From positions 1 to 64,000 of the forward strand of contig JADNRZ010000017.1 of the NCBI GenBank assembly GCA_015501605.1: DNA of 64,000 bases, written 5' to 3'. Every line of letters begins with the position of its first letter. Position 1 is the stretch's first letter. The notes below the pieces were generated by a model. That model worked only from the letters and a program-made list of their open reading frames with translations, was not told where the DNA came from and searched no databases. The stretch is from Panaeolus papilionaceus. Lineage: Eukaryota > Basidiomycota > Agaricomycetes > Agaricales. This document shows positions 1 through 64,000 of this stretch, piece after piece. The position numbers and the translations under genes were made by a program.

Positions 1-1206
1 GAGTCAAGACTTCAATGCGGACATCGAAGTATTTGATCTCAGCCTCGAGATCAGCGACGGCGTTACGAGCACCCAGAGAAGAGGAATCGTCGAGACGAGT
101 CCTCTTGCCGAGCGACGAAGAACGGAAGGAGGGGAGTGATTTGAACTTGAGGAAAGAGGGAGATGTTAAGTCCAAGCCAGGAACCTCGGTATAGGAAAAA
201 AACATACTCCGGTTTGGCTGGACTAGATGAAGCGATAGATTTGGTCTGGACATTCAAATGAGTTAGTCTGGATTAAGTGGAAATAAATACTAGACTTACC
301 AAAGAGCTGCGAGACGAACCAGAAAGGACAGCAGAGCCAGGGTTACTGCTAGAGCGATGACCTTTGGAACCAGAGGATGAAGCAGATGCAGTGGGAGCGG
401 AATCGTTCGAAGGAGTGGTGGACTCAGTTGCTCCACTGGCATCTGACATGACAACGTCGTTGTCCTGAGTAATAGTAACCTGGGGGTCCTTAGGCGTAAC
501 GGAAATGGTGGAAACAGCCTTAGGGATGTTGATATCAACATCAGAGTCGTCTGCACCCTCTGGAACGTATTTCGGGGTCTTGGTACGAGAGCCCTTGGTG
601 CGACGAGTAGCCTAGAAGAGAATAAACAATATTAGAATGCAATTGTGACAGGAAGGAGAACTATGCTTACACTGTGACGGTCAGCCGCACGCTCGGTTGG
701 AATCGAGACATTAGCATCAGTGGCAGGATTGGAAGTGGGAGAGGAAGAAGTGTTGGAATTGGAAGTGGTGGAAGAATCGGTGGCCTTAGCGGCCTCGCGC
801 TGAAGGTGAATCGCCTTGGTGAACTCGGTGATTGCATGATAAACCTTGGGGAACTTGAAATCGGTGCCTTGATGGTGTGGCCCATGGTTAAATTCGGACT
901 CCAGGTCGTAGTAGAGATCGCGGATAGCAAAGATTGCGTCCACTTTCTCTTTATCGGACCAGAGCGAATCAACGTAGGGACGCCAGAGCAACTGAACGAT
1001 AAAATAGCCATCAGAAATTAATAGAGACAAAAATAAAGAAAGGAGAAACTCACTGCTAACTCAGCGGCAGAGTTCAGCCAGACCAGGCGCATGGAAAAGG
1101 CGGTGGTAGGAAGTTTACCACTCTTCCGATCAACATATGCCTTGGACATAAAGACCTTGACATCAGCGACAGTAGGGAGGTCAGTAGGAAGAGATGAAGA
1201 GGACAT
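1..1206 (-). CDS. Hypothetical multi-exon protein, 3' end outside the window
   Basis: Four exons in one continuous frame: 1206-1054, 991-671, 611-300 and 184-1, each ending in phase 0, with donors GTGAGT, GTAAGC and GTAAGT; coding continues past base 1. The protein starts MSSSSLPTDLPTVADV. An N-terminal conserved-looking block (WRPYVDSLW, DLYYDLESEF) is followed by a long Ser/Thr/Asn/Pro-rich low-complexity stretch, then a more charged segment (LEAEIKYFDVRIEVL) at the window edge. The acceptor of exon 4 has a good polypyrimidine tract and a CTAAC branch site. A TATA box lies about 75 bp upstream. I do not recognise the family. The neighbouring gene at 1433-2526 has the same strand, a similar start (MSSPP) and a similar promoter layout, so the two may be relatives or co-regulated; that is inference. 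Confidence 0.65.
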
Positions 1207-1281
1207 AGGGAAATGAGCTTCGAAATATCAATGGAACTGGACAAGGCGAGATGAGGAGGCATGGTGTGGCTGAACTGGGGG

Positions 1282-1289
1282 TCTTTATA
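1282..1289 (-). promoter_or_regulatory. TATA box of the gene at 1-1206
   Basis: TATAAAGA on the minus strand, about 76 bp before the ATG at 1206. Confidence 0.5.
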
Positions 1290-1432
1290 CCTCAGAGAAA
1301 TGATTTCGAACGAAATAACTTGTACTATTGGAGCTACGCTAGGGTACACGTCATCCTAGGGACTAAGACGAAGTAGCTACATGAAATAAAACAAGGAAAT
1401 TGGTCCGAAAATTGAGAGGTGGAGTCATAGGG

Positions 1433-2526
1433 TCAGTCGGCGCCGGAGACAAGGGGTTGTTGACATTCGAGACGAGCACGAGCTCGCCCTTGAGCTTGAT
1501 CGTGACGACGAGTTAAGGGAGCGGTTTGGTTTGTTGTTGGGAGTGTAGTGGTGGTGTTGGATCGTGCTGCTTCGTTGGACAGTTCGTACCACGATGGGAG
1601 CGGCTGAAGGAAGCGATGACTAGGTGAATAAGAGAAATATAGGAAGATAAAGACAGCAGTGAAACTTACCAATGATGCATCGCCCTGAGGAACCGGAGCG
1701 TTCAGAGCGTTGCTGAGGTTTGATTTGGACCTGTTAGAGGGAAACATAGCGATCTTGGATAAAATTGAAGCTTGAACAGCTTCGAAATCGCGATCCAAAG
1801 GAAGATGGTTGGATTTAAACCAGCCTCGAAGCTTTGAAAGACCCGTAGCGACGAACTTCCAGTCAGCAGGGTGGGAGCGGCGATTGTGGGGTGCTTCGAG
1901 CTCGTGTTGCTAGAAAGAAAGTGTTCAATGAGGAGAGCACAAAACAAAAACGAAAGACATACCAGGGCAGGAGTAAGGACGTGTACAAAGTCTTGAACCA
2001 GATTATGAGACCATAGCACGGTGAGCCGAAGGAAATTGGCATCAGCCAACCAGTAGAACGGAGGGGTATGAGCCGGAGTGCTTCGAGTGGCGAGAGATTC
2101 ATCTCCTCCAAGCCAACGACAGACTTGGAGGGACGATTCCGTCATCTCGAGACGAAACTGACCCACACCTTTGGGACAATTAGGGAGGCAGAGTAATTCG
2201 AGAGAATGCATGACAGTGGGAGGGGGAAGTTGAGGGAATAAAAGATGAAGTCGATCGAGGAGCGCATAAATAATCTTAGCGCGACCAGCGACTGCATCTG
2301 AGACAATATTGGGGTCATTGCGAGAAAGCTGAAACAAAATGGTGAAGCCAAGAGGCATACAACAGTAGGGAGAGAGACTTACCAGCTGGTAAGCGCTCAT
2401 GCTCAGCAAGTGCTGAACACGAGACGCTTCAATAACGCTCCCTATCTTGCGGAACGAAATGAGCTGCCAGGAAGTGAGCAGGTTGACATCGAGCGGTTCG
2501 AAAACAGAAGCAGGAGGAGAAGACAT
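1433..2526 (-). CDS. Hypothetical four-exon protein, 306 aa
   Basis: Exons 2526-2383, 2328-1963, 1909-1670 and 1603-1433, all joined in phase 0, give a 306-residue protein starting MSSPPASVFEPLDVNLLTSW. For the last exon the acceptor TTCCTTCAG at 1604 was preferred over an upstream CACCTAG, because it gives a clean end at TGA 1433. The protein has no obvious signal peptide or membrane helix. It has a hydrophobic N-terminal half and a Thr/Gln/Arg-rich tail. I do not recognise it. It lies head-to-tail with the gene ending off the left edge, about 230 bp apart. Confidence 0.65.
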
Positions 2527-2566
2527 TGTGCAGTTTGGTTTGGAATGGGAGGGCGGGTGCGCATGT

Positions 2567-2576
2567 CTTTTTATAG
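2567..2576 (-). promoter_or_regulatory. TATA box of the gene at 1433-2526
   Basis: CTATAAAAAG on the minus strand, about 40-50 bp before the ATG at 2526. Confidence 0.5.
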
Positions 2577-2891
2577 TAATGAAGCGCGCAGACCGAACTC
2601 TATGGAATGCATTGGAAACCGAGACTTAGGGTCCCGCACATAATTCAAATTTTCAAATCGGAGCTATCATTCGCTTAGGTCAAGGCTGAGGACAGCCTTA
2701 TTTTTGGTTGGGGGGAGATGATGACCCTTGCGGGTACCCAGGCCTTAATTCGCGCGATTTAAAAGTTAAAATAAAATAGTATTATTTAAGATACGAGTTG
2801 CGACTTGTTGACAGGTGTGAAACAAAACTAAAATACCTAACCTAAGGTCGCGCGTCTAATAATCCGGATACACAGAGGCATTGGGTGGGAA

Positions 2892-3688
2892 TGTGACGGA
2901 GCGAGCGTCCCTTTCACACGCCCACCTCCGTTTCAGACTGGTGACGACGCGGACCGACACCTAGCAACGATGCAGCGCTCGTGCATGAAGCAACACATCA
3001 GTAGAATACCAAATAAAGAAGAGACAATCGCGACGAGACTTACCTGGACCTTCAAATGACATCAGCCCAGTGGGAAGCTGACTAAAAGCCCCACCCACCT
3101 TTGTATGGGTCCAATGAAGCCGAGACGAAAGCTTACCAAGCTACATGGAGACACCCAATGAAATCGCGACGCCGAGACAACGATGAATAAGCAGCTGTGG
3201 AGCTGCCAATAGCGATGAAGGAAAACATGAGAACAATGGGATAGGGATGGAAACCGGACCTACCGAGATTAATCCGATGGTCCCGAGACAGGGGGAGCGA
3301 CAAGGTATATAAGGAGGGGGGGTTGCGGATCGAAGAAGCATCGAAGAACCAGAAGAAGAAGAAGCAGAAGCCGTTTGCGCGTTGCAGACACGTAGGATAG
3401 AAGAAATAGAAGTTTTCGTGCGGAGTGCGCGATTGAAGTTAGTGTGATATCAGAAGTCCTAATTTGGAAGTCAGAAGCCAGAGCGCGTGCCGCGCCCTAT
3501 TAAACTCAGAAATACCAACCAGAAGTCTAGCGCGACCTTTAGCGCCTGTTTGAAATTAATTTCATATTAGTTCACTCAGTTCTATTGTAGTCCAACACTC
3601 GTTTGTATTCCATTTTCCCCAGAACTAATTACAATTGTTTCTACTCTACCTGTTACTCGTGTGACTCGAACTTAGTGTTCTCGCCACA
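2892..3688 (+). mobile_element. Possible solo LTR of a gypsy-type retrotransposon
   Basis: The segment opens TGTGACGG and ends TCGCCACA, which are imperfect inverted termini of TG..CA type. It has a TATATAA box near 3306 followed by an A/G-rich leader and a T-rich 3' part. No clear target duplication was found and no second LTR or gag-pol lies in the window, so this is tentative. The rest of 2650-4200 shows no gene I can support. Confidence 0.3.
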
Positions 3689-4222
3689 CTTTTGTGGGTG
3701 GATTTAGAGCAATCGTATCATCATCACTCTAGCGTATACTTTGTCGGCTTCATCAGCGCTCATATTTGCAGGCAGAAACTGCGAGAGGATGGTTTGATCT
3801 TGTCTGATGGTGATAGTGACGGTGGTAGAGTGGACAAGCGGTCATCCATTCTGATTCGGAATGTCAGGTATTACTTGATGTTCATCAAATACTGTCACCG
3901 CAGCCCATTTGGAATCAATTCGTAGCTATTATTAGCAAGACTTGAGCATGCGTAGAATTTAATTCGAATCTTTATTAAGCAGCCAGTACAATGGCTTCAG
4001 GAACTATCTAGGGCAGTGGGCGTCGGAACGTATACTGAGCTGCGTTTTTCTCCAGCGACTTCGACTCAGTCATCTTCAATCGAAACCTCATACTCCACAT
4101 TTTGGACTTGAACAATATCGGTCTTCGAATAGCTGGTAAGGCCTCCATTATGGTCTCTTGCCTTCGTTCTCCGGTGCCCCATATCGATATTGACCTCTTG
4201 CAATCACAGATTTACTGAACAA

Positions 4223-7200
4223 ATGTCAGACGCATCGACTGCGGAGCACTCGAACCTTACAAATGTCGACAGCCGCGAGGATATCAGGAAGCGCCTAGAC
4301 GCGCATAAGCCAGAAATTTCTATTTTGCGAGGCAACGAATTCTGCAACAAAGAAGACTTTCTTGACAATGCACCTGAGAGCACACTGGACATCATTTCGA
4401 AAATATTCAAATCGGAGAGAAGCATCTATCAGGCAGAATTTCTCGGCAGGAAGGGGGAAGAAGAGCTCCTGACTGCAGTTAACACTGGATCTACAGCTGC
4501 TTTGGCGAATGCGATCGCCCTGGGTTCACTGGCCATCAAGTAGATGCAGCCAGACGTTCCTGAACGCGGCATCATTCTCAGCATGTTCGGCAGGACCCTA
4601 CGCTATTGCTGGCGCCTAACAGAGAACGACACCCACCTTGACGACACCATCTACTACTTCATGAAGACAGTGGAGCTTGAAAGTCCAGATGAGCCCAATC
4701 GAGCACTTCATTTGGACGACCTGGGGATGATGCTCTTAGAACGCTACACGCGTCATCACCAGGAAGAGGATTACACAGCTGCAACCGCCGCGTTCCAACA
4801 GGCCTCAGACCTACCGCATTCCGCAAAGCCATTATTCCTGTCTCACCTTGCCCGATTGCTAAAAGCAAAGGCGATGCATTCGGAGTCGCTTATCCGCCAG
4901 CAGCTCCTGGATGAGTCTCTTTCGACGCACTATCGGGCTCTACAGTCCGTCACGCCGCAGTATCGAGGAACCATGCAGATGCTCTACTCATATCTCGTCG
5001 ATGCTTTCGTCAACGTTTATGTCAACCGCGGCACAAACCCTCCTCAACAACTCGACACCGAAACTCAGGAACGCCTTCGTGATGCAAAGGAGGCTTGGAG
5101 GTTTTATCATGAGCTTGGCATATCGCTGCTCAAGCGTTATTTCAGCCAGTATTTGGAAGGCGATCTCGAGTTATCACTTGGATTTTTACAATCTGCACTC
5201 GCTCAGATGGAGAAAACGAACGCAAACACTGCAGTCGTTGACGCCACGATAGCCGAAGTCTTGGAACAAATGGCCATTTGCGACGGATCTCCCGCACAAT
5301 TTGCCGAAGCCATTCAGAGTGCAGAGAAAGCAATAAATGCCACCAACCCTGCCGACCCGTCGATGGCTGATCGAATGGCCACATTATGCGTCCTCCACCA
5401 CCGCGTCTTCGACCTGACAGATGACGTTCAGGCGATGAACAATGCCATCGAAACTGGGAACCGAGCTTTGGGCGCGTCCGGCTGCGATCATTTCAGATGG
5501 AAATTTCACCATCTCCTCGGCGTGGCACATGGCTATCGCTTCAAAGCAACAAGGAATACATCGGATCTGGAAGCATCAATCTCTTTCTTCGAAGCCGCTC
5601 TGAAAGAAGAGAAACTCGTTCCATTCGACAGAATGAACGCTCATCACGAGTATGCTCGAGCGATGTCCTTTGCTTATCCAGTGACGCAGAAGCAGGAGCA
5701 TATCGACACGGCCATTCATCACCACCAAAAGGCTCTTGACCTCTGTGCGGAAGATAGTCCCTCCATCGTTTTCTGCTATGAAGCGTTTTCGATCACCTAC
5801 ATGAACAAGTTCGAAGTAACGGGCGAGGCAGATGACATTCACAAAGCCACTTCTTACGGACTCCAGGCTCTCTCCAACGTAGACCGCTTTCCAGGCCGAG
5901 AGCGCAACCGTTCCAGATACCTCACCGGCTTAGGAAATGCGTTTTATGCCCAATACGACATGAGCGAACAAACCGCTGACCTCAACCAGGCGATTTTCTA
6001 CTATGATCAATCTGTCAAACATACGAGACCAACTGATGCCCGTTTCTTCAGTCGGACAGGCAGTCTATGTAGAGCATTGGTCCGACAATTCGCAGTGACA
6101 GAAAATTACGAGCATTTGGATGCGGTCAAGGATCGTATCCAATCGGCTCTGGCTCGAAACAGCCCCGCCCCTTCGACCTCTAATTCCACCTTTCTTCTCG
6201 GTATTCTTGGAACTGGATATCTCTATGCTTATTACCTCAGGGAAGACGGCATAGGCCGAACTACAGAGACTCTTGATTGTGCTATTGAGCAATTCGAAGC
6301 TGCACTCAACACGGGTTGCACTAACCCCTTGATGATCAACCCTCCCACCATAAATATGCTCAATGCGTCAATCACTCGGTATAGTCTGACCAAAAGTGAC
6401 GAGGACCTCGTCAAGACCGCCACTCTAGTTATGAAGCACATGCCCACCATCCAGCCCAGCCTCACCCGACACGAATTTAGCTTCTTAATCAAGAAAATCG
6501 CCGATTTCTGCACGCTTTTCTATCGCTCGAAGCAAATTTATCAGTTTGGATTATTCGCTGTGGCTATGCAAACCGCTGTCTCCATGAACCAGAGCATAAC
6601 CAACAGCCTTCGTCTGGACTCTGCGCTTGAAGCCGCAAGACTGTCTTATCAGGTCTTATCCGCCTTGAAGCCTGAAGGTGCCGCTCAAATCATTAAATAC
6701 GCTGCAGACCTTTTGCCAGCAACGGTCCTCATTGCTACCAGCCGTGTTGACCAACTTCGAGCCCTTAAACAAGTGGCCTTGCTTCCCAGCCTTGGAATAG
6801 CCTTTTATCTCGCCGGAAATCGCTCCCCATCTGATGCGCTCCAGATTTATGAACAGACGAGGTCTCTGATTTGGAATCGTTCCTTGGACCTGAAAGGGGA
6901 CATCAGCGAGCTCGAAGACAAGCATCCTGAGATGGCCGCTCGCCTCAAAGAGGTGCGAGCCAAGATGGATCGAGGCCCTTCCCAAGCTGTTATTGCATCG
7001 GAGGTTACAGCTCGTTCTCGATTAGCACAAACACGGTTGGCTCACGAATACAACGAACTGATTTCAGCCATTCGAAAGCAAGACGGATTCAAGGACTTCC
7101 TCGCCCCTAAACCGCCCTCAATCATCAGCGACTCTGCCAAAGAGGGACCCATCATTGTCCTAAACGCCACCCAATACCGTTCTGATGCGCTCCTCGTCAC

Positions 7201-8218
7201 ATCGTCAGGGATAACCAGCATTCCCCTTCCTAGATTCTCCCAAGATACTGCCATCAGGTTGGCAACTGACTTCCAATCCGCGCTTGACATGATGATCAAA
7301 GATCATACAAAAGCTGCAGAGATCGTGAATGAGGTGCTGATCAGCCTCTGGGACGTTGTAGCGGAACCGGTGTTAGACGCGCTTGGTCTCAAAGGAGAAG
7401 AAGGAGACCTCCCTCGAGTTTGGTGGCTGATGACGAAGTGGATATCGTTCTTGCCCATTCACGCAGCTGGGGATCACGCCAAAGCCAGGGCTACAGGAGA
7501 AAAATGTAGCGTTCTGGATAGAGCTATTTCGTCATACATACCCACATTACGTTTATTGGACCATGTACGCGCCTCCACTGCCCGTCTATCCGCAGCGCCC
7601 AAAAATCCACATTTCAATCAAGCACTTCTCGTTCAGATGCCCACAACACCAGGTCAACCCAGTCTCAGCAATGCAACTGCCGAAATTAATGCAGTTGAGA
7701 AGGTCCTAAGATCCAGTTTCCAGACAACCATCTTGACGCTTCCTAAACGTGCCGAGGTCCTCGCGCAGATGAAAACAGCTCGCATTGCTCACTTTGCCTG
7801 CCACGGTGTGGCAGAAGCGAAGGATCCGTCAACCAGCAAATTGCTATTGCATGACTGGAAGACCTCCCCACTCGACGTGCGCAGAATCATGGCTTCATCA
7901 CCGACGTGTTTAGAGTTCGTTTACTTGTCAGCCTGTGAAACAGCGTCAACCAAAGCCTCTAAGCTTCAAGAGGAATGCATCCATTTATCCTCCACGTTTC
8001 AGCTGGTGGGTGTGCCGTATGTCATCGCGACGCTGTGGGCAATCGAGGACGAAGTTGCTGTTGATATTGCAAAGAGTTTCTACGAGAATATCCTGGGTCA
8101 ATCAAACCAGCCAAACTTATCCCAATCGGCTCGGGTTCTCCATAATGCTGTCATGCAAGAGAGGAATAAAGGCGTGGAGGCACTGTTCTGGGCGCCATTC
8201 ATCCATTCCGGGGCATAG
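4223..8218 (+). pseudogene. TPR-CHAT protein interrupted by one in-frame TAG
   Basis: One frame runs from ATG 4223 to the stop at 8216-8218 except for a single TAG at 4541-4543. The stop lies inside a TPR unit: the helix ALANAIALGSLAIK before it and MQPDVPERG directly after it read as one repeat, so upstream and downstream belong to one protein. Downstream the ATG at 4544 would open a 1224-residue product. That product has many degenerate TPR repeats (about residues 1-800) and a C-terminal CHAT peptidase domain with its His (HFACHG, about residue 1083) and Cys (LSACETA, about 1131) intact. CHAT is a caspase-related cysteine peptidase fold, and TPR-CHAT proteins are very numerous in Agaricomycetes, where most lack known partners. 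The C-terminal catalytic part is otherwise undamaged, so this is either a recent nonsense allele or a gene that restarts at 4544. A 66-bp intron ending at the TAG is possible, but its donor (GTTAAC) is poor. Confidence 0.75.
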
Positions 8219-8399
8219 AATCATTTGTAAATTGAAATAAATAAAACACACATACTTTCTGGTCTGTGACGATGCTAATGATGACATGGTGATACATAGA
8301 CTGCCCGAACAGATAAGCGCTATAGATCCTAAAAAAACACCTGATTAACCACATAGATAGTAGAATAAGCTTAATGTCCATATCCTTCAAGTGAGATTA

Positions 8400-11300
8400 T
8401 TAATGTCTGGACGCGATCGCTCCCAGAAGAATATCGTAATCGATTTTGGCGGCTAAGAATAAAGTGATCAATACAACGTCTGGACGTGCGAATTCGTGGA
8501 AAGCTCACCTTTCAAGACGAGTTGAATAAACACTCTGGCCAGTTCAGGATGCTCGTTTTGCAGCCGACGAATGTCATCGTTGCTCATCTTCCACACAACA
8601 GCAGGGTATTCGACAACCACAGTAGCGTTCCTAGGAGAATCAGCCAACGCTGTCAGCTCTCCTGCTAAAGTCCCTGCAACCATCGATTCTTCGAAATGCT
8701 GAGCCGGATTTGGGAATTTGTACGAGGCCCGAAGAACCCCAGACTCGATGATGTAAAGACCATCAGAGGGTTCACCTTGCTGCCAAACGACGGTGTCCGC
8801 AGGCAGTGAAAGGCAAACTAAGTAGTCTTCGAGGGGACGGAAGAAATCTGGATCAATAGACCCGTATGACGAGAAAGCCTTGGACAAGGCATTTAGTGGC
8901 TCGAAGTTGTGCTCGGGTTCAATGCTGGAATAAATTTCTACGGCGGACTCAGAAACCTCATGTTCTGCTAAGTAGCCAAAAGCTTACCAGAGGCGATGGT
9001 ACGGTCACCAGCATCCCGCAAGTGAGATCTTCTTGGCGACCTAACGAAAGAGCCAACAAGTTGACTATAATGAATGTCGGCGTCCTGTCGTCCTGGCACA
9101 ACTAAAAAGACGGTTGTCAAAAATATGTCACAAATAGGCTCCGAATCTAACATACCAAATGGTGCGGTCGTCTCAACTTTGTGTGACTTGAACCAAGCCC
9201 GCAAGTAGGCATTTTCAGTCCCTGAAAAACCATGAGCAAAACTAGAGTAAAAGCGCAATCAAAAACCCAACTTACATTCCATAGCATCGCTGAAATTCGA
9301 GAACAACTCGACGCCCGGGGTACCAAGCACATCTACGCTTCTTAACGCCTTTCCAACGGTGGAGTTAAAAGAGAAACCACAGAAAACCAGTGTAACATGT
9401 TTGGCCGCCAACAGCCTCTGAATCCTTACAAACGCTTCAGCGGAGGACATGTCAACGCCCGCAACGAGCATGAGGTCCAAGACGAGGAATTGGATTGGAT
9501 TGTGTGTCCATGATGGGCCTTCAATCAGCTCGCGGATAGTTTCTTCAACGTGAGTGATAGTCCCGAAGAAGAGGAATCCTTGAATTTGAAGGTATTAGAA
9601 TATGTTTCAGTACGTTAAAAAGACGTTAAAATACCTTGCAGACGCAAAACCATAGTTTGCTTGGCCACTTCTTGGATATACGCGCGCTGAAGACTGGGAC
9701 GACGAACAGCAGACATGACTAAATCGCCCGTATACATAGCTCTGATACTCTTGAGCTGTGAATTTTGCACAACAAAGAAGAAACCTGGACACGCAACCGT
9801 TAGATATAATTCAAGTTGAAAGAAAAAAGAGCCACGTACAGCTGACGACAATGCCAAACAAAACACCGATTACAAAGTCCCACACCGTCATGCAAACCAT
9901 GATACTGGCAATAGTAACATATTCCGACCTTTCATATTTTAGGATCAGGAAACTGAATAACAGAAAAGGCACAGGAGAACGTACCGTGTAACACGGTGAC
10001 GGGTATCCCATAGCGCCTCCTTGACCAGGTCAATACCCAAAACAAAGATCAAGGCACCGACGACCATTACAGCTAAAAAAATGCGGTTGGTGTCAAGCTA
10101 CAACGAACAAAGCTTTCAACTCACGAATCAACGCGATAGGTCCGGTCCCAATAACCAATAAAATAGCGGTGACGACAGCCAGCAGAAAGCTCGAAATTCT
10201 GTTGTCGCCTCCGACCCGATAAAATCTATACCATTCAGGATAAGAAACCAAACCAAAAAGATAATCCAAGAAATGGAAGGCGCTTACAGCAATGTGTTAA
10301 CATAAACAAGATAATTTGGTCTAAAATGATCGTGTATCAGATGTCCGTTCCCGATAGCTTTTAAAAAAAACTTACACAGAACCGACAACCCCCGAAAGCA
10401 GGTTCGAATAGCCATGTGCGACTAGTTCTTTATTAGTGTCAACATCTGTGTTGAGAGAGACGGCTAAAGAAAAGGTGAATACGGTCTGAGCAGCTTGGAG
10501 CTCCATAGCTAGACGTACCGAGAGCAGGAACATTCAAAGGCGGGTGTAGGATGTTGAAAAACAAGAGAGCAAACTGGGTAGGCAAAGTAGCCCAAAGTGG
10601 TGCAAAGTGGACTTTGCCAAAGTCTATACATCCACCAAAAACAGTCAGAAAAAAACAAGGACGGTCTCTTTTCAAATTCTGAAGACAAGACTCACTGTAA
10701 TACGAGTAAAATTTATACCACGGCTCCTGCGCCGAATCTCCGATATCAAACAACCAACCAGCTGTACGAAGTTCGCCCAGGTTAAGATGCGCAGCAGCGA
10801 CGACGACATAGAATACAATAGGGATAACCAAGAAATCTACGCAACCAAAACCATCGTTAACTCCATGCTCAATGAACCCAGGTCAAGGAAAACACATAAT
10901 TTTACTCACAGGCAGGGAAAATCAACTGATGGTGGAATTTGTGTGTGATGAGACGCAATAGGACGGCCAGTGCCAATGGAAGGACCCAAAGGACGAGATT
11001 GTGTCCGTTGAGAAACATGAACTGCATCGTCTCCCATGACATTGTAATCTCGTCATCTGGAACACGTGTGCTTATTGCCAGGCTATTGGAATTTGAACGC
11101 GAGCAAAACGGTATTCAGGACCGAAGAAGCCGAGTGCGAATGTTGGGACAATGGAGACAGAGGGCGAGAAAGCCAGAAATGTCGACGGAGAGAGATAAGA
11201 GACACCCGAGGAATGGTAAAGGGACATGGTGAGAGATTTGTTTTGTTCGATGGAAGAAATGAAAGTCATAAGAGCAAATGAATAACTTAACAATGGGGTA

Positions 11301-13889
11301 AGATAGGTATGACAAACTCACCCAGTTTTGATTAAGAAAGCTCCAACGCCACCAATACACCTAGAGGTGACAAAACGGGGATCTAAGTATGTGCAGACAA
11401 GAGGATAAGCCCAGGAAAACGCACCCAACAAGAATATGACGTGGGAAGAAGCCGATAATAACGCCTAGCTTCAGAGCACCGAGGAAGAGGAAGGTTATGC
11501 CTAATGTTCATGAAGACAACGAGTCAGTCTCATGTACCGCGCAATCTAGAATTCCACAAAAGTTTCTCCGTACCAGTTAGGACGGAACTAAACGCATATG
11601 CCACGAAAGTAGTCGCAATAACCGCTCCAGGATCGTCTTCACCCATTTGCGCTGCGATACTCGTAGCTAGGATGTGAAAGAAGGGCTGAGAACGAGAGAA
11701 GGAGAGGTAAACAAAGCAACGTCAGCATGCGAGTGAGTGGATTACGATTCCAAAAAGAAGAAATAAATCGCTCAGAAGTGAGCGTGCAAGAGCTCGAGAA
11801 AGGGGGATAGAATTTAGGTAGAATAGAATCACGTACCACGACCTCAATCATCATACTTCCATTGGCACCAGCGAAACCCGAACCACCAAGGGTATAGGTT
11901 AACTGGGCGACGACAGTGGAGACGAAAAACATAGAAACGCCCATAGGACCCAATCCTGCGAAAACTCCCGTGGCGGGGAAGATAATCATTCCATCTAAAT
12001 AAATCAAGAGCGTAAGTTAATCATTAGTTCGACCGCGATTAATACCAGATGAGGGGCGCGAAATGAATGAAATCATCAAATGAAAGTTTATAGAAGGCTT
12101 TAGCATCGACGAGGGACCGTAAAAGGCGCAAATGGAAAATGAAGGTCCAAGAGTATGAACACTTTAAGGTGATTCAAGAAGAGAGAGCAAACACATCGTG
12201 ATTCGATGAGGACGCGGTGCGTTAATGGCGCGTTGACACGAGGAATGTTCACTCCAGCGCAAAAAAGGAATTAAAATAACCAAATGCAGTTTAGTAGTGG
12301 GGCATTTCCTGAACTGTTCCCAGCCCAAGGCCTCGTCGCTGAAGCGACGTCCTCGAGGTTAAATTTGAACGTGAGAGACAGTGTCGTCAAAAGCACGATC
12401 GAAACCTCAAGGCCTCAGAATCGACGTCATCCAATGAAAAAGGTGTAAAAATAACCCATCCAGCACACGACCAAAAAGGGGAAGAACATATCTGACGAAA
12501 CAGAAAAAAAGAGCAGAAAATCAACTCACATGAAATACCGTCCAAAACATTGAGCAACGCCCCAAGCAACACAGCAGGTATCGCTTTAACCGCCGTGTTA
12601 GCATGAGCCGGCGCCAGCTTAACCTCCTTCTTCACTCGGTCCTTCACAAAACCAACACCGCCTTTCACCGATTCTCTCAACCTCAACCCCAACCCCAACC
12701 GTTTATCCGTCCCATCGTCACCACTTCCATATCCACGATACCCAGTCCCAGTCCCACTACTCCACCCTCTCTCAACGTCATCACTTTCGTCATCTCCCTC
12801 GCTACTTTCACCCAAACTAGACGCATGTCGTCCACTCAGGTTATGTTTTCCGTGATCGCCATTTACAACACCAGTATGATAATTCACCTCGCCTCCTGCA
12901 ATAAGTGGAGTAGTTTCGTGGGCCGAAACACGTGTAGAGGCATGTCGCGTGCGTGATTGAGATCTCGAAGGTGCAGGCGATGGCTCCAAGGCACGAACAA
13001 GGGACGGAGGACTTCTCCATCTGACATGATATTGCGTTGCAGCACTAGGGGCCTCAGCAGGTGGATGTGAAGCAGGAAGGGCACCCATATACTGCGCTGA
13101 AAGGTTTCGTTGAAATGGCGGGCGAGGTGTACCGCTCGGTGAAGCAGTGGGGGTGGAATCAAGATAACTCGGTGATCGAACGGGGTGAAATGCAGTAGGT
13201 ACAACTTCCGAAACGAGTCTCGATCCCGGACCAGCGCTATCACGATACTGAGGCGCTGCAAGGTGCGGCGGAGGCGGTCTTCGTGATTCACCAGAAGACA
13301 AACTCGATGATCTCGAAGAAGACTCTGGTCCATCTTCTCCTGCAGGTCGAAGCAATGATAGCCCCGAGGGCTTTTTTCTTTCTGACGACGAAGTCACAGA
13401 AGGAGGAGGTGTCGCTTCAGACGTTTTACCATCCGAGGACTGGAGTGTAGAAATTGACGAATCGAGTCCAGAGGATTCGCCAATAGCAGACGTTCGCGAA
13501 GAGGGAACGTCGCGTAGGAAAGAGGAAGCCATGCTGTGAGAGAGATAGGTTTCGTCTATTTCATGGTCGCCGCGTTCTATTGCTAGATCTGTGGACGAGG
13601 CCTGGGCGAGTGGTGATAACAATGTCTCGGGAAAAATAAAGCCTTCAGCGCTCGGATCTGTCGGTCCTTTGTCAGCTGGGGTGGCCTCTGAGGGTGTCGC
13701 TTGTTGAGTCTGTGTGCGTGATTGCCCACTATGAATAGACCGAAAGGAAGCTGGACCGCCTCCTAGCGTCATAGACGTAAACGACGCGGGAAAGGGCATG
13801 TTGGATAGTTGTAGTGTTGCAGCCCGGATAGAATCTGGTGTGTGAGGGTGTGGTGATTCGCCGGATGTCGCAGAGGGTATTAGAGACAT
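8400..13889 (-). CDS. VSB1: VSB1-type vacuolar SulP (SLC26) transporter with STAS and cyclic-nucleotide-binding-like domains
   Basis: Nineteen exons in continuous frame give 1225 aa. Exons: 13889-12530, 11994-11837, 11685-11574, 11500-11425, 11360-11322, 11082-10910, 10836-10696, 10623-10519, 10463-10376, 10320-10288, 10225-10125, 10072-9985, 9928-9840, 9784-9635, 9578-9276, 9221-9156, 9101-8988, 8937-8509, 8452-8400. Domain order: a Ser/Pro-rich cytosolic N-terminus of about 435 residues with an ETTPLI motif; the SulP membrane core beginning AVLLGALLNVLDGISYGM; a STAS domain (FLFFGTITHVEETIREL, LDLMLVAGVDMSSAEAF); and a C-terminal cNMP-binding-like fold (QQGEPSDGLYIIESGVL, AGELTALADSPRNATVV). 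This order matches yeast YGR125W/Vsb1, reported to be needed for vacuolar storage of basic amino acids. Substrate here is by homology only. The first intron (535 bp) is about ten times the usual length. The start at 13889 is the first ATG in frame. Confidence 0.88.
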
Positions 13890-14204
13890 GTATGAGGAGG
13901 CATTATATGACCTGGGTTGTAGGAGTCTGTTGTGAAAGAGAAGAAAGAAAGGGCGTGTAAGTAAGTTAAGTATGATAGGCGACACAAGACCAAAGAGATG
14001 GCGTGCAAGTCAAAAAGAATGTGCAAATGAAACGAAATTGAAATGAATGAATGAATGAATGAGTGTGGATGTTGGGCAAGACCCAAAGTCAAATTGACCG
14101 GTCAACGGATAGTATTCATAATCAAAGGGAAAGAGCTGAAATGAATGGACGTGGAGTTGGAGTTGGAATGCGTTTTGTCACAAAAGAGCAAAAGAGCAAC
14201 TCGA

Positions 14205-14231
14205 CTTGGTCTGGTCTGGTCTGGTCTGGTC
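14205..14231. repeat. Microsatellite, (TGGTC)n
   Basis: Several tandem copies of a pentamer (ggtct/tggtc) lie between the transporter and the upstream gene fragment. Confidence 0.6.
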
Positions 14232-14314
14232 TTCTGACCTCCCTCAGTGCTGAATTTAAAAATGGGAGAGTAGAAAGAAGCACGGGGATAATAACTCTGT
14301 TGCGGTGTTTTTAC

Positions 14315-15085
14315 GGCACCGGAGATTGGGAGAACCAGAGGTGAAGGGGCGCCAGCGGCATAAGATATGGCCTCAATTTGCGCGAACGTGCATGGCATGA
14401 TATCTCCCATTTCGTCTCCCAACAAAACCCCCTTCCACCCTGACACGATAAGCCCCCGACCCTTGATTCCATCCCATCCCATTCCTCCGCGCATTTCATC
14501 CACACGACACGCACGAGAAAACAAAACACCCAAAGGAACAGAAACAATTTAAATAATAACGAACGGTATTCAGAGAAACTCACCCTGCTCTATGTAGAGA
14601 AGGCGACTCATTCAGCGTCGAATGATACATTTGTCCCCGTTCTCTCTGCTCTTCACTAGGATAGTTGGCACCCATCGTATTCGGAGTCATCAGACGTGCG
14701 TCTTCACCTCGTTCGTGGTCAAGGCCTACATTAGCGCTGGAATTATGAATCCTTGCTGATGGACGCCCACTGGCATTAACATTTTCTTCATCCGAACCTA
14801 GCCTCCCCACGAACGACAAACCCTCCGGAACGCCAAAATCCGATATCCTGCGAGTCATAAAACTGAAGAAGGAAGTCGAAGTCGAGGCTGTGGTCGATTG
14901 ATTCGCTGGTGCTGGTCCAGCATTATGAATAACGGACCCGGTGGTGCTATTTGTAGGATGAGTACTAGAGCCATGACCAATAACAGGTTTACCCGTCATG
15001 GAAGCAGTAAGATAAGACTCTCTCAAGCCTCGCATCAATGGTTGCCCCCTGAATTTCCCAGAACAGGCAAATGGGCCTAATCCGG
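14315..15085 (-). pseudogene. Fragment of an unrecognised gene (two exon-like blocks)
   Basis: Two blocks look coding on the minus strand: about 15085-14584, opening PGLGPFACSGKFRGQPLM and ending at a GTGAGT donor, and 14439-14315, reading GDEMGDIMPCTFAQIEA and ending at a GTAAAA donor. They join in frame. Upstream, sensible peptide (DAVQLKTYDPREKSASGAR) is cut by a TAA at about 15100, so the 5' end is broken or an intron is missed. No downstream exon was found before the transporter start at 13889. It may be an alternative 5' end of that transporter or an independent relic. The family is not recognised. Confidence 0.35.
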
Positions 15086-15834
15086 GTATTGCCGGTCTGG
15101 TTTACCGTGCCCCTGAAGCGCTTTTCTCTCTTGGATCATAAGTTTTGAGCTGGACAGCGTCAACCAAAGTAACAAAAATACACTGTTGAAAGGAACTTTA
15201 ATTGATCAAATTTTGCTTTTGAGAGGGCTTCGACACTGCCCTGTAACCGGCTCATGAAAATCATCGATCATTTGAAATTACAAGCAATTTTCTCCTATTG
15301 CGTTAGAGTGCAGACCTGTTCTATAGCGAACTCGTTGTGACCACACGAGGCCAAGACACGGTAGTGTTTCTACCAAGTCGAGTTGAACTCAATTCAACCG
15401 AGTTAGCTTAATAGAGTTGGCCAACTCAACTCGACTCAGGTACCCGAGTTGCTCCCTAGTATGGATTTGTGCAACGCGCCTGGCCAAAGATTCAGAACAG
15501 TCTTCTAATAGTAATAGCACACCATCCAACTTCCTCCTCATCTCAGTGGAGCTCCAACCAAATTTCGGTAGCAGAATCTGGCAATATTGATGGTAGATGG
15601 TGGCTCTGGATGCCAACAGGATGTTTGATTGGAGTTTGGGGGTGCCGCAGACAACGAGGTGAGCGGATTCAAGTAGAGCGCAAGGACCCGGAGGTTAAGG
15701 AATGTATTGGGGATGCTGCAATGCAGCTGCATGCCAAAACTGGAGCACGATTTCAAAGATTCCCCTGAGTGTTGAGTGACAGGTCTAGCCGAGTCGGAAG
15801 AGCGTGCCGCCATGAATCAAGAAAGCTAAGAAAC

Positions 15835-16819
15835 TCAGCATCGCTGATAGACGGCTTCAGCTGCTGCAATCAGTTGATCTCCGAAACCACATTTTGCGAG
15901 TCCTAATGCGCAAGCAGGACCACATCCATCGATTCCCGTATTGTAGTCTCCACCATACAGAAGTGCAATTAAAATAAGACCTCCTTTAGAGAGGCGTGGC
16001 TCTGTGTCTCGTATTCTCTTACCATGGAATAAGAGTTGTTGGTCGTGGTATTCCTTGTCTTTCCACGGGATTCTTAAATATGTTGGACACGTGCGGGCAG
16101 GCACGGCGGCTACGATGTGATCATGGTGGTATTGGGTTGAGAGACAGTATGTATCAGGTGGAATTGAAAAACACGTGAAGCGAAGATAGAAAAGCATACG
16201 GCTTGTAAACCGTACACCCCCCAAATACAAATGTGTCACTGTCAGTTTCCATTATTCCATCAATCAAGCCCCGTTGATTGAGACGAGCTAGCTCTGATTC
16301 GGCTTCTCCGGGCGCCTATTCAGTTATCGATATCATCATGACATTAGGCTAAAAATGACATAAGTCTCCGCATATTGGACTTACGATATGGATGTGGTAC
16401 CCAAATGCTTGTATGATCTCTTGTGACTGAGAGAATCACCAGAGAGATTCAGCCACGACCGCATGTCCCCGCTTCATAGCTGGTCTTCCAGCGCCATCAT
16501 ATACAAAGACGAATACAATCGGGCCCGGGCACTTGAGGAATTCCGCAAGCTTATAGAACAGTATTTTCAGAGCTCCTGGACTGTGAACTCCTGCAGCTGT
16601 TGATGCCGCAACACATTCTCCCATGAGAACACTTTCAACAAGATAAACTTTATGAACCGGTCAATTCAGAGCGCTCGATGTACGGAATGCTTACCTGATG
16701 CCCACTCCAATCAAAGCGAGTGTCCTAATTGGTTAACTTTGTATGTAGACGAGTAATTGCTGAGTGATATTGGCTTCGTAAACGGTGTAATAAAGCTTTC
16801 AAAGTCCATTTATGCCCAT
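15835..16819 (-). pseudogene. XPG/Rad2-family nuclease relic (Yen1/GEN1-like PIN domain)
   Basis: In minus-strand order the pieces are: ATG at 16819 reading MGINGL then TGA where the family has Trp; a LALIGVGI scrap near 16720; an XPG-N block (LKILFYKLAEFLKCPGPIV, then DGAGRPAMKRG) at about 16600-16450; SQEIIQAFGYHIHI, an intron, then APGEAESELARLN and METDSDTFVFGG (acidic XPG-I residues kept); and YGGDYNTGIDGCGPACALG near 15900. Homologues are structure-specific DNA nucleases, and mushroom genomes carry many such PIN-domain copies. The N-terminal nonsense codon, doubtful exon joints and frame changes suggest a decayed copy although the metal-binding motifs survive. Confidence 0.6.
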
Positions 16820-17065
16820 GGGAGCGGATACTTGTGCACTGTGTAAGAGAAGAGTGTATTGAATGCGGCCGCAAAGCTACCGTACTTTATAAAACAAGTA
16901 AGGTCTCAGATACTGGCTTTCACACTTGAATAATTATTCATTAACTGAATATCAGGTTTGCTTGACTGGAATGCATTACAATACAAACAATGATATTACA
17001 GATACACCTATCTATTCACGAGTTACGATTCACTGGGATTCTTTAGCTTCTTGGGGCGCCGCGCA

Positions 17066-20000
17066 TCAACAGCTTTCTTTCGTCGCTCTGGGTTTGTAGC
17101 TAACTGAGCTGGTGCGCTTCCACTTCCTACCTCTTGAGCTTCCTGACAGCCTCTTATATGCTGCACTCATCAAGCCCTCAAGCTCCTCAAGGACAGCGAG
17201 AGGCGATACACCGCGTGATTTAGCCTCAGAGTCAATGTACTCTGGGATCTCACGGAATTGCTCCCAAGCTTTACGGCCCTGGAAGCAACTATCAGCTTGT
17301 GAGAAATGAACTTTAGTGTAACATGCACCGTTCCGGAAATACCGCTTCGCCATCCAACGACCTTCATATTTTTTGAGGTGAAGTGCCCCTCTACATCTCG
17401 CAATGGTGGTTTGACACCCCTTTGAACCCCCTCGGCGTTGAATACTGCTTTGCCGCTGCTCCAACACGTCCATTGATCTTGAAGGCTATATTTGTCGAGT
17501 GTTTTTTAGGGTCTCTAGCAATCCCAAAGCAGCCTGCGCTCTTTAATCAAAGGGCAAATGTCTGTCCACCTGACGGACCCATGCCTCAGTAAAGGTGGCC
17601 AGAACACTGATTGATTATCTGCGGGATCAGACGAGACTGAGCTTAGTAATTTCAAGAAATGAGAACCATAAAAAGACGCACCAAAAGAGAATGCTGCTGC
17701 TGGGGGTAAAATAAGGTCAACCTGGCTTTTTTGTTGATGAAGGGTCCGTGTCTTTGGTGAGCTGTTTGCAAATGCACGCAAGCCCGTCTCTCCAGAGTTG
17801 TCGGTAACTTGGTATACACCAGTATTATCACCGTTGATCGCGGGTTCCAGCTGATCTGCTTCCGGAGATCGAAGTGGAATGGTTAGCCAGGTTGGAGTGG
17901 TTGGATGACGGTCAGTTGAAGTTGACGGAAGTGATGGAGGAGCCAACTTTAAAGCTCTAATGGAGCTAGTTGAGAAATCCTAAAGCGATCGGCGTGTACC
18001 AGGGTGTTGAAACCACGTGGCGGCGTCAAGACATCAGTCCGCCGCTCAAGGAGAGCTTGTCCACGATGATACTCCTGTCTGCGCTCCATCTCGATTGGAC
18101 TACCTGCGCTTGCTTTCGCAAGTGATAGTGCGTTTGGAAATCCATGCTTCATCCAATTGCGGACATCGGCATTTGCCAATGCCGGAAGTCGGAAGAGAGC
18201 TGAGTCGGGATTTTTCTGGTATATGGCTGCGCCGCACTGGCATTCATCATTAGTAATTATCAATTTTCAATGCATGAATACACACCTGGAAGGGGTATGG
18301 CCTTAACTGCATAATCCTGGACCAATGGTTGGCCGCACCGGAAAGGTTCTCCCGCCCAACCACTGCATGGTGATTGGCCTCGGCCATTGGGCAGACTAAA
18401 TGCAAAGATTGCTCTGGCACGTGAACATGGCGCCAGACAGGGTCATATAGCTCGTGAACTTTATATGCATGAGTGCCGAAAATCGCCTTAACAATAATCA
18501 GTCAGTCAGAAATCAACGAAAAATATAATGGCTTACCTCCTTTGGAAGGGGGGTGCATACGTATCATAATATGTTTCTCCTCGTACCCATCCCATTCGTG
18601 ATGTAATAGACGCATCAACTCTAAGTTACATGTAAGATTATGGTCACTGACGAAGAATAAATGAACATACCCATCCGCTCTTGGAAGTATCCAAGGACAT
18701 GACGTGGAAGATGGGCTTTTGAGTCGCGAGACAAAGTTAGCCTCTGCAAATGCTTTCACGTAGATGTTATACAGCGACTGTTCATGGTAAGGGGTTGACA
18801 GGGACTTTTTTCCAAGAAGAATACGAATCTATCCACCAATAGAGTCAGCCAATTGCGAATGATATACACCAGATTGACTTTCTAGATTAGAATATCAAAT
18901 TAGATGCATCTGAAACGAGGTTGTGAAGAATGTACTGTGCACATTCCCCGACTCGCTCCTGCCTTCTCTTCACCTTGGCAGCCGAGTACGGAGAAGATAC
19001 CTATCTGCTGGTCTGGAAGCAGAAAGGTATATGACTGCAGCTCAGCCAACCTAAGCGTACGGAAGTCGTCTCCACGATTTCCCGATGCGTTTTGAGCAGT
19101 CCAGTATAGGTGTCCGTTTATCACCAGTCTGCTACTCGATTATGTGTTTTGACTCACGTTCTCTGTGCTTTAAAAATCCTTCGCCAACCTTCGCTAATTG
19201 CTCATCTGTAATGGCAGCCAGGAACGTATTTGCGACAATATCAGGGGCGTCTTCCTCTGGCACAAGCCCACTCAACTCTCTGTAAGCGACCTAATGTGTG
19301 TAGTTATTCATGTTTACTCACTTTCAAACCCACTGAAGCGCATTGTTCATCCGGCCCTTTAGTGCATCCCAAACATGAATTGATGTAGCAGGGCGTGTTG
19401 TCCGCAGCTACGGGTCCTTTGCTTCTTGTTCCTTACGAATGCGAAGAGCTCCAAAGTAGAGCTTTTTGATATGAGACTGCATGCAAGTCAGTTCATATAT
19501 ATTGATACCCGAGAGTGATAGAAATAAATAAGCTTACAGCACCAATGAACGTCCCGGGGATGTCATTGCCCTTTCGATCTCTCTTAGGGCGCTCAGAACA
19601 GAAGCGAATGTAAAGTAGGATATGGTACCCGTAGATGATCTCATCCCTAATCTGACCACATTCTAATGCATGGGTGCAGAACTCCTAAGGTGTACAATGA
19701 ATCGTTATCAGCGGAATGAACTTAAAAAACAAATGAATGAATGCTAGCGCGTACCTTCCAAGCCTTTACCATGGCATTTTGTGTCTTAATCCCACTTGCG
19801 CACCTGCTCTGTTCTGCAATCCTTGTTTCTTCAAGCCTGATGCGCGTACGATAATCGTCATGGCTCTCTGAAGAATGGGGCCCCTGAGAGCGAGAATTAT
19901 GATGTCGTCTCTGTGTCTTCGTAAAACTCGTCATCACCCACCAAACCACCTCCAACTTCAAACTCCACTTCATCAAGCTCCTCCTCTTCATCATAACCCA

Positions 20001-20450
20001 GAACCTCCTCTGCTGCTGCCCCCTGTACCCCAAATTCTACAACAAGTGCTTCCTCCGAATTGGGGGTGGTGTCAAGCTCAGGTACGAGGAGTGGACTGAG
20101 AGTGTTGTTATCCACCAGTGCGCTGGGATGGGGGACGTCGGATTGAGGTAGTACAGCTGGATCGGGTACCTATAAAATATATGAGCAGGATATGGATGCC
20201 GAGCCCAAAGCACATACCAATAGTCGACAAGGGCATACCGAAGCCTCTCTAATGTGGCGCTTTTGGGAAGCGTGGGATTGATATCTACACGTGCACATGC
20301 TTCACGTAGAGGCTCCCTTCGGCGGATTTTAAGAAGAGTGTTAGAATATTCCTCTCGCGACATTTGACGCTTTCCATGGACGTCGCGTGGAGGGATGATG
20401 AGAGTGTTGTGCTGAAGAGCCGTATCTGCATTTGGACACGCTGATAAGAT
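17066..20450 (-). pseudogene. Ndc10-like (Crypton-derived) protein, frameshifted
   Basis: Minus-strand segments follow the order of a family common in Agaricomycetes. They are: N-terminal NTLIIPPRDVHGKRQMSREEY (20.4-20.3 kb); an acidic linker; IKTQNAMVKAWK and then ERPKRDRKGNDIPGTFIGA (19.8-19.5 kb); YWTAQNASGNRGDDFR (19.1 kb); FVSRLKAHLPRHVLGY (18.7 kb); GWVRGETYYDTYAPP; YKVHELYDPVWRHVHVPEQ (18.4 kb); CGAAIYQKNPDSALFRL (18.2 kb); and a C-terminal GCR1_C-like part ending KAWEQFREIPEYIDSEAKS (17.2 kb). The family resembles the Ndc10 DNA-binding domain, which derives from Crypton tyrosine recombinases. One extra A in an AAAA run near 18713 breaks the frame after FVSRLK. Exon joints were not all resolved. 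It is probably a relic of a mobile element. Confidence 0.6.
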
Positions 20451-21330
20451 AAATCCAAAATGGAAACATTTCCCACATCCGAAGTACGTACTTTCGTTAT
20501 CTTAAATTCGCCTTTAGACGGCGCGGTAGATGAGTTATAGAGTAAGGATAAAATGGATGCTAAAGAGAAATATCTGTAATTAAAGTATTCATTATAAGAT
20601 CGAGCGCAACAATGCACATTGGCCTGGGGCCCCTCAGCGAGCAATACACTGTGTTCATTGTCATTGCACTCATTGATTATTGGGCAAAAAAATCAGCTAC
20701 TCTGGCTCATTGTCAGCTCGCTGAAGGCAGAAGATAATCTATTACTAATACATGCCATTGTACTATGGTTCACTACAGGTCCACATTATGAGAGCACTGA
20801 GATGGATAGCTAACTGTTAGCAGCCATCAACGGCATCACGGCAAACAACCCAAGAATAGTGAGCCTGGCCGTCTCGTAGATATACATATGTAGAGAGGGT
20901 ATATTTCAGTCCTCTTTCTCCTGTCTTTTAACAAAATACCAAAATGATCTTACAGTCAAAGGCTATCTTAATATGCAATAGAATAATATTTCCGGTTGAA
21001 GTTGCACTCAATATCGAAAGAATCGTACTTAGGTGCTGTGAAAGATGAAGTGTTCCCACATATTGTGATTGACTCGTATATGCATCGAATAACTCATATT
21101 TTACTAACTAATATTTACATAACAGCTCACTCCGGCTTTCCATATAAAATGGTAGAAACCCATTGATGGTATTCTTTTACGGGCCAAATTATTGATATTT
21201 GGTTGCTGTACAGGCTCTACGTGCATGCAGTGTCAGGGCTTACACACATACTACATGTGGCGGCAGACTCTCTGTTTCAAACCACCATCTGCTCGCGTCG
21301 CTCCAGAGTTAATAGCCTTTTAATTTAAAC
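20451..21330. other. Intergenic, no gene seen
   Basis: AT-rich sequence between the Ndc10-like relic and the first GTPase. No supportable ORF, tRNA or repeat was found. Confidence 0.5.
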
Positions 21331-22629
21331 ATGGAATCATACTGCCAGTGGGAAGGTATACGAATTACCGGACCTATCTCAGCTCAAAAGGTCGAGAAGA
21401 TACCATTCGCAGCCAATACCATACTGTGAGTAGCATCTCCGTATGAAACCTAATTCTCAAACGATTTACCGATTGAACTTTAGTCTTTTGGGTCAGACAG
21501 GTGTTGGAAAAAGTAATGTATGTGGTTGTTCCTCAAAGTTTAAACCCCTCCTGGGGTGTATCGTCAACATGTACATTTGAATTCGCAATTGACATATTAG
21601 CATCTCTTCAATCATAGTTCATCGAGGCCTTGGTGGGCGATCACTCCATTGGTCTCTCAAAAAACCAACTGGAAGGAATGACCCAAGAGATTACCGCCTT
21701 CAAGATATTAGGTCTACGGCGTATCTGGTCTGATATCTACCTCGTCGACGTCCCAGGATTTGCGGACCAAAAGATATCAGAGATGAGAATCATCGCTATG
21801 ATTAGAAATTGGGTCAACAAAAAGTTAGTCTCTGAAGGCTCAATTCAATCGCAAGACTATTTCGAGCTCACCCCTGTTCAATCCTGTATAGTATCAGTCC
21901 CGTAGGAACGGGGGTGATGGGCTACATACTGTACCTCGATAGGATTACAGACACCCGTGTCGCGGGTAGCAAGAAGAAGCTCATAGCACTGTTTAAAGAG
22001 CTTTTAGGGCCGGGGAGGGCCAAAAGTGTTACGATCATAACAACAATGTGGGACGAATTGTGGACAGAAGCACAAAGAGAGAGGGCAGAAAACCGCTACA
22101 GACAATTAGAAAGCGAGCATTGGAAGGTGATTATAATCTTAATCTTTTATTTAATAGGGTTATTGAAAGCATAATCATGTAGGATTTGATAGATCAAGGG
22201 GCCAAAATCGTCAAATTTCAGAACACTCAAGAATCCGCATTTCAAATTTTGCACAACGTTGTTAAGCATTTACCGAATTCGAAGGAGTATGCGGGTTTGG
22301 ACAGTGGAAAGCCCATAAGGAAAACGAGTGCCGGAATTGCGATCTATGGAAATCTCCTGGAAAGGATCGAAGCACGGCGGCAACGGCTCAGAGCCGTTGA
22401 GGAAGATCTGAAGGCTGAATTGACCATTGCTAACAGAGAGTTATTTAATCTGTTAGCCAAGGAGAGGACCGAGCTGGATAGGGATCTTCAGATGTTCGAG
22501 AAGGAGCTAGAGGAATTTGGCCCCCCTCCCGATCCCAAACCCGAGCCTCAGCCCCGCAAACATTTGGGCATTCGCGAGAAACTTGATAAAACCAAGCAAC
22601 GACTTAAGCATTTCTGGGGGAAGGAGTGA
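21331..22629 (+). CDS. P-loop GTPase (AIG1-like G domain), copy 1, 338 aa
   Basis: Exons 21331-21425, 21484-21517, 21618-21823, 21892-22126 and 22183-22629 join in frame to 338 residues. G1 is GQTGVGKS, split from the next exon directly after its last residues. G3 is DVPGFAD. The G4 position reads TTMWD instead of NKxD, as is usual in this fungal family. The C-terminal third is a charged coiled coil (RIEARRQRLRAVEEDLKAE) ending KTKQRLKHFWGKE. It is probably a cytosolic GTP-binding protein; no pathway is established. The gene starts at the first ATG and is intact. A degraded paralogue follows directly, and a near-identical C-terminus lies inverted at 63727-64000. Confidence 0.85.
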
Positions 22630-22917
22630 CCTCTGTCAGACTTCCATCCTCTGATGTACTGTACAGATACCAATTTCGATATTTTTTATATATTGAGGCT
22701 TGAAGCTTGGTTTGAATGCTTGTCGTCGTACTGTCCAATCGTATATATGGCGAATATCAAAACCTAGGCGTTGGATTCCTAAGGCTAATACGCACAAAAC
22801 CCAGGCCTGACCTGGTCTGAATCCTTTGATCCCGAAAGAGATGGGCTCGTGACTCCGAATAAATACTTATCTCTTGCCGAAGATGCACCCGTGCTCCCTC
22901 CACTTGAATCATAAGGC

Positions 22918-24227
22918 CACATTTCAGAGTCCATATACCGGAGGTCGATCATCAGTTCACCCTCAGCAGCCCCATTTCCGCTCGTGCTGCGCGGGCCCAG
23001 AAGAGAATCCCATTCTTTGCAACCACTATCCTGTACGGAAACCTCCGAATCTACTCAGACTGTCTCTTTGAATCAAGCTAATGCGTACCAAACTCAGACT
23101 TTTAGGGCCCACTGGGTCTGGGAAGAGCAATGTAGGACACGGATCACTGTCATGGGGGACTCCCTTCTGATTGGCAGTTTGGCACTGCATTGGTTCATTG
23201 AGTGTTGGTCCGGAGAGAATTCTCTTGGTATTGCCAGGGATTAGTTGGATGGATTCACACAAGTGGTCACTGCCTATGAGGTGGTAAACATCAGACCAGC
23301 ACTATCCACCTCTATATACCTCATAGATGCACCTGGGTTTGCTGACTGCAATATATCAGAGCTGAGGGTGGTAAATATGATTTGGGAGTGGGTAAAGAAA
23401 AGGCGAGTCGATGACCTCCGGAAATTCGTAAACCGAAAACCCATTAAAATTTACACGATACAGCATGGGATTCGGGTCCGTTTTCTATATTCTGTATTTC
23501 GACAGGATTACGGACACGAGGGTCCCTGGTAGTAAAAAGAGGTTGGTATCACTGTTTAAGCAGCTCATCGGTGATCCCAAGCGGACGGCCAAGGCTGTAA
23601 TACTGGTGACTACTATGTGGGATGGGATTTCAACCGAAAATCAACGAGAGAGGGCTCAAACGCCATTTATGCAGCTGCAGAGTGACCATTGGAAGGTGCG
23701 TAGTTTGCATTGTAACATCATTGGATCGTGTTCAGACCAGCTCGTAGGATCTGATTGACCACAGTGCCAGAGTTACAAATTTCACTAATACACAGGATTC
23801 TGCAGTAGAAGTACTGTGGAAGGTCATAGATACAATCAACTTTCAAAATTGGGCTGCATTCGACATATATTGACTGATTCGGTCCAGGTCGTTTGGCCCG
23901 TTGTTTTAGCAAAACCTTCAAGATAGGATCGACGGATTAAATCAGAGAGTGAGAGGCATAGAGGACGATCTTGGCCAAGAGACGACAAGAGCCTGCCCGG
24001 AGCTGGTGGCTCTATTAACCAATGAACTGTCGAACGTGAAGAATGTTTTGCAGGCATTCAAAACGGATATGAAGGAATTCAAAGAGAAATCGGACCTCGT
24101 TCGCCCAACAACTTCCAATTCCAACACTAGCAGAAATCTGGCTTCGAATAAAACTTTTCAGAGGGCAAAGGGTCGTTTCCAACAATTGTGGCGTAGAGGG
24201 AAGAAGACCGAGGGCTCTGACCAGTGA
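22918..24227 (+). pseudogene. P-loop GTPase copy 2, inactivated
   Basis: This is closely similar to the intact copy at 62026-63320 and damaged in four ways. First, the 5' exon (to 23033, ending at a GTACGG donor) has lost the segment holding the start ATG. Second, the acceptor before FIECWSGENS reads TTGG instead of TTAG at about 23190. Third, Gln in IARDQLDG became TAG (about 23242). Fourth, an Arg codon CGA became TGA (about 23874). G1 (GPTGSGKS), G3 (DAPGFAD) and TTMWD remain readable. The third intron uses a GCGAGT donor as in its sister. The intact 3' tail ends GRFQQLWRRGKKTEGSDQ. Confidence 0.8.
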
Positions 24228-24249
24228 TGTTCCTCGATCCTTCGGCAGC

Positions 24250-24580
24250 GGCTAGCTTTTAAATGTTATTACTCTGTGATTGACTATTTATGGGCGCTTA
24301 GAACACGGTGACTATTTGAGCCTTCTACCTAAAGATTCGTCGGCATCAAATACTGAACTTGACGTCTTTCGTTTATCACTCTCATTGCGCCCTTTTCCAG
24401 TTATAGTAAATTCTTCATATTTCAGGCCATCGGATTCGATTGCAGATACCCAAGAGCCAGTACAGGGAAATGGGGTTAGAACGGGACGCCCTCCCCGAGA
24501 AACTATGAAGGGAATGGGATCCAGAAAGGTGCAGCACAAAGTAAAAGAATCTGAGCGATACAATGTCGCTTAGATGTGAG
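24250..24580 (+). repeat. 3' flank shared with 61760-62020 (inverted)
   Basis: A segment after GTPase copy 2 (readable as LEHGDYLSLLPKDSSASN in one frame) matches the segment after copy 3 on the opposite strand. This shows that the duplication extends past the coding ends. No gene is claimed here. Confidence 0.6.
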
Positions 24581-24780
24581 GGGATCATGATATGAATAGA
24601 AAAATAAAACTACTTTTATTGACGGAAATCGCAACAAAGGTGCAGAACAGTGAAGTATACGACAAGCAGGCGAGGAGGGGCAGCACGGATGAATATTGAT
24701 GATAATTGGAATGAAAACCTCGCTTCAGTGGAGGGGGGCAAGGAAGGTGATCGACCGGAGAACAATGAGGAGTACATCGT

Positions 24781-26031
<1,251 letters not shown>

Positions 26032-26091
26032 CTATACAAGGTTTTACAAGCGTATACAACAGGCCAGGCGTAATGTGGTTTACACAATAGG

Positions 26092-26130
26092 AGGAGGAGG
26101 AGGAGGAGGAGTTAGCGGTGGTAGTGGCGA
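26092..26130. repeat. (GGA)n simple repeat
   Basis: A run of gga/gag triplets around 26092-26112 followed by degenerate copies, between CFIm25 and the small-protein gene at 26514. Confidence 0.6.
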
Positions 26131-26513
26131 GGATGGCGATTGTGCAGAAGTGAAAGGCTGGAGGTCAATGACATGAACAAGCTCTGAGCACAATCGCCTG
26201 TGCACAGGGCTCGGTCCATGGACCACGCCACGGTCCAGGAATAAAACACGTGCCTCGTCCAGGATTCAACCAATAAGGCAATTCTACCCCTATCATCAAA
26301 ACATCAAACAGTAGCACTTACCTCCTCATTGAAACTTAGTCCAAATCCTTGCACGCATCTAGTTCTCTCAGACCTGACAGTAAGACTCTCAGAAGGACGT
26401 TTAATTTGTGCAAATTACAGTTTCGAAAAGAAGTCCAATGCGAACGACACCCGAATTCCATTCACCACCCACAGCACCTGCTCCTCCACTCGCTTGACAT
26501 CAACAGATCCAGT

Positions 26514-26798
26514 CTATTTAGACACATTCAAATCCACAGACATATCCTTATCGAACCCCAAAAACGTGCACTCCACCACACCCGAATCAAGAGTCTGGTA
26601 ATAGTACCCCCTCCTCTGCTCCGTTTTCGGATCCTTGATCACGATGACCTCCCACCCATTACGGTTCCAATGGCACTTGGAGTCATCTCCGAAGCTGTTG
26701 GGTAAGTCGTACCACTCATCACTTCCGTTGGTGTAAGCGGATACGAAGATTTTGAGCCCGCGGAGGGAGGTGCCGTTTTTGACGCGAAATCCTGTCAT
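26514..26798 (-). CDS. Small conserved protein S1, 94 aa, function unknown
   Basis: An intronless ORF starting MTGFRVKNGTSLRGLKIFV and containing DEWYDLPNSF, SKCHWNRNGWEVIVIKD and VVECTFLGFDKDM. One of four homologues here. Alternating hydrophobic/polar residues suggest a compact beta-rich fold with one conserved Cys-His-Trp cluster (KCHW). There is no signal peptide or membrane segment. I do not recognise the family. Conservation of the frame between diverged copies shows that it is coding. The ATG at 26798 matches the start of the other copies; an in-frame upstream extension is not conserved. Confidence 0.75.
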   Translation of the reverse strand: MTGFRVKNGTSLRGLKIFVSAYTNGSDEWYDLPNSFGDDSKCHWNRNGWEVIVIKDPKTEQRRGYYYQTLDSGVVECTFLGFDKDMSVDLNVSK

Positions 26799-27981
26799 GA
26801 TGATGATGAGAGAGATGTGGGTTGTGTGATTGGTCTTTTGGATGCTCTGCTGTTGATTAGTAAATAAAGGGCCGTTGAGAAATGTGGGCTGAATACCTTT
26901 AGATGGGGAGGAAACTCGAATGATCCTACCAGACATCATCATCGTCAATCTTTTATCCCCTCACGTCGCAGCTGGGAACAAAAACAAAAACATAGTAGCT
27001 TCCTAAGCTTTCAATGAGTCTTCTTTATGCCCCCGACTTTCATCTCCGATGTTTGGACAGGTGTTAAGCGAAGCCCGGCGCCAAAATATATTGCTTCCAA
27101 TTCTGAGAAGAGCTGATTACCCCACGCCCCAGCATCATCTGACGCCCCAGTCGCACCTTTGGAGTTCGAGGGACTCGATAATACCGGAGAAGCAAAGCCC
27201 CGATAACCCCACATTCAATTCAATGGTCCTGAACGAAGTGCCAATCAGTGATTCTGGTGAGATAAATGAGGTCGTGCGAGCGAGGTCTTCTTCCCCGCAG
27301 CATTCTGTATGCCGTGCTGTATTAATACCGTTCAAAACATCTTTATATCGATCAATTTATGATAACAGCTGTTGTTGACTCGAATCAAGTTTGTGAAGCG
27401 CAGGACTCTCATCGGAGGTTCAGATACTCTATTTCTTGGTACTGGTGGACAATTGATTCGAGGATACCTCGAAACTGGGGTGCGAGTCAAGGCTCGTGTG
27501 ACTCGCACGATATTCATTCACGAGGCCCGGAAGTTATGTTTGAGAAACCACCGCTCAATATAATTAGGGGTCACGAGAGCCTTAATCATGAGGTGTTCCT
27601 TAAATACAAAACCTATTAGGACGTCGGATTTTGATCAACTGTCACTAACTGAGAATTGGAGCACGCATTGTAAATGAATGACATGTAGTCTGGATCATGG
27701 CGCCGGTGTTCGTTTAGCACCGGTGCAAAACAACGGAAATGAGACTCGGGATGGAAGCAACACCCCTATCCAAACTGTCTTGTAATTCAGTTCGTCCAAA
27801 ATTTTCTCATCTGTAGTATAAGACACATAAATGACTGACAGAGTAGGTGCTGGTAGAGTAAGTCACCAACCTACCTTAAAGCCTTCAGGTATCGAATAAA
27901 CCGTCTCTACAATTTCTCTATTCGAATCTTACATTACCCCGCAGAATCCAGATAACCAACACCACCAAAACCATCGAAATC
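26799..27981. promoter_or_regulatory. Shared intergenic region of divergent genes S1 and S2
   Basis: About 1.18 kb between head-to-head small-protein genes, with no other supportable gene. The equivalent region 32592-33758 has the same layout and related sequence, so a shared promoter region is plausible. Confidence 0.35.
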
Positions 27982-28269
27982 ATGACCGGATTCCGCATCT
28001 GCAACGGTAGCTCAATCAGCGGCCTCAAAGTTTTCGTATCCGCTTACACCAACGGCAATGACGACTGGTTCGACTTACCCAACGACTTCTCCGACGACGC
28101 AAAGTGCCACTGGAACCGCAGCGGGTGGGAGGTGATCGTGATTAAGAACCCAGCGACAGGGGACCGGAGGGGGTGGTATATGCAGACGCTTGATACGGGC
28201 GTGTTGGAGTGCACGTTTGCGGGGTTTGAGAGGGACTTGTCGTTGGGGTTGAATACGTCTGGGAGATAG
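27982..28269 (+). CDS. Small conserved protein S2, 95 aa, function unknown
   Basis: Single exon, MTGFRICNGSSISGLKVFV to GLNTSGR. It is homologous to S1, S3 and S4 and closest to S4 (33759-34046). It keeps DDWFDLPNDF, KCHWNRSGWEVIVIKNP and RRGWYMQTLDTG. It is transcribed divergently from S1. No domain is recognised. Confidence 0.78.
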   Translation: MTGFRICNGSSISGLKVFVSAYTNGNDDWFDLPNDFSDDAKCHWNRSGWEVIVIKNPATGDRRGWYMQTLDTGVLECTFAGFERDLSLGLNTSGR

Positions 28270-29096
28270 GGCATCGTAGTTGGGGGCTGAGAGAGAGAGT
28301 GTGGAGGGTTGGTGTTGAGGTGATGGGGATGTGTAGAAATTTGAATTCGAAACTATGCATTTCGTTATCGGAAATGATAAGCACTATTGAGATCGATGAC
28401 ACCGATGACTCTGGGTAAAAATGGTAGTCAGAGACAGTCAGACCCAGTATTAGGCGATATTGAGAACTGGAATGCTTCGAGGAATGTTGATGACATTCGA
28501 GAGCCTCAATCAGTGACTCCAACCACTGCCTGGACTCACTGACCGGCAATTCGTTCGTTCGGTTATATACGGTGCCCGGTTGCAAGGGCCCCGCAACCGC
28601 ATCTTTGCCAGGCGCACTAGCCTTTGATCAACAATCCAGAGTGTTGAAACCGAGCGCCGTCGCTATTTCACAGACTCCATTAATTAACTATTACAGTATT
28701 GTTAACTAGAAATTATTAAACCAGCCATGTATTATGACATGCGTCATAGCCCTCTTCTAGTGGCTCCGATTAAAGATGAATATGTTGATAGAGAGGTACC
28801 GGAATTGTGCATTCTTGTAAGTCAACGGCACTTGTTACTCAAATCGGCGGCTCAGCTGTCAAATAGAACGGAATTTTGACTACAGGTGTGTACTGAGATA
28901 CGAGATATAGGGCGGTAGATATGGTGGTTGAGGCATGGCGCTTCACATCCCCGGAGGACATTTTCAGGTTTTGCAGACGCCACGGTGAGCGTTGTTCGGA
29001 TTATGTACACAATCGCGCCTTTCGGATACGACGATTGGAGCGATGCTCATTTCAGCAAAATGCATTGGACCTATCTAAAATGGTACTGCAGAAAGG

Positions 29097-29104
29097 TATA
29101 AAAG
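29097..29104 (+). promoter_or_regulatory. TATA box of pheromone gene P1
   Basis: TATAAAAG, about 100 bp before the pheromone-like reading frame, the same spacing as in P2-P4. Confidence 0.6.
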
Positions 29105-29199
29105 CTGCTCGAAATTGGACAGTATTCTCCAGGCTCAAGTACACCCTCGAAGCAACTTCAACCATTCAGTTCAATCTCCAAGCACCAAAGCTAACTTCT

Positions 29200-29316
29200 T
29201 ATACCGCCTTCACTTCTAACGACATCGCTGATGTCGCCTCTGGCGCACCTACCACCCACCCCGCTGACTACGAGAGAGGGGGGTCAGGTACCGGCACATA
29301 CTGCGTCATTGCATGA
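29200..29316 (+). pseudogene. Pheromone precursor P1, start codon lost
   Basis: The frame reads AFTSNDIADVASGAP, then HPADYERGGSGTGTYCVIA and stop. This is a mating-pheromone precursor with a CaaX box (CVIA), which in basidiomycetes directs farnesylation, proteolysis and carboxymethylation. Aligned with P4 (MDSFTTNGLADIVSG) the initiator Met position is TAT (29200-29202), and there is no in-frame ATG between the TATA box and the frame. The only in-frame ATG (29071) lies upstream of the TATA box. It is therefore either dead, uses an unseen 5' exon, or is read from a longer transcript. Confidence 0.7.
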
Positions 29317-29674
29317 GTGCCCAATGCATACCGCGATGACCTCTGCAGTTCTATGTAAGTATGTATAGCCCGACATTTATGACCATTGCTGACAACCGTT
29401 CTCATATCACAGTGCCTTGACCTTTTCAATTGAGCGTTCAATTTATTCTGGTTGGGAGTGTTGGTCCGACATCACGACCCATGCGAGTGGACGGTGACCG
29501 CAGCGTTAGGCGGAAGTGGAGGACGATTATAATACTTATCTAGTTAAATTTTACTGTCTGTGTCCTTTCGAATCTGTGACTATATAAGCACTATGCTACT
29601 TCATTTACCCTTTTTGGCCTCCAATTTAATTTACGATGTTTCCGTTATTCACAAACGTTTGAATTGAATGTACG

Positions 29675-29719
29675 AATGGGGACCAGCCCAAACCTACTGG
29701 GTGGTGCGTTGTTGCGTGA
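29675..29719 (+). pseudogene. Pheromone C-terminal remnant P6
   Basis: Fifteen codons read NGDQPKPTGWCVVA and stop, matching the end of P2/P3 (DYPKPFAWCVVA). The flank after it also matches the 3' flank of P2 (GTAAGTAAGCTTCGCA). Upstream the frame is closed by a TGA, so only the tail survives. Confidence 0.65.
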
Positions 29720-30624
29720 GCAGCTCATGAACGATAATCCAACGTCATGGACACTGGTAAGTAAGCTTCGCAGGCTATTACGGACCTCGTGTTGTGATCA
29801 CCACCAGATTCTGATTTTTGCTACCTGCAACGTTAACACAGATCCAACAAATGTACATATATTCGATGAAACACCAACTGCAAGACAAATCTGAAGCAGC
29901 GTTGAGGATGCGGAGACAGAGGCCCCGACAGGATAGTTGTGACGTTTATGATGATACTTTTAAACTGCCATTTCAAATGCTATATTGTAACCGCCCCTAA
30001 CTTGGTCTGATGTTGTGAGCGAAGGTGATCACTCTTCGTGTTTAAGTAAGATCTACTGAGTTTCGCATATTACCCCTGAAAAAAGCGGTTATCTGTTTCG
30101 CTTGTGATATGTGGTTGAGCAGTCAAGGAATGCCGAGGGATCGTCGTTAAATGGAGGCGCGAATTTGAAGTTGTCCACAGTCACCCAAGCGCCTGTCATC
30201 ACGATTTGTATTTGACTGGGCATGGTGCACATGATGGCAGTGCATCGCGGTCGGCGGAACCTCTCGGAACCTGCTTGTGTGTTGTTTTCAGCATTTGGAT
30301 CCGGATTATGGGGTCATTAGATAATGTTGGAGACTGGACATGTTCATTCGAGCAATGAAGTCGGAGACGTGCATACAGGGGTTGCAGTCCAAGAGCCGTG
30401 GGAATCATACTTGAGAACTCGAGAGGTCAACCTGAATTCCGGATGGGACCGTCTACGATAAAAAAAAATAAGCAGCGTCGGTGGATCAATGAGAGCTGAT
30501 TAGTGACTCAGTAAAAGTCAGTGCCTTGCCTCGAGGTCAGTGTGATGACCATCATGATAATGTCGTCAACAAGACGCTAAATGTAATCATCCACAAGCTG
30601 CTTCACCAGATTATGGTATCTATC
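29720..30624. repeat. Pheromone-gene 3' flank repeat (also at 37390-38120 and 45850-46525)
   Basis: Sequence after P6 resembles sequence after P2 and P3. Examples are the GATGAAACACCAA region near 29868, TGGAGACAGAGGCCCGAC-like text near 29910, and GCGCCTGTCAT followed by GGCAGTGCATCG near 30190-30245. Pheromone genes here have been copied with about 1 kb of 3' flank. No gene is seen in this stretch. Confidence 0.6.
30616..30624. repeat. Left 9-bp target site duplication GTATCTATC
   Basis: A perfect direct repeat with 31594-31602, immediately outside the terminal inverted repeats. Confidence 0.85.
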
Positions 30625-31593
30625 CAGGCTCCAAAATGCAGCCCCTAGCCACGCACTATGAGTTAATAATTACTAGAGCAAGAGTGCAATAAAATAATTT
30701 ATATGAGGGAGAGCCAAACATAAGCCAAACAAAGTTAACGAACTCGATAGTGCGTGGTAGGGGCTGCCACATTTGCTGTCAGGTGACCCAAAAAAATATT
30801 GATTGCACCTAAGCTAGGGCTACCGAATTCAGGTCCCCTTCGCCCGACATCACAGAGGGTCACAATTCAAATTAAAAGTAATATCTAGACAGGGGCATTA
30901 ACATAGACTATGACGCGATAAAGCCAATGTTAATTCAGTACCCTACACCGACGCCTCCAACTGTCAATCACAATAGATTCCCTGTATCTACAGAAGAAAG
31001 TACCATATGGACAGAAACCTCCATCTGTTCTCTTGTCCAGCGCAAATTCGGAAAACGGGCATGCTGGTACCAACTGAGTGTCGCTCTTGCTCTTCACAAC
31101 ACAAAGAAGGATGTAATAAGATGTGCACCTACAGGAGCAGGAAAAAAACTGTCATTCTGGATACCCCTGCTTATGGCTCTGGAAGATGGAAGAGATGTCA
31201 TGACCATTGTAGTTACACCTCTAAACCTGCTGGGAAAGCAGAACGAGGAAACATTTTGCATTCACTAACGATGACTGCACTCGATCTGGATCGATTGTGA
31301 TTGCAATTCAAGACAAGACATTGGTTTTCAACTTGCGGCCTTCAACGGGCCGTATCACACAATTGTCACGTCGGGCGAAGGGGACCTGAATTCTGTAGCC
31401 CTAGCTTAGGTGCAATCAATATTTTTTTGGGTCACCTGACAGCAAATGTGGCAGCCCCTACCACGCACTATCGAGTTCGTTAACTTTGTTTGGCTTATGT
31501 TTGGCTCTCCCTCATATAAATTATTTTATTGCACTCTTGCTCTAGTAATTATTAACTCATAGTGCGTGGCTAGGGGCTGCATTTTGGAGCCTG
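30625..31593. mobile_element. Mutator-like (Pack-MULE-type) non-autonomous element
   Basis: A 969-bp element with near-perfect 224-bp terminal inverted repeats (30625-30848 and 31370-31593; one mismatch seen, near 30829) starting CAGGCTCC. It is flanked by a 9-bp duplication. Long TIRs plus a 9-bp duplication are typical of Mutator-like elements. Each TIR contains its own inverted repeat (GCAGCCCCTAGCCACGCAC and its complement), so a single arm can fold. The interior holds a helicase fragment but no transposase. Confidence 0.8.
30927..31268 (+). pseudogene. RecQ-type helicase fragment inside the Mutator-like element
   Basis: The frame reads KFGKRACWYQLSVALALHN, CAPTGAGKKLSFWIPLLMAL and VVTPLNLLGKQNEE, which are helicase motifs Q, I (Walker A) and Ia of RecQ-like proteins frequent in Agaricomycetes. 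The Walker A Thr is Lys (GKK). Motifs II-VI are absent. It is a captured, inactive fragment of at most about 114 residues. Confidence 0.7.
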
Positions 31594-31602
31594 GTATCTA
31601 TC
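31594..31602. repeat. Right 9-bp target site duplication GTATCTATC
   Basis: Direct repeat of 30616-30624. Confidence 0.85.
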
Positions 31603-31659
31603 ATGATCACAACAAACTCAACATCAATTCAACCCATAATATTTTATTCAAACCATGCT

Positions 31660-31950
31660 TCACCGGAGGATTGGAGTTTCGTGTATAATATCCGCCCTGG
31701 ATTGAGCGGAAGAAGCAACATCGTCAAGATACAACCAACAAATATCCCCAACTTCCTCACGCAAGGCATCAGCCACGCGGCGTTGGTGTATTGCCGGAGC
31801 GTTTTTAATTCCCATAGGCATTACAACCCATTCGAAAAGTCCATAAGGTGTTGTAACAGCTGTTAAAGGGATGTCTTCCTCCCTCATTTTTGTCTGGAAG
31901 AAAGAATTGGTCATATCGATAGCAGCGAAAAATTTAAGAACACCAGATTT
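31660..31950 (-). pseudogene. Ty3/gypsy reverse transcriptase fragment
   Basis: The frame reads [19 protein letters not shown], then [19 protein letters not shown] and WLYLDD, which are RT motifs of gypsy elements including the YxDD catalytic pair. Only about 90 residues remain, cut at the Mutator-like element side and at the boundary of duplication copy B (31950). Confidence 0.8.
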
Positions 31951-32177
31951 ACCTCCTCATTGCAAGTTAGTTCAAATCCTCGCACATGAGCAAATTAATA
32001 CAAAGGAATGTATTTCATATTCACATGTCTGACAGTCAGAATCTCAGAAGGACATTTTATCTGTACAAACTTTTGTATCGAGAGAGAAGTGCAACACGAT
32101 CGAAACCCGAATTCCATTCGCCATCCACAGCACCTGCTACTGCGCGTGTCTGAACACCAACGAACACAGTCATTTAT

Positions 32178-32591
32178 CTAGGTGGTGTTGACCAGGGGGA
32201 AACGGGACGAGACGTGAGTGCAGACTGTAGTGGATAGCGGACAAGGGGCGAGTACTGTGACAGCGACGAGGTGACGAGGGGAAGGCGAAGAACCATGGCT
32301 TCTAATAGTAACAGACACATTAAAATCCACAGTCATATCCTTATCGAACCCCAAAAATGTGCACTCCACCACACCCGAGTCGAAAGTCTGCATATACCAC
32401 CCCCTCCTCTGCTCCGTTTTCGGATCGTGGATCACAATTACTTCCCAGCCATTACGCCCCCAATGGCACTTGGAGTCATTTCCGAAGCTGCTTGGCAAGT
32501 CGTACCAGCTGTCATTTCCGCCGGTGTAGCTGGATACGAAGATTTTGAGCCCCTCGAGGGAGGTGCCATTTTTGATGCGAAATCCTGTCAT
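32178..32591 (-). CDS. Small conserved protein S3, 137 aa with extended C-terminus
   Basis: Single exon starting MTGFRIKNGTSLEGLKIFV. The first 92 residues align with S1 (SWYDLPSSF, KCHWGRNGWEVIVIHD, VVECTFLGFDKDM). Where S1 ends NVSK-stop, S3 reads NVSVTIRS and runs on for about 42 residues of unrelated sequence, so the ancestral stop was lost. The function is unknown and the tail may be non-functional. Confidence 0.65.
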   Translation of the reverse strand: MTGFRIKNGTSLEGLKIFVSSYTGGNDSWYDLPSSFGNDSKCHWGRNGWEVIVIHDPKTEQRRGWYMQTFDSGVVECTFLGFDKDMTVDFNVSVTIRSHGSSPSPRHLVAVTVLAPCPLSTTVCTHVSSRFPLVNTT

Positions 32592-33758
32592 GATAATATC
32601 GATGGGGTTGTGTGTTTATTGTTTCGAACGCTCTGCTATTAATTATTAAATAAAAGACCGTTTAGAATTATGGTTTGAATACCTGTGGATGGGGAGGTAG
32701 TTCGATCTGTCCTTCCAGACATCATTCTCGCCTAGTCTTTTATCACCCCCTGCGACAGCTGGGAAACGAGACGGAGACACGGAGACTTCCACAGCTTCTA
32801 AAGAGTCTCCTCTCTGAACCCGACTTTCATTTCCGATGTTTGAACAGGTGTCAAGTGAAGCCTGGCGCCAAATTGTATTGCATCCGATTCTAAGGAAACC
32901 TGATGACCCACGCCACAACATCATCTGACACTACAGTGGGGAGGAAATCAGTAATACATACCAGTAACAGCAAAGCCATGATAACCCCACCTTCAATTCA
33001 ATGGTCTTAAATGAAATGTCAACCAGAGCTTCTGGTGAAATAACCGAGGTTATCTTGTGAGGGTTTGCGATGCTAATTATGTTTGGTTGAATTTATATGG
33101 CTCGAATCATCATCGTATCGATCTAGTATGGTAACAAATGTCGCTCACTTGAATCAACCCTTTGAAGTGTAGGAGGAGAGAGGACGCGAGGGAGATGTTC
33201 ATATTTTGGTATTTGTGGAGCACTAATTTGACGCTATATTAAAGGCGGGGTGCAAGTAGACTCGCACGGTGGCCATTCACGGGGTCCAAAAGTTATGTTC
33301 GAGAAGGCACTGCTCAATATAATTAGGGGTCATGAGGACTCTGCTGAATAGGGCCTTGCTTTTAATGAGGCGTTCCTTGAATACAAAATCTATTAGTATG
33401 TTGGATTCTTATCAGTCACCACCTGGAAATCAGAGCAACACTGATCATGAGTGGCCTGGAAAACTAGTATGGCTGGCGTAGGAGTTCCTTCGACAGTGGT
33501 GAAATACATCGGAAATGAAAGCCAGAATAGAAGCACCAACCCTATCCAAACTGTCTTGCAATTCAGTTACTCCAGAACACTCTCACCTGTAGCGCAAGAC
33601 GCATAAATGACCGACAGAGTTAGTGCTGGAAGAGTAAAACCACCAACCTATCTTATAGCCTTCAGGTAACGACTCAATTATCTTTCCCAGAATTTCTTCA
33701 TTCGAATCTTACAATAGCCCCTAGAACCCAGATAACCAACACCACCATAAAAACCATC

Positions 33759-34046
33759 ATGACTGGATTCCGCATCTGCAATGGCACCTCAATTAGCGGT
33801 CTCAAAGTTTTCGTATCCAAATACACCAACGGCAATGACGAGTGGTTCGACTTACCGAACAACTTCTCAGACGACTCCAAATGCCACTGGAACCGCAACG
33901 GGTGGGAGATTATTGTGATCAAAAACCCACAGACGGGCGAGAGGAGGGGGTGGTATATGCAAACGCTCGATAACGGCGTTTTGGAGTGCACATTCACGGG
34001 GTTCGAAGGGGATATGTCGTTGTCGTTGAATACCAAGGGGAGATAG
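33759..34046 (+). CDS. Small conserved protein S4, 95 aa, function unknown
   Basis: Single exon, MTGFRICNGTSISGLKVFV to LNTKGR. It is nearly the same as S2 and divergent from S3 across 1.17 kb. It keeps DEWFDLPNNF, KCHWNRNGWEIIVIKNP and RRGWYMQTLDNG. Substitutions relative to S2 are mostly conservative, consistent with a maintained protein. Confidence 0.78.
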   Translation: MTGFRICNGTSISGLKVFVSKYTNGNDEWFDLPNNFSDDSKCHWNRNGWEIIVIKNPQTGERRGWYMQTLDNGVLECTFTGFEGDMSLSLNTKGR

Positions 34047-34587
34047 GTGGTTGTGATTTGTGGGCTTTGAGAACGCGGAGGGTTTGGTGATGAAGGTGAT
34101 GGCGACATGTAGAAGCTTGAATGAGAAACTAAACATTTCCTTTCTGTTGATGTATTACCTACCGGAGTCAAAAATGATATGCACTATTGATATAGATAAC
34201 TAATGGCGATCCTCAGTAAAAATGATGGTCAGGCTCAGTATTAGGTGGTTGAAAAGTGAAATACCTCGAGAGATGACCATACCCGGATGTGTTCATTCAT
34301 GCTGAGGTGATGAAGATTTGGCCCAGTACAGTCAGTCGTGATTCACCATTCGAGCCTCGACGAGTGACCTCATAATTCAAGGACATGAGGTCACTGACCG
34401 GCGATTCGCTTGTTCGGTGGTATGATGCCCAGTTGCAACTCTGCAACAGTATTTTTGCGAAGTACACTAGCCTTTGATCAACGATCCAGAATGCTGAAAC
34501 CGAGCGCCGTCGCTGTTTTGCGGACTCCATTTATTGACTGTTACTGTTAGTTTGCAATCAGTAAGTCAGCTATGTATGTTACGCATT

Positions 34588-34599
34588 ATGATTGCATGA
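34588..34599 (+). pseudogene. Last codons of a deleted pheromone gene
   Basis: ATGATTGCATGA here aligns with the end of P1 (TGCGTCATTGCATGA) and the following flank aligns with that after P1 (TGYCCAATGC...), while everything upstream in the pheromone is absent. The segment deleted corresponds to about 28745-29304 of copy A. Confidence 0.5.
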
Positions 34600-35109
34600 C
34601 TGTCCAATGCACGGCGCGATAACCTCTTCAGTCCTGTGTAAGCATACGTAGGCCGACATCTATGACTATTGCTGAAAACAGTTTGCGTACCACACAGTGC
34701 ATTAACTTTTTCGATCGAATATTTAATTTATTCTAGTTGGGATGGTTAGTCTGACATTAACACCCATGCGACTGGACGGTGACTACAACGCTAAGTGGAA
34801 GTGGCCATGGAGGATGGTCCTTATCTAGTTAAAGTTTATTGCTGTGCCTTTTCAAACCCGTTTGTATCAGCAGTACTCTACTTAATTTACCCTTTTTAAC
34901 CTCAACTTCAATTTAGGGTGTTTTCGTTCTTGAACGTTTGAATTGACCAGACGATGCTTGATGGGGTATTCATCTGAACACGTGGCCGCCACAAGCGCCC
35001 GTTGGCCGGTTTACGGGTTATTTGCATCAACCACCGGCCGTAGTCCTTATGCCCGTTTCCTGTGTATTCGAATGTTGCGACTTTCTCCTATGTACCCTAA
35101 AATGCTGCA

Positions 35110-36200
35110 GGTGTCAACTGCAAGACGATAACCTCCCTGGAACCTGTGAATATTCTCATCAGCCATGATTTAGGCGTTCCTGCATTCCAACGGAATGCAC
35201 AACATCGATTAGAGAAATACATAGTCCCTTGAATACACTCTTCAAGTTTATCAGGTCAAAATCCTCCTGGAAAGATAGACTATTGACGTTTAGTGCAGTT
35301 ATGCGAGCGAGAATCACGCTTCGTTTGTCAGGGTGACAGCGATACATCCGCGTCTGCCAGAAATTGTTAACTCTTGAGTAGTCTCTATCTCCCTCAGAAC
35401 TGCTGCCAATTGCGTTACTACCTCTGGCCTTTGTGCTCTGACTCCACCTTAATATGTTTATTATCTACCAGGCGCGCATTTTAATGATAATAATGATCAA
35501 TTTGTATATCTAAGTATGAATACAAAACATAAACAGTATAGAGAGGTATAAGTACGAGTGCATAAATGCAAAGAAAATTGAGTCGGGGTATTATTAAGCG
35601 GCAGACTAGTCCGCCGCTTACAAAGGGGACAAACAACGGACCAAACAAACGCGTAAATGAGTGTAACAAAAACGTCCCTTAAGAACAAAAGCCTAAAAAG
35701 GGTCTCGTAATATCGGTACGTGTCGCAATCCACTTAAATTGTACACTCCGCATTGGCATTTTGACCTTCGATTATCTAGTAGCATTTCAGATCAAACATA
35801 AAGCAAATAAAACATCTGAAATTCTGCAACGAAGTTGATACTTGGATGAGGGCCATGACCTGCATAGCAGTCTTGGCATTTTCCGAGGCCCTTCGAATGC
35901 CGGCGTTCGGGAGGCAATGCTCCTGTTGCAATTCAACCTGAGTTCCTCAATTAGAGCATGCCATTTTTGGGATGCCCAACCATTGGACGATTACGACTAA
36001 ACGCGAAGCGCTTTCGGACAGGGGAAGCATCGAGTATTCTCCAAACAAGAGCACACAGTGGGGAATAGCTGCACAAAATGCGTCCGGCTGATGAGGCAGT
36101 GTATTCACACACTGTTAGCAAACAAGAGCATGCAATGGGTAAAAACCGCACAAAAAAAAAGGCCAGAACATAAGAACGAGTCCCAAAGAGGCCTCGTAAT
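35110..36200. other. Intergenic, no gene seen
   Basis: Short ORFs only. No motif, tRNA or repeat that I can support. Confidence 0.45.
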
Positions 36201-37176
36201 GTGGGGTGGTCTGGGATGGGCGCCTATGATGTATACTATCGAGAATTATGATCTGTGTTATTTTATGGTTCATTCGAGATTGAGTTATAAACGAGTATAG
36301 CCGCTTCTCGGGCATAAAACTGTTGACAACAATCCACAACACTGGTACATTATTGAGTTCATAGCATGACACATATCGTCCTGATGGAGAGTCATAGTAC
36401 AACTCAGGGTCGAGCTAATTGGAGCAGAATCATAGTTTGCCACTAAATATGCAGAACGAATAATTGGAGTGACTACCTTAGATGCCAGCTGTGGTTGGAC
36501 GCCTCCATTGGGTCCAACTGCCGACTCGGAATGATAGTATAACCATTGGGTGACTTTCCGTAGCATCTACATAGGATCCTAGATTTCGGTCTTAAACATT
36601 CAAATTTGGAGCTCGCCGAGATCCCCATTCCTAATGGGGAAGACTGGGGAAAATCTACTACCAATCTCCAGACTTTAGTCTGTTCGAGGGGTCAGGGCCC
36701 TTCTTCCAAGTTGAAACCTCCATCTCAAACTCTTTTCGTGTACGAAAAGCGTAATTCCTTGATGCCCCTCGACCACTTTTGATATTCTGCCCGTGTTGAG
36801 CCGCTTGAGCTCGATCTTCATCAGATTCTTTTGATTTACCTGCTGTCTTGTCTCATAACAGCTGTGGTGGGCCCTATCATCGTTATTGTCACTCGCCATC
36901 ATACTCTGATTCATCAACTGCAAATGACAGTAGCAGGGACCTGAGAAATGAATGTAATTTACCCATTGAGTGTATGCTGTTCCTTCTGGAATGCGGCGAC
37001 ATACGGGCAACATAAAACGAATTCCCGGAAAGAGTTGATGAGGGCGAAGTGAAAAAATGTTCTAGCATTTTGAGGACTATATTCAATAGACTTGGGTGAC
37101 GAGAAATATTGAATGTGCTCTCGAAATGAGCTCCATAAAGCGCAAGCACAGCCCTCAGGATAAGGCCTGAGGCGGG

Positions 37177-37184
37177 TATAAAAT
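37177..37184 (+). promoter_or_regulatory. TATA box of pheromone gene P2
   Basis: TATAAAAT, 100 bp upstream of the ATG at 37277. Confidence 0.65.
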
Positions 37185-37276
37185 CCCTCGAAACCTTTCG
37201 TACTATGCAGAACACTCCCCAAGCACCTTCAAGTTATCGAAACAAGTACAACACCTACCACCACACTCTGATCCCA

Positions 37277-37387
37277 ATGGACACTTTTACCAATGACGCT
37301 ATCACCGACATCATTGCTGACTTGCCTTCCGACCTCCCTGCCGATCATGACTATCCAAAACCTTTCGCGTGGTGCGTTGTTGCATGA
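37277..37387 (+). CDS. Mating pheromone precursor P2, 36 aa, CaaX CVVA
   Basis: An intronless ORF starting MDTFTNDAITDIIADLPSD and ending PKPFAWCVVA. Length, acidic N-terminal half, an aromatic/charged stretch before the end and a C-terminal CaaX box fit basidiomycete a-factor-like pheromone precursors. These are farnesylated at the Cys and processed to a short lipopeptide recognised by STE3-type receptors. The start at 37277 is preferred over the in-frame ATG at 37205: the latter sits only about 25 bp from the TATA box and the extension is closed by a stop in the sister gene P3. P2 and P3 differ at Ala14/Ser14. It lies on the left arm of the inverted repeat. Confidence 0.88.
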   Translation: MDTFTNDAITDIIADLPSDLPADHDYPKPFAWCVVA

Positions 37388-38399
37388 GCAACGTCCCCCA
37401 TGGCACATGAACGGCAATCCAAAGTAATGAACACTGGTAAGTAAGCTTCGCAAGTCATTACGGACCTCGTGTCATATCACCCCCAGACTCTGATTTTTGC
37501 TCACTGCAATTTTATCACAGATCCAACAAATCTAAAATATATCTGATGAAAAACCAATTGCGAAACAAATTTGAAGCAGAGCTGAAGATGTGGAGACAGA
37601 GGCCCGACCCGAGAGTTGTAATATTTATGATGATGCTTCCGAACTACCATTTCAAATACTATATTGTAACCGTCCCTGACATGGTCTGATGTTGTGAGGG
37701 GAGAATACTAAGTAACATCTACTGAGTCTCGTAGTATATTACCCCTTGATAAAACGGTCATTTGCCCCACCTGGGCCCGGGACATGTGGTCGAACGGCTA
37801 AGGAGTGGCGAGACGCTGTTGTTGGATTAAGGCTCGAATTTGTCCACCAGTCACTGCACAAGCGCCTGTCACTATGACATCCGTAGCTGACTTGGCGTCT
37901 AGTGCACATGGCAGTGCATCGTGGTCGACGGAACCTCTCGACACCCGCTTGTGTATCGTTTGCAGCCTTTGAATTCGGAATTCGGAATTAGATAATGTTA
38001 AAGACTGGATATTGTCATTCGAGCAATGCATACAGGATTGGAGCCCAACAGCCGTGGGAATCATATGGAGAGCTCAAGAGGTGTCAGCCAGAATTCCGGA
38101 TGGGACCGTCTAAGATCAAGAAAGATAAACAGCGTCGGTTGTATCAATGAACGCCCGTAGGCGACTCAGTACCAGTCAGTGCCTTAGATAAAATCGACTC
38201 CATTTTAGAACTACCTATCGATCCCATTTGCCTGTCTTTGACGCCCCCAGGGTGCGCACCGTGACGATCATTTCATTCTCGGACTGGTGCAAGCCGAAAT
38301 ACTACCTGGAATGCTCGACGACGTTAAAAAATATATCGATAACTTCGAGGACGACGGCATATCCTGTGTTCCTGAATGAGCATTCCGCTCTCTGAATTA

Positions 38400-39763
38400 A
38401 ACTGAGCCTATAGCCCGGTGTTGAGACAAAACCCAATCAACCGCTTGTCCTATTCGAAAAATCGACGTTTCTACCTTCTCGAGGACAATGAAAGACGAAA
38501 GGTAATACTGAATAAATCTATAGCCTACAAAAGGAGAGGGTTAAGCTCATTAGCGCATGTATGCGCAGCCCATGCTAACACTAGCAGACACGCCCACTTG
38601 TTCGTGCGAGCTCTCGTCACTTGAGGATGAGCACGGTGTGGTGAAGATATAACGGTACTTATCCCATTCCAATGTAATTGTGAGGTGTGCCATTGACACG
38701 CCCGTTATCGTCCAACGCGAATGAAGCACTTTAAGTCTAAATAGAGCATCGACATCTAAAGGTTCATCGTGCGGAAAGAAGTTACTACTTAGACTCCTAG
38801 CGATGTGAACACTAAAGATCATATTTAATATACATCCCTCGTTCAAATGGCGACGTCCACCGCTATGAGTCGACACTCACCACGAGGCACCCACTTATTA
38901 GCGCCTTCATTGACAACTCCGTTAAGCGAAGGCTGCTGCGGTATTTCAGCAATCACACAAGCGCTCTCTGGGCGCTCCGCTTGCTTAAGGCTCAGAGCAT
39001 ATGTCTATGTTGAGGGCACACGTCAAGGTTAAGTTAGGTTCGTAGCCTCGTGGAATAGTCTAAGAACTCTCATACACTGAAACGACATTGAAAAGCCTGG
39101 GGTGACCCACTCCATCGCCTTGGGGTGCCAGCTGGCACTGTGAATTAATACAGTTTCTTTGAATTAAATTTGAAGGAAGGTAAATAAAATATGTCAGTGA
39201 GAGCATCTAGCTTCAAGCTGTAATTCAAAGATGTCTCCGAAAAGCGGCGATATGTCAGATTTTAGCATGATTTCGTGGATCATGTGAGATAGGAGCGCTG
39301 TTAGAGTGCGTGATGGGTGGGTTGGGGGTGTTGTAAAAAATGGGACAAAATGTTAGAAAAATAAGACGGACATTAGCGTTGGGTGTGTTGTTGATATTAT
39401 TGAAGAAAGAAAAGAAATAAACACGAAGAAAGTAAAAAATAAAAAACAAGGGAGGGAGGGTGGTGTGATTACCTTGGCAACGAGACTAGCATGAATGATT
39501 TCATCAAATTCGTTCACACGCTCGGACACTGCGAGAGGTGTGGTTGGTTGATTCCCATTCCTTTTCCTTTCCTTCTGACAGACGACGACCACTCCACTCA
39601 CACAGCGCAGAAGTCCTCCTCTCCGTCTTTCTCCTTCTCTTTCCCCTTCCCCTCTTTTTCTCCTTCCTGTCACTCCGCAACACTCTGCGGTCACATTCTT
39701 TTTGTCTGATTCTTAAAACACACCTAACTACACACTTTTCCGGCTTTTGCTGAATATTAAACC
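38400..39763. other. Intergenic, no gene seen
   Basis: No supportable coding signal. The last 250 bp before the membrane-protein gene are C/T-rich (pyrimidine runs at 39560-39670), as in fungal promoters and 5' leaders. Confidence 0.45.
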
Positions 39764-41934
39764 ATGGGTTTTGGACATATGCAAGCAAAGCACAGACATG
39801 GTCATCCCAAACGTGCTGCTGAGCCTATTGTGCTCGAAAAGCGAGATGGTGAGCTATACCCCCACCCTAAAATCATAGTATTCACATTGACCAAAAAAAA
39901 AAAACAAAAAAAAAAAAAAAGCGTCCAGCTGCTCAGGCAATAACCCCTACGTCGCCCCATCCATGAACGCCATCGTCGACAGTCTCCAACCCCTCACCAT
40001 CACCTGGAACCCAGCGTGCTTCTCCGACGTCTCCAAGCTCAATATTGTCCTCTCAGCCGCAAACGAAGACATCCCCAACATCCACGCCTACACCAACATC
40101 GACCCCGCCTCGGGGTCCTATACCGCCGAACTCAAACCACGATGGTGGGGCGCCAAACAGTCTCAGCAGCTCCAGATCGTCATTTTGCCAGCCGGAGACC
40201 TCATCTTCCAGTCTAAATTCGTCGCTGGGCCCATTATCACCGCTACCTATACCCCTCCTGCTGATGGAAGCACCCCAGCTGCTGCTGATATGAACAAAAC
40301 CGGTGCAGATGACACTGTCACCGTCGTTGGTGGTATCCAACAGTCGGGTGGTGTCACACCAGGGGGCAAAGCAGCTGCCGTCTTGGTTCCGCTCATTTTC
40401 ATTGGCTTGGCTATTGCCGCATTCATCAAATGGAAACGCTCAAAGAGACAACAAAAATCCAAAGCATGGACCGAAAAAGTCGATCAGCGCATGTCGACTA
40501 TCTCAGTCGACTGGAAATCCGTTTCAGCTGCTGGCGCGAATGCTGCTATCCGCAACTCGATGGCGGTGGGCATGCGCGGATCTCGTACGTCCTCTGCGTT
40601 CGCATTTGGTGCTATCAGGCCTTCTAGTACCTTTGCTGTGGAGGATAATACGAGTATGTCGGAGAAGACCCCTGGTGCGCGTACCACCACCGGTGTGGGG
40701 CTGCGTAATCCCAATGGTGCAGCCAACGCCTCTACCGAGCGTGTTTCTCGTGTCTCATTCGCCCCTGATACTCGCGTCTCTCGTGTTTCGTTCGCTGATT
40801 CCAGGCCAAGTGGTGAATCCCGCCGTACCCGCGCTTATCACAGCGCATATATCCCACCGGTCCCTGCTTTGCCTGGCAACAACAACGACGATGAGACTTC
40901 TTCCAATGATGATAACTCGAGCGGTGCGATGTCTCCCCGACAGACGGAGGGCGCTATGGCGCTCACACCTGAGGCTATCCGTGCGAGGATCTCGCATGCG
41001 AGAGAGGATACGAGGAAGGATTCGATGGATGAGATGATGCCCGCTCTTTCAAGTATGCACCCTATTCCCTTTTTTTTTCACATCGGTTTTCTCACCCCAC
41101 TTTTTTCTAGTGATGCGCACTGGTAACGATCCCACATCCCCCGACGACTTCCTATTCCATCAAAACTCCACCAATGCTGCCGCTTCTGTTCCCGCCCCTC
41201 CCGCTCCCACCTACATCGCCCCACACCACGGCAGCTCTGCCAGCCCCAGCCCGCTCAGCCCCATGACTCCCATGAGCCCTGTTATGGACGCCATCCCCGC
41301 TAGCGTCATGTCCCCTGACGAGATGCTGCGCGCCTACGCCGAACGCAAGAAGAGCATGAACTCGCCCATGTCGCCTATCCGCACCGAGTCGCCTGTGCTC
41401 CCGCTCCCTGGCAGTGTGATGTCGCCTGATGACATGCTGCGCGCGTACGCGGAGAGGAAGAAGAGCGTGAATATGGGTGCTAGTGGGCATGGGAGTGTCG
41501 GAAGTGGAAGTGGTGGTATGCGGGCGCTGTATAATGCGACTGGACAGTTGGCGCAGACGACGCAGCAGTATCAGTACGCTGAGGACGAAGAGGCGGCGTA
41601 TGCGTATAGTCACCCCGAGTCGACGTATAGCACTGCGAGCGCCACGGCATACGAGTCGTCGGACTATAACAGCGCGTATAACGATGCGTATGCGGCGGTG
41701 GGGTTGGGGTATCCTTCGCCGATGGCAGCGACGGGCAATACGCCTCTGAGCCCGAAGAATGTGAATAATCCGTTCTTGCCGAGTGGGCCTGTTGAGGCGA
41801 GCAAGTATCCGTTTGGACACCACCCGAATGGGAGCATTGGGGTTGGAGCCTATGGGGGCGCCAAGTATACGATTGAGGATGAGGGTGATGAGGAGGGCGG
41901 GGGTATGGCGGGGAGAGGGGTGTATAGGGGCTAA
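39764..41934 (+). CDS. Single-pass membrane protein with Ser-rich cytoplasmic tail, 679 aa
   Basis: Exons 39764-39848, 39922-41052 and 41111-41934 join in frame. The N-terminus (MGFGHMQAKHRHGHPKRA) is basic, without a clear signal peptide. An ectodomain-like part (YVAPSMNAIVDSLQPLTITW, about residues 35-160) precedes one membrane segment AAVLVPLIFIGLAIAAFIKW followed by basic residues. A long low-complexity tail comes next, with paired motifs VSRVSFAPDTRVSRVSFAD and a duplicated motif MSPDEMLRAYAERKKS / MSPDDMLRAYAERKKS. The layout resembles fungal plasma-membrane glycoproteins with serine-rich tails, but no named family is assigned. The first intron carries a poly(A) tract close to its acceptor. 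It lies between the two arms of the pheromone inverted repeat. Confidence 0.8.
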
Positions 41935-43100
41935 GGAGAGTGGCTAGTCAATTGGGGATTTGAATCCCCTTTTTTTCGTGTTGATGATGCCCACATGCCT
42001 ATGACTTACGCCCTTTTGTGTCCTCTTTCCTGTTGATGCCCATGTTACTTATGATTCCTCCCTCATCTATCTGGTCCGGGTTTTTCCGACCACTCACTCT
42101 TCACCTCGATTTTTGTCGTGTTCCATTGCTTCATCTCATCCTCATCTCTGACTCGTCCATTGTGTGTTTGATATTATTGTTCCGATGTCTTATATTATAA
42201 TCCCCCCTGCGTCGTCTTTTGGCTTCCTCCATGTCCTCGTGTAACTCGTCTCCTCTTATCGTCGTCGTTTGTTGACGATTGATTCCGTTCCTTTTGCGTT
42301 GCCTTTAAAATCCTACTTTTGCCCGTTGAAGTTCAGTGTATATATACCATCCAGACCATCCATATCTTTCTCCTCTATATCCGACCCACCCATCCCCATT
42401 CTACCTACCCCCATTTTGTGTTCATCATTCGAGGCTTTTACCTTTTTTTCATATTTGATTCAGGTCCTCGAGACTCACGCCAACCTTGAAGCGTGTTTTC
42501 CATTTCACACGTACGCCCTCCGTACACATTACATTTTTTTGCTTCTTGAATGTCGTGATCTGGATCTCGAGTGATTGGTTTTATCTTTATCTTTTCAGTT
42601 TGTACAGTTACCTTTTTTTATTACCCCCTAGCGTTCTTGTGCGATTTGAGTAGCATAGTATAGCTTAGGGTGGTGCAGTATATACCTTTTGCGATTACGT
42701 TTTAACTTTTATTTGATTATTGTTATGCACTGTATGCGAGGCGAATAGGGGTAGGGGGGACTTTTGATTGAATTGGTGAAATGATATTTATTTTGTTATG
42801 CGCGGCGGTTTAGGTTGGAGGGTGAAGAAGATTGCTTTTAGTAGTGCAACTTGAAGGGAATGACGGAGTCGGAGGAGATAGAATTGAATGCACCCAGCGT
42901 CGTTACGATGTGTGAAATTAAATCGCAAGCATCGTAAAAACGACGGGCGCCTAATGACATGTCATGTCACACTCACAATTTCAATGGTGTGCCCATGTGT
43001 GTTATTTATTACGAGGCCTCGTTGGGACTCGTTCTGATCTTCCCTGTCAGTGTTTATATGCCACTTTTCCCTATTGCATGCCCTTGTCTATTAATAGATT
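41935..43100 (+). other. 3' flank of the membrane-protein gene, pyrimidine-rich
   Basis: T/C-rich sequence without a supportable gene, probably 3' UTR and spacer. 43100-44200 likewise shows no gene. Confidence 0.4.
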
Positions 43101-44278
43101 CTGGTCACACTGCCTCGTGATGATGATGAGCCTGGCGTAATTCGTGCAACCCTTTCCTATTGCATGCCCTTGTTTGGCATGAGTCAAGTTTTCCACAGTA
43201 CTTCGAGTCTAGGGATTTCCATGTGGGGTGCTATGTAAACATGCATTGATCCCCAATCATCCTCAAACGCAAGCATTATAAGCCAAGATCGGAAGAGCGA
43301 AGTTACAAACGACATTCGAAAGGATAGATTGCTATTCAAAGCGGGTACAACATCAATTTGTAAACACTATAATTCTCTGAAATATCCACAGAGGTCTTTC
43401 CCTCGAACTGTCCCTGCCCGTTCAAGTTACATACTCTGTCGGCTCACCATCATTCACCACCCCATGTGCATACTTTTACAATGCCCCTTTTGAGCCCGTA
43501 TGTGCCTTGAACAGGTTTTAGTTACTCAGGTGTGATCAAATTATAGCGTATACATTGATATTACAATTGTAACCTTCATTCCGAGCGGACTCACCGCTGT
43601 TGGCACCGTCATTTTTACTTGATGTCTTCACATGTACCGGAGAGTTAGCACAATGATTACTTGTGAGAAACAATAACGAGCGACGCTGAGGCCAACTGTG
43701 CCCATCCTGCTCTGCTGATGGGTACTGCTTCTCCCTTTTCTTCGACAAAACCCTTCATGAATATAGATGATCGCCGTCGAGGAGTAACATTGTATGTTGG
43801 AAGGAACATCTCGGTCTACGCTCCCAATGCGTTGGGTATTTATCGAAGAAGTTCCCGACTTCGTGCATCGGGCGCTTGATCATGATGCCACGCTCGTCGA
43901 CACAAGTGAGGGAGTGTCATATGTAACCTCGGTCTGTGCGGTCATAAAATCCGTGCAAGCTGTTTCGAAATAGCGAATTTATCTTTCATTTACAAATAAC
44001 CATAAAAATTGAGGGTGGGTATTATACACGAAGCTCCGATCATGTGGTGAAGCATGATTCGAATAAAATATTTTGCTGTTGAAGGATATCATGATCTCGT
44101 AAAACAACTAGGTGATTAGAGTTGGTGTCCCGTTGATGACTTTATCATAATATCACACGGCCCTCGAACTAATGCAAACCTCCCAATCCCATGACGTTCT
44201 TCATAGAGTGACACATTTCGCACCACCGGCTCCCCCGTAGTCTTCATCGACGGCAACGTTCGGGGACGTTCCAGGGCC

Positions 44279-44284
44279 AATATC
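44279..44284. repeat. 6-bp target site duplication AATATC (left)
   Basis: Direct repeat with 45202-45207 around the TIR element inside P5. Confidence 0.8.
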
Positions 44285-45201
44285 TATGGTGCGCCTTCTG
44301 CACATTTATTACCTATGACCCAATGTTTGATGTATCAGTATGCAGGCGCTATCTACACCCTATCGTAGCGTTGGGGGTGGCACAACCTTCGAAGTTGTGC
44401 CTAATTTCCCGAACATTTGTGGCACAACCTTCGAAGGTTGCGCCTAATACCTCAAATATTTGTGGCACAACTTCGAAGTTGTGCCAAAACCCGTCGAGAT
44501 GATGCCACAACTTTCGTTCATTGGCACAACCTGCTGTTAATTCTTCGAGAATTGTGACACAGCTTTCGAAATCTTGGCACAACTTCGACGAAATTCCTGT
44601 AGACCATGGCACAACTTAGATTGATGATTGAAAATTAGCCCGAAAAACACCTCAAATCCTGGCACAACTTCATAAATGAGGCACAACCTTTCAGATTTTA
44701 CATGAAATCGGAAAATAAAGCAATGATTAAAGGGATACCTGTACTTTTAGCATGCCAAATATTTTTAAAATTATGCTATTTTGGAAATACTCTTTGATTT
44801 CGAGTGGTGATTTTTAAGGGTTATGCCATAATTCTTGTTATTTTGGCACAACTTGGCATGAATACCCTTGGGTCGCACTATGATTCTCGAATATATGGCA
44901 CAACCTGTGACAATTATTCGAAGTTTTACCACGATCCTTGAAGAATTAAGCACAAGTTGTGCCAATGAACGAAAGTTGTGGCATCATCTCGACGGGTTTT
45001 GGCACAACTTCGAAGTTGTGCCACAAATATTTGAGGTATTAGGCGCAACCTTCGAAGGTTGTGCCACAAATGTTCGGGAAATTAGGCACAACTTCGAAGG
45101 TTGTGCCACCCCCAACGCTACGATAGGGTGTAGATAGCGCCTGCATACTGATACATCAAACATTGGGTCATAGGTAATAAATGTGCAGAAGGCGCACCAT
45201 A
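44285..45201. mobile_element. Foldback/MITE-like TIR element, 917 bp, inserted in P5
   Basis: Terminal inverted repeats of about 245 bp, essentially perfect, start TATGGTGCGCC. The repeats contain several short palindromes around TTCGAA (GGCACAACCTTCGAAGGTTG type), and the unique centre is about 425 bp without coding capacity. The flanking duplication is AATATC. It shares its outermost bases with the element at 47128-47802. No transposase was found, so it is non-autonomous. Confidence 0.8.
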
Positions 45202-45207
45202 AATATC
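45202..45207. repeat. 6-bp target site duplication AATATC (right)
   Basis: Partner of 44279-44284. Confidence 0.8.
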
Positions 45208-46526
45208 GGCGATCTCGTCGTGAGTGAAGCGGTCCATCGGGTGATTAGATGTAAAGCGTTGAGGTATTTGCCTTGAGTTCCGCAGAATAGGCCCTGATAG
45301 CGGTTGAATTTGCTTTGGTTGCTGAGGAATCCATCCGAGTGTATGTCTCCAGTACATCTGCTTGTCCTCCCTACATCTCAAAGTGTTGGCGCAGCTCACA
45401 ATTCGCAAAGGACATTGCATCCCACAGAAAATAGGCGCACCATTCTCATCGCTGTCAAACGCAATGCAAGCCACCATTTCTAACTCGTGCATTTCAGCGC
45501 CCTACACAATAGCGACCAATTAATGGGGTCGATATTTCAGCGGAAATTTTCGGTATTACTGAAGGCCAACTATCGATATGTTTTTTTAACGTTATCGAGC
45601 ATTCCAGGTAGTATTTCGGCTCGCGCCAGCCCGAGAATGGAATGATCTGTCACGGTGCGCTCTCGGAACGTCAAAGACAGACGATTACGATAGATAGATA
45701 TATCCAAAATGGAGTCAGTTTCATGTAAGGCAAGGCACTGACTTGTACTGAGTCCCCAACGCTGCTCACCTCTCTTTATCTTAGACGGTCCCATCCGGGA
45801 TTCAGGTTGGCACTATCGAGTTCTCCGAGATAATTCCCACGGCTCTTCGGCTTCTACCTTGTATGCATGTCTCCGACTTTATTGCTCAAATGACAACGTC
45901 CAGTATTTAACGTTATCTAATGACTCCATAATCCGAATTAAAACGCTGAAAAAAACATACAAGCAGGTGCCGAGAGGTTCCATCGACCTCAATGCACTGC
46001 CATGTGCGCTCGATGCCAAGTCAGCTACTAATGTCACATCGACAGGCGCTTGTGCAGTGACTGGTGGACAAATTCGGGTCTCAACCCAACAACAACGCCT
46101 CAACACTCCATAACTAGTCAAGCACATGTCCCGGGCCCAGGTGGGGCAAATGACGGTTTTTTAAGGTGTATATCTAATATACGAGACTCAGTCGATGTTA
46201 CTTAGTATTCTTCGCTCACAACATCAGATCAAGCCAGGGACGGTTACAATATAGCATTCGAAATGGTACTGTTTGAAAGCATCATATTAAATATTACAAC
46301 TTTCGGGTCGGTCCACTGTCTCCACATCTTCAGCTCTGCTTCAAATTTTTTCGCCATTGGTTTTTTCATCCGATATAGTTTAGATTTGTTGGATCTGTGA
46401 TAAAATTGCAGTGAGCAAAAATCGGAATCCGGTGGTGACACGACACGAGGTCCGTAATGACCTGCGAAGCATACTTACCAGTGTTCATTACTTTGGATTG
46501 CCGTTCATGAACCATGGGAACGTTGC

Positions 46527-46637
46527 TCATGCAACAACGCACCACGCGAAAGGTTTTGGATAGTCATGATCGGCAGGCAGGTCGGAGGGCAAGTCAGAAA
46601 TGATGTCGGTGATAGCGTCATTGGTAAAAGTGTCCAT
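46527..46637 (-). CDS. Mating pheromone precursor P3, 36 aa, CaaX CVVA
   Basis: MDTFTNDAITDIISDLPSD to PKPFAWCVVA: the inverted copy of P2, with Ala14 changed to Ser and otherwise the same predicted protein. The mature C-terminal peptide should be identical to that of P2, so the two are probably redundant. The upstream in-frame extension seen at P2 is closed here by TAG, which supports the MDTFT start. Its TATA box is at 46728-46735. Confidence 0.88.
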   Translation of the reverse strand: MDTFTNDAITDIISDLPSDLPADHDYPKPFAWCVVA

Positions 46638-46727
46638 TGGGATCAGAGTGTAGTGGTAGGTTTTACTAGTTTAGATGACTTGAAGGTGCTTGGGGAGTAT
46701 TCTGCATAGTATGAAAGATTTTGAGGG

Positions 46728-46735
46728 ATTTTATA
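46728..46735 (-). promoter_or_regulatory. TATA box of pheromone gene P3
   Basis: TATAAAAT on the minus strand, about 91 bp before the ATG, in the same context as at P2. Confidence 0.65.
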
Positions 46736-47121
46736 CCTGCCTGAGGATTTATCCTGAGGGCTGTGTTTGCGCTTTATGGAGCTCATTTCGAGAGCGCATT
46801 CAATATTTCTCGTCACCCAAGTATACCGAATACAGTTCTCGAAATGATAGAACAGTTTTTCATTTCACCCTCATCAACTCTTCTCAGGAATTCATCTTAT
46901 GTTGCCCGTATGTCGCCGCATTCCAGAAGGAACAGCATATACTCAATGGGTAAATTCATTTCTCAGGTCCCTGCTACTGTCATTTGCAGTTGATGAATCA
47001 GAGTATGATGGCGAGTAATAATAACGATGATAGGGCGCACCACAGCCGATATGAGATAAGGCAGCAGGTAAATCAAAAAGAATCTGATGAAGATCGAACT
47101 GAAGCGGATGGACACGGGCAG

Positions 47122-47127
47122 AATGTC
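47122..47127. repeat. 6-bp target site duplication AATGTC (left)
   Basis: Direct repeat with 47803-47808. The unoccupied sister site on the left arm reads AATATC once. Confidence 0.75.
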
Positions 47128-47802
47128 TATGGTGCGCCGTTTGCACTTTTATTATTAGGCCCAAACATTTTAAATACTTTTGTAAACTAATCTAAACTTT
47201 TGTAATAACTTGGTGATTCTAAACATTTATTGGGCGCTTTTAATATTATTTAAACATTTCTTGGGCATTTGACAGGTTCTTCCAACATTCCTCGAGCGCT
47301 TGATCCGTTGTTCAAACATTTTATGAGCGCTTATGACAAAGTATCAAACATATTCACCCAATTCGATGGCTCTTCAAACATTTTCTGAGCGCTTAGAAGG
47401 CAACATGTCATCTACACTAACAAATGAGAGCGCTTAAAGACTAAATTTCTGAATTCATGCTAATGATTTCATTATAGTCTACATAATAAAAACTACATCA
47501 AAATTCATTATCTTTCTAAAAGCTTAAGCGCTCAAAATTTTCTGCACATTTGTGTAGGCGCGCAAGAAATGTCGAGAAAAGTAGACAAGTTTTGAAAGAT
47601 GTGATGTAAGCGCCCAAAAGATGTTTAGAGATTGTTCAGAAATAACTGAAATTTCTCAGTAGACGCACAAAATGTTTGGGAAAACAATGAAAGCGCCCAA
47701 AAGATGTTAACATTTCACAGGTAATTACAAAAGTTCAGTTTAGGTTTTAAAATTACTTGAAATGTTTAGGACTAATAATAAATGTGCAAACGGCGCACCA
47801 TA
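47128..47802. mobile_element. TIR element, 675 bp, same family as 44285-45201
   Basis: Termini TATGGTGCGCCGTTTGCAC with imperfect inverted similarity continuing about 130 bp. The interior is rich in repeated GAGCGCTT and AAACATTT words. It has a 6-bp duplication AATGTC and an empty counterpart in the other arm of the inverted repeat. There is no coding capacity. Confidence 0.75.
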
Positions 47803-47808
47803 AATGTC
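47803..47808. repeat. 6-bp target site duplication AATGTC (right)
   Basis: Partner of 47122-47127. Confidence 0.75.
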
Positions 47809-48788
47809 AAAAGTGGTCGAGGGGCATCAAGGAATTACGTTTTTCGCACGCGAAAAGAGTTTGAGATGGAGGTTTCAACCTGGAAGAGGGACCCTGACCC
47901 CTTGAACAGACTACAGTCTGGAGATTGGTAGTAGATTTGCCCCACTCCTCCCCATTAGGAATGGGGGATCTTGGTGAACTGCAAGCTTGAGTGCTTAGAA
48001 TTAAAATTGAGGCTACGGGAAAGTCACCCCAAGATGATCTCATGAGTTGGCAGCTGGGCCCAATGGAGGTGGCCAACCACAGATGGCACCGAAGCTCATT
48101 ACTCCATTCATTCATTCTGCATATTTGCCTGGGGTCTATATAGTTGAAAACTATGACTCCGCTCAGATTAGCTTGACCCCGAGTTGTGCTATAAATGTAT
48201 ACTAGGTTGTGGGCCATGACCTTTGCCCTGCCATGTAGGAGTCCTATGTTCTGCCCTTTGATGGAAAATGACATGCCCTTTAATGCTGAATGAACGTCGC
48301 TACCGCTCGAATGCTTGAATGACTCAAAGGTTGACATCTCTATGTATTTTTATCTGATATGATAACCTCGAGGTCACATGTAAGAGAAATTTTCATAACA
48401 GAGAAGGCGGGATAAAGAACAACTCACCTGAGGGGGCTCATAAGCGGGACGATGTGCGTGTTGTGCTATGAACTCAACAACGTGTCGCGGCTTGAGGCCA
48501 AGAGTTCTATTCACTGTGAACAGCGATTATCTCGTTTATAACTCAAGTTCGGAGGAACCATAGAATAACATAGATCATAATTCTCCATAAAATACATCAT
48601 AAGCGCCCACCCCAGGCCACCTCACATTCTCAACTCCGCTCCACAATTTCAGGTGTTTCATTTGCCTTAGGTCGGCCCTATAACCCCATCGGAATATTGA
48701 ATGTCAAATTTTCAATACAGACTATACACTCTAAGTGGACTGTGATGCATACCAGTATGGTGGGTGTAATTCCAGTTAATAAGATGGT

Positions 48789-48911
48789 TCATGCGACGAC
48801 ACAGTAAACAACATTTCCGGAACCAGAGCCCTGTTTCTCTTGGTCAGAGGGGATATTGGAGGGAGGACCAGAGACAATATCGGCAAGGCCGTTGGTGGTG
48901 AAAGAATCCAT
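48789..48911 (-). CDS. Mating pheromone precursor P4, 40 aa, CaaX CVVA
   Basis: MDSFTTNGLADIVSGPPSN, then GSGSGNVVYCVVA and stop. The MDSFTT start and the Gly/Ser-rich stretch before Tyr-CaaX are typical of Agaricales pheromone precursors, and P4 is closer to P1 (GGSGTGTYCVIA) than to P2/P3. The start at 48911 is used because the in-frame upstream ATG (48998) overlaps the TATA box itself. The mature peptide is expected to differ from that of P2/P3. Confidence 0.87.
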   Translation of the reverse strand: MDSFTTNGLADIVSGPPSNIPSDQEKQGSGSGNVVYCVVA

Positions 48912-48996
48912 TGGTAAATATATTGTCTTCTTGGTGCTTGTAGTTGACGAACTGATTGAAGAGGCTGGTTTGGGGAGTGAGGCTAACTTTCCAAGC

Positions 48997-49004
48997 ATTT
49001 TATA
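48997..49004 (-). promoter_or_regulatory. TATA box of pheromone gene P4
   Basis: TATAAAAT on the minus strand, about 90 bp before the ATG at 48911. Confidence 0.65.
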
Positions 49005-49559
49005 CTGCTCAAGTCCTCTCGATTACCTTTCTCGTCAAACTCAACTCTCCCCTACTTTCTCTGGAGAACTCCATATCTGTCCGCAGCTCTAACCATATGC
49101 CCATACCTCCGAGCAGTGAACAAAAACCGTGTATGCTAGTTGTACGGAGATGTGGCTAATGCTCTGAAAAGCTCAACATCCCACTGCAACCATGCTTATC
49201 TTGCTTTGCACATGAATTTGATGCGAGGCTCGCGCTTGAGCAATCACCCAATATTTGTATCAGTATGCTGCCATTGCTCTTACTGATCACGATACCCACA
49301 CGGCCCTGAGATGGCGACCTTCAAATGCGGTCGAGAGAGTGGCGGTGGGTGCTATGCGCTCGAGCCAATAATAGTCTGACAATTGTTTCAAAAGACATCG
49401 ATAGGTACCGTTGTGGGTGATTACTAGACGTGCCTATTGTTTACACTACGGAGCATCATTCTAATTGTGATAGGGAGAAATTTTTTATGCATGCAGTTGA
49501 TGCTATGCATATTCGAGCGTTGTGGGTGCCGCCTGACATCGGACAAACTTACTGTCTTC

Positions 49560-49866
49560 ATCTCTAAGACCGACTTCTCATCATTCGTAGAATAAACCAT
49601 GTTTTGGGTTAACAGGATTGATAGGCGTTTGCAGTACTATGTGGGTGTTCCACTTTACTTCGCAATGCCGTAGAACGAGACAGACTGAATGCAACCGGCG
49701 AGGCTCTCACCGAGATAAGCATTGTAAATTTTATCGCAAACGCAATAGACTGTATAGCTCCATGGCCTACCCGAAAATAAATTAAACCCTGTCCTTCCTC
49801 ACCGCCATATGCGTTACTTTTGTGTTTGGGCGTAAGTGACCAAGTCTCTGTTGCGATATGATTCCC
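49560..49866 (-). pseudogene. Duplicated 3' end of DUS3
   Basis: Reads [21 protein letters not shown], almost the same as the C-terminus of DUS3 ([21 protein letters not shown]), with related downstream flank (50480-50712). The rest of DUS3 is absent, so it is a partial duplication. 49866-50480 holds diverged pheromone-flank repeat sequence and no gene. Confidence 0.75.
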
Positions 49867-50711
49867 ACAACTCTGCACCATCACCACCCTGATACACGGT
49901 GACTTCAACCGTTTGATTACTGGAATGATACCCTCTATCATTGTCGCATTATAAGAATAGCACGGATCAAAGCGCTGAGAGTAATACATAAGCAGATGCC
50001 GTCGACTGCGACGCGCTGCCCCTTCTTGGTTGAATGGTCCGATATCCAGTCAGATTATAACAGGCGCTTGTGTGACCGGTGAGCCCCGCAACTCCGGGAC
50101 AAAAGCCTTGGAATTTCTTGACTGTTCACCCGCATACATACCCCAAGCGGAGAAATGGATATTTTATTGTGAGTGTAATATTAATATGGGGGACTCGGTA
50201 GATGCTTCACATATTCACGATGAGTAACAGGTGGACCCGATGGAGACAGCCAGCCACAGCTAGCACCGAGGGTAATCACTCCGGTCGCCCGTCCTGCACA
50301 AGCTACAGAGGTATATTTAGCGAGAAACTATGATTCCGCTCCAATTAGATCGACCCTGAGTCTATAATACATGTATTGTTATCTGAACTTATGGTGTGTC
50401 TCGGCTTGCCTTCAACGATTCGATTCATGAGAAATAGTGAGACTCACTATAACTCAAGCTAGGAGGAATCAAAAAATAGCATAAATCATATAAGATAGAT
50501 ACCTCATCATTTGTAGAATGGACCATATGTTGGGCACAACTGAGTGGATAGACATTTGCAGTATATATCTGTTCCATACTCTACTTCGCATTGAGGTAGG
50601 GATGCAAAAGAAACAGACAGAATGTAACCGGCGAGGCCCTCACTGCGAAAGGGAATGTAAATTGTTTCGTGTCTTACAATGTACAGCTCCATAACCTACC
50701 TAAAAATAGGT

Positions 50712-53700
50712 TTAACCCTGTCCTTCTTCACTGCCGTATGCGTTGCTTTTGTGCTTGGGCGTAAATGACCAAGTCTCCGGAGCAGGACCCAAAAACATCT
50801 CAGAGACTTTGACCCAATCTTGGCTATCTGGGCTTGCGAGAAGTGTTTCTACGTGGGAGGTTACAACACATGTTAGTATCAAATTGGGGAGCGAAAAAAA
50901 GTTGCAGAAGAAAGAGGTTGAGAAAAGAAAAAGGACTCTCACCAAGTTCGTTTCGTCCCCTGAATGCGGGTGCTCTGTCATTGATCCTGCCTGGGAGGGT
51001 TTCCAAAAGACCAATGGGAACGTAGCGATACTGGAAAGATAGCGCTTCGCAGAGATATCTCCTGGTGGCATTTACACCAGTTGTGTCAGAACCAAAGTGG
51101 CTAGGGAGCGTTATCAGAGATCAACACGAACAATAACATATAACCCGAGTGACTTACTTTAGACCATACTCCGCAAACTTGTCGATATCATGATCAGTTA
51201 TCATCATCCGCCATGGCCATAGCAAGCCATAAGCTCACCTTTCCAATCAACTCCAATCGCTCTTTTGCGCTGATATCCCATTCTCTCTTCTCTTTGATTT
51301 CGGTGAAAATCCAGGGCTTAATCAGAGCTCCTCGACCAATCATAACGCCATCAACATCGTATTTTTCGACTTTCTCCCAATAGTCTTGTGATGAGAAGCA
51401 GTCTCCACCACCGAAGATTGGAATGGGCGACACTTCAAAAGGAAATATTTTTAGTCAATAAGGTGACTGAAAGCCATGCATTAAGTTCTTACAATCTTCC
51501 TCCTCTTCCCTCGCCCGTACCGCCGCGACACACTGTTTGATGTACTCCCAATCCGCAAGTCGGGTGTATCGTTGTTGTCTTGTCCGTCCGTGAAGCTGGT
51601 CAAGTTGATTTTAGATGACCGATGGTATCAAGGTAAAAACTGGGGATACTCACAGTCATCGCGCTGACTCCAAACTCAGGAGCGACACGTGGCATCAGTT
51701 TATGGGCTGTATTCTTTCCATCCTTCACACCTGTCCTGAGCTTGACGGTGAGAGGGATATCGCCCAACGCTTTGTTCATCCCAACAAGGATTTTACCCAG
51801 TTTCCCAACCGAGTCAAGCACTGTAAAGGGCGTAATTCATTCAGCAAGTTGTCATAATCGGAAGGTGGAGGAGACATAACGTACGTGCGCTGCCACTGCC
51901 AGTCTTGAATACTAGGTCAATAGGACATCCACAATTCACGTCGACGAAGTCAACTCCGTTGGATCCCAATTCCTTTGCTAGTACTTCGGCAGTGGGAACG
52001 AGGTTGTGAGGCTTGTTTCCCGCAACCTGGACACCAAAGGTCTTTTCAGAGGGGTGACGGCGGACAAGGGACCATTCCTCTTTGGACCCAGATAAAAATG
52101 ATGTCGCGAGTCCCACTATAAGCGAGAAAAAATATGAACTAAATAATAGTGAAGGTGAGCAGGAAAACAAGACGTACTTTCACCGCACGTAATTTCGGCA
52201 CCCAAATCCACGCACAACCTTCTGAATGGCTGGGTTGCTTTCGTTTAGCAATATGGCCTCAATATGCGCCAGAAAAGAAATGTACCAAATTTCCAACTGT
52301 TGTAAGTGGGGCGAGATCTAGAGCCCATTCAAATCAACAGGCAAGTCAATGAGTTAAACGAGGAGAACGTACAAGTCTTCCCTTTCCACTCTAGCCTCTT
52401 TTTCTCCACGACTCTAACCTGTAGATCAGGCGTGTCAACCTTAGCATTAAGTTTTGCTGCAGGTTCTCCAGTTTGTTTTTCGATGAGCGCATCTGCAGAC
52501 TTCTTGTCAACATCAGGAGCTGCGACCACAACCGGAGAGGGTTCAGTTTGAGGACTGAGCTCTGCAACTTTGGGAGCTTCCATTACAACATCGTCGAACA
52601 CCTGCTCCGGCTCTGTAAAAATGACAGAATTCTTTCCGGGTTGTGGTTTTGGTTTTGGTGCTTCGCCGTTTTCGAGAGCAAGTTGACGAAGATATGCATC
52701 CGCGATTGGTGTGGGGTACTATATTTGAGTCCAGTATCATCATCTATGAATGCCACTGCGAAGATCCAGAGTAACACACCTTTCGTGATCTTAGTGCCCT
52801 CTGGACATCTGCCCCCACAAAATTGACTTCAAGAGCTGTCAGTGCTGCCCTTGCTTTCGCATCCTCGTCTCCGACCAGTGCCATCTCCCCCGACTCCGAG
52901 AATTTGACATGTCCTCCCAGGAAACGACATTTAAATCCAAACCTTTGTCGAAAAACATGAATACGTTCACTCAATAGCCATAGCCATTACTCATGCTAGT
53001 AAACGTACCTGCATTCACCAGTTTCTTGGAACACAGGGCAAACAGTTTTTGTGTCCAATGAAGGGTATTGTGGGTGATAATCCGCTAGAGATTCTTGTGA
53101 AGGAGCAAAAAGTGGTTCTTCAGAAAGTAGCGAGGGGAGAGGAATGTGGATGTCGGGTTGTTTGTTGGCCAAATATGTGGTTATATCGTGCGTGAAACGG
53201 CAACTTTATTGATAAACAATATGGAAAGCAGCACAGTCAAGATTCCATTGCAACGCAGCACACAAATGTGAAGCGCACCTGTCCCCAAATTCGCAAACAC
53301 TGCCATTTGCGACTTTCCAGCACAAGTCAAGTTCATCTCTAACTTTTCCAAATTTCCTTCCTTTGTTTTGTCCTCTCTGAGCCTTCTTCTGCTCTTTCGT
53401 CAACTTTTGAGCGTTGCCTCTAGAAGGCCCACGAAGGTCCCGCATATCCATGGTCCCATTAACATTTCCGTCCCGTGCAGAGTCTCGTTTTGACGATGAA
53501 GACACAGTCCCTTCAGCGGCATCATCGTCTACGGCCGGGGCAATTGGTTTGGCAGATATTACAAACCTATATATATATAAATGAAAGCATATTGAGCAAC
53601 AACCAACCAAGCGAAGTTCCGAGGAAACTTGAGCAAGTCCATTCCCTGACTTACTCTGCTTTGACTGGTGCCGTTCCGGGAGGGAATCTAAGGACTTGTT

Positions 53701-53719
53701 CCAGTTCATTGGAGGCCAT
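50712..53719 (-). CDS. DUS3: tRNA-dihydrouridine(47) synthase (Dus3)
   Basis: Fourteen exons give 716 aa: 53719-53655, 53566-53279, 53203-53009, 52942-52780, 52718-52373, 52317-52286, 52229-52178, 52115-51885, 51820-51654, 51595-51493, 51432-51239, 51177-51158, 51100-50943, 50848-50712. The N-terminus is basic. A CCCH zinc finger follows ([19 protein letters not shown] then THD), then a second Cys-rich finger ([22 protein letters not shown]). The linker is followed by the FMN TIM-barrel: [32 protein letters not shown] with the catalytic Cys, [36 protein letters not shown] and [14 protein letters not shown]. It reduces U47 of tRNA using NADPH. The start [16 protein letters not shown] was chosen over an overlapping out-of-frame ATG at 53791. 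Confidence 0.92.
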
Positions 53720-54205
53720 GGAGAGTTGTAACGTCGACAATCTTGTTCAAGTTCAATTGATGTATTGATGGAAATGATCTGAGGGTCCATTATCTTATCT
53801 GGATGAAGCACGTGGACATGAGATTAGATTCGAGCAGGGTTGTCAGGATACCAGTGGCCCAGTGTGTCGATTCTGTCGAACAGGGTTCGATGTTATGCTG
53901 AGGTACATTACAACTGAGGTATGTCTTCAAGTCTCGAAACTCGGGTCTGACAGTATGGTGAACTTCTTCTACAGCCAGCGGTAGCACAACAATGCGACCA
54001 CGATGAGGACCCTATGTATATCAAAGATTCGCCGTAGTATCATGTTGAAATTTCACGAATCAACTGATTTTACTACAGGACATGGGAAAGGTTGTAAAGT
54101 CGGCGATGCTATCACCAGGCATTACAAATTTAAAACAGAGGCGGAGCGGAGCAAAGGACAGGTAAATAAAGCAGGTGCCTCCTACAACTTGCATCATTCC
54201 CTACT

Positions 54206-55252
<1,047 letters not shown>

Positions 55253-58200
55253 GATTCGTGTGGGGAATTAAGATCCTGGGGAGCGCCTTCGAAAAACCAC
55301 AACTATTTATACATCAATAATCCCCATATGCATAAATATTGAACCAGTTTGGTTGCATCCTCATGCGTAACACAAGGTTGACACCAAGAGTTTCTCGACA
55401 TCGACAATCCGTGCTCGAAGACGGTCTACCTTCATTTTTTTGCTTTGACACCCCGCCAAGGCGTGTCATTTACGCGGTGGTGGGGATCGCAAAAGGCAAG
55501 TGCATCCGTATATTGACCGAGATTTACGCTGTCGTGGACTCGTGGCTATCTGAGACTTAAACGGTGCTCGAGGATGTGCGCCTCAGCGGCCAAGACAAGG
55601 CCGAGAATGCTTGTGTTGCTCACCAGACCGGGTGCTATGACATGTCATCGTCGCGCCGGACCTCGCTTTCTTTGATTGGGGCTTTTTAAAAGTTTAGGCT
55701 GCAATTATGCTTCGAATTGCGGGTGTTTATCGCTTCAATCTTGTCCTCGATGAATTGTGGGGCGTCCCCCGTGATTTACGCTGAGATCAATAGGCGGTGT
55801 GTGGATGTGATCCAAGAGTCTTATACCTACAAACTATACAGACAATATGCCGTTATTCGGGACCGTGACAGCAAAAACATTAGCGGGTACTATAACCAAG
55901 AAATCTGACACTCGACACTTGAAAAATGAATTCACAGCCACGCCAAATCTGCGGACTCGTTGTCGACTCTGCTACATATTCATAGTTGCATGCCTTGGTA
56001 ACGAATTACTCGCTATACCTGATCATGGCCAAAATGTATCCACCTCCGCAGTAAGTAAGCCTGGCGGATGTCTCACTGCACCTGAAAGAGCGCCCATACT
56101 AAAAATAAATTGACCGCGGATCTGGAATCATGATGGACTCTTGAGTCTAATATCAAGGCACACGTGCCACAATTGACTCTACATCCATTGGACACGAGCA
56201 GACAGGCACGGCGGCTACAGTGTGATCATGGTGGTATTGGGTAGAGAGACTGTATGTACATGTGATGACTATATACGATGCAACCCTGCCACTTCCCACT
56301 GCCACACCATCACCCTCGGACATCCGAAGTGTATATTCTCAGTTTGAAGGTTAATCGTATGTGTTGTACGCGTTGTATGTATTAAGCCCCATAAACCGTA
56401 TTCCATGGCCTCAAGGCTGCTACCCCAATGGTGCGCGCGATATTCACACCGTACGCGTCCTGTCACCTTCATACCACGGCGGTCATTAAGTTGCGCTAAG
56501 CACGGTATCGAACGTTCCCCAAAATGTGAATCGCATGTCCAGCTCTGACAGACGTGTTCATAAAACCAACTACACTTATTGCTCTCTCGCTCGACACCAT
56601 TTGGCGTGTTAACCACGAGTTCTAGCTAGCTCCGGACCCTTTTGCATTCCATATTATTCTCAGTCGTCGCTGCAGCAACGACATAGAACAAAGCAGCAAA
56701 GATAGCGATGGATGCGATGCAGGAGGTAAATTTATGACTTCAGTTGATAGTGGAGAATCTCTGGGACGAATTAACTGAAGAGAATTGTCGAGGTAGAGCA
56801 AGTTTATACCGTTCGACCAGCCTAGAATTCACAGGAGGGTCTCCTCCTTTGTATTTAGCAGACTTGATCTCGGGATGCTTTGGTCGAAATGATTGATGCT
56901 CATGATTGTTATCCATAACAACTAGCAGACTCAAGGTAGATATCGCTACTTTTAAATTATTGTTTATTATTTTTCTCGAGCACTCTTGGGTTGGAGAACA
57001 GTTTCGCTTGGCAGTATACGGCTCTAAAACGCACTCCTCAATGATACTTTCGGCCTCCACAAAACTGCGTTCATTATTGTACAGCGAACGTGGTTGTAGG
57101 AATGTGCGACACCTAGCTACGAACTTAAAAGCAGAGCTGGAATCCTCCGATTACTCAACTACAGCAATAGGTATCTTCATCCAAGCCTTATACTAGATTG
57201 CATCAATAAATAACCAATGTATATATTCATAGACTCACAGACGCGTAGTGTGGCCTTGTATAATGATTTCATCTTGAAATCCGCGGGACATTGATAGTCA
57301 GTGATCACGCAGATTCAAAGAATCCTGAAAGGAAGAGAATGTGGCTGTGGGGCGCCTACTTTGTTTGGTATTGCTTGTCATCAGCATGTGACCCTGGTGT
57401 CAACCACCTTGTTTTTTGGTTGCTCCCCTACAACTCTCCTAGGATCTCCTCTCTTGAGTTTTGACTGGAAACGCACTCAGAACTTAACCAGAACTTGAAT
57501 GCTTAGTATTAGAAAAATATTCTCACAGAAGTGGTCATTCTAGGTATTATTATCAGGAATTCATGAATTTTATAAACCTAAAGGGTAAACATGCACGCTG
57601 TTTGAGGAGAACTATCGACGCAGACGCGACGAGGTACTAGGTGCGTTTTCCGTATCTTCCTCTAATTTACTCGACTTAAGGATCAATCTATAGGCTCTAA
57701 AACTCTGCTAATGCCATGTCTATCCAAAAAAGTGGTATCTCCTTTGCATACACGCGAAAACTCATGCAGCATTTGCCTTGGTGTCGACGAGTCGGACTTC
57801 AAGAGAATGAGGACCAAGACTGCAGCTGGTTTCGAATCCGACAGGCATCACGTCACCGACATCACCAGAAAGCCCCTCCGTAATAGCTCCTCAGAAAGCA
57901 TTACCAACGCTTGTGGGATTCAGCGCAAACCGTGTCCAGAAAGTCGGATGTGCTGCGTCTATACTGTCACATGGCTCTTGATAGTCAACCACTAACCAAA
58001 TGTTCATGCAGCAAATCACAACTGACCACGAAAGTTATCATATACGTCGTCATCCTCCACCGAAACGACTCAATCTATCTCACACAAACCTGTTCCCAAA
58101 ATAGCCACTGAATGTGGTTTCTCCGGACCTCTGTCCATGGACGCAATGGCGTAAACCGCTCATTCTGCTAGGCCAATTGTATCCGAATATGGCTCTCCAG

Positions 58201-58322
58201 TTTAGGACTAAACGATTAGGTTGCTATACCTTTTATAGTCACTGGCCCACACTTTATCCTCTTCCTACCAGGCAACCACTGTCATTGACACTTCTCGTCT
58301 CGTTCTTCTGACCTCCGCAACT
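55253..58322. other. 3-kb stretch without a supportable gene
   Basis: Only short ORFs. 56185-56260 is a copy of a piece of the XPG relic (16080-16150). A short minus-strand ORF at 56740-57060 reads coherently but matches nothing I know. Confidence 0.5.
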
Positions 58323-60293
58323 ATGTTACTGACCTTGCCAACTGAATTGATCCTGCTCGTTATTACGCAACCTCGCACCCTCAAACCGACAGATTACTAT
58401 GTCCTTTCACAAACATGCTGTACCCTCAAGCGCATTGCGCTCCCAATCTTCCTCTTTCACTGCGGTATCCATTCCACGACCCATATTTCGCTTCATATCC
58501 CCCGTTGGAACCCTTCCTCCTTGCGCGCGCCAGACGGCCTCATGGGTCTCAATCTTGCGGATTATATCACCCATATCGATGTTCTGAAGTGCTTTTTCCA
58601 GGATCCACATTTGACGACCAGTCGGAACGTTTCCCAGAAAGCCGAAGATCTCACTTTCGCCGTTGAACGCCTCTTGCGGTTCATCGGGCGCGTAGAGGTG
58701 GTCAAGCATGTTACAATCTCACTCGTTTGGGATCCATACTACATCGCGCCAAATGCGTCATTCATCCCCGTCGACAAACTCAACGCCTGGTCCACTAGTT
58801 TATCGACTCTCCTCGACTCTCTAGTGGAAAGGAAATGCGAAACCTTGACAATCCAATATAGATCTATGTTTGAACCCGCATTTCAATTCCGACAGGGGGG
58901 ATGGATGAAGAAGAAATTTAGTTCTCTTACCCGACAAGGCGGAGCATTCTTGCATGCTCTGAAGGAGAAGGAATACCCCCGGCTCGCATGGGAGTATGAT
59001 CTCCCAGCACATTTACACATCGAGGACCCTACCAGGCTGATAATGCATCCTACACTATCTCCTCTGGCCCAAGAAATGAACTGGATGACTGTCTTACGAA
59101 TCCATTCCGACGTCCTGGTCCGCCCTCCGATTCTTCCATGGACCCTTGGTCTACTTCGGAACTCTCCACACATTGCCGAGCTCTCCTTCGCACATGTCCT
59201 GTGCAGGAACGATGAGTGGAGGGTCGTCCTCAGCGCTATCAAGGATATCATCGGCAAACGGCTTTGTATGCTCACGTTGGGCGTAGAGTGTCCGGGGTTA
59301 GAAGGGGAAACCATCGTCGAGTTTCTTACTTATCTCGAAAACCTAACTCACCTCAGTATCGCCAAGCCCTTCCTTCGTGCGTTCAGAGATTTCGGGCAAG
59401 ATGGGAGGAACAAAGTCAACCTGTCCCTCACAAGGTTGAAGGAGTTGACTGGACCCCTGGATTTTGCGCAATTGGTTCTAGGATTTCAGCACCTGAGTCA
59501 TCGTCCCCAGTCATCGTTAGGCCCATACTCCACATCACTGACAAGACATCCACCATCCAATACCAAATCCCACCACCCTTTGCTCCTGCCTCTCACAAAA
59601 CCTCCTTGTCCTTCCTTGACCAAACTGACACTCTATCCTATCGGTTTTGGATACAGCGCTTCAGACTCTTCCGACTCGCTACGCTCACATTTTAAATCAT
59701 GCAAAGAAGTAACGGAATTTATTCAATTCGTCAACAATCAGGGCCGAACGTACAGCCTATACGTTGTTTTGGATATCCGAGGGGAAGTAGGGGAGCTTAA
59801 GGAAATGGTGGAACGAGGGGAGACCTCGCGGCGTGATACATTTGTCGTGCCCTCGTCACATACTAGTGGCACAGCGTTCAGCGCATTCGCGGCACTATCC
59901 GCTCCCTTCCAGCCGCCACTCTCTGCATCCCCACCTTCCTCGCCCATTTCATCGAACTCGGGATTAAGCGGGCAGGGATCAGATCTCGGTGCGTACACCA
60001 ACGTTTCTGAGCTCGTCCTCACCTGGTCTCCGTCCCGAATACGCGACCTATCTTCTCGCATGCTTTGCCGTTGGATCAGACTTTACGTCCCTCACTTACG
60101 AGTTGTCAAATTCGAAGGGGGTGTTTACGGTGATGATGATCCCACTGCTGTCGAGTCGGTGAAGAGTTTGAGAGACAAATTGATTGTCGAGTTGAAGAGA
60201 CTGAACGCGAATGCGGATGCGGATGAAGGGTGGTCTAAAATGCGGATTCAGGCTCTTGTTGTTGGTGGGCGAAGGATCGCCTTGGATAATTGA
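58323..60293 (+). CDS. F-box-like protein with degenerate leucine-rich repeats, 656 aa
   Basis: Intronless ORF. The N-terminus LLTLPTELILLVITQ, followed by YYVLSQTCCTLKRIALPIF, is the usual F-box-like start of Agaricomycete proteins. After it come irregular leucine-rich segments (LTLGVECPGLEG, LTHLSIAKPFLRAF), then a Ser/Pro-rich insert, and a final segment (LRVVKFEGGVYGDDD). Such proteins would link substrates to SCF ubiquitin ligases; no substrate can be inferred. The ATG at 58323 is the first in frame. Confidence 0.78.
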   Translation: MLLTLPTELILLVITQPRTLKPTDYYVLSQTCCTLKRIALPIFLFHCGIHSTTHISLHIPRWNPSSLRAPDGLMGLNLADYITHIDVLKCFFQDPHLTTSRNVSQKAEDLTFAVERLLRFIGRVEVVKHVTISLVWDPYYIAPNASFIPVDKLNAWSTSLSTLLDSLVERKCETLTIQYRSMFEPAFQFRQGGWMKKKFSSLTRQGGAFLHALKEKEYPRLAWEYDLPAHLHIEDPTRLIMHPTLSPLAQEMNWMTVLRIHSDVLVRPPILPWTLGLLRNSPHIAELSFAHVLCRNDEWRVVLSAIKDIIGKRLCMLTLGVECPGLEGETIVEFLTYLENLTHLSIAKPFLRAFRDFGQDGRNKVNLSLTRLKELTGPLDFAQLVLGFQHLSHRPQSSLGPYSTSLTRHPPSNTKSHHPLLLPLTKPPCPSLTKLTLYPIGFGYSASDSSDSLRSHFKSCKEVTEFIQFVNNQGRTYSLYVVLDIRGEVGELKEMVERGETSRRDTFVVPSSHTSGTAFSAFAALSAPFQPPLSASPPSSPISSNSGLSGQGSDLGAYTNVSELVLTWSPSRIRDLSSRMLCRWIRLYVPHLRVVKFEGGVYGDDDPTAVESVKSLRDKLIVELKRLNANADADEGWSKMRIQALVVGGRRIALDN

Positions 60294-60369
60294 TATCAAT
60301 GCGAATATTGTACAATACAAATTGTATGAGTATATGGCCCCTTGTCTAATATCACAGATGTGCGACATG

Positions 60370-61733
60370 CTAACCGCGGCGACGGGAAAATAAACCTGAC
60401 ATCCGCTGGGTCGCCTTTCCTATCAGGTTTTTTCCCTTGGGTTTAGTGGCACTTGGAGGGGTGTCAATGGACTGCGGCCTTGCTATTTCCAGAAACTCTT
60501 CAGGAAGCTCTACGGGCCCCAGCCTCTCGAGTTCTTCTTCCACAATTTCCAGAACATGGAGCGTCTTTTCCTTCTCCTCTGATAGGGCCTTGAGAAGAAT
60601 ATGATTGCCTTTATGTTCTTCGTCTCCCATGTCGTTGTTCAGTATTGTCACTTGTTGCTCAAGAGCAAATCTGCGCTCAATGAGGTTCCTGTAAAGGTTG
60701 GGAGCGAAGCTCGTTTTGGCCATTTCCTTCTTTAATCGACACATTTCCTCGAATCCAAAAAGTTTACCGGTACCGGTGCCACCATTCAAGCTCTGATTGA
60801 GAATATCCATGGCAGACTCATGGGTGTTCTCAAATTTGAGAAGGTCTGCTCCATTATCGATGAATTCCTGATGGGGTGAGGGTGAGTGAGACAGAAACTT
60901 GAAGCAGCAGCGAGACACATGAATCGTGATCAATGTTTACCTTCCAGTGATTGTTTCTTAGCTCCTCGAGCCTTACATTAGCCTTCTCCCTTTGTCTGTC
61001 GTTCCACAGGCGATCCCACATCGTCGTTACGACTGTGATATTTGCTGCGGTTTCATCTCCGGTGATAGCTTTGAACATGTCCAGAGCTTTGCCCTTAGTG
61101 CCAGCCATGCGATTGTCGGTTATCCGATCGAAGTACAAAATACGATCGACAACATCGACCTTGCTTTCAGCAAACTCAGGTGTAAGTTTAAAGGTATAGC
61201 TGCTAAGGAGATCATCTTGCATACTTTGCTTTCATCCATTCATCGACCATTCTCAAAGTTCTCGTTTCTGGAATCTGGTTATCCGAGAACCCGGGAGTGT
61301 CTATCAGGTAGACAGGCCAAGACGACACCTTGACGTTGTTGACGCGATAGACCGTGAGCTCCTGTGTGACTCCATCCAGCTGATCCTTAGAAATTCCAAG
61401 GTCTTTACTGTTTCCAATGCATTCAATGAACTAGGCTCGAGAGATTAGCTTTTGAGAGTCATTTGAAGCAGTTGAATGGAGCGATGGCTGTTTTTGGGAT
61501 AACAATCGAATTCGACAATGCTCACCGTGCTTTTACCAACACCAGTCAGGCCCATAAGACTACAGCAGCTCTATTAGTAAGGCGATTCGACATCCAGCCC
61601 CTTCAAAATTTGATGCATACAGAATTCTATAGGTAATGTCTTCTTTGAGCTTTATGGAATTTTCCACTGATATGGGTCCTGCGATGGATAACCTAGAATT
61701 GTATGTAGTGGGAGGCTGTGTTTCTGCATCCAT
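60370..61733 (-). CDS. P-loop GTPase (AIG1-like), copy 5, 357 aa
   Basis: Exons 61733-61621, 61559-61526, 61430-61225, 61163-60941 and 60867-60370. G1 is GLTGVGKST, G3 is DTPGFSD and the G4 region is TTMWD. The C-terminus is a charged coiled coil (ALSEEKEKTLHVLEIVEEE) ending GLFSRRRG. Intron positions match copies 1 and 3, so all share one ancestor, but this is the most diverged. It is intact, and adjacent to copy 3 on the same strand. Confidence 0.85.
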
Positions 61734-62025
61734 AATTAAAGGTACCAGGCTTAGATCGATGTCCAAATGTCAGTTATCTTTGTTGTTACAGAAGAAGAGG
61801 CTCGTGGGATGTTTCCGCGACTGAGTCCGATGGTCTGAAACAGGAAGAATTTACTATAACTGAACAACGACGCAAAACACAGTGATAAACGAAAGACGTC
61901 AAGTTTATTCGATGCCGACAAATCTTTAGGTAGAAGGCTCAAATAGTCAACGTGTTCTAAGTGCCTATAAATTACAGAGTGATAGTGTTTGTAACCTGTC
62001 GCTGCCAAAGGATCGAGGAATTTCA

Positions 62026-63320
62026 TCACTGGTTAGCGTCATCGGTCTTCTTTCCTCTATGCCACAATTGTTGGAAACGACCCTTTGCCCTCTGAAAAGT
62101 TCCATTCGAAGCCTGATTTCTGCTAGTGCTGGAATTGGGTGTCGTTGAGCGAGCGAGGTCCGATTTCTCTTTGAATTCCTCCATATCCGTTTCAAATGCC
62201 TGCAAAACATTCTTCACATTCGACAGTTCATTTGTTAATAGAGCCACCAGCTCCGGGCAGGCCCTTGTCGTCTCTTGAGCAAGATCGTCCTCTATTCCTT
62301 TTACTCTCTGTTTTAATCCGTCGATTCTCTCTTGGAGGTTTTGTTGAAACAACGGGCCAAACGACCTAGACCGAATTGGTCGATGTACGTCAAATGCAGC
62401 CCAATCTTGAAAGTTGATTAAATCTATGGCCTTCCGCAGTACCTCTACAGCAGAATCCTGTGTATTAGTGAATTTCGCAACTCTAGCGCCGTGATCAATC
62501 AGGTCCTATGAGCTGATCTGAGCACTATCCTATGATGTTACAATGTGAACCGCGCACCTTCCAATGTTCACTCTGCAGCTGCATAAATCGCGTTTGGGCC
62601 CTCTCCCTTTGACTTTCGGTTGAAACCTCATCCCACATAGTAGTCACCAGCGTTACCGCCTTAGCCGTCCGTTTGGGATCACCGATTAGCTGCTTGAACA
62701 GCGATACCAACCTCCTTTTACTGCCAGGGAGCCTCGTGTCTGTAATCCTGTCAAAGTACAGAATAAAGGCAATGGTCCCAAATCCCATGCTATATTGTGC
62801 AAGTTTTAATGTGTTTTGGTTTTATGAATTCCGGAGGTCATCGACTCGCCTTTTCTTTACCCACTCCCGAATCAGGTTTATCACCCTGAGCTCTGATATA
62901 TTGCAGTCAGCAAACCCAGGCGCATCTATGAGGTATATACCGGCGGATAGTGCTAGTCTGATGTTCACCACCTCATAGGCGGTGACCTCTTGTGTAAATC
63001 CGTCCAACTGATCCCTAGCAATACCAAGAGAACCATCTCCAGACAAACACTCAATGAACTAATGCAGTGCCAGACTGCCGATCAGTAACGAGTCCTCCAG
63101 GACAATGATCCGTGTCCTACATTGCTCTTCCCAGACCCAGTAGGCCCTAACAGTCTGAGTTTGGCACGCATTAGCTTGATTCAAAAATACAGTCTGAGTA
63201 CACGTTTCCATACAGGATAGTGGTTGCAAAGAATGGGATTCTCTTCTGGGCCCGCGCAGGACGAACGGAAATGGGACCCCTGATTGACATTCCATCTCCC
63301 CGCGTTTCTTGTGAAGTCAT
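62026..63320 (-). CDS. P-loop GTPase copy 3, 353 aa, intact sister of copy 2
   Basis: Exons 63320-63214, 63154-63121, 63058-62850, 62789-62558 and 62505-62026. G1 is GPTGSGKS, G3 is DAPGFAD and the G4 region is TTMWD. The C-terminal coiled coil (LQERIDGLKQRVKGIEDD) is followed by a basic tail. The third intron has the donor AG|GCGAGT; the homologous intron of copy 1 has GTTAGT at the same site. All positions damaged in copy 2 are sound here. Confidence 0.85.
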
Positions 63321-63726
63321 ATGTCTAGCTGCTGGGGTTGAGCTGATGATAGACTGTTGGTATATAGACTCTGAAATGTGGTTCTATGATACAATTGAGG
63401 GAATATGGGTACATCGCCGGTAAGACACCACCTGAAGTGGTCACTCGCAGTCACGAGCCCATCTATTTCGGGATCACAGGACCAGGCGTGAGGTTTGTGC
63501 GTATTGTTACTGTCACGCGTATTGTTACTGTCACGGTAGGCCAACGCCTAGGGTTTGATATTTTATGCGCTAGGTTCACAATCGCAATACAATGACTAGT
63601 ATTCTAACCTGAGCGCTGAGCTTCAAGCTTCGATATAAATGTGATATCAAAATTGGGGCCATGCTAAAATTAGATAAGAAATTCTGTAAGGTACATCCGA
63701 TGCCGAGGGTGAAAGTCTGACAGGGG

Positions 63727-64000
63727 TCACGCTTTCCCCCAGAAATGCTTAAGCCGTTGCTTGGTTTTATCAAGTTTCTCGCGAACGCCCAAATGTTTGC
63801 GAGGCTCGGGTTTGGGCTCGGGAGGGGGACCAAACTCCTCTAGCTCCTTCTCGAACATACGAAGGTCCATCTCCAGCTCTGTCCTCTCCTTGGATAACAC
63901 ATCAAATAGCTCCGCATTAGCGATCGTTGACTCGTCCTTCAGATCTTCCTCGACGGCTCTGAGTCGTTGCCGCTGTGCTTCGATCCTTTCCAGGAGGTTT
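63727..64000 (-). CDS. P-loop GTPase copy 4, C-terminal part only
   Basis: The minus-strand frame reads EAQRQRLRAVEEDLKDE, then PRKHLGVREKLDKTKQRL and KHFWGKA and stop, the homologue of the end of copy 1. The G domain lies beyond the right edge. With copy 3 it forms the inverted counterpart of the pair at 21331-24227. Confidence 0.75.
   Translation of the reverse strand, partial: NLLERIEAQRQRLRAVEEDLKDESTIANAELFDVLSKERTELEMDLRMFEKELEEFGPPPEPKPEPRKHLGVREKLDKTKQRLKHFWGKA

Follow-up and report, generated by a model that had tools for sequence, protein, structure and literature searches.

A probable receptor-less cluster of non-mating-type pheromone-like genes in a triplicated DNA unit of Panaeolus papilionaceus

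Here we report an array of pheromone-type precursor genes located 29-49 kb into contig C9 of the 50.85-Mb genome of the agaric Panaeolus papilionaceus, which, judged from sequence, are probably non-mating-type pheromone-like genes clustered without a receptor. The window analyzed is the first part of this contig, 64,000 nucleotides long and beginning at the contig end. We do not regard the array as a flank of the mating-type B locus, since C9 carries no match to the STE3 receptor family, the B/PR locus is found on contig C8, and further receptor-less pheromone genes lie elsewhere in the genome. The gene class is already known, with receptor-less pheromone-like genes described in the available text on Agaricus bisporus, Coprinopsis cinerea and Laccaria bicolor (PMC8305134), and pheromone homologues away from receptors in that on Amanita phalloides (PMC10598064). 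The new part is the architecture, in which three copies of one unit show complementary losses.

Precursor genes of the array

The precursor genes and their remnants are as follows (positions in the window).
37277-37387, + strand: P2, intact, 36 aa, MDTFTNDAITDIIADLPSDLPADHDYPKPFAWCVVA, CVVA end
46527-46637, - strand: P3, intact, 36 aa, the P2 sequence with the single residue change A14S, CVVA end
48789-48911, - strand: P4, intact, 40 aa, MDSFTTNGLADIVSGPPSNIPSDQEKQGSGSGNVVYCVVA, CVVA end
29206-29316, + strand: P1, precursor frame without a start codon, AFTSNDIADVASGAPTTHPADYERGGSGTGTYCVIA, ending in TYCVIA
29097-29103, + strand: TATAAAA box of P1
45202-45237, - strand: start piece of P5, MDRFTHDEIADI
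44201-44284, - strand: end piece of P5, VDEDYGGAGGAKCVTL, ending in YGGAGGAKCVTL
44285-45201: fold-back element inside P5, AATATC on both flanks, arms 94% alike
29681-29719, + strand: P2-type C-terminal scrap, DQPKPTGWCVVA
34591-34946, + strand: 3' remnant of a P1 copy, 75.7% identical to 29308-29667

The three intact CaaX precursors proposed in the initial annotation were confirmed at these coordinates. P2, P3 and P4 are short (within the 30-100 aa range), end in CaaX and begin with MDxF (MDTFT or MDSFT), and a charged pair is located some 8-15 residues before the CaaX (DH in P2 and P3, EK in P4, and likewise ER in P1). The strict pattern MDxF..C[VIT][IV]A occurs three times in the window versus none in 300 dinucleotide shuffles, while frames with any Met start and a CaaA end number four (shuffles: mean 0.18, maximum 2). 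Met, Asp, Phe, Pro, Cys and Ala positions are invariant across 12 aligned precursors, a set that omits P1 and the B-locus precursors at C8:828.7 and C8:834.5 kb, the latter two being without an MDxF start. The TATA box claimed about 90-100 bp upstream of each intact gene is borne out by TATAWA motifs starting 100, 98 and 93 bases before the ATG of P2, P3 and P4, respectively; in a range of 70-170 bases, chosen after the distances were seen, TATAWA precedes 12 of the 14 intact genes tested versus 4.8% of 18,226 window positions.

P1, P2, P3 and P4 score 19.2, 13.6, 13.5 and 19.0 bits, respectively, against the PF08015 cut-off of 22 bits, which is not decisive because the B-locus precursor at C8:826.8 kb fails as well (14.4), while another B-locus precursor (34.8) and two precursors from contigs without receptors (24.6 and 25.3) pass. 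P1 was the sole window gene reported by a whole-genome PF08015 search with E up to 10. A profile built from 11 precursors of this genome matches PF08015-labelled proteins (best E 1.6e-14), as well as a C. cinerea 'fungal mating-type pheromone' (E 3.7e-3) whose end, GGGSGNGAYC, is the C. cinerea non-mating consensus given in the available text of PMC8305134.

Among the broken members, P1 is 53% identical to P4 (E 3.9e-6) and, as proposed earlier, lacks a start codon; a TATAAAA box is present, but an ATG is missing where one would be expected. The only in-frame Met codons, at 28921 and 29080, were rejected as starts because both precede this box. P5 is indeed split, its pieces being separated by the fold-back element, of which three near-full copies, 96-98% alike, are found elsewhere. 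It is the weakest member, with an unusual CVTL end, no TATAWA within 200 bases and no pheromone match in Pfam for either piece. Of at least two C-terminal scraps claimed, the P2-type one stands, and the second identifiable one (34591) retains no more of a P1 copy than its final codons and the adjoining 3' flank.

Three copies of one DNA unit

Comparison of the array with itself by blastn showed that it is built from a DNA unit present in three overlapping copies, of which one is inverted; two elements lie between their parts.
26520-30527, + strand: unit copy A, with gene X pair, P1 and P2-type scrap
32313-38341, + strand: unit copy B, with gene X pair, P1 3' scrap and P2
45571-48911, - strand: unit copy C, inverted, with P4 and P3; P5 follows downstream
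30609-31608: fold-back element between copies A and B
47128-47802, between P3 and P4: element with similar ends, AATGTC flanks

Copy A aligns with 32313-38185 in four pieces at 74-77% identity, and copy C aligns with 36781-38341 at 84.9%, with 36198-36786 at 76.7-77.5% and with 35710-35851 at 67.6%. The 47128-47802 element interrupts the alignment of copies B and C; as this alignment stops at 48758, we infer from position that P4 is part of the copy C unit. An ancestral unit would have contained the gene X pair together with P1-, P4- and P2-type precursors and been copied twice, each copy then losing different members. Gene X, searched in one copy, gave no Pfam family, and a protein search returned a single relative outside the P. 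papilionaceus genome, P. cyanescens CVT24_004966 (69%); we assign no function to it.

Receptor map, coding conservation and alternative readings

A PF02076 profile search of the genome's contigs gave 20 matches, corresponding to six STE3 genes, all on C8 and C70.
C8:825-842 kb: three B-locus receptors
C8:585 kb, C8:589 kb and C70:220 kb: receptors without an adjoining pheromone gene

The earlier failure to see a receptor thus extends to the whole of C9, and there was likewise no match on C1, C12, C19 or C67. The canonical B/PR locus at C8:825-844 kb holds three receptors and five pheromone genes, and no pheromone-type frame was found within the 10-20 kb of sequence around the three other receptors. 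Seven further pheromone genes, termed orphans here, reside on contigs without any STE3 match, bringing the intact precursors found in the genome to 15. Window DNA shows no similarity to the stretches of the seven orphans or of the STE3 genes at E 1e-8. The array is unlinked to STE3 mating-type receptors at the contig level of one assembly. Between the two alternatives left by the initial annotation, the seven additional receptor-less genes favor a non-mating cluster, and the location of the B/PR locus on C8 speaks against one side of such a locus.

P2 and P3 might be pheromones of the mating-type class that have left the B locus and still act on one of its receptors or on alleles of that receptor, with P1 and P4 being ordinary non-mating genes, a possibility that we consider rather unlikely. 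It draws on their unusual mature end, PKPFAWC, within the precursor end FAWCVVA: Trp right before the Cys is shared by just two others of the 15 intact precursors, both from the B locus (C8:826.8 kb, MWCTIA; C8:828.7 kb, AWCIIA). Against it stand the lack of a linked receptor, the absence of clear kinship (over the whole precursor, three B-locus genes are 21-36% identical to P2 and six orphans 17-35%), and the expectation that a working self-activating copy would break self-incompatibility.

That the array is a decaying relic, with every member on its way out and none used, appears improbable, even though P1 has no start, scraps and complementary losses are present, and P5 is interrupted by an element with closely similar copies elsewhere. 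P2, P3 and P4 are intact and have TATA boxes, and the coding sequences of P2 and P3 share 108 of 111 bases (3 differ) versus 86% in their flanks (180 of 1314 bases differ; binomial 8e-5, Fisher 3e-4 against coding); the comparison with the near flanks alone (55 of 633 bases, p 0.011) is a weak test. Gene conversion could also account for the likeness of P2 and P3. A similar contrast is seen in the orphan pair C1:566/C12:456 kb, whose coding sequences have just 2 differences in 114 bases, neither changing the protein, within a 3.1-kb duplication 88.4% alike with gaps counted (binomial 1e-4). Since P2 and P3 are better conserved in coding sequence than in flanks, decay of the array is partial: the earlier description as expanded and decaying is correct for the expansion, by the duplicated unit, and for P1, P5 and the scraps.

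That the array is one side of a B/PR locus with its receptor just beyond the window is highly improbable, and B-locus membership was rejected: STE3 and pheromone genes normally cluster and the window does start at a contig end, but the receptor-pheromone sets lie at C8:825-844 kb, more than 370 kb from both ends of C8, C9 has no STE3 match, and the 20 kb of C9 following the window contain no pheromone-type frame. Neither C8 nor C9 showed telomere repeats in its end stretches, four in all.

Comparison with known systems and proposed role

As a non-mating cluster, the array resembles the non-mating precursors of A. bisporus, C. cinerea and L. bicolor in the available text of PMC8305134, which are likewise short, carry a CaaX end and are encoded at a distance from STE3 genes. 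G-rich ends, as in those precursors, are present in P1, P4 and the P5 end piece, and five of the seven orphans end in GGGTTYYC; such an end does not prove that a precursor is non-mating, because the B locus also contains a G-rich one (C8:844 kb), with a receptor 2.1 kb away. Unlike the precursors of that text, the array combines three intact and two broken genes in 20 kb of duplicated units, and P2 and P3 are without a G-rich end. With the B/PR locus of tetrapolar agarics, represented here at C8:825-844 kb, it shares the CaaX precursor type, including MDxF in three of five B-locus precursors, but differs in having no receptor and being unlinked. Schizophyllum commune brl1-4 form a mirror image, as they are receptors without adjoining pheromone genes and the array consists of ligand genes; their ligands are unknown according to the available text of PMC8161036, where self-pheromones are proposed for orphan Brl receptors. 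The ligands and role of mushroom non-mating STE3 receptors are unknown in the available texts of PMC8161036 and PMC8305134. In the mostly open-access literature, the Laccaria bicolor B-locus paper aside, we found neither this array nor any agaric pheromone unit described that occurs in multiple copies without a receptor; mostly open-access searches also gave no paper combining Panaeolus, mating type and pheromone receptor, and the papers retrieved did not use the term 'orphan pheromone'.

By known family chemistry, each precursor would be cut near its internal charged pair and its CaaX cysteine farnesylated, followed by trimming and methylation, so that P2, P3 and P4 would be expected to yield short lipopeptides that are exported and activate a receptor. 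Their target may be an unlinked STE3 receptor, most likely that at C8:585, C8:589 or C70:220 kb, and their role would be to sense self or control growth, not to choose mates. An unlikely extension is that the array acts as a factory of ligands for the long-orphan non-mating STE3 receptors, with P2 and P3 as a second class of ligand, of Trp type, taken over from the mating-type repertoire; if so, a single mushroom would use a receptor-free locus to make both self-signals and a signal of mating-type-like character. The 15 intact precursors and six receptors of one genome provide a defined peptide-receptor matrix for testing, and the three-copy unit shows pheromone-type genes multiplying and degenerating away from the mating-type locus.

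The class of the C8:589-kb receptor is assigned tentatively, as names such as 'pheromone B alpha 1 receptor', borne by its relatives, do not tell whether a receptor is of the mating or the non-mating kind. This receptor is conserved, being 76% identical to a P. cyanescens protein and 57%, at 85% coverage, to a C. cinerea protein.

Precursor genes of the array

The assembled genome comprises 50.85 Mb in 71 contigs; contig C9 is 1,163,879 bases long, and its opening 64 kb make up the window. The window holds the following pheromone-precursor-type genes (P1-P5) and fold-back elements, with P2, P3 and P4 each beginning with MDxFT and ending with CVVA.

29206-29313, forward strand: P1, built like P2-P4, no ATG at the expected start position
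37277-37387, forward strand: P2, complete precursor of 36 residues
46527-46637, reverse strand: P3, complete precursor of 36 residues
48789-48911, reverse strand: P4, complete precursor of 40 residues
45237-45202 (start piece) and up to 44201 (end piece), reverse strand: P5, in two pieces
44285-45201: fold-back element splitting P5, arms 94% alike, AATATC on either side
47128-47802: fold-back element, flanking 6-base repeat AATGTC

The initial annotation had described, between 28921 and 49004, three intact CaaX precursors, one precursor without a start codon, one split by a transposon, and scraps, and these descriptions hold on the sequence, though the standing of P5 as a one-time pheromone gene is less sure, because it ends in CVTL, has no TATAWA within 200 bases upstream, and neither of its pieces matches the Pfam pheromone model. 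The two in-frame Met codons of P1 are ruled out as starts, since both precede its TATA box (TATAAAA at 29097). The strict definition of a pheromone-type frame yields three frames in the window versus none in 300 shuffles; when any Met start is allowed, there are four, versus a shuffle mean of 0.18 and a maximum of 2. The TATA boxes noted earlier also recur among the intact precursors of the genome: TATAWA lies 70-170 bases upstream of 12 of the 14 genes scanned, a set comprising all intact precursors found except the B-locus gene at 834.5 kb, versus 4.8% of background positions, the range having been chosen after the distances were seen.

The fold-back element within P5 is probably young; three near-full copies (96-98%) occur on contigs C34, C35 and C56. 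It shares like ends with the element at 47128-47802 (TATGGTGCGCC..GGCGCACCATA).

STE3 receptors and the B locus

A search of the genome for the STE3 family returned 20 matching pieces, all on contigs C8 and C70, which we group into six genes (C8:585, 589, 825, 837 and 841 kb, and C70:220 kb). There were no matches on C9, in agreement with the earlier failure to see a receptor. Three of these genes lie in the following order on C8.

825-826 kb, reverse strand: receptor
826.8, 828.7 and 834.5 kb, forward strand: three pheromone genes
837-838 kb, reverse strand: receptor
838.9 kb, forward strand: pheromone gene
841-842 kb, reverse strand: receptor
844.1 kb, forward strand: pheromone gene

With its three receptor-pheromone sets, C8:825-844 kb is built as a B/PR mating-type locus. 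One end of C8 is about 825 kb away from this locus and the other about 371 kb, so the array could not flank it directly even with C8 and C9 joined end to end. Of the two readings offered initially, one side of a B/PR locus therefore falls, and a non-mating pheromone cluster stands. Further pheromone-type frames were found neither in the 20 kb of C9 past the window nor in the stretches fetched around C8:585-589 kb and C70:220 kb.

Duplicated unit of the array and coding conservation of P2 and P3

Comparison of the window with itself revealed three copies (A, B and the inverted C) of one unit. The alignment of A (26520-30527) with B (32313-38185) consists of four pieces, 74-77% alike; that of B (35710-38341) with C (48758-45571) reaches 85% in the region of P2/P3 and 68-78% farther away. 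Copy A carries a P2-type scrap 14 bases past the 3' flank of P1, a place where 2.4 kb with the start of P2 are present in B; two flanks 14 bases apart in B correspond to 576 bases in A that carry the P1 promoter and almost the whole P1 frame. Copy B also retains a piece of the P4 3' flank without P4. On the simplest reading, the ancestral unit would have been a gene X pair followed by P1, P4 and P2, from which A would have lost P4 and most of P2, and B both P1 and P4, with C keeping P4 and P3; whether a given difference reflects a deletion or an insertion is an inference. The 1.56-kb P2 segment has no match in the genome outside the window.

Gene X encodes a protein of about 95 residues (MTGFRI..GLKVFVS.YTNG..) and travels with the unit as two divergent pairs.

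26523-26798, reverse strand: gene X, copy A
27982-28266, forward strand: gene X, copy A
32316-32591, reverse strand: gene X, copy B
33759-34043, forward strand: gene X, copy B

It has a single further match in the genome (C32:11167-11433) and no Pfam family for the one copy searched; outside the genome, the search found a single relative, from Panaeolus cyanescens (69%).

The coding sequences of P2 and P3 are conserved: they differ at 3 of 111 bases, one change altering a residue, versus 180 of 1314 aligned flanking positions, the TATA-to-ATG stretch uncounted (binomial 8e-5, Fisher 3e-4), and versus 55 of 633 in the nearest flanks including the promoter (0.011). Gene conversion could explain this likeness too. 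An independent case points in the same direction as coding conservation: the orphan precursor genes at C1:566 and C12:456 kb (stretches L038 and L040), carried by a 3.1-kb segmental duplication that is 88.4% alike, gaps counted, differ at 2 of 114 coding bases; both changes are silent, and the encoded peptides are identical.

The whole array is bracketed by two inverted copies of a segment of about 3.2 kb (81-83% alike; 21221-24458 and 61799-64000), the second of which runs on to about 1154 of the adjoining stretch L044; an ORF in this duplication (22183-22629) has no Pfam match. Another fold-back element (30609-31608), whose arms are some 246 bases long and 97% alike, lies between A and B, and a Psg1-like membrane protein gene (39891-41123) between B and C. 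The window also contains a large ORF of 1224 aa with a CHAT domain and a weak TPR match (4544-8218), and a GH11 xylanase with a CBM1 domain (54250-54999, reverse strand).

Related precursors and predicted action

We found 15 intact precursors in the genome, a count in which so short a query protein can miss members: P2-P4, the five B-locus genes and seven orphans on contigs without an STE3 match (C1:72, C1:558, C1:566, C12:456, C19:125, C67:1035 and C67:1364 kb). For P1-P4, the Pfam pheromone model was the sole family listed at E up to 10, with scores of 19.2, 13.6, 13.5 and 19.0 bits, all below the cut-off of 22; when the whole genome was searched with this model, P1 alone was listed among the genes of the window. 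The cut-off does not decide membership, because one B-locus precursor also falls below it (14.4), while another (34.8) and two orphans (24.6 and 25.3) pass. All 12 precursors in an alignment share Met1, Asp2, Phe4, a Pro ahead of the charged stretch, the Cys and the final Ala; the set leaves out P1 and the two non-MDxF B-locus precursors (C8:828.7 and 834.5 kb).

A profile built from 11 precursors of this genome matched 23 of 42 candidate proteins of the protein database at E up to 10 (best 1.6e-14), seven of them labelled PF08015, including a Coprinopsis cinerea 'fungal mating-type pheromone' (E 3.7e-3). P2, P3 and P4 appear to be unannotated in that database, as none of the 23 has 36 residues or is 100% identical to P4.

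By established knowledge of the family, the precursors would be cleaved near the charged pair, the CaaX cysteine farnesylated, the last three residues removed and methylation added, and the exported peptide would act on an STE3 receptor. Less confidently, the receivers may be the receptors without adjacent pheromone genes. Such receptors are termed orphans in a study of S. commune, which names self-pheromones as their possible ligands, in self-avoidance (PMC8161036). One of the receptors without an adjacent pheromone gene, that at C8:589 kb, shares 76% identity with a protein of P. cyanescens and, over 85% of the query, 57% with one of C. cinerea. A non-mating receptor would be expected to show conservation of this sort, but the names of its relatives do not separate the two classes.

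This kind of gene is already known; the interest lies in the size of the array, in a unit whose copies have complementary losses, and in the Trp-type peptides of P2/P3, whose predicted mature end is DYPKPFAWC. Of the seven orphans, five have the end GGGTTYYC, to which the G-rich ends of P4 and P1 are related, and the other two GFVM[YF]C. Pheromone-like genes away from receptors, with G-rich ends, are reported for A. bisporus, C. cinerea (GGGSGNGAYC) and L. bicolor (PMC8305134), similar precursors for Pycnoporus (PMC4101180), and two pheromone homologues apart from the receptors for Amanita phalloides (PMC10598064); such genes were anticipated by the authors of a Flammulina study (PMC3140503). 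A G-rich, orphan-like precursor (EKGGGGGTTWYC / ..EKGGGGGTTWYCIIA) also lies at C8:844140-844238 (L034 4140-4238), only 2.1 kb from a B-locus receptor, so a G-rich end should not be equated with a non-mating role; this gene is a possible source of the dispersed G-rich genes. The P. papilionaceus precursors found have one core each, whereas 8 of the 11 database precursors fetched (P0003, P0004, P0008, P0010, P0011, P0013, P0014 and P0020) carry a pair of similar G-rich cores in one protein, with CVV or CVI after each.
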